A stretch of 64,000 bases of DNA from Acheta domesticus (taxonomy: Eukaryota; Arthropoda; Insecta; Orthoptera; Gryllidae). Position numbers and translations under genes: made by a program. Each line of letters opens with the position of its first letter. The stretch's first letter is position 1. This document shows positions 1-64,000 of this stretch, piece after piece. The notes beneath the pieces were generated by a model. That model worked only from the letters and a program-made list of their open reading frames with translations, searched no databases and was not told where the DNA came from. The DNA is taken from assembly GCA_031308135.1 (NCBI GenBank), contig JAHLJT010009419.1, forward strand, positions 68,624,550-68,688,549, in the 5' to 3' direction.

Positions 1-503
1 AAATGTTATGTAAGAAAAAACGACAGATTTTAAATAAATTGTGGTAAAAATGCTTCTAGTAAAATTTTAATAAGCAGCTTGTGTAAATAATATTAATTGG
101 TGATTCGGAGGCATACTATAACAGAATTTAATAGAAAGTTCAAAGAGTCTAGATAATTTAAAATCAAATATATTATATTAATAAATATTCATGAAGAGTA
201 AACTTCTGAATCGAAGTGTGAAAACTCTATAATCGTTGTGTACGTTCGAAGGTTCGAAACCGATTCGATTCCTACATAATGTAGATGTCGTAGTAACACC
301 CTCTCATAAATATTAATTATTATACTTTTTGAGGGAAATATTGTGTTATTATCTATAAAATATTGTTTGTTTTGCATTGAAAAATTTTATTTTTGAATCC
401 AGAATACAGGAATAATATATCCTCAAATTGAGAAGCGTAATGTAACTTCACGACCAAACATTAACGTGTCAGGAAACGGAACAAAGCGACCACGCGACAG
501 AAG

Positions 504-760
504 ATGAAGGGCCAGGCCGAAGGGTTGAGGCGGTGGCCCCACGCAAGGAGACGCGCGTCGGTTGTACAAAGCGGCACAGCGACGGGGCGTCGAGGCGACG
601 CGACGGGGAGACGGAGCGACGAGGCTTTGGGGCTGCTGGGAGAAGTGGTGACCGTACTAAGCGGCAGCGAGTCGACGGGGTTTCGTAGGGGCCTGATAGG
701 CAATGGCGAGGCGACGAAACGACGAGGCTGCGACAAGACATGGAGACCAAAATAAGCGAT
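504..760. other. GC-rich island
   Basis: A purine-leaning, CpG-bearing segment in otherwise AT-rich DNA. Open frames on both strands have Arg/Ser/Pro-rich low-complexity translations without a recognisable domain, so I do not call a gene. Confidence 0.5.
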
Positions 761-951
761 TGGACGACGGAGTGATGTGTGTAGGCAAGTCAACGGAATG
801 ACACGGCAATGGGACGATATGATAACCACACGAAGCAACAGCGATGCGATAAGCATGAGATCGCAGGCCGGAGGGGCAATAGAAACTATGAGGTGAGAAG
901 ATGCTGGATACGAAAGAGGTCAGGATCGGGGCGTTTTAACTCCCTTATAAC

Positions 952-1109
952 GTGGTGGAGACGATTACAGTGGCACTCTCTTCTGCGGCACCTTCTTACA
1001 GGAACTAAAATACGAACTTCTGCCAACGATGTGGTGGAGACGATTACAGTGGCACTCTCTTCTGCGGCACCTTCTTACAGGAACTAAAGTACGAACTTCT
1101 GCCAACGAT
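952..1109. repeat. tandem duplication, 2 x 79 bp
   Basis: The block starting GTGGTGGAGACGATTACAG and ending TTCTGCCAACGAT occurs twice head to tail (952-1030 and 1031-1109). I see one difference (AAAATA against AAAGTA), so the duplication is recent or was homogenised. Confidence 0.95.
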
Positions 1110-1407
1110 ACTTCAAACGTGGCTGCTGCGTATGTTCGCGAGACGCAAGCAGGCGCGTAATGTTACAAAAGCTAGCGTCGATGTTCGCGCTTTCTTTGGC
1201 GGTTTGTTATAGGTATATATTATGAATAATTAAGAATTTAGAAGACACTTTTCGCACTTTTCAGATATCAACCAATTTTTATGAGCGGAAGTTGGCGAGC
1301 CTAACCTGCAGCTGTACCCGGCGACACTAGCGCCTCCTTTAGTAGCACCCTCCAGTTTTGTCCTCAGTTTTGATGGAGAGTTGCAAGGCCCTGGGCAGGA
1401 CGGCAAC

Positions 1408-1775
1408 CTCAAGCGTATGCAGTGGATCGCTGAAACGTAGGGCGTCGGGGAAGAGAGGTGGTGGGAACCGGGTGGGGAGGCTCGGAAGGACAGGCGCGGC
1501 GGGTGGGGCGGAAGGGCGAGGCATGCGTCATGGGCCGGAACAACGCGCGCGGGTCCCGGCGGCGGGGCTCGGTATGGCGCGATGCAGTGTGGGGTGACGT
1601 GGCGCGGCGTAGCTTGACGATAGGAGCGTATCGCTGTGGAACTGCCGAGCTAGAGGGCGTCCATGGTGGCCGGTCCGTGCCCCGCAGCGCATCCATCACG
1701 GCCCCGGCTCCGGGTCACGACCTTCCCGCCCCTCCCCGCCACCTCCCGCCCAATCGCTGCGACGGTTCGCACGTG
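1408..1775. other. GC-rich island
   Basis: CpG-dense and open in several frames on both strands, as expected from base composition. No coding signature is recognised. It could be a regulatory region or an unrecognised transposon end. Confidence 0.45.
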
Positions 1776-1959
1776 CCATGATCCATAGGACCCGGCTGAC
1801 TTTGACGCATATATGTCTTCCCCGTTACTCTGGACGCGTATCCCTGCGTTTATCATCTTTTCCAGTGCCTAATCGATTATCTCGTCATCTAATTGACAGT
1901 TGTCTTTCCAGTGGATTTTGTCATACGATTTCCATTTTTACATTCTCGCCCATACTAAC

Positions 1960-2643
1960 GGAAGAAGAGAAAGTATTGTAATCGTGCGCCGGAAAGCGGA
2001 GAATTTTCGATGCAAAAACTCTCTTTTCTGGATCCCGATAACGAAAAAGTGGATATATCCAGTTGCTAAATCTAGAAAAAAATCCTCTAACACGTGGTGT
2101 AGCGAGAATCCAAGTTTTGTGGGTCCTTGTTCCCGAAAAATCAAATGACGCCAAAACGTCTGTCAATCTGTTCGTCTGTCCGTCTGCCTGTCCATCTATG
2201 AACAACGTAAGCGGCTAAACCATTGAGACGATTTTCTCCAAAATTGGTATTCCCCAATCGATCTGTCCGATGTCGCGGCCTCTTGAATTTGAAACCTAGA
2301 TTTTAATTTATGGGGGTACATTACATGAAATTCTGTGACATTGTCAATATTTTCAAAAAAATTGCTCAATTTTTTTTATTAAATAGTGTGTAGGACGTTT
2401 AAGAGAATGGTGCAGGTCTCATGTTCGTTGAAAACCATGATTTTTCGAAAGTTCAAAATTTCTTCATCGTCTTCCTGCAACTAAAATAGTAAAGAAAGAT
2501 TTTCCCTTTATGAAATCTGTTCCTTAAAGATATATAATTTTGAAATAAGGCCATGTACAATTTTTCTTAAATTTGAGTACTTTTCGCGTAATTTTGCCTG
2601 AAAATACAGCCGAGTAAGTACGTGCTGTTTTAGCACCACTGGT
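1960..2643 (+). mobile_element. Family H (Helitron-like) copy, + orientation
   Basis: It shares with other copies the block GAAAAAGTGGAT...CACGTGGTGTAG...TTTTGTGGGTCCTTG, followed by a GTCTGTC/GTCCGTC tract at about 2157-2195. It ends GTGCTGTTTTAGCACCACTGGT at about 2622-2643, with a 5-bp hairpin (GTGCT/AGCAC), terminal CTGGT and T as the next base. The 5' boundary is approximate. Confidence 0.7.
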
Positions 2644-3719
2644 TTCTTATTATACTCCTCGTCCTCGTCACCTGCCAATACGAAATCATTTTTTGTGTTC
2701 CAGTTGCGTTACATATTGCACAAATGGACTGACATATTGATTAGGAGAATTTCAGTTTCTTTCTTTCTTTCCTAATCTCGTTATCTGTCCTGTCATGTGC
2801 ACTTTCTGTCTATTTTTATCGTAAAGCATAATTATACCAACACTGTCTGACAAGTAGTCTTTGATTATTCCTTAGCGTGACAATGATAAAGTACTCGCGT
2901 TTCTCTACGTTTTCTGCTTTCATTTCTTTCTATTACATAACATGTTTTTACGACAAATTTGAATAAATAGGAGTGTCAGAAATCGATTACGTGTATTACG
3001 CATTAGAGACGTATAATTTAATAAATATCTAACAAAGCTTTCTTCGAGGTTTAATTACAAAATAGAAAGACCAGAGTAACACGGTAACCACAAGTGGCGA
3101 TTTCAACGGTCGAACTAAAAAATGACATCCCCGCACCATTGTAGATCCATGGCAAAGTACGTGTATATTATGCCTAATGCAAAATAGAATATAGCCATTC
3201 CAATTTAATACATTTTACAATTCAGTGGTTAACTACTATTTGATTATAATTAATACAATCAATAAGAACTCTATAAGAACTTATATAATGTGATTCATAA
3301 TATTTGTTTTCAATTGATTTCAGTGGATATTTATTAGATATCAAAAAACCCGTACCAAGTTTCATTAAAGTCCTTTCCCAGCTACCAAATCCTGCTAGAA
3401 ATCGGAGCTTGTTAATCTGTGCCCATCTTCGAATCCCGAGCGCAGGCGACGGGAGGGGGGGGTGCTTTCGCTTGTACCCCTTTTCTTTTCTACGGTTTGG
3501 GGATCACAGTGACTTTTGCCATTGAAAACCACTGAATGGATGACGATTAGGGTAATCATGAAGGAGAGTGATGATGTGATGCGAGATAAATGATTACGGT
3601 TTGGTGGTTCAGGTATCAATCCTTGATAGAATGATAATCCAACCATGACTCAAGCAAATGGTGGAGACGCCTATGCTGTACGTGAGTGAATAAGTAGTGC
3701 GGAATTCCGGACGCGCCAA

Positions 3720-3960
3720 CTACTCCTCATTAGTCCGTAATGTGTACTTATATCCCGGGAGACAGCGTTGTTCTTTCCCCGCTGAATATGAGATCCGGCG
3801 CCGACTTACACGTCGGCAGGAGTGTTCGTCCTCAAGGTATCTCCCTTTGTAGCACCGTCTCAGGCGGGTCAATCTCTTCTCTGTTGACTGGTGTCCCCAC
3901 AGTGTGTGGTAGTGTCGTCTATGCATTGTGTAAACGTGTGTGTGTGTAAGCGGAGAGAAG
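3720..3960 (-). repeat. (TG)n-linked dispersed repeat, Family S
   Basis: Read on the - strand it ends ACGGACTAATGAGG, like the copies near 17.1, 57.2 and 59.2 kb, and its other side carries a short (GT)n tract at 3937-3948. Similarity between copies is patchy. No internal promoter boxes were confirmed. Confidence 0.5.
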
Positions 3961-4369
3961 GGGACAAATGTGGGGAAGAGATGATTGCGCGCAGTCCTTA
4001 GTCTGTTTTTTTGGATACTGCTCCGGCATTCGCCTACTATTGATCGGTGAAACCACAGACAACTACCAATCAAAACAATTAAAATTCTCCTCCAGGCACT
4101 GCTTGAATTCGCCCAGCCGTCTAGCTAGTGTCGAAAATTCGCCACCGTCGTACCTCGAACCCTCGGTACTCCCAGTCAATAAAACCTCAAATGCAACAAA
4201 ATCGCCATTGAGCTATCGCAGCGGGTGGCCATGCCCTACCCTTACAGGGACACGAAACCGCAGCCTTCGACTCAGTGTCCTGGGGCGTTGCCCCATGCCC
4301 CTCCGCTGTCGAGACGGGCTTCGAGCTTCGGGAGTCTGTTAGCAATATCGCGAACGCTGCATTGATGTA

Positions 4370-4565
4370 ACTGACGCAGTTCGCTGCGAACTGTCTGCGG
4401 CGGAGGCGGAGTCGGTGGCAGTAATTAACCGGGAGGGCCGCGTCGCTGACCTGCGCTTCGCCTGCGCCGTGCCGCGCCCGCAGCGTCAGCAGCCCTTGCG
4501 GCGCCCCTGCCGCGCCCGCGGGGCGGACAGCGTCCTTCGCCTGACAGGAGGGGCGCTCTGACAGG
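4370..4565. other. GC-rich island
   Basis: A CpG-rich block of about 200 bp. Low-complexity open frames on the - strand cross it. No family recognised. Confidence 0.4.
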
Positions 4566-5261
4566 GAGCACAACCTAGTGGATGAGGATGTCTCCCAATA
4601 AGAACAGTTTCGAGAATTGAAAGTTAAAGTTTTTCTATATAGCGTCAAGAATGTCGTTCATAGTTATCCACACAAATCTATACTTTTAGCCAATAATCGT
4701 CTCATATTATTTCAGTAGTATACCTTCTCTTTGTGGCTCTCACATGCAACCTATCTTTATCAGTCTCAAAAGAAAGAGAATTTCAAGATGTGACAAATTG
4801 CACTTTGACTTTTAAAATATGAAGGATTTGTTTAACAAAGTTGTACTAAGTAACAACACTGAAAATCAATGCATGGTTCTCGTATAACTCTGTTTTATTT
4901 TCTTTTGGAGTTTCGATGTGTTTTTGGGACGTTATTATTCAATATAAAACGAGATTATGTTTAAAACTAAACGTCAAACGTATTCTGGATTTAACATAAT
5001 ACAAACATTACCTATCGTTGCAGAGTTTATTATACCCAGCCGGACAGACGATCCCACTGTAGCGAGAAGCACACACTACGTTAGTTCTTGCCGAATGCGA
5101 TGTACGCTCTTTATTTCACTTGGAATTCCGCGAATGAAAGATCGTTCCGCTCTATTAAATTCCTATCAAACCGCCGTACGGTGCACCCACGTCGATTGAT
5201 CGCATATGCATCGAAATGAAATGGATTTTTTTACGCTGGCAGAAATCAACCAGGACAAGTA

Positions 5262-6146
5262 CAGTAATCCCATCAAGCATTCACGATAGTTAGATACCCA
5301 AAAAACATCGCGAATTTTAAATCCGCGAATGTTGAGTCTATCTATTAATGAAGGAAAGTGGTTTAGGATTCCTCGATGTCGAAACACTGATTAAAAATAA
5401 AGAAAAAAATATCCGACAAACAATGGCAATAGAACTGAGTAAGCGCTACGACAAACAGAATTCACAATTAACATCCCAAAATGAAGAAATAAAACAACGT
5501 TTGAAACTTGTTTCAAAGTTGACAGTAATTGAATATAAGATTTGGATTTTTTATTTTTTTGGTTTCATCACCCTCCTCGTTGTTCGAATATCCAATATGG
5601 AAGAGTTGCAGCTTCTACTCTCTCTCTATTTAGAAGTTATTTGCATGTTGGAATCACATTCGAATGCCCTTTTCACCAGAGCTTGTTGAAGTTTTAGAAC
5701 GTCATTAACAGTTTTGACATTGATGTTGCTACAGGACGCAGTTTCGCTTCCGTTACTTCATTTACCTTCTTGAATGAGGTCATTATAATGAGAGTTGTAC
5801 TGATCCTGAATGACTTTTCTGTTCATGTGGGTAAAACCCTTACCTCCAATTTGACGCAACTGAATTGAATTATTTTACAATTGTGTTATTCTATTAAATG
5901 TGAATTGATATTTCAACTTTTAAATTATTGCAGAAAGTGGTACTTTCAGAACCGACGTCTGCCACGTTCCGTTTCCTAGAGATACTGCTAAAAGAAATGA
6001 AATATGCTCCCTTCAAAGAAAATGTAATACGACCAAAGGCACACTCGCGAATGATGAAATCGCGAATGTTAAAACTTTTAGCATTTCTCTAATCGTGAAT
6101 GTTCGGAACTCGCGAATAGCGAATTCGCGGATGTCGAGGGATACTG
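5262..6146. mobile_element. pogo/Tigger-like DNA transposon, non-autonomous or decayed
   Basis: The left end is CAGTAATCCCATCAAGCATT. The right end, read on the - strand, is CAGTATCCCTCGACATCCGC, followed by further repeats of the CGCGAATT kind. Both ends are directly flanked by TA (5260-5261 and 6147-6148), the target duplication of Tc1/mariner/pogo elements, and this wording is typical of Tigger ends. Inside is a 113-codon open frame (5348-5689, +) that I do not recognise as a transposase. The terminal repeats are only partly alike. Confidence 0.62.
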
Positions 6147-7129
6147 TATATTACCCGTGACCCCAACCCTCGGAACAACAGTCCAGCGCCCCATGAGAAA
6201 GCGGAAGTGAGCCATAAGGGGTCAAGGGATCGCGAGACCTTGGGGGGTTTGGGGATATTTGGTAAGGGGCGTGGCATCGCATTGGGTTATCGGGTTGAAG
6301 GGCATATCAGGAAATAAAGACAAATGGTTGGGTTCGCTGTCGTTCGTCGTCAGCTGTGACGAACGGATTCAAAGACACAATTTTAAAATATTCAAGTAAT
6401 TAATGAGAAACCATGACACTATGAATGTGTTTTCATAATCGTCTTTAACATGGAAATGGAACAATTTATACTTACAGTTTCAGTTGAGTAAATTATCGAT
6501 AATGGTAGCAACCATACAAAACGAACACATTCTTGCGAGAATCTCGACAATGACATATTTTTTTCCTATATGAACAGGACGTGGAAGGCAGTGACAATAT
6601 GAGATCAAATGCATTCCGTTTTATTCTTGTTTATATATTGTTCCCCAAAACATGCAACTCACGTGAGTTTATTTAATTCATTTCTAATTTTAATAGTGAC
6701 ACTTTCATTTAATGAGCATTTAGTATAGTCAAAATTAAAGAAATGAAATATTAAATGGGGGAATAATTATGGCGGCAATTAATTTCTCCCTGTAGCTCAA
6801 ATATTACTGAACGAATTTATCGACGGAAGTATTTGTATAGTTGGTTGAAATGCAACAAATTTTATGAATTTCCGTGACACTGTAACACAAAAAAGGAATT
6901 TATTACTTTAATCTTTTTTACCACATGAGAATAAAGAAACAACCAAAACTTAATTTAACTCTTGCAACATGTAAATGAATAAGTAATCAGTAAGTATAAT
7001 CAATTAGCTTTCTGTTAATTCTCTGAACAACAGATGATGGATAACAGGAGTGGTAAATGACTGTTCGAGAATTAGGTGCAGACTCGCAAGGATCTCCTAC
7101 TAAACATTTTCGCCTCTTAACAAATCTTC

Positions 7130-7840
7130 CACCCCGGTGTGACCAGGGTTTAATGGACGCTGCCCTTCCGTGAAAAGCAGCAGCTGCTCCTCCTGCGCCG
7201 GGGATTATCCTCCAAGGAAAGACGAGGGCGGAGGCGCGAAACGCTAGTCGCCACGATGTCGGCGTCATCTTCCCCGGAGGCCGTCGCCGCTCCTGATTAA
7301 CACGTCAGTCGGCCGACGCCGAGCGAGGCGCCTCGCCCTCTCCCCGCGCTTCCACCCCCACGGCCAGCCAACGCCCACACCCGCCCCCGTCCCACCCGCC
7401 CCCGTTCCCGTCCCACCCGCCCCCGCTCCCGCCCCCCCACCCGGCCCCCGCTCCTCCCCAACCCCCGCCACGTCCCTGCCACGCTCCCTCCACGCCCCCG
7501 CCCCCCGCCCCAGCCTCCGCCCCGCCCCTGCTTCTTTCCCCGCGTCCATCCCCTCCTCACGTTGGCACCCGCTCCCGCCCCCACGCTCACGCCCTCCCCT
7601 GCTCCAGCGCCTATACCGCGTTCACCCCGGCGGCGCGGCGGCGCCTGCCCCCGCATGGCTCCCGCCCCCGTCCCTGCCCACTGCCGCGGCTGTCGTTTGC
7701 GGGTGACGGCGTCAGGTGACGTATCGAGCGGCGGCGAAGGAGGCGGGGCCACTAAGCCCCCCGGCTCCTCGCTGAGCACGGCGCCCGCCTCCGCTGCCGC
7801 CCTCTTCACGAGGGCTTGGGGCCTAGCCCCTGGCTAGCTT
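7130..7840. other. GC-rich island with G-quadruplex-prone core
   Basis: A very C-rich + strand with CCCGCCCCCGTCCCA-type units repeated at about 7377-7470, hence many runs of three or more G on the - strand. Overlapping Ala/Pro/Gly/Arg-rich frames on both strands are compositional. Possible CpG-island promoter or enhancer, unproven. Confidence 0.5.
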
Positions 7841-8539
7841 AATTTGTAAGCAAAATAAGTAATAGTTATCAATTATCACCACACTATTCACTCAAATTAT
7901 CTATGTAAATAAAAATACTTATTTAATTTCATATTTCACTTTATGACGTGGATATCATTTAGCGTTGTTACATTTTGTGTAATTAATTAATCAAATTAGA
8001 GATAATTACCTATTTTAGAAATGTTCCTTAACTCAAAATTAGTGCTGCTAAATTAGCAAGTACTTTCCCGCCTTTAGTAATGGATATTTAACAGCATTTA
8101 TACCACAATTTCTCTTCAAAATACCACATCTTAGTCATCATGTTTTGTTAAACTCATTACAAATCGTAGAACATTTTGTGAAAAACTAAATATTTTCAAG
8201 GAGATATCAACAAATTTGACAATTAAAACTGCTTTTCATACAAGTAAATCATGTTCCAACAATAAGACGAAATTCACAGAAAGTATCCCGCATCGTTGTT
8301 GCCGAGCCATTGCTTCATTCCAATCTGATTTTTCTTGAAGACAAGCATTTTTTATTTCCTATATTTCAAATAGGTTTTAAATAATTTCTAAAAGATTAAT
8401 TTGTAAATCTGTAACAAAAGCTCGAAGGTAAGAAACGAACAAAGAAATATGAAATATTATGCAAATTCTAACTTACGAAGCATCCAACTGCCTGGAATTA
8501 CGTTCACCAAACACAAGAAATTCGCACCGGGCAATTATG

Positions 8540-9270
8540 TTTGTCGCCAAATTAGACAAAAAATACTCAAATTTTCAAAAAATTGAACTTGATCTATTTG
8601 AAGATCTGCTTTTGATGAACGCATTTCATTGAGAAAAATAATTATATCTTTACAATTAAAGTTGTAGGTAGACGCCGAATACTGTTTAATTTTTCTAAAC
8701 TTTCGAATGAGACTCGCACCATTTTCTTAAGGTTCCTCTACGCTATCTTAGGTCTAAATTTAATAAAAAAATGTGCCGTTTAAAAAAATAGTTTAAAGAA
8801 CATAAAAATTGCCTCTGCTTGACACAAAATTTCCCAAAAAATACTCATATTTTTGAAAAATTCAGCATGACATTTTTTGGGGTCTATTTTTGACGAACAC
8901 ATTTTATTTTAAAAACGATTATCTTCATAAATTATAATTGTAGAAACACGCCAAAAAATTAATTTTTTTTCAGATTTCGAAAAATCAACATTTTGAATAA
9001 ACATGAGATCTCGTCATTCTCTTAAACGTCCAATAACTATCCAATAACAAAGTTTAATCAAAAACGTTGGAGCCATTTTTTTTAATTTTGGAAATGTCCC
9101 TAGAGCTTTATGTAAAATAGCCCCCAAAATTAAAATATCTGTTTCAAATTCAAGTGCCCGCGACATCAGGGAAATAGATTGAAAAATTTTGCAGAAAATT
9201 GGCTGAACAGTTTTTCTGCCGAAAATTCGCCGTTTTTTAGTCCAGCATTACATAACTTAATCTCTGCCAC
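8540..9270 (-). mobile_element. Family H copy, - orientation, internally deleted
   Basis: The right side reads TCGCCGTTTTTTAGTCCAGCATTACATAACTT in pieces matching the reverse complement of other copies' 5' ends. The interior matches the copies at 2.3-2.5, 30.8 and 39.0 kb (ATTCTCTTAAACGTCC block). The (GTCY)n and CACGTGGTG segments are missing. Boundaries are approximate. Confidence 0.6.
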
Positions 9271-10070
9271 GTCAGCAGTAGTGTGAAAGTGAAAAGAGCT
9301 TTAGGTATCATTTTTAAAGGAATTTGTTCATCAAATATTGATCGTCAAATACGGTAATGTTGAATTTTTTCGAAAATATGACTTTTTTAAGTAATTTATC
9401 GTCAAACATGGTCGCCCCCTCCGAATTTACTGCGCTTCCTGAACGTAAAATTAATGGTGTTGCCAGACATTTGGATGCAATGTAAGTTAAAATTTGTAAA
9501 TTATTTAATATTTCTTTATGCGTTTCTTACATTGCAGCTTTTGTTATACGTTTCAGAATTCATCTTTTAGACATTATTTAAAACCTATTTTAAATTGTGT
9601 TCTTTAATTGAGTTAAATGTTAAAATGAATAGATGATTTTTCTTTGTTTAATAAGATATGAGATCGAAGAGTAATCAGGTAAACATCGAGTAATTTTGAT
9701 GAATATAACAATATTATATTTAACTATTAAAAATTTGTCCATCCATTTTCCTTTTCTTGCCAGCGGTATCAACAATGCTAATTGGCAAAACGTGTATCCC
9801 GTTCGAAATAGGTGTAATTTTTTCTTGCTGCAGCCCATTGTTGTAACTCCGTGCTGATAACAGAAGGTTATAATGACAGCTTCCTTTGGTTCGTGTTAAT
9901 ACAAACCAATCATTTTATTTAGGGCTAAAATTCGCATCGTGCATCGTTGGTACATGTATGTAAAATATCAATACACTAAATTTAATGGACGTAAGCTATT
10001 TAAGGGTTTGAATTTTTAAAAATTTGTGTATTTTTCACGATTTATTTGTTAAAGAATTTTTCAAATGGTG

Positions 10071-10083
10071 GTTGAAGAGTAAG
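10071..10083. repeat. target-site duplication, left copy (13 bp)
   Basis: GTTGAAGAGTAAG, repeated exactly at 10355-10367, flanking the SINE. Confidence 0.9.
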
Positions 10084-10354
10084 CCCTCGCTGTTCAGCTC
10101 ATTGGCCAGCGTGCTCGTTTTCCATACCGCGACCCCGGGTTTGATTCCCGGTTGGGAATGTGCGTTTCTCTTGCAAGGTCTCAGTATATGTGGCTTTGTG
10201 ACGCTGAGAAAACTCACTTTTCAGGCTGAGAAGACCAGAATACGGCATAGGGATATCTTCGTACTAACCACATGTACCCTCTAAACCCATGGCCGTGAGA
10301 CCGCAGGTAGGCCATGGCCCGTACGCGCGCTGTCGCACCAAGTGCAGACAGACA
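10084..10354 (+). mobile_element. tRNA-derived SINE, 271 bp, with 13-bp target duplication
   Basis: The head is tRNA-like: an A-box-like GCTCATTGGCCAGCGT, then a B-box region GGGTTTGATTCCCGG at the usual spacing. A non-tRNA body follows, and the tail has short ACAG repeats (GCAGACAGACA). Perfect 13-bp direct repeats on both sides show insertion by target-primed retrotransposition. The short tail and exact flanks suggest a fairly young insertion. Confidence 0.85.
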
Positions 10355-10367
10355 GTTGAAGAGTAAG
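10355..10367. repeat. target-site duplication, right copy (13 bp)
   Basis: GTTGAAGAGTAAG, identical to 10071-10083. Confidence 0.9.
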
Positions 10368-10404
10368 ACAGAAATTGTCATATTATAATGTTACATACCC
10401 ATTA

Positions 10405-10446
10405 GCAATATCGCGAGGAAGTGCGTGCTGTTGTAGCACCACTAGT
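10405..10446 (+). mobile_element. Family H solitary 3' end
   Basis: The terminus GTGCTGTTGTAGCACCACTAGT carries a perfect 5-bp stem (10425-10429 with 10435-10439) and terminal CTAGT, followed by T. Nothing clearly related precedes it by more than a few tens of bases. Confidence 0.6.
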
Positions 10447-12121
10447 TTGCAAGTTCTGTAAGGTTTACTTCAGGGATTCTGTTAAATTTGTTTAGGTTTT
10501 AGTTTAATGTCCAAAAATTAAAGAAAATCAACTTGATGTTCAAACATCTAGGACGTAATGTATTGAATGTAAATACATAACAAGAAATCGTTGGTAACAC
10601 ACCACTATTTTAGAAAATCTTTATGAAAATAAAGATTTGACATTTATGTAAGTTTATTTTTGACAGATTCATCAAGAGAAACAGACGTATTATTTATTAA
10701 TTGTAATTGACAAGACAATTACCAAAATACAAACATAAATATTTTTCTTTCACAAAGAATGGTCTCAAAACCAGTTGTATTATTTTTGTTTCTCTCCATC
10801 AAAACCTTACCTGGATAATTTAAACACTTTTATCAACATAAAAAAGAGAAATTATTTTTTATCAATCGCTTGATGTAAGGATCATCTACATAAGTTGTGT
10901 AAGCTAATTAAACTCTTTAAATGAATGTATTTTGTGATATTTTGTGATTTGAAATCATGATGAAAGAAAACGCAGTGATTCTACCAGTGACTTGATTTAT
11001 AATTTAAATTACTTTCGTCTAATAAGACGATAATTTTTAATTTCATTTTAATGTGAAAATATATATCTAGACCCTGTTATTGACTTGAAACAAAAACAAT
11101 TCGTCGTATACAGGTCTTCCCTAAACTAACTCAACAAAGAGTATCTCCTAAACATTGTTGGTTATAAATACAACGATTGCTCTAACCTATAAACAAATTC
11201 AAGCAAAGTACCTTGATTCCTAAATCCTGCGCTTCATCGTAAGTGGAATCATACAACAGCGCAAGCGAGGTGGGGCAGCACATCGCATGCAGATCGATAG
11301 CATCCCCATCCAGCGAAGACAAGCCGCGAGGCGCCTACGAGCGAATTTTTATGCAAAATAAATGAATGAGCTCTCATCCTTCCCTGGCTTACTCGTTCCG
11401 TTAATGGACAATGCGGCGCCCGGTTTGCGTGTGTGTGTATAAGTGTGTAGTCTCATGGGTTTCCGTACTCGTGCACTTTGTTGCAAATTTATTCACACTC
11501 CGTCCACTCTGCTCCGTTTGGCGAGACATAGTACGCAAAGAAATTTGAAAAATCAGAAAGTAAAGTGGAAATAATCAGATCTGATGGAACACTATCTTAA
11601 ATAATTTCAACCAATTTGTACCAAACAAACTTATTTTAGAAATAGATTTCTTGTTTTCTGTCTGATTATCAGCGACAGAGAGTTTTTCGTTAATAACACT
11701 AACAAGCTCTTCGAAATAAGAAATACAATGGAGATTCTTTGTGATTAATTTTTATATTTTTTAGTTGTCAACCGTTTTATTTCGAACTTCAATCTGTTTT
11801 AGCACATAAACTGAGCAGAATGAAAAAAAAATTGCATGCAAAGTGATGATATTTAAAAATCAGATTTGAAATGGACATTGAGTAATATCGGAAGTAGTTC
11901 TCATATGATGTTCCAAGAAAGATCTCGATTTCCCCTCTTCTTTGCGGATTAAAATTGTCAACTTAGTGTCTTATTTGACAAACGGTGCTCCTTTACAACC
12001 GAAAAATTTGGCTTCATGGTTATAAAATCTACACTTTTTCCAATATAGGTTGTGAATTTTCTTTCGGCAAAAAATAAACGTTATAAATATTTAACCGAAC
12101 ATCGCTAATGCGTCTCTAAAC

Positions 12122-12550
12122 CAGGGGTGTCCAATTGGCGGTCCGCAGATCGCATGCAGCCCGCGGTGTCATTTTTTGTGGCCCGTGAAACATCAAAAGT
12201 GAAAGTCCCTTCCACCCATGTTTTGCGAGAAGATTTTGCACCCAGCGCACACTCTCTGCGGGGTTAACATTCCATATTGTAAAAATAGGTTAAGTTTAGA
12301 TTGAAAGATTTTGTCTTGTAAATTCAGAAATTCAAAATCATCTCAATGTGTTTCACTGCGTTATGCATGCGTAAGGCTTATTATCACGCATGGTTCTATT
12401 CCCCCCCTGCTTCACAGCAGCCGGGTGAACTGCCGAGATCAACAATATGGGGAAGTTAGGGGTTTATCGCCCGAGTAATGAAAATATGGTCCGCAGCCAT
12501 ATTAAAGGTTTTAGTAGTGGCTTTGAGGCTTTGCGAGTTGGTCACCCTTG
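12122..12550. mobile_element. hAT-type MITE, 429 bp, with 8-bp target duplication
   Basis: The left end is CAGGGGTGTCCAATTGGC. The right end, read on the - strand, is CAAGGGTGACCAACTCGC: 14 of 18 positions agree. The 8-mer CTCTAAAC lies exactly on both sides (12114-12121 and 12551-12558). End wording and 8-bp duplication are diagnostic for hAT elements. It has no transposase and is therefore non-autonomous. Confidence 0.9.
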
Positions 12551-13079
12551 CTCTAAACGGCATCCAAATGAAGATAAATGAAAATAAATCCAATCCAAAA
12601 TCCATCCAAATGAAAATAAATTAAGAATGACATATTTAGAGTTCAATTTCGTGCAAGGCATAGAATGTAAAGTTTTGCCATCTTTGTTCGTCATAACTAA
12701 CTTTCACTTTTCGTGCTGTCGTACACAATATTTTATATTATTTGAAATCGTAAATGTACACTTTCTTTCCAACATATGAAAGTATCTTAATACATTCTCT
12801 GACTACCTATTTTACAGCGGTGCTAAAGCTTTCTTCTTACAACGTTCCCTGGAACCTTCATCCTCAACCACGGAATAAATTTATCATGCCTCTACCACGG
12901 TGAACAGGCTCTCAGGAACGACGACGTGTACAAGCAATTTTCCCGCGGCCCTAAAAATACTACACCTCCAGAGTAGTAGACGATTTTATCAATGAACCGT
13001 TTCCGAATTTTTTAAAGTAAAACCTCGTCCAAATATAAACACGCAACTTGTTGCCACTATTTCTCATTCAGCCCTGCTC

Positions 13080-13310
13080 TTAATGCGAACCGCGTCCCAC
13101 CTCGACGCCCGTGCCTCAGCACGCAACGAAGTTTTCGCTCATTCTAGGCGCCGCCCGCCCCCTCCCACCCCTCCCGCCCCCTGGAAAGAGGGTGGGCCCT
13201 GCCGAGAGCTCGGGAACTTCTCGGAGCGTCAATGGAGGACTTCGACTCCGCGTTTCGCCTTTTCGCAAATTCGCGTAATAGAATTTTCGCCTCGGCGAGT
13301 TCGCTAGAAA
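13080..13310. other. GC-rich island
   Basis: A compact CpG-bearing segment with a short open frame (13083-13307, +) lacking a recognisable domain. Confidence 0.35.
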
Positions 13311-13883
13311 TAAGTTAGGATGGAAGGCACAATTCTTCGTCTGTACCTTCCCTTCCTCCTACGCACTGAATTTTGTGAATGTAGAATAAAGTAAGATGCT
13401 GTGCTGACTGAAGATTTTGAGTAACGAGTAAAAGGAAATGAGTTTGCTTTAAATCTCAGTGAGCCATCTGTTAAGAATTACTGAACATGTTTTAATTGAT
13501 TTATAATTGATAAGCTTGTTCATTTATGAATTCATTCAAAATTCTCATTTCTATTGTGAGAATAAGTAACAGTAGTTTTTGATACTCAAAATCCTTCTAT
13601 TTGAGTATGTTTCCCAAAATATACGAATTTTCATTGCAAAATTAAAACTATGATTCGAAAATGCTGATATCTGAAGTGCTAAGTATTCAATAAACTTTAT
13701 TGTTATTTGAATCAAAAATAAAAATCACATGGATGTGTAACGTGGTGATAAAAATTTACTTTCCTCATGCTGTTTTTATTTTGTAATAGTACAATGAACG
13801 CGTGTCTGATGCATCATTAGTTAATAAAACTTTTATTCTGCGATTCAGGCGGGCAAATATCTTATTTCTAGCACAGGGAATAC

Positions 13884-13931
13884 AAAAAGTAATTTTTCCT
13901 TCATGATACATGAAAGGAAAATTACTTTTTT
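13884..13931. repeat. inverted repeat / hairpin
   Basis: Arms of about 21 nt around the centre CATG-ATA-CATG: left AAAAAGTAATTTTTCCTTCA, right TGAAAGGAAAATTACTTTTT. There are only two small offsets (one extra base on each side) and a 3-nt loop. Confidence 0.8.
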
Positions 13932-14289
13932 TTATAGTAAATCACCTATGTAATACATGTCAGTACTGCAAAAATTTATAGATGCTTACTTATGTATGAT
14001 TTACTTCTTGTACTTGTAAAAATCGCACACCTATTATAGAACATTTTTTCATTCTGTTGAAAATGAATGTTGCCAAGCTTATGTTTGACAGCATTTTCCC
14101 CCTTTGTGAACAAGAAAAATACGTTCTGAACAAGGAACATGTAAAATCTTGTTCACGTCACATTTCCGTCATACTCGCTCATGGATATTGCGTTACATTT
14201 TATCATCGTCAACACGAAATATGGTTGGTGCTCTCTTTCGTATAATCAGCCTATTGATACGGAAATAGCACGCGCATGTATACAAAGTC

Positions 14290-15320
14290 TCTATTGTGCG
14301 AGGTCATTTCCATCGCGAGAGCGGATGGCGCTGTCCCTTCCTGAATCGCCCATGCACGTCGCACCCACGTCACCCCCTCTCCGCGGGTGAAGCCGGCGAG
14401 GCGACTGCGCAGCGCGGGGCACGGGCGCGCGCACTGCCCTCGCGGCAATCCCTCTTATTCGCAGTGACAAGTGCGTCCGGCCGTCGGTGACAGCACGAGG
14501 CGCCGGCCCCACCCTCCTCCCGTCTCCGTAGCCGTGGTCACCCTCCCGTCGCCACCTCATCGTTGCCACTCTCCCTCCTTCCAACATTCCCGCCACCTCC
14601 TCCCTTCCCGCCTCCTCCTTCCCAGCCACTCACACTCCCTGCCACTCTCTCCCCGCCACACGTCCTCCCCACTACCCACGTCCTCCGCCACTACATCTCT
14701 TCATCTCCACTCCCCCTGAATTCCGTCTTTCCCCATCTCTTCTCTCTCAACGGCTCTCTCCCAACACCTTCCGCACCATCCCTACATCCCCTAAGCTCTC
14801 CTTTCCCCACTATCAAAGCCTCCCAACACGCCACTTCACCCTACCCCCAACTCACGCACCTCACAACCTCCACCCAATCTCACATTTCATTGCCATGTCC
14901 TTCGCAATTACCTCCCTCTCCAGCCACACCTTCTCCCAGCATGCAATCCAAAACGCAACACCTCTTCTCCGCCACCTCACTCCGTCTCCATTCCGTCCTC
15001 CTTTGCGTTCCCTGTGTCATCGCGTCTCTCTACCGCCCTCTCTGACATGCGACACTAATTCCAAAGATACCTTCCCCTTCGCTGCATCCACTACTAATCT
15101 TCCCTTGCGCACCTCACCACCTCTACCCGCCCCTCTACGAGCACTCGCTGCATCACATTGTGTCCGCCGCTCTCCCCTCCGCCGCGGCCGTGTCTCCTCT
15201 GCGCGCGCTTGGTGAGTGACGTGAGGATTGTCGCCGCCTCCCCCGCCCTCCCCTCCCTCCCCTCGGCGCGCGGGGTGCGTGGGAGGTGCCGGCGGGGCGC
15301 GACAGCCCGGGTTCGATGCA
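14290..15320. other. GC-rich island containing a polypyrimidine stretch
   Basis: CpG-rich flanks (14290-14500 and 15150-15320) surround about 550 bp of nearly pure C/T on the + strand (14505-15060) with motifs such as CCGCCAC and CTCCC. Long open frames here have Pro/Ser/Leu/His-rich translations and result from the lack of purines. Confidence 0.5.
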
Positions 15321-15593
15321 AATGAGGCTTATGCTACGCGACCGGCGTGGTCGGCCAAGGCACCAGCCGGGCACATTCCGCAGGCAAGGCGTTGAGAGAA
15401 TCATGATCAATGAAGGAAATGGCTCGAGTACATTTGGCATCACTCTTTACTGATGAAAGACTATTAAACCTAGGAATTAAAATATTTATGATTCAAAACT
15501 CAATTATCATTCTGAATTTCATACCTTTATCTTTAATAATTTGTATCTAAGTATATATCTGATTGTAAATTCTTGAATTTCTATTTATTAAGT

Positions 15594-15720
15594 CAGGGCT
15601 GCCCAAATGGACAACTCACTTGGCGAGTCCTGGGTTTATCTGCTGGATTAAGGCACCTAGGGTGAAGTGGAGGCAAAAGGTGGCGCAGTAAAGGACCACT
15701 CCGAGCCTATTGTAAATTCG
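15594..15720. mobile_element. possible truncated hAT element (left end only)
   Basis: CAGGGCTGCCCAAATGG resembles the terminal repeat of the MITE at 57.6-57.9 kb (CAGGGCTTTCCAAATGG). No matching right end or 8-bp duplication was found. Confidence 0.4.
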
Positions 15721-16789
15721 GTAACGAACCAAATTACTTCCCTTACTGTTCAACATTGATATCTTTTATATGTGAGTAATTATTACGCTGATAATGAGTT
15801 ATGTGGTAAGCTGTTTTTTTAATGAAATGTATTAGTGATATATTTAGATGAAAATACACAGTTATTGCGAGCCTAATAAGTAATACTCTATCATAAAAGA
15901 GCAAATACACCAGTTTATTCCTCAATTAACTGGTCATCGTCTGTGGCAAAATTTAACACCTCACCTCAAAAGTCAGAAAATGAGCAAAAAAACGACAAAA
16001 AAGAGGTTAGATGGTTTAACTGGTTTGATTAATGTTGCTGATGTGTTTATAATAAATGGTTTAATTAAACTATCTTAAATAAAAGGTCAAATAATAAACT
16101 ATTAATAGATATACAATCAACGTTAACTTATGTATTCCCTTAAGAAATTAAATCTGCAAGATAGTATTTTAGAACAAAGAATGTGACGATATCTCTACTA
16201 CAATACAAAGAACGAACATTGCATGACACTTTCGGCCAAAGGATCGGTCTGTATTCTTGCCTGCGAGCGCAAATGCTCTTCCACAAAGCAAGCTCGTCAC
16301 GCCGTCCCGGGCCCTCATCACACACGCCCGTCGCACAGACAAAATTTCTGCGCTGTTGGTATGCATACAGTTCAGACGCCATGCATCACGAAGCGCTTTC
16401 ACGTCCTGTATCGCATCAGAAAAGCAGAGATTCAGCGCTTCTCTTTTTTCCGTAAGCTGGCCGGAGTTTTCCAATTTGCAGCTCTCATGAGTCTCTGATT
16501 GCAAGTCGAAGTGGAAAGACTTTCATATCGCGCACTCACTGTCGATTTTTGACGGGTAAACTTACATCTAGAATATTTTAGAAATTATTTATGTACTTTT
16601 ATTTATTTATTGGAGTTTATAACCCCTTTAACTGGCAAGGTCATTGAGGTCCATTAGTGACGGTCTAATGAGTTCATGATAGGGATAATGATTATGTGTT
16701 GAATGATGATGTAGAAATGATGGAGAGAGATGTGGGAAACGGAAGAAAAACGGAAAATCCCTGCCGGATACTCGCTTTATTCTCCACGA

Positions 16790-16930
16790 ATGTCGTATGG
16801 ACAGGCTAGGGATCGAACCGAGTCACAGTGCTGGAACCCCGTACCCCCGCTACCCGTGGGTTGCTCCCTTGCAGCATCCTGACCCAGCGCTCACCGGCTG
16901 GCTACCGGTGTGGTCCACAGCTTTGTCCAG
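16790..16930 (-). repeat. weak tRNA-like segment
   Basis: The - strand reads a B-box-like GGTTCGATCCC and, farther upstream, GCCGGTGAGCGCTGGGT, which could be an A box, but the spacing is long. It may be the remnant of a SINE head. Confidence 0.3.
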
Positions 16931-17099
16931 TCAGCTCGAAGGGAGAGCGGGCGGCCAGCTGAGTACTGAGACAGTGGCGGACACTAGCGAGATAGTTAGG
17001 TCGATGGTTCTATTGGGTACTTTTCGGTGGTTTCTCTGAACAGTACCAAGCGAATGCCCATGCTATCCCCAAGAAACGCGGCATGGATCGCGCGCGATC

Positions 17100-17370
17100 T
17101 TTCCTTCCTCTCCCTTGTCCTATCCTCTCCCCTTACTCATACACGATACTTACGTACACTGCTCACGCACGTCAGAATACTAGTCGGGAGCTTAGAGCTC
17201 GTCCCAGCTGGGCAGTAGCCCGCTGGATGAGATACTTGGAGGAGGGAGAAGGAGATGTATAGGTCGGAGCCGGATCTCATAGGCCAGCGGGGGAAGGAAT
17301 CATCGTAATCTCCTAGGATAAAAGTATTCATTTCACTAACGGAACTAATGACCACAGCAATTGACATGTC
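17100..17370 (+). repeat. Family S dispersed repeat
   Basis: Shares pieces with 57.2-57.45 kb (AGTCGGGAGCTTAGAGCTCG, CCCAGCTGG, GGATGAGATAC) and ends with ACGGAACTAATGACC. A fragment of the SINE-tail sequence GGAAGAACAGGCCTCATGA follows at about 17400-17418. Confidence 0.5.
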
Positions 17371-18734
17371 CCGAGACATCTGTGAATCAGTGGTCAAACG
17401 GAAGAACAGGCCTCATGACTGGAGTCTGATGGTAGTGATGACAAGAACTGCCGAGACAGTAACTTGGAGACTCGAGTTCGAACTTTCGATTCTGTGAAGT
17501 CCTTCTGCGGACATAAATGTTCTGTCATTGTCGTTCGTGTTTTCTTTCAGGCATTAATGGCCTAGTGATATTAACAGCTGAGGAAGTCGTATTCATGTTC
17601 CGTCTAATCGTTCGGGAGTGTTAATAGTACACGGTTTATTTTTGAAGTACCAAGATTTTTTTCACTTCCGTTTCGGAAAGCAAACAGGCGCATTGGGTTT
17701 TTCCTTTTTCTGTGCATATTTTGTTGCTTTTTATTAATCATAGGAACTGCCTAATATCTTCACAAATCCATCAATGGAATACTATCTCCCAAATATGTTA
17801 TAACTATTTAATTTTGTTTTTACTCATAGGTCTTTGGAGAATACAATCTTCGTTCAAATGAGAAATCCAAATTTCTCATTTAAAAATATAGATTTATTCT
17901 ATAAATAATAATAAAATACTGTAATAAATTCAAATACATTTGAAAATAGTAAACATTTTTAATATTTTATTATATACTAGGTTTATATATTTACCACAAT
18001 AAGCTACGAACATTGACTTCACTCGTTGAATGTAGTTTACGTTCATTATTATAATGTTTATATTCATATTTTTTGAAATACTTGTACTTTTTAATTCTCT
18101 CTTTCAGTAAACACCCGTCCACGATAGTTAAGTTTATATATATACGATTCCATCATCGATCTTATAGCAGATCTTAAAAATGCGTAATTTTATAAGTAGA
18201 AAAGAATATCAAAATTATTAGCAAATGAAGTAATGATTTTAATACGATCTTTGATATTAAATGCATACTTTTTGTCAGAACGATTTATCTTACGATCAGA
18301 TGTTTTATTATTTTGTTTTATGTTTTCTGATTGCAAACCTGACTGTGGAAAATAACGCTTAGTGAAAAAAAGACACAGTAGTCTACGTATGAACAAAAAC
18401 ATGCCAATTATACTGTGCATATATTAAGATCGTTTTATTCAAGTAGTGTGTAAATCTACCGGTAATAAGCTTTGTTATCGCAGAATACTTCCTCTAAAGC
18501 ACCCCATGTGCTAAGAAAGTGCGTTACGCGAAAGGGGCTACCAAAACCAAGTGGCGTTCCTTTCCCTCGCCATCTGAACGCCAGATGGTAATGTGCATTG
18601 CACCCTCCGGAGGGATTGCCTTGCATCAGCGTAATTGCCTTTCTTGTGTGTGTGTTTTTGTTTGTGAGTGTGTGCCGCTCTTGCGCATTCCATTGCGAGG
18701 TGAATGTTGTCCTAAAGCGGCGCTCTCGTTTCAG

Positions 18735-18783
18735 GCACAAAGGCTTCCTCAAGGACTGTCCAAACGGGCTCCTAACCGAGCAG
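18735..18783 (+). CDS. Frq: frequenin (NCS-1) internal coding exon, residues 30-46
   Basis: A 49-nt exon between a pyrimidine-rich acceptor (CTCGTTTCAG) and a GTGAGT donor. Its first base completes a Trp codon (phase 2). The next 16 codons read HKGFLKDCPNGLLTEQ and end in phase 0. This matches the insect frequenin segment after the RQW motif: the end of helix E of EF-hand 1 and most of its loop, with the Cys-Pro pair that makes EF-1 unable to bind calcium in this family. Frequenin is a myristoylated calcium sensor at membranes and synapses that regulates PI4-kinase, neurotransmitter release and the Ric8a guanine exchange factor; this is family knowledge, not visible here. The next exon lies 15.7 kb downstream and continues the protein without a missing residue. 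The preceding exon (residues 1-30) was not found and is probably upstream of the window. Confidence 0.95.
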
Positions 18784-20282
18784 GTGAGTGTACGCATGCG
18801 CAACTTAAGTAGACACTTTTGTTTCATTGTGAAGGAATTTATTTGCTCATCTTCACCAAAAGTATGGAAATGTAAGTGATATCAGTATCAGGTTTAAGTC
18901 TTCTCACTCAAAAAATATATTTTATAATAACAGTAACAATTTTAAAATTAATTATTAGAAAATAATAAAAATGCCTATCTCATCGTAATAAAAACTGTTG
19001 CATATGTATTGTTACTAGCAGAAAACTTCCTTATTTATGATGACAGATTTCAATAGATATATTCACTCCATGATCTATTCCGTGCCTTGAAAACAGAGAA
19101 CTAAGCTTAGCTAGAATATTCCAGAGCAAATAAGTTCTTGACTTTTGTAATATTTAAGCACGAAACTTTTGAGTTCTTGTTAGAATGTCAAAAGTTTTTC
19201 CTTTCACGAAAATTTTCTTTCGTTAACTTTGCGTAGTACTAGAAGTTGATCAGTGTGATAGTATTTATCGATTGGTTTCTTCAACAACTCATTTTATCAA
19301 ATATTTAAATACCACGTAGTAACACATAGCCTTGTATTAACTTGCGTAGAACTTTGCTATTGTTTACATTTGCCGCAGCCACAGCATTGCCCAACTATTT
19401 GAACACTCCCGCTCTCACTTACACTCATTCATCAAGGGTTTTAGAATGTGGAGAACAATTTCAGACTCGGAACCTTACACAAAAGTTAAAATTTATTAAG
19501 AGAGGAGTTGAGATTTATTTAACAAAGCGCTGGGTCCCGGATCTTTGCCGGATCTCATTTGCGCGGGAACGCTGCCTGCAGGGGTTGTCGTAATTTATTA
19601 AACAGTCGACTAGAGAGAAGCGCAAGGAAGATGGCGTCCGAGGAGTTGAGCGTCCCAAATTAAGGATGGTACCAGCAAGAAATTGGTGACTTTGACACTT
19701 CAACGTGAATGGTTCTTCATTGTCGGTAATACAATTGTAGATTTAGTAAGTTTTAAAATGTAAAAAAGTTTAATTTATTTAAGATGTTATAAATTAACAT
19801 CTTTATTTAAGAAAAAATTAGATTACAAGCAAAACTTGCAATATATCATAAAGTTCTGATCTTAATTAAAATGTAAGATATAAATACGTCTCCTTAGTCC
19901 CAACCGTATATTTTTCTTTGCTCAACCTTTATTGTATTTCATCAGTAAATATACTTTTGGGATTCCGAATTGATACTTACTTTAGGGTCTGGAAACACTG
20001 TGTACAGGATGTCTTCAGTGTACGAATTCCAAAGAGATCTATCTCAGAATTTCACTCAAATGGTGAATTAGAGACCATTGTGTTTAACTACCTTGATAAC
20101 TCTAAAAAAATATGTTGAATAAGCTACCAATAGTTGGTACTGTTTATTAAATCTTACAGAGATGGTGGCTTCAGAGATGGATGAGGTATTATTTGAAAGT
20201 CGATAAATCTGCAAATTGGGATCGTACTTTCTAGAACCAGCCAGCAAGAGAGCAGTTGATTTGATTCTATGTTAGTTCAGGG

Positions 20283-20377
20283 GGAAGTGTGGTCAGGCGG
20301 AAGAGCAGGCTAAATGACCTGAGCCTCGCCACCAATAAAAACTATTTATTTATTTATTTATTTATTTATTTTATTTA
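20283..20377 (+). mobile_element. SINE 3' tail, 5'-truncated
   Basis: GTGTGGTCAGGCGGAAGAGC and CTGAGCCTCGCCACC match the reverse complement of 62.05-62.11 kb. It ends in a (TTTA)n tract (20343-20377), a typical tail for such SINEs. Confidence 0.65.
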
Positions 20378-20660
20378 GTTCAACATGTGTTTCGGTTTTG
20401 TGTGAAAAGAGGTTGTAGGTAATTCGCATTGCAGTCGAGTATGATGGGTTGCAGCGCAGTAGCGCCGGTGGAGCAAGTGAAACTAGCGGCGCGCGGTGAG
20501 GCCGGGTGAAGTAAGGCAAGGTGCGGGAGGGAAGTCGGCGGGCAGGGGCAGACCGGTGGCGGAGGGAATGACTGGGATTTTTAACAAATTATTTCCACTT
20601 CACATTAACATTGAAATCGTTTCTTTTCCTAATAGATTTTCCCCCAGTTAGTGATAAAAT

Positions 20661-20661
<1 letters not shown>

Positions 20662-20697
<36 letters not shown>
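20662..20697. repeat. (TAA)n microsatellite
   Basis: About twelve uninterrupted TAA units followed by imperfect ones. Confidence 0.95.
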
Positions 20698-20700
<3 letters not shown>

Positions 20701-21484
20701 TAATATACACCCGGTCAAAGCCTGATTACATACCTGAAGCTATGTGTGTATGTTTCCTCCCATTTCATTACACAGATCTACCTTGGCGTGTTTCTCTGCC
20801 TACTTTTACGAGAATATTTCATTTAATGTGACTGTTCCACTCTTGAAATTAAAATCAATAGTGTTTAACTATACATACAAAAAGCCCCAATAAGGGCAGT
20901 GTATCTCAAGAAGTTTATCGCTTTTTCTATCCGATTTTTCTTACCGCTTCTCCTTCTTGGTCAATCATCAACTATGTCTCATCTATCTTATAAGACGGTA
21001 TACATCGATCGCTATGTCAATGTCCAATAAACCGCGTATGTACTGTAACATAACCTCTTTGATTTTAACATAGCTTTCAGTTATTTTCAATATTTGGAGC
21101 ATTTTGCAACTCTGTTGAACGTAATTTCATTCGTGGAATAGTTCTATTAAATACCACTCGTGCGTTAGAAATTCTCTGATAAATCTCCTCCGCGTTTCGC
21201 GAGTTGGGGATTTATCGACAATTTCCAAAGCACTTGTGGTACTTATGATAATCCATACATTTGATATCTGAACTGATTAAAACTATTGTTTTTGATCTTC
21301 ATCAACGTAAAATTTGTTTTAGAGCGATGGAAAAATGGAAAATGTGCGGTTCAAAAATATCTCAGCAATGTCTTCATTTCTGTGATTCTTTAGTCAGATA
21401 ATATGAATTGGTTCTTTTCAAAGTTCCGTGCTGCATTTTGCCAACGTTGACGAAACCCACAGATACTACATTACAGTCGTCATT

Positions 21485-21870
21485 CCGCTCGGTTAATATG
21501 ACGCCAGCCCACACAACAGTAAGCGCATTCCTGCGCGCACACGGCAATGCCTGGCGCGCGCCGGGGCGTGAGCGCGCGTGAACCTCGCAACCCGCTCAGA
21601 AACCCCGTCCCACGCCATTAGGACACGCGGACATTCGCTCCGCCGTCGCGGCCACTGCGTCCGTTGTGTTGGCTTCAGTGAAAGCAGCAGCGGCGGCGGC
21701 GGTGGTAGCCATGGAAGTGGCCGGCGAGAATGGCGCTCGACCGGCGGTGCCAGCGATTCCCACTTTGCGTCCGTCCGCATCTCATCCCCCATTCGTTCCA
21801 CCCCCTCCACTCTCACCCTCTCGCTTCAGCCTTCCTCAGCTTTTCTGCGACGCTTAACTGCCTCCGCAAA
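21485..21870. other. GC-rich island
   Basis: CpG-rich with a GGC triplet run near 21688-21702. Short open frames occur in all orientations with no recognisable product. Candidate regulatory island only. Confidence 0.4.
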
Positions 21871-24800
21871 TGGAGTCGGTGTACAGATACGCTCCGCGCA
21901 TGCAAAACGAAGAATAAAGACCTCCTGTACGTGCATATTTCACGGATATAAAATGTCTTTGCCTTTTTTTCGAAAAAAAAAAGTCCCAGGATCGCCAACC
22001 ATATCGCAGGAATTCATATAAACCCGCGCACCCGGGCCTTCATAAATCCTGCTCTATCTTCCTCTATGAGCTTGCCAGCTCCCCCTGCTCGTCGCACAAA
22101 AGGCTGTTGCTGGAGCCGAGAGCGCGGAACGAATCTTGCTCGTTAAGTGCTGAGCACTCGTAAACTTCGTAGTATGACGTAGGTAATCGTGACGCACGCG
22201 TGTCCATTGGGACGGCGCCGTGCCGGGACATGGCGTGCCAACGTGCCTTTTCCTGCAGCTGCGTGAGGAGTCGTGCCAACAAGTGTTCAATGAGCGAATT
22301 GCTGTAAGAGATAACAGGGGTGCGGGAAAATTCGTAGCAGGGAAGTCCCCGAGGCAGTTTAACTGTTAGGGGCACGGTTAACGTTTTAATTAAATTTTCT
22401 AGAGCTACGATTCCATGCGCTCATATTGGGCAGGGAACGAATTCTTATATCATTTTCTTTCCTGTCAGATTACCCGCGGACCAACTTTTTGTTTCAATGA
22501 ACGACGGACTTGGAATGATTTTATAAAATACATTGATAATTAAGGAAACCGAATAACTTTAGAGTACTTATTGCGTTAAAAATGATAATACAACGAAACA
22601 AACGTTGATAAAAACATTAGGATCATTAAATTTTTTATTTGTTCCATTCCATAAATAGGTAAAATATTAATCAAAATAGTCACGCACGTACGCTTGTTAA
22701 CATTCTGAACGGCGTGCTTTATTTCTTGAAATCATTCAACTGGAAAATAATTTAAGACCCAAGAAATGGCTACTCGAGGGATCTTAAGAGGAAAGCAACG
22801 GTTGAATCGCATGATTGTCGGAGCGTAACGTAGAGTCAAGATACCCATACACATTCGGGATTCGTGAGAATTTTAGTCGTACGGGTTTGCATGTCCCATG
22901 TTTAACAATATTCCGAAGGTGCTCAAGAGGACCAGTTTGTCCCGTGTGAATTTGCAAGTCACGTGTTCTGGCATGGTGCATTTTCTTGCTTGAAAGCGTC
23001 TATTGCTCACCTCTTTACAGGCGAGGGTGCCTTACTACCTATACTTCAAGGTTTAATAAACTTTAACCTGGGCGTGTTTTTGCGTATAGACATACGTTAT
23101 AAAGCAAACACAAACTCATACCAGGAAAATAAGGAGCAGATGGATTTCGTTCACAACATGGTTTTCACGCGTCGGATTGTGGCCTCCAAAGCTAAAGTTT
23201 CTATACACGGGTAAATTAGAACTTCCAAATGGAAATATAACTTTCTGAGAATAATTTCTAATTCCCAAACATTCGTAAATGAGTTTGGATTAAGTTAACA
23301 TATTTGCTATGATAAAGAGAAAATTAGATAATGAATACCTACTTGCCCGGACCTCGATGTAACGTCAGACGGGAGTGAGAGTTGACTGGAAACGATGACA
23401 AAACAGTTTCTTCCCTTGAAAATTGCCAATAGATAGCAATTATTTACACTGCATACGAAACTCTACTTTTGTGGAAAGCTGTCAACTTGTTTTTCTTCTT
23501 TTCTTCAAGGATTAAGCTCTGATGAACATGTTTCGGAGACTCCTTTTATTTGTTTTCCATGGTATTTTCTTCCCTCTGATCTGTAATTCAATTCAAAATC
23601 CGGCAGCATACTTCACGACGTTATTTGAAGATGTTCACAACACTTTTGTTCGTTTCTTCTAATTTATACCAATGGTTCAACTTTCAATTCCTGTCATATC
23701 CGTGTTAATTTTCTAAACTAAAACTGTATGACCAAGAGTGCTCCTCGTGAACTTCATTTCTGCCAATTGGAATCTGGATTTGTTCTCCCGTGTTTCTTTC
23801 CTTGTTTTATTTTTTAAGTACCTGCGAATTGTACCACAGATACCTCTAAATATTTCTATTAGGTTTTTCATCTAAATCAATATTCTTTTCACAACGTACT
23901 TAACAACCTAAGTATTTGAAATGAAAATTGTCATGATAATTTCGGCTATTATGTTTTTTCATAAAATGTTCCAAACCCAATAAATTGAATTTATAGTACG
24001 AGTACAAAGTGAGAAGTGCCTGAACTAAAAAGTCACTCCCTTTACGATGATTTATCGGGCCGAAGTTTTCTATCTTTTTAGTTTCCTTTGTTTTCTTAGA
24101 TTTTTTAATCCGAATTGTCGGTAAAATGCACTGTTTCCCGAAAGAAAACTAATTTGTAGTGTTTCAACTTCTTGCTGACAAGGAGTAAAAAAGGCTCCAA
24201 CTCAATCTAGCATAACCACATCCTCCGTGACTTTCCTTTATGTGTTCATTCTCTCCAACAACTTTTACTAAGTTCCCCTTAAATTCTTCTTGTTAGTAAC
24301 TTTCCCCCAAGCTTCTTGTAAACTAATACTCCAACAGACGTTTGACAATTTAAAGAAGATGGTAGGTGAAGAAGATGATCTAATTACTTAACTTATTAGT
24401 ATTCTTAGAGAAAACTTAACTTATTAGTATTCGAGCCTTCACCGGAAGACTTATACGCGACTTATCGTATTTGCGAACATCTTGAACAAATTTCCTCAAA
24501 AAAATGTTTCAATGAAATTACAATTCACTGAACAATAAAATTGGAAAAATATATCTGGTCTAATGAATATCGTATCTAATTTGTTGACATCAATACACAC
24601 CAAATTCATTAGCTTTGGTGCATAACGTGAATAGGAATTTTCAACTCAGTTGAACGTGTAATATTTCAGTTAAGAGCAATAGTTGTTATTTCAATTATTT
24701 CTTATTCACGACATTTATATTCATCTTAACCACCTCACACCTCAGCGAGTACGGCTGTGATGTTATTAATCTATAATCGCCACTGCCAGCCCCATTCGCT

Positions 24801-25489
24801 CACTAAGATTTAGACGCCGAACATGACGGCCAAACTAGGGCCAATCTGCCGCGGAATCCTGCTCTCGTTTTCTTGTAAACTTCATTGTTTTCAGTGTCAT
24901 TTTGGGAGGCCTTAGAGCCCAAACGGAACAAATTTGAAAGCTGAACTCGGTAGTGTATTGGTATATTTTGAATTTGTTCTGAAAACCGACGCAGATCTTT
25001 ATCAAATTATGGTATCATAAACAATATTTAGTAATTTAATTAAATAATCAAAATAGTTATTGCAAAACCGATTTTTTAAGAGACATGGAACATAAACATA
25101 GACCTAATCCTTACAGATGTAAACAATTGTTTTGTTTTAACAGTAGAATTTGTTTTTTATTAGGAACTATTTCAAATTAATAAACACGGTTTGGAATGTT
25201 CAAGAAAATGTACTAGATTTGAAATTCACACTGAGCAAAACATTTTTCGAATAGACTACACTACTTTAAATTCAATTTTACTTTACTTTAAAAGTTCAAA
25301 TCTGAGGATCAGTACTAAAAGGTCTAAAAAAATAGTGAGTCAGAGAATCCTGTAATTTAATTTATACTCAAAAGTATTACTTTAGGACCACTCCATACAC
25401 CAGAAAGTAGAAGACTGTACCACTGATCCAACACGCCTTTACCCCTAAAGGGGATCAGCCTCATTATCCGAAACAACCCTATCGCCATC

Positions 25490-25830
25490 CTCGTCTCGCG
25501 CCAGCGCGCTGTGGAGTTGCATGATTTAGCAATAAGGGGTAATCGCCGTAGGCTGTAAGCCCTCGCAAATAAACGAGCGTAACGAGACCTAAGCCGAGCG
25601 GATTCCGCGGCGCCCGGGGGAGGGAGTAGCCGGTTGGTGGAAGGCGGAGGAGGAGAAGGGAAGAGGGAGGGGGTATTCGCGCAACGTCCAAGGGGAAAGG
25701 TCGCTGGAGAAGGCCCGGGAGAGGCATCGGAGGAAAAGATAGGCCAGGTGCATTTACAGCAGGGTTACCCAAATCCCGCTCTCCGAGTTCCTGCTTTCAG
25801 AGCTGCGAGCAAACGAGTAGGTACGATTGG
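25490..25830. other. GC-rich island
   Basis: A mixed GC-rich and purine-rich block (GGAGGAGAAGGGAAGAGGGA) with no recognised gene. Confidence 0.35.
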
Positions 25831-26757
25831 CCTCGTTAGGGAAACGAGCTCACAAAGATTCTATCTTGCCCCTTTTGACTTTCATGGTTCTCTTTTTTAA
25901 TGTAAATTTTTATGATTGCTGTTACATTTCCTGATATTATTTCATTGGGTAGACCAAACATACTATAGGCACAATATTTCGAAATCCTCCTGGAAAGGAA
26001 ACAAATTGCCATGTAAAGGTTTCTTCAGTCCATCTTTTGGGCAGGTCTTTTAAAATCTAACCGCACAAAAAAGAGAGAAATAAAATGTTACAATCTACGT
26101 CAATAAGCAAACCCAGAAAACAAACAAAAAATGTAGCAATTACTACACTTGGGCGCTAAAGTATTTTCATTGACACACTCTTATTTTAACACCAGCATTA
26201 CTCCGGTACTAGGCCTGATTCGCCTACCGTTTTTTTTTATTGGTTTCAATTTTTTTAAATTTCAAAGCCATCAGTATTGTTTATGATGTTTACGATCAAA
26301 ATATTAGGTAGTTTGGCAATGTTAGAACTCGAGTTATTACAGCGTTTTTGATTCTGCATAAAAAATCGGTTTTACTGGAAACGTAAAAATTCAGAACAAA
26401 TCCGTATTACTAATTTCCAATGAGCACAGAAATAAAAAAAATATTCAGCCTCCGGCCATATGAGAGGTGTTTTACAATTTTGTATCAATTTATTTGATAC
26501 AAAATACGACTGTAACGATCACCTTTGTGTAGAGTGCATCATATATTCAATTCTCCGTTACTCAATTCTCCGTGCTTTCATTTTTAACCCTCTTGATCGT
26601 CTGATGAGAAGTCCTTCTTTCACAGTCACGTCATGTTTTACACTGGTGGAGGTCACGTCTGGTGTGCTTCTGGGAGAAGGTGCTGGCGGTCTGTTCAGGG
26701 AATTTCTATAATTTAGTGCTTTCTATACCGGTATATAAAAGACGTAATATGACTGCA

Positions 26758-26905
26758 ACTAGTGGTGCTACTAATAATGCAACTAGTGGTGCTACAGAAT
26801 GGCACAGACTTTCCCGTATTAATTTTCTATTACCTTTGGTCTCGGTTAGCTAATCGAACTTGCTACATTTTCTTACCCGTTGCCATCTATTGCCGCCCAC
26901 ACTAC
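26758..26905 (-). mobile_element. Family H 3' module with duplicated terminus
   Basis: On the - strand this is the roughly 120-bp 3' module (GGCGG...GATGGCA...GTAGCACCACTAGT). The terminus occurs twice, ending at 26782 and again at 26758, each followed by T on the element strand (A on the + strand). Confidence 0.75.
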
Positions 26906-28540
26906 ATTTTTCCCGTATACGTACGAATACACGGAGTAATATACGTAGTATAGGGAAAGTTATGTAATGCTGAGCGAAAAAATGGCCAATTTTCGCCAGA
27001 AAAAAAAATCGTTGCGGGCCGCTGATAACGAAAAAGTGGATAAAACCAGTTGCTAAATTAAGAAAAAATCCCCTAACACGTGGTGTAGCCAGAACCCCTC
27101 TTTTGTGGGTTCTTGATACCGAAAAACCAATTGAAAGGAAAAACGTCCGTCTGTCTGTCCGTCCGTCTCTGAACACTGCTAGCGCCTAAACCATACGTAC
27201 GATTTCTTCCAAAATGGATATTCCCCGATCGATCTGGTTCTAGACGAAGCTTCGAGATTTTGAAAACAATTCTGTAAAATTTGGGGGTACTTACATGAAG
27301 CCCTCCGGATATTTTCAAAATTGTCTCAAAAACGACTCCAAATTTTTCTTTACATTTCCTGTAAGAATAGACTAAAACACATTTATTAAGGTGGCATAGG
27401 TCCGATTTTCACGGATAACTCTGAATTTTCAAAAATTGAAAAGTTTAAAATTTGTTCGGCGTCTTTCTGGAACTACAAAACTGGAACTAAGATAGAGATT
27501 TTTCTTTTAAATAGAATTTGTTGTCTAAAGTGAGTTCTTTCATTAAGGTCATATATATTTTTTTGAATAGTTTAGTAGTTTTCGCGCAATATTGCGTAAA
27601 ATATGTGCAATTTTAAATAATTACAAAAACAAGATTTTCTCAAACACGGCTCCAAATTTTTCTTTAAACTTTTGATAGGTATAGTGCCTAATGTACTTTA
27701 TGATATGACAAAACGCCATATTGCTGTATTCTTTTGTTTTTTCAAAAATTGCAAAAATGTATTTTTTTACTTGTCTCTCACGTCGTTAATATTTACATTT
27801 CCCTTGATTTGTTGACATTAATATATATTAAGAAGTAAATGAGCTTTAAATAATGTCAAGTAAAGTTTCTCGAAAACTCAACCTTTTTCTGTGAAAAGTA
27901 GCTCAAAATTCCGCATTTTTAGAAATGCTCAAACGCCATTTTCTCGTATATGGCTGCAAATTTTTTCTTGAAACTTTTGTAGCTGATAGTGCTAATTACA
28001 CTCTTTAATATGACGTAAAGTTCATGGTATTTGGTTAATATGACGTAAAGTTCATGGTAAAGTGGTGGTATTTATTTTTTTCAAAAATTAAATAAATGTA
28101 ATTTGTTTGAAAGATCTCTCACGCCTTTAACATGCATATTCCCAGCAATTTGTAAAGCTTATTATATTTGTGAGTGTGAGTGCTTCAAATAACTTCAATA
28201 AAGTATTTTGGAAACTCAAAAATTTTCTGTGAAAATGAGATTCAAATTTCGAATTTTTAGTAGTGCTAAAACGCAATTTTCTTTAAAACGACACGTAATT
28301 TTTAAAAGAAAATTTCGATCTAGGACTAGATTTTTGTGTTCTTTAATATTCTGAAATTAATATTTCTGTTCTACCAATAGCAAACTGCAAAATTAAGAAA
28401 ATAAAAAAAAATATACTTTTGGCGGTGATAGATGGCAGCTGGCAAGAAAGAGAATGTGGCAATTCCAAATAGCTAGCGAAGACCCAAAGAGATAGAAAAC
28501 TAATACGGGAAAGTCTTTGCCATTTTGTAGCACCACTAGT
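26906..28540 (+). mobile_element. Family H near full-length copy
   Basis: The 5' side reads TTTTTCCCGTATACGTACG, then GTATAGGGAAAGTTATGTAA. It contains GAAAAAGTGGATAAAACCAG, CACGTGGTGTAGCCAGAA and a GTCCGTCTGTCTGTCCGTCC tract (about 27145-27166). It ends with the 120-bp 3' module (28421-28540) and CTAGT followed by T. There is no long open frame, so it is non-autonomous. Confidence 0.78.
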
Positions 28541-28550
28541 TTCATATTTT

Positions 28551-30017
28551 ATTATTTTTTTCGGTTTCCTAATACTAGAACGAAAATATTATTTTAAGAA
28601 TACTAAAGAACAGTCCTAAAGTGAACATTTTCTTTGAAAAAATTGGAGCGGTAATTAAGAAAATGTTTAGGCGTGACTGTAAATGCCAAATTTGAAGCTC
28701 TTTTTCACAGAACATTTTTGAGTTCTCGAAAAGCTTCATTTAAAGTCCTTTAAAGCATTTTAACTTACAAATACAACAATGTTTACAAATTGCTAGAAAT
28801 ATGCATATTAACAGTACGGGAGAACGTTCAAAAAAATGTAATTTGTGTAATGTTGTAAAAACGACACAAAAAAAACTAAATAAACTTAACATCACATTAA
28901 AGAGTGCAAATAGCACTATCTGTTCTAGAAGTTTGAAGAAAACATTTGGAACCATTTTTGAGAAAATGGGGTTTCAGCGTTTCAGAAAATTCGGAATTTT
29001 GAGCTGGTTTGCACACAAAATGGTTGAGTTTTCGAGAAACTTTATATGACTTTACTTAAATCACATACACTCATTAATATAATAATGTAAACAAATCGCC
29101 GTTAATGTAAATAGAACCGACGTGAGAGACATGTCAAAAATTATGCAATTTTGTACTTTTTCAAAAACAAAAGAATAGAGCAATATGGCGTTGATGTCTT
29201 CTCTTAGAGTACACTTAGCACTACCCCTACGAAAAATTTAAAAAAACAAATTTGAAGCCGTTTTTGACAAAATCTTGTTTTTGTATTTTTTTTAAAAATT
29301 GCAAATATTGCAGGCAATATTGCGCGAAAACTACTAAAATTTTCAAAGAAATGTACACGACCTTAATGATAGAAATTACTTTGGAGAACGAATTTTATTT
29401 GGAGGAAAAATCTCTATCTTCAATTTTGTACTTGTAGGAAGAAGACGAAAAAAATGTCAAACTTTCGCAAGTCTCAAAAATTCAGAGTTAACAGTGAAAA
29501 TCGGACGTACGCCATCTTCGTAAGTTTTACTCCATCCTTACAATAAATTTAAAGAAAAAAAGTGGAACGGTTTTTGAGAAAATTTTGAAAATGTCGAGTG
29601 GGCTTCATGTAGAGTATCCCGATATTTTGAAGAATGTTTTTTAAAATCTGAAAGCTTTGACCAGAGCCAGATGGACAGGGGTTTCTTCAATTTGGAAAAT
29701 ATCCTTGGAGAGGTTTAGGCGCTAGTGGTGTTCATAGACGGACGGACAGACAGAGATAGACAGACGGACGTTTGCCTTTGAATTGGTTTTTTCGGTATCA
29801 AGGACTTATGAATCGGGGATTCTGGCTACACCACGTGTTACGGGATTTTTTTCATAATTTAGAAACTGGTTTTATCCACTTTTTAGTTGTCAGGGCCCGG
29901 CAATGAATTGTTTTCTGCCGAAAATTCGTCGCATTTTCGCACAACATTACATAACTTTCCCTATACCATGTATATTACTCCCGTATATACGTATCTATAC
30001 GGGAAAATAAAAAGTGA
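28551..30017 (-). mobile_element. Family H copy lacking its 3' module, tail to tail with the previous one
   Basis: It matches the reverse complement of 26906-28410 along its whole length. The 5' end is at about 30017 (TTTTTATTTTCCCGTATAG on the - strand) and the GTCY tract at about 29736-29772. It stops next to the 3' end of the neighbour, so the two form an inverted repeat with arms of about 1.45 kb and an asymmetric loop of about 130 bp. Confidence 0.75.
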
Positions 30018-30120
30018 ACAAAGCAAACTAACTTTAATAAAAATTGTATATTAATTGATGAATCAATTTATTATTTTAACAAACGTATCTAATTCAATAG
30101 AATGAAAATTTAAGTTCCGT

Positions 30121-30131
30121 CCCCCCCCCCC
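30121..30131. repeat. poly-C run
   Basis: Eleven consecutive C. Confidence 0.95.
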
Positions 30132-30379
30132 GTTTCATTACGCACGGGACCAGTCTTGCCTTGATATTAATTTTGAGGCTAATTTGGAAGCCTCATATCC
30201 CTAAGCTCTGTGAGGAAAAGATTTATGATATGGATTATATTATGGATTATGTAGAAACCGATATTAAATTTCGCCCCAAAACCGAAAATAACGATACTTT
30301 TCTGATGTACGGACAAGACTTCGCGCAGTGAGGTTTTCACCTCAGACTTCTCCGATACAAGTTGGTTCACAATATATTA

Positions 30380-30960
30380 TTACTTTCTCGCTACAACTTA
30401 CACGATAGAGAGACATTTATGTAAAGCGGGGTGAAAAACGGCGAATTTTTGGCAGACAATCTCTTATTACAGAGCCCTGAAAAGTGGATAAAACCAGATG
30501 CTAAATTTTCAAAAATTCTCCAACGCGTGGTGCAGCCAGAATTCATGTTTTGTGGGTCCTTGATACCGAAAAATCGATCGACGGCAAAACGTCTTTCAGT
30601 CAGTCAGTCCGTCCGTCCGTCCGTCCGTCCATCTGTAAACAACGCTAGTGGTAAAAACGTTCTGCCGATTTTGCCCAAAATTGATATTCCCCAATTGACC
30701 TGCCTAATAATGCGGCTGCTTGAATTTCAATACGATATTTTAGTTTTCGGGGGTACTTTATGTAAAGCCCCAGGGGCATTTTCAAAATTTTGAAAAAAAA
30801 ATACTCCAACGTCTTTGATGAAACTTTGCCAATGGATATTGTGAAGGACATTTAAGAGAATAGAGCAGGTCTCATTTTCGTTGAAAACCCTGATTTTCTG
30901 AAAATTGAAAAAATTCAAAATATTTTCGGCTTCTTCTTACAACTACAATTATAAATAAAA
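30380..30960 (+). mobile_element. Family H copy, 3'-truncated
   Basis: The 5' side resembles the group (TTACTTTCTCG...GAAAAACGGCGAA). A perfect (GTCC)n run lies at about 30607-30630. The interior belongs to the same subgroup as 2.0-2.6 kb (AAGAGAATAGAGCAGGTCTC block). No 3' module was found. Confidence 0.65.
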
Positions 30961-30984
30961 ACAGTTTTTTTTACTGTTTTGCAC

Positions 30985-31345
30985 TTACTAACATAAGAAG
31001 AGAAAGTATTGTAATCGTGATAAGGAAAAAGTGGATAAATTTAGTTGCTAAATATAGAAAAAAATTCCTCTTACACGTGGAGTAGGCCAGAATCCATATT
31101 GTGTGCGCCCTTCACAACGATTCAAAATCGATTGACGGCAAAATGTGTGTCCGTCTGTGCACAACGCTACCGCATGAAACGTTCAGCCGATTTTCTCCGA
31201 AATTGATATTCCCCAATCGTTCTAGCTGATGTCACGGCCCCTGGGATTTGAAACCGATATTTTAATTTTGAGGGGGTACGTAACATAAATCCCCTCGGAC
31301 ATTTCCCAAAGTTTCAAATAAATGGCTCCAAATTTTTCCAACGTG
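30985..31345 (+). mobile_element. Family H copy, fragment
   Basis: AGAGAAAGTATTGTAATCGT is nearly the same as the start at 1965-1985, followed by GTGGATAAATTTAGTTGC, a degenerate CACGTGG block and a short GTGTGTCCGTCTGTG tract. It ends within the interior. Confidence 0.6.
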
Positions 31346-31827
31346 TATTCCAATCGCATATTAAGTAAGATTGCTTTGAAATATAAAATAACTGAATAAA
31401 GTATGAGCATTTTGATTATTTTGAGCAGTTGATAACTAATGAAAGACAAATTTAATAGAATTATGTAAGTTGATTCCTTTGTATCTCTTTTATTACACCA
31501 ATACTCTTCATCAAAATACTTGTTTCAAGGTTACTCGTGTTTAAAGCAATTGATGCATTTTTTATTGTTTTTGTATCTGAATGTTCATTACACGTAAATA
31601 ACAAACACGTACTGCATTTTGTTCTACTCTTTCCGTATCTGTTTCTGATAATTATTTAGGAATAAAAATTGGTGACCCAGAATGCCAAGCGGGGTTCAAA
31701 AGTACCCCAGTGCTTGCTTTTAAGAAGAAAACATAAAACACCTTAAACAATACATAATTATCAACGGAAGTATTTCGGACAATGTAACCAAATTCAATAT
31801 CACAAATAAGAAAAACGTACAAAAGTA

Positions 31828-33370
31828 ACTTGTGGTGCTACAGAATGGCACAGACTCTCTCGTATTAGTTTTCTATTTCCTTTGGTCTCGGCTAGCTATT
31901 CGGACTTGACACATACTCTTCCCAGCCGCCATCTATCGCCGCCCAATGTACATTTTTTTGACATTTTCTTAATTTTTCGGTTTCCTAGTACTAGAACAAA
32001 ATATTATTTAAAGAATATTGAGAAGCAATAAACCCTTATCCTAAATGGCAATTTTCGTTGAAAAAATTGGAGCCGTTTTTAAGAAAATGGCGTTTAATAG
32101 GCACTAAAAAATGCGGAATTGGGATAAATGCGAAATCGGAAGCTTTTTCACAGAAGGTTTTTGAGTTTTCGAAAAATTTCATTTGAAGTTATTTAAAGCA
32201 CTTTAATTTACAAATACAATCGTGTTTACAAATTCTTGGAAATATGCATATTAACGGTAGAAGATAATTTAAATAATATTACATTTGTGTAATTTTTGAA
32301 AAAACGAAAAAATACCTCAAACTGAACTTTACGTCACATTGAAGAGTGCAAATAGCACTATCTGTTCGAAAAGTTTGAAGAAAAAATTTGGTGCCATTTT
32401 TGAGAAAATAGCGTTTGAACGTTTTCGAAAATTCGGAATTTTCAGTTAGTTTTCGCAGAAAAAGGTTGTTTTAGAAAAACTTTATAGGACATTATTTAAA
32501 GAAAACAAACTCATAAATATGATAATGTGAACAAATTGCCGCTAATGTAAATATTACCGACTTCAGAGAAGTCAAAAAATTACATTTTTGTATTTTTTCA
32601 AAAACTAAAGAATAGTGCAATGTGGCGTTTACGTCAGTCTCATAGAGTACATTTAGCACTATTCCTACGAACAGATTAAAGAAAAAAATTGGAGCCGTTT
32701 TTGAGAAAATCTTGTTTTTGGTCTTTTTAAAATTGCAAATATTTTGTGCAATATTACCAGAAAACTACTAAAATTTTCAATAAAACTGTGCATGGCCATA
32801 ATGAAAGAACTCACTTTGGAGAACAAATTTTATTTAAAGGAAAAATCTCTATCTTTAATTCTATAGTTGTATGAAGAGCCCGAAATATTCAAACTTTTGA
32901 AATTATCGAAAATTCAGAGTTAACCGTGAAAATCGGACCTACGCCATGTGAATAGTATTTTACTCTATTATTTCAAGAAATTGAGAAAATTTTGAAAATG
33001 TCCGGGAGACTTCATGATAAGTACCTCCAAGTTTTCGAGAATGTTTTTCAAAATCGCGGATTTCAGATCGGCCGAGGAATATTCATTTTGGAAGAAATCG
33101 TACTTATGCTTTCGACGCTACGGTTGTTCACAGACAGACAGACAGGCGAACGGATGTTTTGATTTCAATCGGTTTTTTCTGTATCAAGGACCCACAAAAC
33201 AGGGAGTCTGGGTACACCACGTGTTAGGGGATATTTTTTCCACATTTAGCAACTGGATTTATCCACGTTTTCGTACCAGGGCCCTGTAATAAGAGTTTCC
33301 TGCTGAAATTTCGCCGTTTTTCGCGCAGCATTACATAACTACTTCTCTACTGCGTAAGCGGTTGCGAGGA
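31828..33370 (-). mobile_element. Family H near full-length copy
   Basis: The 3' terminus is at 31828 (GTAGCACCACAAGT on the - strand, followed by T), then the 3' module up to about 31950, the interior, the GACAGACAGACAGG tract at about 33132-33146 and a 5' side TAATGCTGCGCGAAAAACGG near 33310-33335. Total about 1.5 kb. Confidence 0.72.
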
Positions 33371-34005
33371 AGTATAATGGGATAGACACTTAGAATATAG
33401 TGTTGCGTTCAGTGATTTATATCAATTTCGCCTTGGAGCTATTGATTCTCGTCTTGGTGTTCTGTTTCGTTCCAACATACAGCATACACCATTAGCTACA
33501 TCACCACGTACCATCTTCTATCATGTATGCGTCAAAAAACTTCATGAGGAAATTGTAAAATCCCTTCTACGATAGGGATTCCCTCCTAACATTAATATAT
33601 TTACATTGACTTGGGCAAATACATCCAGAAGTTCTTCTTTCCCGCTTTGCTGTCTTTCGGTTGAGTAAGAATAATAAGCTGTTTCAGTTAGACGATACCC
33701 ATTCATTATCTACATTTACTACCAAATAGGCTCTTCGATTTTTTCATTAACTTTCTTACCTAGCTCAATCACCAAATCTTGCTGTTTTGAGCACACATTT
33801 TACTTCGTTTGACTTCTTCTTGCCTCCACCAGCATTAACAATTATTGTCCAGCTAACAATGATTGTGCACTTTGTTTGAAATTCCATTCCGCTTATCGAT
33901 ATTCATCTCCTTTATGATCATTTCCAAACAATACTTGCCTAAGACGGCACATCTAGTTCTCAGAAGATCTAAAAAGACCTTTGAACCAGTTTTTGCGGAA
34001 AAATT

Positions 34006-34105
34006 TTCCTTATGTTCATATTACTCAAGTATTACGTAAGTACATGTTTGGTGTTGTACTTTCCTTATGTTCATATTACTTAAGTACATGTTTGGTGTTG
34101 TACTT
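34006..34105. repeat. imperfect tandem duplication (55 + 45 bp)
   Basis: TTCCTTATGTTCATATTACT...GTACATGTTTGGTGTTGTACT occurs twice in a row. The second copy lacks about 10 bp in the middle. Confidence 0.9.
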
Positions 34106-34487
34106 GGTAAATCCGTGAATAACATTTGAATCCTTTGAATAGAGTTTTTAATCTGTTTTTAAAAAATGTCCTCTGGATATTTTAAAACAAACATTAGCTA
34201 ATACCAGCAAAGAGTAATTGAAAGATATATTGATTTACCTACTAATTGTAAAAAATGTTAATATTATTTGTTAAAATTTTAAAAGCCATCAAAATTAAAT
34301 GTACATCCAATCTTCATGATTTCTGCGGAATGATCTGCACAAAATTCTTTTTTGCTGATTGGGAATATTCACGCTTAGATTATAGACTGCATAAGGTACT
34401 CATATTTTTTCGCCCCCTTATTTATAGAATTTGTTTTAAAATTTCATTCAACATTTCGTACGCTGATAGAGAATCTCGCTGTTGCAG

Positions 34488-34577
34488 GGATTCATCAAGA
34501 TCTACAAGCAGTTCTTCCCCCAGGGAGACCCCTCCAAATTTGCGTCACTCGTCTTCAGGGTGTTCGACGAAAACAAT
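34488..34577 (+). CDS. Frq: frequenin (NCS-1) internal coding exon, residues 47-76
   Basis: A 90-nt exon in phase 0 at both ends, bounded by GTTGCAG and GTAAGT. It encodes 30 residues starting [15 protein letters not shown] and ending FRVFDENN. It covers helix F of EF-hand 1, the linker and helix E of EF-hand 2, plus the first four loop positions of EF-2, including Asp73 and Asn75 as calcium ligands in positions 1 and 3. The downstream intron therefore cuts the EF-2 loop between residues 76 and 77, and the fifth ligand, Asp77, opens the next exon. Length and wording match the insect protein with no gap, stop or frameshift. The exon is symmetrical (0-0) and a multiple of three. A long pyrimidine-rich minisatellite begins about 340 bp after its donor. 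Confidence 0.96.
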
Positions 34578-34914
34578 GTAAGTAACTGATTTGTATGTTG
34601 GAATAAACAATTATCTACGTATATTGTTAATTTTAAGAAATCATAACGAAATCCAGATAACTGTTATTACAACAAAAGTGTTATAATATTTCATGGCCTC
34701 CTATAAAGTAGTATCAACGTCAGTTTCGTAATATGCTGTGCTGTTAGGAGAGCCGAACGGGTTGTACTAAATCTCCAAAATGGCAGCGTTGATGGCTGTC
34801 TGTCAGTACTGTCATCATCTGAATCAAGGGTTTCAACCTGAACGGCGATATTCAAAGGGAGAGATATTCAAAATGAATTGTCCTGCAGGATTGATACTTA
34901 ATTTATTTTTTCTT

Positions 34915-37330
34915 CACACCCCCTTCCCATTCCTCATGTTCCATCCACTCCTTCACGATCCCTCCCTCCCGATTCCCTCATTCCCTCTCCCTATCTCATG
35001 CACATCGTCCCCATCCCTCATGCCCCTCTCCCTTCCTTACACCCCGTATCTTCCCTCACGCCTTCTCCCTATCTCATGACCCCTTCTCAATCCCTTATGT
35101 CCCTCCCTTTTCCTTTCGCTCCCTTATATTTCCTCACGACCATTTCTTTTCTCTCGCACCCTCCCAATCCATCACGACCCTTCCCCTCTCACGGTCCCTT
35201 CTTTTCCCTCACGCCCACTCCTTATCTCTCGCAACCACTCTCCATCCCTCATGTCCTTCCTCCTCCGTCATATCTATTTATATTCCATCACTCTTTCGCG
35301 CAATCTCTTATGTCCCTCCCCTTCCTCACGCTCCCTCAGGCACAGTCCCTAACACTCGCATACCCTTTCCTCATGTCCCTCCCCTCCTCCATGCTCCTTC
35401 ATATTCCCCCTCGCCGACTCCCTATTTCTTGCACCCTCTCCACATCCCTCAAAACTCTCGCACACACGTTTCTCATGTCCCTCCCCTTCCCTCATCCTCC
35501 CATATATTACCTAACTCCTTATCCCTATTTATCGCACGCTCTCCCAATCCCTTAGGTCCACCCCTCCGTTATATTCTCTCACGCCCACTCCCTATCTCTC
35601 GCAAACTCCCAATAACGTTTATCTCTCCTCATTACTCATCTACATTATATTCCCTCACTCCCACTCCCTGTTTCTCACAAACTGTCCCCATCATTTATGC
35701 CTTCCATACCCTTCACGCCGCCTTGCATTCCCTCACGTCTTTTCTCTATCTCTCGAACCCCCTCCCAAACCCTTATGTCTCTACCCCTCCTCGTTCTCCC
35801 TTACATTCTCACACGCACACTTCTAATATCTCGCGCCCCATCCCTATCCCCCATGCACCTCCCCCGCCCTCATGCCCCCTTATATTTCAGCACGCCTTCT
35901 CCCCTATTTCCCGCACGCTCAGTCCAATCTATTGTCCTCCTTCTTTCCCCACGCTCCCTTATATTCCCCCACACCCACTCTCTCTCTTTCCCACCCTCTC
36001 TCTAGTCGTCATGATCCTCCCCTCCCTCACGCACCCTTATATTCCTTCACGTCCACTCCCTGCCTCCAAACCCTCTCCCCACCCGTCATGAACACCCCCT
36101 TCTACCTTATATTATCTCACGCCGACTCACTGTCGCTCACACCCTCTCTCCATCCCTCATTTCCCTATCCCTCCCTCACTCTCCCTTACATTCCCTCATG
36201 CCTACTCCCTAATCTCCCCATTCTTCATGTCCCTATGCCGTCCCTCACGCCCCCTTTTATTCCTTCACGCCCAATCTGCATCACCCTTCCTCGCTTCTCC
36301 TCATTCACCCTGATCTACCTTCCCCTTGCCACTTTGGTTCACGCTTTCGCATTAATGTCCTTGCCTTTCTCACGCCCATTTATGTTCCCTTATGTCCACT
36401 CCCTATCTCTAGCCTTCCACCCCACCCTCCCCAACGACCATGTCTCGCCTCGTCCCTCACGCCCATTCGATATCTTTGGTCTCCCTTCCCATCTCTCATG
36501 ACCCTCCTTCTTCTTCCCACCCCCTTATATTCCTCTATGTCCACTCCTCGTATCTCACGCCCACGCCTCACCCCTATCACTCTCTACCTTCCCTCTACCC
36601 CACGCTCCCCATCTACCATGCCTCGCCTCGTCCCTCGCGCCCATTCGCTATCTTTCACCTTCTCTCCCATCTCTCATGACCTTCCTTCTTCCTCTCACCT
36701 CCTTATATTCTTTTACAACCACTCCTCATCTCTCATGCCCACTCATCTCATCTCTCACGCCCGCTCCTCAACTCTCGCGCCCACTCCTTATCTATCGCGC
36801 CCACTCCTCATCTCGCACGCCCATTCCTCATCTCCCACGCCCACTCTTCATCTCTAGTACTCCCTACTCTCCCCATCCTTCATGTTCCTCCCCGTCCCTC
36901 ACGTTCTCTTATATTCCCTCACACCCGATTCCTATCTCCCGCACCCCCTTCTCATCTATCATCTCCCTCCTTAACCGTCACGCTCCTTTCCATTCTCTCA
37001 CTCCATCTCCCTATCTCTCGCAGCGCCCTCCCCGTTCCGTTATGTCCCTTTCCTTCCCTCCCGTCCCGTTCGATTCCCACACGGCCCCTCCTTATTTCTC
37101 ACACCCTCTCCTCGTCCTTTCCGCCACATCCTCGACCCTCCTGTATCCAAGCCGATTCTCAAACGCTCTTTTCGGGTTTCAGATCTCATTTCATGCCGCC
37201 CCTTTTCCCTTAGTCCTATCTGTTTGTGCTTCCAATCAGTATCACCCTTTCTCCCTTCTCCCATTCTAACCTCATCTCTTTCCAACGAAGACCCTTTCTA
37301 CCTCCCCTTTCCACCTCCGTTCACGCCCAC
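34915..37330 (+). repeat. polypyrimidine minisatellite, about 2.4 kb, unit 70-80 bp
   Basis: The + strand is almost pure C/T with a diverged repeating unit of the type CTTATATTCCCTCACGCCCA CTCCCTATCTCTCGCACCC. Successive CACGCCCACTCCCTATCTC-like anchors at about 35580, 35657, 35727, 35813, 35891, 35970, 36048, 36119, 36197 and 36266 give spacings of 69-86 bp. Open frames of 185-220 codons (Pro/Ser/Leu/His/Tyr-rich) follow from the absence of purines and are not taken as genes. Confidence 0.85.
36729..36852 (+). repeat. 20-bp tandem subrepeat inside the minisatellite
   Basis: About six head-to-tail units of the TCTCGCGCCCACTCCTTATC kind, each 20 bp with a few changes. Confidence 0.85.
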
Positions 37331-37642
37331 GAATTTACTCCTTTGGTTTTAGTGCTTGTGATCTGCGTTGCGTTGGGCCTCGCAAGTGAGGAAGGGCAGG
37401 CGACCAACGAAATGCTTTGGCGATCTTATAGTTTACATGTAACGTCCTGACTGTAAAATTACTACCCTGTTGTTACCCAAGAGATGCAATATAGTCTGTA
37501 ACATCAAAAATTCGGTTGGGATAACTACAAGAGAAATATTGCTTTTACTAAATTGCAGCCTGTCAGTCCAAGTTTATGTAAGCAGAGCCTTCGAACATGA
37601 GTTTTATTTTCTACTACTACAGCACAACAATATCAACTATGC

Positions 37643-38250
37643 TTCTTTTACTTTCTCGTATAGGCCTACTGCGTACGTCTAAACGAAGTAATATACATAG
37701 TATACAGAAAGTTATGTAATTCTTTGGGAAAAACGACAATTGTGCGACAGAAAACTCGTATTGTGCCACACTGATACAGAAAAAGGTGACAGCTCCTGTC
37801 CTAAAATGTAGTGAATTACTCCTTCTAACACATTATGTAGTCAGATTTCAAAAATTGTGGGTCACTGATACCGAAAAAGTGTTGTTAACGCCACTAACGC
37901 CTAAACTATACATACGATTTTTCCAAACTGAATAAACTCTCGTCGATCTGACCTCACTCAAAACTGCGATTTTGAAAAGCATTCCATAATTTTTGGAAAT
38001 ATTTTTCACTGGGACATTTTCAATTTTTTTTCCAAAATTGCTCCAATATTCTCTTTAAATTTTTTTGTACGAATAGGGCAAAATATACACATAAGATGTC
38101 AATTTCTCGTTTTTTATTGTCAACTCTAAATTTTCAGAGTTTGAAGAAGTTTGAAATTTATTCACCTTTTTCCTTTAACTACAAAATTGAAGATAGAGAT
38201 TTTTGTTTCAAGTAATACTTTATCTCTAGAGTCAGTTTTTCATTGTTCTA
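37643..38250 (+). mobile_element. Family H copy, diverged, 3'-truncated
   Basis: It begins TCTTTTACTTTCTCGTATAG, then AGTATACAGAAAGTTATGTA. The ACACATTATGTAGTCAGA block is a mutated CACGTGGTGTAGCCAGA. The GTCY tract is lost. The interior matches 27.3-27.5 kb. Confidence 0.6.
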
Positions 38251-38599
38251 ATTAAAGTGAAAAGAAAAACTAGCAGTGCCACGACAGTACATACGTTTTC
38301 GTGTTTTGGGAACGGCTACGTAATATTGAAGTATTGTATTTTCTGCTCGACTCACTCCTCTGCTATTAATTGAAAAAGTTCAATTCAAACAAAGCGCCAA
38401 TGAGACATATCTGCATTCGTTTCTTTAGTCAGAAGCAGTAATCATTTCTTACTTTGACAAATGAAACAAACAAGAATACATTTGAGTGATATAGTATTCC
38501 CAGAAATTATACAGGAGTCATTACACGTCAAATCGCACACGCACAAAACACCACTATTTTCTAGCGACTTGAAACTTTTTGATTTTCTCGTTACCGCTT

Positions 38600-39275
38600 C
38601 CTCAGTAGAGAGAAAGCTTTGTAATGGCGCGCGAAAAAACGGTGAATTTTCGGAAGAAAAATTATTATTATAGGGCCCTTGAAACGAAAAAGTGGATAAA
38701 TCCAGATGCTAAATTTAGAAAATAAAAACTTCTAACACGTGATGTAGCCAGAATCCATTTTTGTGGGTTCTTCCTTCTTAAAAATCGATTGATGGTAAAA
38801 CGTTAGTCTGTCCGTCCGTCTGTCGGTCGGCTCTGTGAACCACGCTGGCGCATCAACCACATTATTTTACATTACCGCATAAACATTATTTTACATCTGT
38901 TTTTCATGAACACATTTCATTAAGAAAAAATAACATCTTCATTATGTTATTTAAAGGAAAACACCAACAAATTTTGAATTTTTTCTATTTTGGAAAAATC
39001 AATATTTTTAACCAACATGAGACTTGCGCCATTCTCTTAAACGTCCTTTATAATATTCTACAACAAAGTTTAATAAAAAAATGATGGAGCATTTTTTTCA
39101 AAAATCTGAAAATGTCCCAGGGGCTTCAAGTAAAGTACTCTCAAAATTAAAATATCGGTTTCAAATTCATCAGCCACATCCATTGCAGAATATAAGTTTT
39201 CAAGAAAATCGACACAGACCGACAGGCAAGCGGACGGGACAGACGTATGGGGCAGACCAGCAACGCCCGAAGTGA
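38600..39275. mobile_element. Family H chimera of + and - arms
   Basis: 38600-38850 is a + strand 5' part (GAAAAAGTGGATAAATCCAG, GTCTGTCCGTCCGTCTGTC). 38930-39250 is a - strand interior ending in GACAGGCAAGCGGACGGGAC. The two pieces face each other and form a short palindromic composite. Confidence 0.55.
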
Positions 39276-40029
39276 CATCTGGTGGCGAAAGTTATAAGTT
39301 GTCCGGTGACCGCAGTTGTATTCCACCGTGAGTTGAATATGTTGGAGTGCAGTATTCAAGTAAATTGATGCTTAGAAAGAAACAGTAGAATGAGTAAATC
39401 CGCGAATAAAAAGAAGAGGAAAGCGGAAGAAAGTGTTCTGTTCCTCACTAAGCAAAATTAATAAACCTCAATTTGGAATTTTGTTTCCCAAATAGCGAGT
39501 GGGGAAAGAGAGCATTAATGGACACATGTGGACAAAATTATGTACATGGCCTGTATTCTAGCAAATAACAAAGAACCGCTTCTGCGTCATGAGTAATTTA
39601 ATGAAATTTTATCAAGTTTATGTGATAACATTGTAAAGAAATGTGTAATCTAAATAAAACACTCTTATATAGATTATCATGTAAACTTTGTTCAAACAAA
39701 ATGGTCCTTAAATTAGACAGGTACAACGATTTTTGAGATTCATAATTTAGCTTCAAGAGCTGGTATAAAATAAGTAAAATAGAAATTTTAAATTTTGGGA
39801 ATAATAGATGATTAAAATTCATTCCGATGAACAAGAATATGAACTTGATCGACTGATGAATACACAAAAAAATGTCACATGTGTATTGCAAGTATGTGCA
39901 TAGATACTTGACGCCGAGTATAATGACCATGAGAAACTTTTATCTTTAAATCACCGTTTTCATTAATTTCAAATATGGAAAAGATACATTTTTTTCTTCC
40001 GTGTCCACTACTGCACCATGTTTACATGA

Positions 40030-40037
40030 GTAAGGGC
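40030..40037. repeat. target-site duplication, left copy (8 bp)
   Basis: GTAAGGGC, repeated at 40538-40545. Confidence 0.9.
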
Positions 40038-40537
40038 CAGTGGCGTAGCTTCAGTTGGTGTCATCTGGGGCAAAGCTAATGGTGTCATCCCCCCCATAAA
40101 TTAAGTATAAAAATATCTATTGCTGCATAGATTGTACATTATTTTATTAAAATATAAACATATTTGCACATAATAGTTATTTATAGTATATTAAAAAGTT
40201 CTATAAAATTAAGAATAATTGCAATAAAATTTTTAAATAAATAGTTTAAAATTAAACATAACTTATCAACAAATGTAAGTTACTTATAAAACCTGTTTAA
40301 GAGATTTTAGGGCAGTAGACATATTTATAATTTCATTAAAATCTATACTTACTGCAATGTCATTTTCTATTGACAATAGAGCCAAATCAGAGAATCTTGA
40401 TTAATGTATAAAATCTTTAAGTAAATGATTTAAATTGCATAATTCCAACTATAAACATTTTTAATTGGTGTCATCTCTAAAATGGTGTCACCCGGGCGAC
40501 CCGCCCCCCTTGCTCCCCCCCCCCAGATACGCCCCTG
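40038..40537. mobile_element. hAT-type MITE, 500 bp, with 8-bp target duplication
   Basis: The left end is CAGTGGCGTAGCTTCAG; the right end on the - strand is CAGGGGCGTATCTGGGG. GTGTCATC/GGTGTCACC motifs lie just inside both ends. Exact 8-bp direct repeats flank it. The interior is AT-rich without coding capacity. Confidence 0.88.
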
Positions 40538-40937
40538 GTAAGGGCACTTGGTTTCCAACAATTCAAATCCTTGACCATTCTTAATTATCCCATCAGGACT
40601 GCAGGCTAACTATTGCTGCTTAAAAGAAATTGTAAGACCCGTCTTATTCCCATCATGGACTTCCTTTACACTATGTACATGAAAACTTTCTACTAGTTTC
40701 TGCCCTTTATTTAAACTTTTCTGTTGGAATATTCCCACATCAACAGGTTGAAAACTGCAAGTAATAGTTATTAGTATTATGTCTAATATAATGTATACTA
40801 ATAATATGTATAATTCGAGAATCCTGTGCGATATACCAATTTTCACTGTACACGCGGCAATACTCACTTCTACTTTGATCACCGGATTATTGCGGATTGC
40901 TGCCGCTAGAGCGCAGTGTCGTCGGAAAAAATTCAAC

Positions 40938-41185
40938 TTGCCTGCCCTATTGCCGTCAATCGTTTTTCGTAAGGAAGGACCCACAAAACATGGATTCTGG
41001 CTATACCACGTGTCAGAGGATTTTTTTAAAATTTAGAAACTATCCAATTTTTCTATATTTTAGGGCCCAGACAATGAATTTTTTTCTGCTCAAAATCCGT
41101 TATCGCTTTATCGCGTAGCATTACGTAACTTTCCCTATACTATGCATATTACTCGGTATATACGTATGTATACGGGAAAGTAAAA
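40938..41185 (-). mobile_element. Family H 5'-end fragment
   Basis: The - strand reads TCTCTTTTACTTTCCCGTATA (41187 leftward), GTATAGGGAAAGTTACGTAA and, farther in, CACGTGGTATAGCCAGAATC. It stops before the GTCY tract. Confidence 0.65.
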
Positions 41186-41578
41186 GAGATTATTGCAACA
41201 CACTTTGTTATAGCGAATAACTCGGAAGTAATAATTCCTAGGCTTTTCAAATCAGGTTTGCGTGTCTAATACAACTTTTTTAGGACAAGTAAATTCTGAC
41301 AGATGATGTGTTTTGGGGGACGGGTAAATGACAAATGGAGAAATAATAAGGGACAGTTCGGATGCAGGTGAAGGATGGATGGACGACAGGTGGGGAAATG
41401 AAGGGGAACAGATTGGACTTCAAAATACGACATTTATGATCGTCCTTTTTTACAGTTTTGCATATTTAGTTCTTTTGGATGTCCCCTCTCCATAGCATGG
41501 GTGGACAGAAAAGAGAAGCCGAAATCAATATAAAATTAAATTGAAGGAAAATACCGAAATTATCTTTCACAATAAATA

Positions 41579-43259
41579 ACTAGTGGTGCTACAAAATGGC
41601 ACAGAATTTCCCGTATTAGTTTTCTATTTCCTTGGGTCTTCGCTAGCTATTTGGAATTGCCACATACTCTTTCTTGCCAGCTGCCATCTATCACCGCCAA
41701 AAGTACATTTTTTTGTTATTTTCTAAATTTTTCGGTTTCCTATTGGTAGAACCGAAGTATTAATTTTAGAATATTAAAAAAACACAAAAACCTAGACCTA
41801 AATGGTAATTTTCTTTCAAATAATTATGTGCCAGTTTTAAAGAAAATTGCGTTTTAGCGCTACTAAAATGCGAAATTTGAAGCTCATTTTCACAGAAAAT
41901 TTTTGAGTTCCCAAAATACTTTATTTGATGTACATACACTCACAAATATAAGAATCTTTACAAATTGCCGGTAATGTGCATATTAAATATGTGAGAGATC
42001 TTTCAAAAAATTACATGTGTATAGTTAAAAAAATTCAAAATAATCTTTACGTCATATTAAAGATTGTAATTAGCACTATCCGTTACAAAAGCCTCAAGAA
42101 AAAAATTCCAGCCCTATATGAAAAAATTGCGGTTAAGCGTTTGTGAAAACGCGGAACTACTTTTCACAGAAAACAGTTGTGTTTTTGAGAAACTTTACTT
42201 GACATTATTTAAAGCACTATGAACTCGTAAATATAATAATGTGAAAAAATGGCCGCTAATATAAATGTTAACGACGTGAGAGGCAAGTCAAAAAAATTAC
42301 ATTTTTGCAATTTTTGAAAAAACAAAGAAATAGAGCTATGGCGTTTTTGTCATATCAGGAAATACATTAGGCACTATACCTAGCAAAAGTTTAAAGAAAA
42401 AATTTGGACCCGATTTTCAGAACCTTTTGTTTTGGTAATGTTTTAAAATTGCACATATTGCTCGCAATATTGTGCGAAAACTACTAAAATTTTCACAAAA
42501 ATGTACAATATCTTAAAGAAAAATCTCACCATGAAGAACAAATTTCATTTGAAGGAAAAATATCTATCTGCAATTTTAGTTAGATTCGAATAAAATTCAA
42601 ACTTTTGCAATTTTCAAAAATATCAGAATAGACGGTGAAAATCGGACCTATGCCACCTTAATAAGTGCATTTTACTCTGTTCTTACAAGAAATTTAAAGA
42701 AAAACTTTGGAGCCATTTTTGAGAAAATGTTGAAAATATCGGGGTTCTCTTCATGTAAAGTACCCCCAAATTTTATAGAATCTTTTTCAAAATGTCAAAT
42801 CTTTGACTCGAACCTGATCGACTGGGGAATTTCCATTTTGGAAAAAATCATACTTATGGTTTAGGCGCTAGCAGTGTTCACAGACGGATAGACAGACAGA
42901 CAGACGGACGGACAGACGGACGTTTTCCTTTCAATTGGTTTTTCGGTATCAAGGATCCACAAAAGAGAGGTGACCACGTGTTACGGGATTTTTCTCTAAT
43001 TTAGCAATTTGGGCGGCGATAGATGGCAGCTGGCGAGAGTATGTGGCAATTCCGAATAGCTAGCGCAGACCCAAGGAAATAGAAAACGAATACGGGAAAG
43101 TCTGTGCTATTCTATAGCATTATTAGTTCGTTATCACGGCCAGGCAACGAACTTTTTTCTGCCGAAAATTGGTCATTTTTTCGCGCAGCACTACATAACT
43201 TACCCTTTACTAAGTATATCACTCTGTGTATACGTACGTGGACGAGAAAGTAAAAAGGA
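41579..43259 (-). mobile_element. Family H full-length copy, about 1.68 kb, with nested 3' module
   Basis: The 3' terminus GTAGCACCACTAGT ends at 41579 on the - strand and is followed by T. The 3' module extends to about 41700. The GTCY tract appears as GACAGACAGACGGACGGACA (about 42888-42918). The 5' side is TTCCTTTTTACTTTCTCG at about 43259. A second 3' module in opposite orientation interrupts it at 43012-43127. Confidence 0.75.
43012..43127 (+). mobile_element. solitary Family H 3' module nested in another copy
   Basis: 116 bp from GGCGGCGATAGATGGCAGCT to CATTATTAGT, followed by T. It sits inside the 5' part of the host copy, where other copies read CTGGTTTTATCCACTTTTT. Confidence 0.7.
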
Positions 43260-44601
43260 ACTATTTTATTTTCTGTGAGTGTTTATCTCAACGCTCAACA
43301 ATATTGGAATTGATTCTCTCGCACAGTTCCGAGTCTATAATGCTGTAAACCACGGTTAGAGGAATGCGCGTTTGCAGTAGGGTGCTACATAAAATCAATT
43401 TTCAGTTTTCATACAATCGTTATTTACAAAGTGCAGAACTTTAGCACGTGTACAGACTGTATATACTTCAACATATACAATAACAAATACTTAGGGTAAG
43501 TGAAAACACAACTTTTTCTGTAGTGTGAAACATCTATAGATTATGAAAGTGCAAGCTTCCGCTGCGCTCAGTAACTATTTATCTGTCCCGGTGACGCCGC
43601 GTCCTAGGCACTGTTGCCAACCTTTCAGCCGCCGTTCTGTGACCTTCCTCGTAGGTGCCTATTTGGCTGTCAGGACGTGGCGTCTACTGGACAGCCAAGT
43701 ACTTGACCACAAAATCTTAGTTTTTAAACTATTGGCTAGCTATTAAAAAAATATGAAAAAAATTCACAACTGTTCTGGAATGAAGTGTTAAGATTCTTTT
43801 TCGTGCCAGTGTCGGTGTACTAAGACACAGTAAAACTTCCTGTAAATCCTGGTCCAACCTGTTCCCTTTCATTTCCCTTCATGTCCCCCAATTATTCTTT
43901 ACATGTGACTGAATTATTATTTCATAAACTCCCAAAAACTATCGACTTTCCTTAGCGTTTGATAAACGTGCACAAAGATAAGAAAGTTTTAGGAAAAGAT
44001 AATTTCTTATAATTAATAAATACTTTTCAAAGTCCAAATATTACTGGGTGCTACAACAGTGTACACAAATGTATAATAAACCCTCAAATAAATTCACAGA
44101 ATTGTTGCAGTCATTTTTAAATTATATTTAAAGTCCAGGTGATTTAAAGGCTGAAAAATGGTTTTTATTTTTTTAACTGCAGCCTAGTAGTCGCAAAAAT
44201 CTGAAATAAATTCACAACAATTTGTGTTTCAAGGAGAACTTATATGTTTTCAGCCCGTTCCAGGGTTCTAAGACAATAAAATATTTTTAAATTTTGTTTT
44301 CAACTAAATTTTTGTTTGAATTTGGGCCTGATAAAATATCGAAAAGTGTTTTTTCTAATCGTATAAATTGTTTTCTTATTTATCATATTTTTAGTAAGTA
44401 GGATAGTGTTAAGTTCCCAAAAAAGACACGTTATTGGCTGTAGAGGGCGAGGGTGGTGGGTCGGGAGCTAGAAAACTTTACAAAAATTTTATTTTTATGT
44501 TGTCTAAATGCTCATATGTCATTTGGTTGAGGGGAACATTTTACCATCTTATCCGCGAGTACCCTTTCCATATAGGACGTGGTTTGTGTCTTCTTTGGTA
44601 C

Positions 44602-44786
44602 TCTTAAAGTAATATTTCGGTTCTACGATTAGGAAACAGAAAACCCGAGAAAAATTTTAAAACATCTTTGGGCAGCGTTAGATGGCAGCTGGTAAGAGAA
44701 AGTGGCTAGTCGGAATACCTAGCCCAAACCAAAGAAAATAGAAAATTCATATGAGAAAGTCGGTGCCATTCTGTAGCACCACTAAT
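44602..44786 (+). mobile_element. Family H solitary 3' end, about 185 bp
   Basis: Matches 28340-28540. It contains GATGGCAGCTGG and ends GTAGCACCACTAAT, followed by T. Confidence 0.65.
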
Positions 44787-45758
44787 TTGTTCTTTTTTGG
44801 GGACTGTAGGAATTACCCAATAATTATGTATCCAAGTTGTGTTGAAATGACGTTCCGTGTTGGAAAGTTAAGTTGGAACCCCAACACACACATGGACATA
44901 TGTCAATTTTGTTTTGTATGTTAATATTTTTGTCAGTGAGGAAATTTATGAGGAAAAGTTAACATCGACTGTGATATAAATAATAGCGTTACATGTACTA
45001 ATAATTATATTTGTGATTATTTGATTATAATATTACAAATGTGTAAATTTTTGCACATATTGTTGAGATATAAAAAAACGTTTTCAAAAAAGTTGATTCT
45101 CACTTGGTAATTGGTTTCAAAAAATGTTTTTTTTATAAAAGTTGTAGAAAATTTTGTCCTCTTTAAAATTGATTGGAACCATTTTTCTACAGGACTTAAG
45201 GTTAAAAAGCTTTAGAGAAAAAATTAAGTGAAAAAAACACCGGTCTTTCGGGCACTCTAAGTTAGCACAGGGTCTGGGAGGTCGAAAACTTGGTGTTTTA
45301 ACTAGTGCCTGTGTACATATAACATACGAAAGGTTTCCGGTATAGCAAATTTCAAACGTTTTAAAACTTTTGAGTTACTATGAATAATTCCAAAGAAGTA
45401 GAAATTTGCGAAATCAGAATCGAATAATGAAGAATATTTCTAAATCCCCTTACCGTAACAAGAAATAAACTTCGGTTTCCGGAACTGCACTATCAGTTGC
45501 CACATTGTAAGAGCAGCGATGGCAGCGCTGCCGTTGCGTAGTCATCTTAGCTTCCAGAGGTCAGCGTTTCGACCCAAGGGCAGGACGTTTATTGTTCGGG
45601 CCCCAAACTTTTGATTTCTCTCAGACGATAAAGCACACGACACATTTCAGGCTATCAATTTCTTTTGTACTTTGAAGCATTGAAATGTGAATGACGGATG
45701 TTTGACCGTTGGCCCCAGTACATTTTCTGCCGAGTATATGTATGCCGGTTTGTATGTG

Positions 45759-45862
45759 GAGAGAGAAAGAGAAAAAGACAGATAAATAGGCAGAGAAACG
45801 CAGAGAGAGACATAGAAATAGGTAGAGAGACGCAGAGAGAGAGAAAGGGAGAGAGAGGGTGC
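45759..45862. repeat. (GA)n-rich tract
   Basis: Purine-rich GAGAGA / AGACGCAGAGAGAG stretch on the + strand. GAGA-type motifs may attract GAGA-binding factors, but nothing else supports that here. Confidence 0.75.
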
Positions 45863-48559
45863 CTGAGTAGGCGCACGCGTCTGCCTACGCTCGTGCGTGA
45901 ACGCAAGTGGGGGCGTTTGTGTGTGCATGGTGTTTTATTTTATTATTAAGCATTTCGCAAAATTATTAACGAAAGGAGGTTAATTTTCTCCGTGTGGATG
46001 GTGTGGGGGACATTATTTTGCAATGAAAATATCAGTAAACTACAGGTATACATTTGCGGAAGTCCATACCGGTATTTTACCAGTATTCAATACATTTTCG
46101 ATTCCCTGGTTAGAAGAAAATCTTAATATCAACAGTATCTTAATAATTAATATTAGTTTTATAAAAAATTTAATAGAAGGTACATTTTAATAGTTTTATA
46201 AACATTTTAATATCGGCCGTGATATCAAGGCCCTCTGTACATATTATCCAAAGTGAGTCAGAAAATCGTGTCAACATTGCAAAACATATAAACATTTTTT
46301 GAATGCCCAAGGCTTGATTTCTGGCGAAACGGGACGGAACGGCGTTCCGGGACATCGAGAATATGTTATTAATTAATACCTCGAGAGTATGTTAAAATTA
46401 ATGATTAATTTGGGGCACGTCCCGGTACCTACAATTTTATCAATCAAGCACTGGAAATACCTATAGAGTTGAGTAAATGCGAGTGCGCCTTGCGTATCCG
46501 TCACTCACGATTAAACCACTTCCCGTGCACCAATCGAGACATATGAGGCGTTATTCGACGCGACTCGGCCTCCTGGTGGGGAACTGATAATTTGTTTTCG
46601 GATCCGGTCAGAAATTCTCAGAAATTTTCAAAAACATGTTTTTGCGTATTTCTGCTCTGTGATGTTAGTGGGTAGAACGGTAATTAAACCAACGCCACCT
46701 AAATAGATCAATGTAGGTTGCGTTGATTAATCCCTAATACCCAGACGCAATTTTCGGTCCATGACACCAAATACTACAGAGATGACACCTTAAGTTTCTT
46801 CCATAAGAATGGCAACACTGTTTAAATAAATGAATCGATCCATGGGACTGTCAATAGTGATGCTGTATTGAACATAAGAAGTGAAGTGTTGCGGCCATAT
46901 TGCCATATTTGTAACAATAAATTTGAAAACGCCTATATATAGTATTACCTTAAAACTTATTAAATTTGAAGAACGTCGGAGAAAACTAGAACTGTGAGTA
47001 ATGTTAGAGAACGGAAGCACATCAATGATCGACTTTGCCCATTTAAATTCTAAAGTGTGCAGACACCGATTTTCAAATGAATGTGACTAATAGCTTATTT
47101 TTATTAAATTTAAATAACACCTTATTAATATAAACATCCAAAACAGTCACTTTTTAATGTGTATACAGATTCGCCTATGAAACGATTATCAGAGCAATTG
47201 CAGAAGTAGAAGTGAACACAAATTAGAACGAGTTTGTGGAGTATTAAACTCTTGAAATATTTGGGGACAATAATTTGAAAGTATTAAGCAAGGGAAGAAT
47301 CATAATGTTGTAGAAGATTTTGTGACAGAATTTTCGGAACTAATTACTAATTGAGAATGATTTTGTATTAGGATTAGAGAATAATGCTGAAGAACAGCAT
47401 ACAGGTGATATTTTATGTGCATATTTGTGCATTATCAAAAAAAGCGTTCAAAATACTGGCAGTACTAAATTTAACTATTCACTTAATCCATAACTGCAAG
47501 TCTTTTTTACGGCGATTACAATTTTGAAATTGTAATATTACCAGTTCATATCTGGTATGGAGATAACATGAAAGGTCATGAATGTTGGGAACTTTTGAAC
47601 GGAAGTATAACAGTAAAAGCTATTACGATTCATTGATAGGTCCAAAGCCAAGTACTGTAAGAACTTATTTGAAGAAACCTATGCATAAAATTTAGAAATG
47701 TTCAACATACGAAAATACTTTTGAAAAGGTTTAATGCGTCAGCGACACCATAGTCAGCTAGTGATCAGGATCTCACAAACAAAACGAACTTAGATGTATG
47801 AATGTAATACCTTTCAAATTTATATTTAATTTAATGAGCACACTCGAAATGTGCAGTTGAAATTATACGTAGCTTATGAAATTTCATTCTATTCTAGAGC
47901 AGGAGCATTTTTAAGAGATTTGATTCCAGAGCTGAGCCGGTTTTTAGAGGACATTCGCATGACTCGTTATTTTGATAGCTTCTTGTTCCTGTATTGCCGA
48001 TGTGGACCATATTAAAATTATTGTTGAACAGCTTAAATGGTTGGTAAGTTTTTTAGACTACACTACGTTACATTAAGCTGCACTTATGTGCGCTGTGCTC
48101 CTTAATGTAGGCCGGTCTTCGGTTTGTATAGCGTTACTGATCAAAATCTGGAAATCGTCAGAAAATTGTGACCGTCGGAAACAGGTTAAGCTATGAAATG
48201 TGCCTCTACATTGAGCGCAGATTCAGATGATCGCTAAAATGAGGAAATATTTTAACGTATCTTATGGGAAAATCGGATATTTTCCGTTATACGTTTACCA
48301 GTTCACCAGTCGAAAGTTTACGTTTCTTGGACGCGAAAAATTTCGTTTACCACAAAGGAGTCGGTTCTCTACAATGAGAACAGATGAATGTCGTGATACA
48401 AGTCAATCAACTACACCGTGATCAACATTTACGCAGTACATTTAAACATTAATTTTAAACAAAACACACATATTATTGCAGTACTATTATTAATGTATTA
48501 ATGCTTTCTTGGCGGATGATGATAGAGGCGAAAATTCAGCAATACCATTTATTATTTCG

Positions 48560-48612
48560 ATTAATCTTGGATTTACAGAGCCCCTCAGTCCTGACCGCCT
48601 ACGCCACTGTCT
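48560..48612 (-). mobile_element. solitary hAT end
   Basis: The - strand begins CAGTGGCGTAGGCGGTCAGG at 48612, the same opening as the MITE at 40038 (CAGTGGCGTAG). No second end or duplication was found. Confidence 0.45.
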
Positions 48613-50712
48613 GTCGTTTTAGGAAAAATTCTACTACTTTAAAAGTACTACTAGTAACACCACCACCCCTACTACTAATATATTACTACTTTAATAATTC
48701 TATATTGGAGGCTGCCGTCCCCATGCTTCCATGCAAATTCGCAAATCCCACAATTCTACGAAAAATACATTGACAATTTAGAGGTAAAGCGGAAGTGATG
48801 GTAGGTCACCCTTTCTTTGATCCGGTGAACTAATTATTTGATGCGGTGAACTAAGTATTTTGACACTAGATATCTAATGTTATTGCCAACGCAATTTTAC
48901 AACCAACACATTTTGACACCAAGTGGTCCTGCGATGGATCCAACGTGCTACGTTCGCGAAGACCCTCACTCTCGCGACCTGGTCCGCTCTCGTTTCGGCG
49001 CTCATGCTGTTTTATAAACCTCCCTCACTTTTAAGAGAATTTATTTTAAATGGTAGAGTTAATGCTTTATTAGACATTTAATTAGGCTTAAACTAGACAT
49101 TTAATCAAATAACTCGCCTATTGATTTTCATTATATATTTTTGTGAAGTGTTGTAGAAATTGTTCATCTCGATAGACAATACAAACCAATTTAAAAGACT
49201 TACAGTGCGAAAAAATATTCAATTCCACACCAAAAAGACGCAATTTCACGCCGACACAACGAAAAAATATATCATGAAACATTTCCACGTTCACATTTTT
49301 AATAATACACGAACTTCAGCAAACAGCGCGAGAAGTGAAATGTACAAAAATTCCTCAAACAACACCATGCAAAAACAGTACAAAAATAATGTAAATGAAG
49401 TAATCATAGATGCTTTAATTAATTCATTTTTCATCGTTTTATAGCTTCTCGTAGCGTGGTAGGTAGCCGTGTAATTTTCTTTGCCTGTTGTAAAGTCGTA
49501 AAATCAGTTGTAGTATTATCAAGCGATTTGCATTAAAAACGTCTTTGGTGTTATAAATTGTAAAATCTGTAAAATATTGTGGAGTGCTAATTTAAATGTT
49601 TCTCAAAATAAGATAAATATTCCCCACCAAAACACGAACCATTTGTAATACACAAGAGAACCGAATCTTTCGACTAGTGAACTGGTATAGGAATAGCGAA
49701 AAAGGTCAGGAAAATCAATCAGCAAAAATGGCTTTTTCTGGAAGTGACAGCTTGACGTTGCCTTTCTTAGCTTTCACTGTAAATGAAAGTATAATGAATA
49801 TCACAAGCCAAGAAACACAAAGCAGCTTCACATTGGTTAAGCTGTTCTTTCTTCTAACTCTTCAATTATAATAATTTTATTATCGATACTGCTATCGATA
49901 ATATTTTTGCATGAAGTACTTAACGTATACCACCAACACCCCCTGGATATATAAAACCTCCACACTGATTTGTGACGTCTTTATTCAGGAGGTGTTGATA
50001 CCACTTATGAGATCTCTGCACATGAGCTAACTTGATCTCGAAGCAAATCGGAGAACGCTATGCAGTCGGATTCAGCGGGAAATTAATATGGAATGCTAAT
50101 CGATCACTTGGTCATGCTATAAAGAATTTGTTTCGAACTGAGGCGGCAGTGTGTGCTGTTAACTCTACATACGATCATGTAACATCAAGTTGGTGACATT
50201 AATCTTCATTGATGATTGTTTTATGACATTGATTATGTGTAATTAATAAAATAATTGCATAAGCTCGGTGGTTTACAGGTAGCTGTAGTCGAACAAATTT
50301 GAATCAAGAGGAAGTGACATTACAGGAATCAGCGCACCTTCTGTTGTCACAGTTTTGCGCTTCTTCCATTTTGAAATAAACGTTGTGCAAAACCTTTTTG
50401 TCAATATCATAAACTATTTATCTCGTGATTCCTTCACGCTCCGCTATGCAAGAAGTAAACAATACAATCGAATATCCGGTGCAGATTATCGATATTTATT
50501 TATCGATATCGAGTTATATGGATAAACGGTAAGCAAAACCTCCCAAAACAGCACTTCCTCGGCAGTGCGCTATACGACTAGCGTCTTGTAAGCAAATCTC
50601 TCAATTGTCGCCGTAATAGACCATAGCACAAACTAAACCTAGAATGCGCTGTAGGGGAAGCGAAAAAAAGTTCTTGTGTTCTGAAGATAACCACCTTCTT
50701 TGCTTGTTGCAG

Positions 50713-50791
50713 GACGGCTCCATCGAGTTCGAGGAGTTCATCCGAGCTCTGTCCATCACGTCGCGCGGTAATCTCGATGAGAAGCTGCACT
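50713..50791 (+). CDS. Frq: frequenin (NCS-1) internal coding exon, residues 77-102 plus first base of Trp103
   Basis: A 79-nt exon after the acceptor TTGTTGCAG; the donor is GTGAGT. It starts in phase 0 and ends in phase 1 after a T that would be the first base of Trp103 (T|GG). It encodes 26 residues starting [14 protein letters not shown] and ending DEKLH. This supplies the rest of the EF-2 calcium loop: Asp77 (position 5), Glu81 (position 9) and the bidentate Glu84 (position 12), all intact, followed by helix F of EF-2 and the hinge toward the C-terminal EF-3/EF-4 half. Compared with fly frequenin as I recall it, I see Ile for Val91, Arg for Lys94 and His for Gln102, all mild changes. Immediately beyond the donor the intron becomes very GC-rich with CGC repeats. 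The next coding exon was not found in the remaining 13.2 kb. Confidence 0.95.
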
Positions 50792-50799
50792 GTGAGTAT

Positions 50800-51010
50800 C
50801 TGGTTCCGGCGCCGACGCCTTCTAGTCTCCGCGTCCGCCGCCGCCGTCGCCGTCGTCGCCGCCGCCGTTCGCTCGGGGCGGCGCGGCGCGGCCAGGCCCA
50901 CGACCGACCGCTCGCCCGCCCGCCCGTGCGCCCGCACCGGCACCGCCCACGGCCCGCCCACGCCGCACTGACCGCCGCACCGCCGCAGCGACCGTCTCCG
51001 CTCCAGGACG
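50800..51010. other. GC-rich start of intron with CGC triplet repeats
   Basis: Directly after the exon donor, with CGCCGCCGCCGTCGCCGTCG-type repeats at about 50832-50872. It reads open on both strands because of composition. The coding frame does not continue, since the donor and conserved exon end are clear. Confidence 0.6.
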
Positions 51011-54000
51011 GTTCCCTCGCTTTTTTTTCGGAGTATCGAGCCGCTTTTTCGCGCTCATTTCAAACCGTAAAATGAGACAATGATTGAATATTATGCTCTC
51101 AACATGTTTTTGCGCTCATGAACCTATCTCAGGTTTCAGTCTGCAAATAATACGGAATTCTCAAGAATATCAAATTTCCTCGTATTTTATTTCTAAGCTT
51201 TAAATTTCTGTCTATACTTACTTCGTAAACTGACACATTTGCGTTCCAGTTTTGAACGCTTTTGAATATTCCAATACACTTTCTACTCGTAATAAACCCA
51301 GAGTGGGGCAAACGGAGAAATATCCTCCGTAAAATGAGATCACGTCCTTACCCCTCCGGCGGACGCGTCCCATCGTATCCTGCCAGCAGGCGCGTGCGGC
51401 ACTGCGTACCGCATTTATCATCTTCGATTTTCGCGTCAATAGTAATAACTTTTGTTAGGGAAAGTGAAGGAAATATTCTTTATGTATGTTTTAATACATT
51501 TTCATTTCATAATACCTAACTAAATACCAAACGAAATAACAATATTAATAAGAGTCTGATCCATCACTCGCTCTCTTCTTGTCTTAGCACGTGTTAAGTG
51601 TCGGGGAATAATTACGGTGCAAACGTACCTTCTAACGTTTCTTCAGAAACAACACATTTAAAATTGAATTAGTAGTTAGTACTCCAAATTCCGCGTCATG
51701 AAGCTCAATAACAAAACTTCACTGAGAATTCAAATGGATAAAATACGCAAATATTATACTTACATGACAAGGAGCGAGGGGTACGGAGTGCCACAATTGT
51801 TGCAGTTCTGATTACTAATGAATAACGGACGATCGGTAGTGTGTAAAATCGTGATTTGAGTGTCATTAGGATGAAAATATAATCAACGAAGAATAACTTT
51901 GAGCTCAATAGTGCGTTCATAATTATTTACATGAAATATACAAAAATGTAAGAATTCGGCGCTGAGTGCCGCTACGCGCCCCCCGGAGGGTTAAAAATGA
52001 GACATTGATCATAACGCTTTCAAAATATTTTTTAAAATTGAATTTAGAAGAAATCACATTCTCTTCAAATTTCCTTTTTTCTTCAAAGACCTATAAATAT
52101 TGCGCTGAAAATTTAAATTCCTATTGTTTGCGTTAGTACACAGAGGGAATTTTCTGCAAATTTTCAGCAATCAGTTTCAGCAATTTCAGTTTTTGTGCAA
52201 TGAAACATGTAACTTCAGGAAAAAACACCAGAAATTTTGCTGTGTCAAGCTTTCAGTTCAAACAAAGATTCTTTGCTTCAACCTCACATTCATTTTCCTT
52301 AAAGTATCTGGTCTGTCAGTTTACTCGGTTCGATGCTCTGCTTACATTCAGGAGAAAGGCGATGGAACGTATGCGACAAGCAGGATAAGGGATCTGCTGG
52401 AAACCCATTAAGGCTGGGGTTGCGACACAAATACTTTGCTTCGCTGCTAAGCCATCTCTCATCTCTTGATACTTAAGTATCAACCTCTAGCTTACAATTC
52501 TCACGAATGTAAATGACCGTAGAATGTCTTAATTAAACCTTTAGTGTTCTTAATCCTTGTTGACTTATCAACTCGCTTTTAAATTTCAAAATACGTAATT
52601 CAATCCGGAATTCTCACCTTATTCAACTATGTTAAGTTTTAACATATACAAAAAAATATTTTCTTTCTCGATTAAAATAAATTTTCAAATTATTAAATAT
52701 TATTATCATATTAGTTTATAAAAAAGAGGTAAACAATGATGTATCATATGATAATGGTTTGATAGTAATTTGAATATTATACTTCCTGATAAGTGATTTT
52801 AAATTGATGTGAGGGCTAATCATGGAAATATTGCCAGTTCAATTTAAAATCACATGTTAGAAAGTAAAATTTTATAGTCCAACTACTCTCAAATATTAAC
52901 AAATTATGCATCAATCAATTCCTGTTTCTATGATCTAACCATTGCCAGTGAAAAACAGTATAGTTCCATTTAAAAAATCAATTAATACATTTCTCGAAAA
53001 CTAATAATATTCCCGAACGATATCCATATAACAAATTACTTGCCCCATAATTCCGCTTTCTTGTGCGAAAATTGCATTTCGTAAACTGTTTAGAAGTTAT
53101 AGGGGTGGTCGATAGTTTGTGAGACAACAGGTATAGTGAGTTTTTTATAATACAACCGGCATTTGTTCATACTCCCGTCGTTCTTTAATAGAAATCTACT
53201 CATTATTGGTTTGCACAAAGGTATAATAAATTGGCAATACATCATGTAGTGTCGCTACTTTCATTTTTAAAGTGAAGAAATCGTCATGCACTTTTAAGCA
53301 ACGAAAAGTCTACTTTGGATTTTGAATGTAATTCTGTTTCGCTGCTGTATTCTCGCAAAGGTGAGAAACAGCGGGCTCCGTGTGCCTTGAATCCGCCTGA
53401 TCTCTTTTTCACGAAGTCGAGCGACGGTGGCGCGGCCGCGCTTGCATGTGCTGTGAATTCAGAGAAGCCTGCATTATTTCTACGCTGAAGATCGCCTTTC
53501 CTGCTGAATGTCGCACCACGCCTAGTGGATAAAACAGCCACTTGGGCGACCGTTTAGGCGAGCGCAGGGTCGGCCCTGGCGAGTGGGTCTAGGTCGGGGC
53601 AACGCCCCCTCCATTCAATATTCAAAGCGCGTCGGTCGATATTTTGCTAGCCGTCGACTCAATGCTGCTTTTGGAGCTGTTTGAACGGAACGAAATGAAT
53701 AAAACGAAAGTATCCGAGAATAAACTTTCCTCATATTCTCTTCCGTTCCCAGTATTCAATTGTGACATACTTTTACATGATTTCATTATGAACACTGTTT
53801 TAAACTCACATAAAACTCTACTTTTGTCAAAACATTTCGTTACATTAAATACGTTCAGTATCCTCCATCAGTACATACCAGAGTCGATTTAACAGGATAC
53901 CCCAGAAGCTATTAGAGAGGAGAATCGTGAGAGATCTAACAGATGATACATGAGAAAATATCTCAGAATTGACGTGACTGAATGTCGTATCTGCATTGTC

Positions 54001-56089
54001 CGTAGTCAATTAGCATACGCGATGAGAACATCACAGTTCAACGTGAATAAAATCTCTATCAAAATGTCTCTTTCCTTCTACAAACTCTAAAAATATTTCT
54101 ATCTTCGTGTTTTGATTTGTGGACACTGAACTGGTATTTATCAAAAGTTTCAAGCACAGCTACATTTTGTAAGTAAATAATTGCTCATAAAATTCACGAA
54201 TGAAATAATAGAAAATATCAGAAAGACTGGTTCACTAATTAGCATGACGCATCTTATTATTTTATATCATCTTACGCCTGTGCGCAAGCAATGATAATTT
54301 TAATGACGGAAAGAGTACGAATATGTACTTATCTTATATCTACTTGCTTTTGCATGTAATAGCTGCGTGGAATATTCTAAACGCTGTATAAATTAATATT
54401 GAGGTTCTTTTTCCTTCCAAAGAAAGTAGTCTGTGTTAAATACGGAGACAGCTCGGACTAGTATACAGGTGTAGGGTTCTCAACAAGCGCTGACAGAACA
54501 CAATCGGTTAGCTTGTAGACAATAGTCGCAAGCAATAATAGCTATTTCGTGAACAAAGAGTTTCGTAAAAACAGCATAAAATGGATAAAATGGGTCACTT
54601 CGTTTCTGGTTAAAATGGTTTTCGTTAGTTCGGGAGACTGGCCATGAACCGGCATTGCTCGGTTTTCTATAATTCTCATAATTGACAAAGTACTCCAAAA
54701 TTTCGCGTTTTAAAGTTATCATTGCGATTCTGATGTAATTGTCAGGTGAAAGGAAAAAAGTATTTTTACGTATAAAGAAAAATTTTAAATATATTTGTGT
54801 AATTCGAAACGTATTAAAATGGTTCGCCAGTTTTACTTGGTATTTACGAAATCTGAATTCTTCACAAAGCAATGTAGGAAATAAAGCGCATTAGAGAGAG
54901 GAAGACAGTGAATATTTACTTTTTGTCTAGTTATATTTCCTTCGTTCCAATGTTTCCAGATACTCATAGTTTCTTTTTACTATATTCCAAATGTTTCGTT
55001 GATATTTATTTTTCTTGAAAAAATCTAGGCCATTCAGAATTTCAGTCAACTTACATGAAATTCATAATTCTAATAAAGTTACAAGCAATTGTTTTCGAAA
55101 TTTCGCGTGCTTCAAAACTATTTTTAGAATTAATAAATGTTTCATTTCCATGATATTCACGGAATGTCCTTCGCGTTCGTCACATTTTTTAAAATTTGTT
55201 TTACTACAATATGCACAAAGTGACTGCATAAGTGACACATGACGTTTTTCTCACGGCCCCAGTAGAATTGTAGAGCACAAGAACTGCGCTTTTCTTGTGA
55301 TTGTAACTGAAAGCGAAGTGACGTCTGATGCACTGAGCTGAGGGGAGTTCTCTTCGATTCCTTCTCACCGAGGCATCACGCGATATATATCGTTCTTAGC
55401 CTCAGCCACATCCACTGCTTTGCATCATTTCAAGGTTGCCATTTCACCATGAATGCATAGAACCTTCCTTGGCTGAATGGATCTCACAGATTAGAACTTC
55501 CCTTTTCACCTTCACTCTATCTTTTTAATGTATTCCAGATTGCTCCAGTGAAGGAAAGGCTATCAAATGTTTGATACTAGTTTTGCACAGCGTTTCTGTT
55601 CCCCTTTATTCCATTTCCTTTCAGGCTATCTCTATGGTTGTTATTTTTATCTGACATCAACCATTGCTGACTTTCTATTTAAACTATAAGAGTGACTACG
55701 TAAACTCACTAGAGCAATGGTGCTCTACTTAAACTTATGTGCGTTTGTAGTCTAGAATTAACTAAGAAAGATAAGAACTCTCGTGGAGACTACATTGTAA
55801 GTTTAAATTCGCAGACGATACGATCGTCTCAAGTGGATAAGGAAAGTATAAAAAAATGAAATATCGGCGACTTTCGGAATGAAAAGGAAAGAATAAATAG
55901 GTTAGTACGACTTTTCATCATTTGATCTTAATTGAGAAGACAAGAATGGAATACATATAATTTGCTGCATCATCTACCTTTCAAGTACAATCGTCTAGAA
56001 TAGTGGTTGGCAAATTAGCAAAGCGTAAGAGTTGCGGGAGTCCTCGATCAGGTCACCGAAGCAAGCATTGAAGACGAAGCACCTAGCGG

Positions 56090-56770
56090 CTCTCAGTTCC
56101 AAAGCGCCACAAATCGGGGAGCCACTGGACCTCCCAATCCGCCAGCAATTCGCCCCGGCGTCGGCCTCGAGTCACCTGTCTCGTCCCTTACGCCCCAGAC
56201 ACACCTCGGTCCACCCACTCTCCCGACCCTCTCCAAAACGCCACGCCTCCACTACTCTGCCCGCCCCGCTCTGTCCACCTTGCTCCGCCCACCACTCCAA
56301 GCCACGCCCTGCCAACCCCATCACTCCACTCAGCCCTGACTCACCCCTCCTTCGCTCCACCCGCTCCTCCTCCGCCCCGCTCAGCCCCCGCCACCCCACG
56401 CAATGACCCAACCCGCCCCACTTGCCACCGGTTCCACTTCGCTTCACCAGCGAGCGCCCCTATCAAATCCTCCCCCTATCCATAACCCCCCCTCGCCCGC
56501 CCCGTCCTTCCCCTCCCCTACCTCGGTCTGCCCAACCGGCCGGCATTTGCATAACGGCCGCGGGCTGCTCCAATTTGCATGGCGAGCGTCCGCGCGCCGA
56601 AGGTGGAAACAGAGCCGGTGGCGTTGCAGGTTGGCGCGGCGGGGAAGCGCGGGGGCGGGGTCAGTGGAAGCGGCTGCGCTGGGACAAACTGCAGGACACG
56701 CCTTCCACGCTCACGACTCGCGTAGCCGTTTGTTCACGTCGCGCCAACCAAGCCACCGGGAATCAATTTA
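56090..56770. other. GC-rich island with two octamer motifs
   Basis: C-rich left half and CpG-rich right half. ATTTGCAT occurs at 56545-56552 and 56573-56580, 28 bp apart, in the GC-rich part. Open frames here are low complexity. Candidate intronic enhancer or promoter. Confidence 0.4.
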
Positions 56771-57164
56771 TTCTCCGTTTCTCAGAATTAAAATCACAAT
56801 AACATGACGGAACTGCTTTGGAAACGGAAGATTCCAAACGCAAACCACAATTTACATTATTAATACAAACATTCTCTTGATTTGTGTGACTAGCTGAGTT
56901 TATCTCTGACTGTGCAGCAACCGTGGCCTTGACAGTTTAGCAACCTTATCCGGGGAATCCTAGGATTTAAGCCTCCATGGCGGATTCTAGACGCGGAGTT
57001 TTATAGCTAGGTCGAATTCAGTCTCTGGCTGAAGGAGAATTCTAGATGCCGGATTGATCTGATTGCTAGTTTTCCGTGATTTCTCTGATCAATTGCAGGC
57101 GAATGTCGGAGCAGTAATCTAACAAAGGAGCCTTCTTTCCTTCCTCTTCCTTGTTTCTCTCGTA

Positions 57165-57445
57165 CTCCCCTCACGACACACACACACACATACACACACA
57201 CACACACACACACATACACACGCACACTACAGCACTACACTACAACAAATGTCGGGATACCAGTCGGAGCTTCGACCCAGCTGGAGCGGTGCACTGCTGG
57301 GGGAGATACCTGGAAGAAGACATTCCCCGCAGGACCTACTTGTAGGATGGCCCTGGAAACTCTGCAACCACTAGAGGAGGAACACCGCCACCTTCCGGTA
57401 TTAAAATATTTACAATACTAACTGGGCTAATGAACGTGGCAACTT
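57165..57445 (+). repeat. Family S dispersed repeat with (CA)n
   Basis: The (CA)n/(TACA) tract (57174-57228) is followed by ATGTCGGGATACCAGTCGGA, GACCCAGCTGGAGCGGTG, GGGAGATACCTGG and the end CTGGGCTAATGAACG. Confidence 0.6.
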
Positions 57446-57612
57446 GAAGTACCTTGAAGTATCAATCAAGCAAACAATTGACTTGTGTGTGTATTGAACA
57501 AAATTAAATCTACTGTGTAAATAAAACACTTTTTCTCATTACTGCTTCAGATATAAGTCAATTTGCGGACCAACCATAATAAATTATGCATTTGTGATAA
57601 ACGTTAATATTC

Positions 57613-57620
57613 TTATAAAA
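57613..57620. repeat. target-site duplication, left copy (8 bp)
   Basis: TTATAAAA, repeated at 57934-57941. Confidence 0.88.
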
Positions 57621-57933
57621 CAGGGCTATCCAACTTAAAAGCGCTTTTGGGCCACATATCAAATTCTAGTTAAGGCGCTGGACGTGCCGTAATTTAAGAT
57701 GATTTTTACCCCCAACTACTGAGATTATACTGAAACATATGTGTGTGTATATATTATATGCTTTCATTCAACATACTTAATTATTAATGTACACACAAAG
57801 AGTAAAATTAATATATAATTAACATAAAATAAGATAAATTGTGCAATTGTATTGTATTTTGTTGGTATAATACAATTTTTCAAAGCAGTCGCCGTCTGCA
57901 AGCGGCCCGCGGGCCACCATTTGGAAAGCCCTG
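57621..57933. mobile_element. hAT-type MITE, 313 bp, with 8-bp target duplication
   Basis: Ends CAGGGCTATCCAACTTAAAA and, on the - strand, CAGGGCTTTCCAAATGG. GGGCCAC and GGCCCGCGGGCC lie inside. Exact 8-bp direct repeats flank the element. Non-coding AT-rich interior. Confidence 0.88.
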
Positions 57934-58989
57934 TTATAAAAAGTTGATCCCGAATTTCTTGTAATTGAAGCTGGTAAGAGCCGGTGACAGCTCTGAGTTG
58001 ATTAGTGACCTTGCTCGAGTCCTGTCAAGGCAATAGACACTCATAGCCATCCGTAGACATACGTAGCCGCCGTAGGTAGCAAGTCTTGTTACAACGACAT
58101 CGATAAAGATGAATGACGATATACGGGGAGTGCTCGAAAGATCCGCCACTGGTGAATGGAGCTGACCCTTGGCCCATTGGACTGTAACTGGAACGGATGT
58201 CGCACGTGGTCGTAAGGATTGTGGACGTGACAGGGCCATAGATGATGTAAAGTACCTGTAGCACATTTTTCTATGCTATAGTACAGAGAGTCAAATTGTT
58301 TCTTAGTGAAATGCGTTACCTTATAACTACAATTTAATTTGATTGTAGAAATTATGAAACATATGAATAAAAGAAAAAATGTGGTATAGTCACTATTAAA
58401 GATAGCCATGCAGTGATCATTTAGGTCAGGTTTCCTACTGGTCGCAGTGACACGTTTCATGGCACCGTGGCATGCTAAGAGCTTCTTTGCGCAGCTGACG
58501 TCGGGCAAGGAAACTATGAGGAGTAACCCTGCTCTCAGAAGGCAGTGTAATAGAATTTTACAAGGTACTCGATGAATCACGACTTCCAAACTTAACAGAT
58601 AATGCTACTCAAATAATATCTATGTATTGTAGCAAATATGTCTGTGTACAAGCATTTTCAATAACTGAAATTTCTCAAAAACAAGCACGAAGTCTGATTA
58701 AGTATCGAAAATTTGAGAAATGATTTACGAACCTCACTTTATCAACGTGGAATCGAAAGTAAATAAGGCGGATATGCACAGAAAAGTCAAAATCAACATG
58801 TAAACAAAAAATAACAACAAACCTTCTTAAATTTATTTATTTAAATTCTGCCTATTCGTATTTCATGAGTAAAGCGTAAAAGCGTTCAGAGTGACAGACT
58901 ACTGCTCTCTTGTGGCAAGGTGATGAACTGTGTGGAGGGATGATTTTCGTCATGCTACCCTTATCACGCACGACACCCTACACGCTACG

Positions 58990-59215
58990 CTACACGCCCG
59001 CACGTAACATCGACCTTGACATCACTCCCTTAGGTTTTAAAAGAGTGAGTATCATTGATTCTGGGCGGAAAGGTTCTCCCTCAATGTATCTCCATAAACG
59101 AAGCATCACTCCAGCTCGATGTAAGACTCCGGACTGGTCTCCCGACATGTGTGGTAATGTATTTCGTGTAAGTGTGTGTGTGTGTGTATGTGTGAGTGAG
59201 TGTGTGTGCATGTGT
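58990..59215 (-). repeat. Family S dispersed repeat, - orientation, with (TG)n
   Basis: On the - strand, after the (CA)n of 59171-59214, it reads ATGTCGGGAGACCAGTCCGG, GAGCTGGAGTGATG and GGAGATACATTGAGG, paralleling 57.24-57.32 kb. Confidence 0.6.
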
Positions 59216-59228
59216 AAGGAGAGAGGAT

Positions 59229-59425
59229 GGTGACGAAAATGAAGGTGGAAATATCGTGAGTGGTCCTATCCTCGCCCCTTACTTACACACACTTACACTA
59301 ACATGCACTATCCCACCAGTCGATGGTGGGTCGGCGACGAATCTCGCCATTCATCGGTGAATGATCAAAGCCACCTCCCGAGGAATAAACATGTAGTACA
59401 CTTACGGGACTAATGACCTTCCCGG
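59229..59425 (+). repeat. Family S dispersed repeat, + orientation
   Basis: CCCCTTACTTACACACAC, then CCACCAGTCGATGG, and the end CTTACGGGACTAATGACC. It diverges from the neighbouring copy, with the (TG)n tract between them. Confidence 0.5.
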
Positions 59426-59589
59426 ATTCACCAATAATCAATCAAACCCGGTTAATAATGCCGCACATCTATCGATTTTGCCGCCGCGCTCGTTGCAGCG
59501 TGTGCGTTTAAAAGACGTAAATTATATAACGAAAGTAGAGACTGAAAGAGACGATATTTAGTAACGCGGAGAAAATGGGACCAGGTGAG

Positions 59590-59890
59590 ACGCGTCATTC
59601 TCCCCGCTGCACCTGGCTAAGAGCAGACAGACGTTGAAAGCCATCGTGACGGAAATGAAGCGGGGTCGCGGCGAGCGACATCTGTTTGTCCTGGGACGCG
59701 CCGCCGGGCGAGGATGGGCGCGCGGGCAGAGCGGGGGCGGGGCCGACGCGAAACACCTGTTCGGCTCTCGCGTGCCGGCGCGCCGTCAGTCTGGCACCCC
59801 GGCGCCGCGCCGCGCCCGGCCCCGCCCACCTCCACGCACCCCGCTCCCACCACGCCACGCCTCGTCCCGCTCACCGCCGCTCACCAGCAA
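59590..59890. other. GC-rich island
   Basis: CpG-dense and open in several frames on both strands with Arg/Ala/Pro-rich translations. No product recognised. Confidence 0.4.
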
Positions 59891-62044
59891 GCACGAGTCA
59901 GAAAGCTGTCTGCGAAAAAAGGAAGGAAGTAGCTCCTGTTCACCCATCTTTAAATTATTCGCATATTCGAAAATAATGATATTTCGTTACCTTTTAATAT
60001 CTCTTATATTTATCAGTGCAAACAATGAATAGTAATATACAATTTAAAGCATTATAGGTGTAAGCACATTATACATTATTTATTTCGAAGAACGTAAATC
60101 ATCTTTTTTAATGTTGTATTGAGAGTCATCTTTTGGATTTTATTGTGTTTAGAAATATATAAGCCACAATTTTGGCGAAAAATTCTATGTGGGGAACATT
60201 TCAATCTTGCCATGTACCCCTATACTCGAAACGATCCACCATTTGAAATGTCGGTTATTGCATGTAATATTAGAGAACTTGGTGATTGGAATATCGGCAG
60301 GCCATTCGTTACTAGTTTCAATGTGGTGCATTACGAATTCGCCTGAAAGGAGTATCAGAAGTGTCATACAGTGACACAAATCCTAGTGCACAAGTCCTAG
60401 AATTTATCTATAAACAAGAAAGTTAATCAGGGCGTTACAAAGTCAGTGTAAGCTCTTAATACTGAAATTCAAGAGAAAAAGTACTCTCTTTCGATAATCA
60501 ATAAAACTCAAGTAATGCCTACAGTGTGAGCAGTTTTCTCTGTACAGAAGTTTGTTATAGAGAATTTACTATGTACTTATTCGTAATCAAAAAACTTTTC
60601 TGCTGTAAACCCTCGTATGGAACATTCTCTTTCTAATATGTGTAGCTTCCCTAAAGGCCAATGGTCGATGAAATAAAATTGACAAAATGTCTCAAAGCAT
60701 AGTCAACGTTACGTTTGGGCCCTATATCAGTTGAAGTTTTATCGATACCTGGCGTAGAATGTATTCGTAAAAATATATGTATTGCAGGAAAATATTTTAG
60801 ACAGTTTTAAAGTAACAGATATCTTAACAAAATTGAAGACATTTGGCGTAAATAAAATATAACGTTCAGTTGCTTTATAATATCTCACGTACTGATTAAC
60901 ACAAAACTCAATGCCCATAAATTAGCAAGTAGCTGAAACTGAAGATTGCTACAACTGCATAAAATGTGTACCAGGGTGTTCATATCCTGACGAAACGTTA
61001 AAGAATGCGCGAGCACTCTTATGCCCAATTACGCTCAGAAGATGTACCAATTTTACTTGTCTGAACAAATGCGAGTGTCGGCAGCCATAACCCAGCGAGT
61101 GAAATTAAATCAACGTTAGCCATCCGCTATGCTTTCCGCCGACATGTCTGCGTCGTTTACACATTCTGAGGAACTATGCGTGTCACGCTTTCGCACACGG
61201 CCAGGACACTATGCGGTGTCGCCCAGATAAAACCACCATCACCCCCACCAAAGGCGACCAATGAATGGTTAAGCCACACCATGTTGCCAACGGTACGCTC
61301 ACTGAGCTGGAAACGCGAGACAAACTACAATTAGTTACCTTTACACTACACATATAGGGTCACCTTTAGCCAAACACAAAAAGCGTATTACTCGCTTTCT
61401 GTGATTTCTACGTTTATTTTGTAAATCTCCTCCGTCGGTCTGAGGAAAACACTGCTTTGGTGGTCGTATATCTTTCTATTCCCTTCTCTCCGTCATTCGA
61501 CATCCCCTCCGTCTGACATTGGTACATTATCCCAGGTGATGCCAACCCGGCTCTTGCTTGATTCCCATTTCTCACGTCGACGCAGCCCCTGGACTCTTAC
61601 TTATTGAGTGTTCGTATCACCTGTGTCTAGCGAAGCCCGTATTAGCTAGCCACGAATTAAACGGGCGACAATCAGACGGCACTCGAGCAGTACTGCCTGT
61701 TACTCGTAATCCCATACAGAGCGCCCTGGTAGTACCTAGACCTACTAACAACAGAGGAGAGTAAAGAGCAAAGCTTCAAAACCCCCCAAAACAGTTACGA
61801 AGAGTTACTGGAAACAGGAACGAAGAGTTACTTCAGGAAAGGAGATGAATGGGAGGAGTCCACCATGCCCCAACACGTATAACGCGGATCTCGAAACCGC
61901 GTCCTCTCAAACCGAGCTCGCCACTGTACTTGAGCCATGGCGACCGCGACTATGCGTATTGCGTCGATACGGCAGTCGCATTTCATAGCTGCTCGTATGC
62001 TCGTAGATCCGCGCTGCGCTCGTCCCTGGGGCTGTAAATTGAAT

Positions 62045-62400
62045 TGAATTGATGCCTTATTTTACGTGGCGAGACTCAGGCCATGAGGCCTGCTCTTCCG
62101 TCTGACCACGCAAATTTCGTTACGCTCCTTTCACCAACTGGCGGAGGAAGAAGGTCGGGCAACGAAACAGGCGATTTTTGAAGAGAAACAGAGCTCAGAG
62201 GCGTCATTTAGGCTTGAGGATCTTTTGCATGCAGTAAATCTACTAACATGGGACAGCCGGCTTTACTTCCCCTCCGAAGGAAGGCGTACGAAGGATTTTT
62301 TCGCCCTTAAAAATCCATGGCTTCGATCGGATTTGAGCCCGCGAACTTGGGTACAACAGTCCGACACGCTAACCGCTACACCATCGCTGCAACTGCTGTG
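62045..62400 (-). mobile_element. tRNA-derived SINE, about 355 bp, - orientation
   Basis: The head on the - strand has the A-box-like GGTGTAGCGGTTAGCGTGTC and a B-box region TTCGCGGGCTCAAATCC at tRNA spacing. The body includes AAGCCGGCTGTCCCATG. The 3' part GTGGTCAGACGGAAGAGCAG...CTGAGTCTCGCCACGTAA is shared with 20.28 kb, and the end is an (ATTCA)n-like tail. Target duplications were not resolved. Confidence 0.7.
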
Positions 62401-62710
62401 GTGATCGAACGTCGGAGGCAGTTGGCGCTCCCATTAGCCAGCGGCGTGCGAGGTCCGCCGGAGGGCTCTCCCGGGGCCGCTTTTCTCTGCCGCCGCCGCC
62501 GCCATTGATTTTCGCGCGGGCTCGGTAGAGAGTGCGCGTGGGCGTAGGAGCCCGGGGAATGCAATCTGCTGCCGAAACGCCCCCACCGCTCGTGAGGCCT
62601 CGCCCCGCCCCGGCCTATCCGGACGGCGCGCGCCAGCTCGCCCGCTTCGTCACGCTGCGCCTCGCCGCGCCTCGCGCTCTTGTGCTCCGAAGCTGGAAAG
62701 CGAAGGACTC
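62400..62710. other. GC-rich island
   Basis: CpG-rich with a GCC triplet run (about 62489-62503). It lies directly next to the TCACTGAT cluster. No gene recognised. Confidence 0.45.
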
Positions 62711-62720
62711 TCTGAACTTG

Positions 62721-63082
62721 AATCAGCGAAATTGTTGCTGATTAAATCAGTGAGAGCCGAAGTCACTGATATCTTCGGTCAAAATGTATAGTTTGGCTGA
62801 CAATCAGCGAATACGCGAACCTTTTCATAATGACCGCCAGCATTTCACTGGTCGTCAGTGGTAAAAGTGCCGCGCCACCATCGCTCACTGATAGTCCAGT
62901 CGTCACGTTCAATTCGTTGTCCCAGATTTCACTGATTCAAACAGTGAAGTTTCACTGATTCAAAAAGTGGACCCGATTTTCACTGATTTGTTCATTTCAA
63001 TTCACTGATTGTGAGTGGTAGGGTTATAACTGACACCATCAGTGAATTTTCACTGTCAATCAGTAGTTTTTCACTGATTCAG
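62721..63082. repeat. dense cluster of the TCACTGAT motif
   Basis: I count nine exact 8-mers TCACTGAT or ATCAGTGA (62746, 62763, 62885, 62929, 62952, 62980, 63002, 63038, 63071) plus variants such as AATCAGCGA (62721 and 62802), ACAGTGAA (62941) and TTCACTGTC (63049). Orientation is mixed and spacing irregular (about 17-120 bp), so it is not a simple tandem array. AATCAGC and GCTGATT also form a 7-bp inverted repeat at 62721-62743. Confidence 0.85.
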
Positions 63083-64000
63083 TCTGAGAGAGGATGAGAG
63101 ACGAATCGTTGGTTTGGGCTCGGTTTCTTCTTTTCTACCTTTATCCTGGGAACGGCTTGGTCGCTAGTTTGGGGTGCAAGGCTTGAAATGCCGGTTATTG
63201 TGTGTGAGATTTGTGGACTTTTTGCTGAAAATCATTTCTTGGAAGGTTTCCTTCATTCTCCGAATTCCATTGCTTCTTATTATACCATTGCTAAAGTATA
63301 ATTTACTCCACAGTCATCATTCGTTCCATCGTTGCCATCATCTTTTCATATCTTTCATCATGTCTTGCATATGTATAATGTTTTATTTAACTATTTTGTC
63401 TCTATTTTCAGAACTATGTTCTTAATATTGATTATAGATCACAAAATATTCGTTTTCATTTCATTCCTATTTCTCCTACCATTGTTGCGTTTTTTCTTCA
63501 TTCATCATTTCATGTTATTTACTCTCTATTTCTCCCTATACCATGTTTCATGTTTTCGTGTTCTCTTGCATGTTCTTTTACCTATATTTATCATTTTGAT
63601 TTATCTCAAAACTTTTTTATCACTTCCTTAAAAATAAACTAGGTCTTATTAGAAACTGAGATGCACGATTCGCCTACGCCGTATCTTTTCTTACCTTTTT
63701 TCTGAACCGATTTCAGAAGTACATATGATTCACGAATTTTCATGTTCAATGAAAACTCGATTAAAATCCAAATACGACCGATTCTACTAAACGATCGAAA
63801 TGTCCTGAATTCTACCGTGTCTAAGCAAGCTCTTCCAAACGTCATCCGGAAAATCATCTATACATTGAAGTCATCATTAATGTATTCGTCTCTTCTTTTT
63901 CAGCATTGTACCCTGTCACGTTTAGATTTTTTTCATACATGAAAATATTTCCGCGAAAACCTATTAAATTAACACACAACTTCCGGATTAGATGTATTGT

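What the first reader, a model, noticed from the sequence alone, without database searches (positions are those of the whole stretch)
1960..44786. A Helitron-like family with CTAGT|T ends and an internal GTCY microsatellite dominates the introns
At least twelve copies or fragments share a 5' side (TTTTACTTTCYCGTATA...TAGGGAAAGTTATGTAATG), a CACGTGGTGTAGCCAGAA block, a (GTCC/GTCT)n tract about 200-250 bp from the 5' end and a 3' module of about 120 bp. The nine 3' termini I located (2643, 10446, 26758, 26782, 28540, 31828, 41579, 43127, 44786) read CTAGT, CTGGT, CTAAT, TTAGT or CAAGT and all are followed by T. A short hairpin (GTGCT/AGCAC, or GTGC/GCAC) precedes the end and no target duplication is visible. 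CTRRT ends inserted before T with a 3' hairpin are Helitron hallmarks, and GTCY tracts are known from the DINE-1/mini-me group in flies. The class assignment is inference.
Basis: partly seen in the sequence, partly recalled or inferred. Interest (0 to 1): 0.75.

Follow-up and report, generated by a model that had tools for sequence, protein, structure and literature searches.

The report
T-run-inserting Helentron-type nonautonomous repeat (HINE)
The repeats are a large family of gene-less rolling-circle transposons of the known Helentron/DINE-1 type, which slip into runs of T without duplicating the target; they are a new family of a known kind rather than a new kind of element.

Summary
In detail: nine of nine 3' ends are as described and followed by T, with about 14 copies or fragments. 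The class is refined: not a canonical Helitron but a Helentron-associated non-autonomous element (HINE; Helitron2/DINE-1 type). It has a 12-bp asymmetric inverted repeat (ACTTTCCCGTAT / ATACGGGAAAGT), a strong 5' hairpin, GTCY tract, central repeats, and a short 3' hairpin ending CTAG. Insertion is in T-runs, not A|T. The genome holds 9,051 exact 3' ends of one type and 2,167 of another (reversed controls 0). A paralogous empty site shows no duplication: 5 T empty, 5+2 T filled. In 5 of 20 fetched full-length copies the element runs about 0.7 kb past the old end to a new terminator. The window's solo "3' modules" are nested or deleted copies. The intact, abundant Rep genes are canonical Helitrons; the one whose ends I could read has other ends. 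Helentron-type Rep (RGSPH) occurs at 21 mostly broken loci; whether it shares the family's ends was not tested.

The parts
26783..26911 (-). 3' end (consensus 1605-1473) of a host copy of the family, split by a nested insertion
   Evidence: consensus BLAST; empty-site comparison
28546..30019 (-). rest of the same host copy (consensus 1467-3, with its 5' end)
26909..28541 (+). full-length copy nested in the T-run of the host copy; its first bases are worn; ends CACCACTAG|TT
   Evidence: (86.5% to consensus)
26757..26780 (-). 24-bp repeat of the host copy's 3' terminus
   Evidence: and sequence
31827..33378 (-). near-full-length copy, 3' end at 31827
41578..43007 (-). near-full-length copy, 3' part (consensus 1605-143)
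43127..43261 (-). 5' part of the same copy (consensus 125-1), after the nested remnant
43008..43128 (+). 3' remnant of a copy nested in 41578-43261; its 5' side is lost together with some host bases
40950..41187 (-). 5' fragment (consensus 1-220) with well kept 5' inverted repeat and hairpin
44565..44787 (+). 3' fragment (consensus 1378-1605) ending CTAAT|T
1935..2643 (+). diverged subfamily copy; hairpin GTGCTGTTTTAGCAC, ends CTGGT|T
10386..10446 (+). 3' terminus with hairpin GTGCTGTTGTAGCAC, after a SINE-like repeat (about 10080-10355)
   Evidence: the start of this piece is my estimate
8545..9297 (-). diverged fragments of the 5' half
30380..30969 (+). diverged 5' half with (GTCC)8 tract at 30599-30630
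30990..31340 (+). diverged fragment of the 5' half
37644..38244 (+). diverged 5' fragment
38584..38859 (+). diverged 5' fragment with GTCY tract
38902..39169 (-). diverged internal fragment
5257..5497 (.). copy of an unrelated repeat without insertion; diverged paralogous empty site for genome copy L075
44131..44498 (.). copy of an unrelated repeat without insertion; diverged paralogous empty site for genome copy L084 (junction blurred)

Best explanation
A high-copy family of non-autonomous Helentron-type rolling-circle transposons (HINE, DINE-1/Helitron2-like). The recent consensus is about 1.6 kb: TT-ACTTTCCCGTAT (5' half of an asymmetric inverted repeat that folds back with GTATAGGGAAAGT into a hairpin), conserved block, GTCY tract, A/T-rich central repeats, then ATACGGGAAAGT, a short GTGC...GCAC hairpin and CACCACTAG. 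Shown: the boundaries, insertion inside T-runs with no target duplication at the sites tested, nesting into its own copies, and copies that run past the old terminator to a new 3' end. Inferred: a Helentron Rep/helicase acting in trans nicks at the 5' end, peels off one strand by rolling-circle replication, stops at the 3' inverted repeat plus hairpin, and inserts the strand into T-rich DNA.
For: 12-bp perfect inverted repeat between the 5' end and a site about 25 bp from the 3' end. 5' hairpin z -3.8 to -8.8 in 20 of 20 fetched full-length copies against single-base shuffles; against dinucleotide shuffles z -5.0 for copy L070 and -2.5 and -2.2 for two window 5' ends. T-run before the 5' end of at least 4 T in 19 of 20 (2 T in the other), TT after the 3' end in 20 of 20 (these copies were found by their body, not their ends). 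Paralogous empty site: the joined flanks of L087 match 40 of 40 scored places across the junction; three were read and show AATA-TTTTT-GTGAC empty against TTTTT | element | TT filled. L069 gives the same +2 T against the family consensus; L083 and L085 gain 6 and 4 T and nothing else. GTCY tract and central repeats. No open frame over 98 aa in the consensus. Helentron-type Rep is present in the genome. Published definitions: PMC4067079 (sections 6, 7 and passages), PMC3627910 and PMC2374699 (passages).
Against: No autonomous element with these ends was found; the ends of the Helentron-type Rep locus could not be read. The main type's 3' hairpin stem is only 4 bp, and folding the last 45 bases favours another fold. 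The filled sites hold 2 to 6 more T than the empty ones, so the exact cut cannot be placed. In L072, L080 and L070 only one flank matches the presumed host copy, so those sites are rearranged or untestable; L084's junction is blurred by divergence. The window's diverged copies 31827-33378 and 41578-43261 no longer show a pairing inverted repeat.
Confidence: 0.92

Rival explanations
1. Non-autonomous derivative of the canonical (Helitron1, Helraiser-like) elements that are abundant and partly intact in this genome.
For: 150 of 150 scored Helitron_like_N matches (of 674 candidates) are above cut-off, with frames up to 1,477 aa; L089 matches Helraiser over its length. Both element types end CTAG followed by T.
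Against: L089, the one copy whose ends I could recognise, has 5' TCTATACTAATATATAAA after A and 3' CCCGGGCAACGCCGGGTACTTCAGCTAG|T by reading. No significant match to the family's ends in 33 Helitron loci (best E 0.069), but 30 of these hold only 1.5 kb or less beside the Rep domain and may not reach their ends. The family lacks 5' TC and inserts in T-runs.
Confidence: 0.05
2. A terminal-inverted-repeat (MITE) family, as the [reverse 3' module]-body-[3' module] arrangement at 26781-28541 suggests at first sight.
For: Inverted 3' modules flank 26909-28541 and the copy in L051/L052.
Against: The left module is the severed 3' end of a nested host copy, whose body resumes after the insert. The other fetched full-length copies begin with the T-run and 5' hairpin. 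No target duplication.
Confidence: 0.02
3. The five copies with the extended 3' end arose by recombination with an element bearing the second end type, not by terminator bypass.
For: The second 3' end type (ATACGGGAAAGTAAGTGCTGTTGTAGCAC) has 2,167 exact copies, so donors may exist; how many of these are the extended subfamily itself is not known.
Against: 5 of 5 share the same remnant of the old terminator and the same captured 0.7 kb, with different genomic flanks, so one founding event was then copied; this does not tell bypass from recombination.
Confidence: 0.35

Closest known systems
HINE / DINE-1-like elements (non-autonomous Helentrons; PMC4067079 sections 6, 7 and passages, PMC2374699 passages)
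   Same: subterminal inverted repeats, partial inverted repeat at the 5' side forming a hairpin, GTCY microsatellite, variable central repeats, 3' stem-loop, insertion between T and T without target duplication, no coding capacity
   Different: other subTIR sequence (ACTTTCCCGTAT against ATACCCGTTACTC in D. melanogaster), about 1.6 kb long, over 11,000 exact 3' ends of two types in a 2.3-Gb genome, and a terminator-switched subfamily
Helitron2 group (PMC3627910, passages read)
   Same: 5' inverted repeat 0-2 bp from the end, 3' one 20-30 bp from the end upstream of the hairpin, two hairpins, insertion after T-runs
   Different: no RepHel or Fanzor gene, and no variable-length TSD at the sites tested. 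One-ended 5' truncation, known from the Chlamydomonas members, is possible here too: 8 of 30 loci taken by their 3' end have 600 or more bases upstream without family match; I did not tell truncation from later interruption
Helitron2_Cv of Calliphora vicina (PMC3630058 passages) and (GTCY)n elements of Lepidoptera (PMC9659126 passages citing Coates 2011)
   Same: DINE-1-like plan or GTCY tract

Membership tests
HINE / DINE-1-like (non-autonomous Helentron) | 11-15 bp subterminal inverted repeats, 5' one a few nt from the end, 3' one upstream of the hairpin | tested here: met
   12 of 12 bp in the consensus, 14 of 14 in the terminator-switched subfamily, 3' one about 25 bp from the end; 8 of 10 in window 1935-2643; not detectable in the decayed copies 31827-33378 and 41578-43261
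HINE / DINE-1-like (non-autonomous Helentron) | 5' palindrome involving the 5' subTIR | tested here: met
   20 of 20 full-length copies fold, z -3.8 to -8.8, single-base shuffles; dinucleotide shuffles -5.0, -2.5, -2.2 for the three 5' ends sent
HINE / DINE-1-like (non-autonomous Helentron) | 3' stem-loop near the end | tested here: inconclusive
   5-bp stem in the second type, z -3.1 and -1.6 in two window ends; only a 4-bp stem in the main type, and not the preferred fold
HINE / DINE-1-like (non-autonomous Helentron) | T|T insertion, no target duplication | tested here: met
   empty site read at three places; at least two T on each side in 20 of 20
HINE / DINE-1-like (non-autonomous Helentron) | GTCY microsatellite and central repeats | tested here: met
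HINE / DINE-1-like (non-autonomous Helentron) | shares ends with a Helentron encoding Rep/Hel/endonuclease | not tested
Canonical Helitron (Helitron1) | 5' TC end | tested here: not met
   5' end is a T-run then ACTTTCCC
Canonical Helitron (Helitron1) | A|T insertion | tested here: not met
   T-run insertion
Canonical Helitron (Helitron1) | CTRR end (with 3' hairpin) | tested here: met
   CTAG in most copies; not discriminating
Helentron Rep (locus L103, C2131) | S in (V/I)ExQxRG-S-PHxH | tested here: met
   VEFQMRGSPHEH; 45 of 59 relatives have S and 0 L (14 without a readable motif), against 117 L and 0 S of the 120 listed Helitron relatives (3 without; 120 best of 2,132); separate clade 100/100 in a tree of 29 rows that I chose
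Helentron Rep (locus L103, C2131) | C-terminal AP-like endonuclease | not tested
   downstream DNA not fetched

The most novel reading that the evidence does not exclude
A HINE lineage with more than 11,000 exact 3' ends, its best copies 2-4% from consensus, in a genome where the Helentron-type Rep that I could reach is down to 21 mostly broken loci while canonical Helitron genes are abundant and some are intact: recent movement would then have depended on one or few surviving Helentrons or on borrowed canonical Helitron machinery, and terminator switching gave the family interchangeable 3' ends.
Probability: 0.15. Interest if true: 0.5.

Novelty: new member of a known kind. Interest (0 to 1): 0.3.

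Why it matters
It places an abundant repeat of this genome in the Helentron class, with near base-exact ends and an empty site, and it gives a natural example of a rolling-circle element that left its old terminator behind and multiplied with a new one. The contrast between thousands of gene-less copies, some young, and a few mostly broken Helentron Reps makes the question of who moves them testable.

Tried and rejected
Independent 120-bp '3' module' element: rejected, because the window's solo modules are the severed end of a nested host copy and a deletion remnant, and the 30 loci taken (the first 30 of 9,051 in contig order) all have family sequence upstream of the module. TIR/MITE reading of 26781-28541: rejected. 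Canonical Helitrons as source of the ends: not supported. RPA genes as a marker for Helentrons (PF08646): the search did not complete. Relatives outside this genome: none in viral contigs by an exact 19-base pattern or in phage records; both are poor places to look for an animal repeat. Six window ORFs had no Pfam match. Species not identified. Inverted-repeat covariation between subfamilies was inconclusive. The joined-flank query held 8 sites; only the L087 join was found whole, because the 40 scored places of 4,139 candidates were all filled by it, so the other seven are untested.
Full report
Check of the observation. A consensus search places about 14 copies or pieces, 9,743 bases in all, between 1,966 and 44,784. 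The 35-bp 3' end has 4,366 + 4,685 exact matches in the 2.33-Gb genome, 0 for the pattern read backwards; a second 38-bp end type has 1,085 + 1,082, again 0 for the control.

Anatomy. A query from locus L051 gave 40 scored copies of 8,397 first-look candidates; apart from the query itself they are 92-97% alike, and 35 of 40 begin at query bases 1-7. I fetched 20 of the 40, chosen for complete 5' ends; L072, L083 and L085 were fetched with wider flanks because family sequence showed there. In 20 of 20 a T-run stands before ACTTTCCCGTAT or a one-base variant; 15 of 20 end at the expected place and are followed by TT, 13 of them as CACCACTAG exactly. The 15 lie 2.1-4.3% from their 1,605-base consensus, whose longest stop-free frame is 98 codons. 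The 5' 12 bases are the exact reverse complement of a stretch about 25 bases from the 3' end. The 5' 56 bases fold at z -3.8 to -8.8 in 20 of 20 copies against single-base shuffles; against dinucleotide shuffles z is -5.0 for L070 and -2.5 and -2.2 for two older window 5' ends. The 3' hairpin of the main type is short (4 bp) and is not the preferred fold of the last 45 bases; the second type has a 5-bp stem, z -3.1 at 10446 and -1.6 at 2643.

Target. Left T-runs are 2 to 7 long (at least 4 in 19 of 20), right ones 2 to 6 (20 of 20), while TT makes up 0.11 of the window's dinucleotides. The best empty site came from a query of eight joined flank pairs: all 40 scored places, of 4,139 candidates, span the L087 join at 96-97%. 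Three were read; each has ...GCTAATA-TTTTT-GTGACTATC..., where L087 has five T before and two T after the element. Nothing but two T is gained, which fits an element that begins TTACTTTCCC and ends CACTAG, put between T and T. L069, set against the family consensus as its host, shows the same gain of two T; L083 and L085, also in family copies, gain 6 and 4 T but no other base. L075 and L084 sit in unrelated repeats whose diverged uninterrupted copies lie in this window at 5257-5497 and 44131-44498; L075 shows no duplication (four bases between the flanks in either), L084's junction is blurred. L072, L080 and L070 match a family host on one side only and do not count.

Nesting explains the puzzles of the window. 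26783-26911 and 28546-30006 are one copy on the minus strand, cut at consensus 1467/1473 by the plus-strand copy 26909-28541. 41580-43007 and 43127-43251 are one minus-strand copy holding a 3' remnant at 43008-43119. L051/L069 repeat the first arrangement elsewhere in the genome. The apparent inverted termini are therefore not the element's own.

5' truncation. Of the 30 loci taken by their exact 3' end (the first 30 in contig order), 8 (L041, L042, L046, L060, L062, L063, L066, L068) have 600 or more bases upstream without family match (five more with such gaps, L044, L051, L053, L054 and L056, have family 5' sequence farther up or a known nesting). They are 5'-truncated or interrupted. One-ended movement is known in Helitron2 (PMC3627910, passages read), so it may occur here; I did not test it.

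Terminator switch. In 5 of the 20 fetched copies (L074, L076, L080, L082, L084) the old hairpin is broken after GTGCCATTCTGT or a one-base variant, and 682-764 bases on, after shared non-family DNA, come a new ATACGGGAAAGT, a GTGCTGTTGTAGCAC hairpin (imperfect in L074) and CTAG|TT; the flanks beyond differ. This is a product expected when rolling-circle copying misses its stop and a later stop is used, though recombination with a second-type element is not excluded. The window's 10446 end has the same hairpin.

Who moves it. Helitron_like_N matches are plentiful (150 scored of 674 candidates). The 30 best form three families, all with RGLPH. One intact 1,445-aa protein matches Helraiser at 843 bits, and its element, read in one copy with canonical features recalled from general knowledge, has ends unlike this family's. 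The other Helitron loci held here mostly stop 1.5 kb from the Rep domain, so that no family end was found in them says little. PMC4067079 (section 7, read) gives S in place of L as the mark of Helentrons. A DUF6570 search found 10 matches from 14 candidates; at one of them, C2131, a frame reads VEFQMRGSPHEH. Its relatives carry S in 45 of 59 and never L (14 without a readable motif), while the 120 listed relatives of the canonical protein carry L in 117 and never S. A tree of 29 rows, 24 proteins that I picked from 179 plus five own loci (one more picked row dropped out for want of a readable motif), splits the two with full support. A protein search with this Rep found 42 matches from 81 candidates, all scored, which I group into 21 loci; only C2131, the query itself, covers the whole query without a stop. 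At C2131 the frame changes once between the DUF6570 part and the Rep part. Other Helentron lineages, too distant for this query, may exist.

Verdict. By the structural features that could be tested, the 3' hairpin of the main type being the weak one, the family is a HINE, the DINE-1-like non-autonomous Helentron, and it fails the 5' end and target features of canonical Helitrons. Rolling-circle movement by a Helentron protein is inferred from that membership. The sequence family looks new to me, but no repeat library or other animal genome could be searched here, so novelty at the family level is itself untested; the literature searches were by keyword only.

Noticed in passing
window 10080-10355: SINE-like repeat with tRNA-like promoter boxes by eye; 39 other places in the genome match mainly bases 10200-10355 at 79-85%. 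A Helentron-type 3' terminus follows it after about 90 bp.
   Followed up: partly
window 50690-50800: Exon matching Drosophila frequenin 2 / NCS-1 (E 9e-11).
   Followed up: partly
window 34901-37116: Long C/T-rich minisatellite-like tract with CCCTCACGCC-type units.
   Followed up: no
window 952-1109: Two 79-bp tandem copies 98.7% alike.
   Followed up: no
L089 (G000:C4356:27700-34400): Intact canonical Helitron gene of 1,445 aa, 843 bits to Helraiser, with 5' TC and 3' CTAG ends; 19 of the 30 best Rep loci belong to its family.
   Followed up: partly
L104 (G000:C2131:30200-31199): N-terminal part of the Helentron-type gene is an open frame largely made of a repeated, charged motif of 42 residues.
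   Followed up: no
L062: Two family 3' ends arranged as an inverted palindrome.
   Followed up: no
contigs C83 and C1565:20.38-20.40 Mb: Flanks of L069/L051-L052 and the 3' flank of L075/L050 are identical over the 105-156 bp aligned, so C83 looks like an alternative haplotype or duplicate, with a different spacing between the two elements.
   Followed up: no
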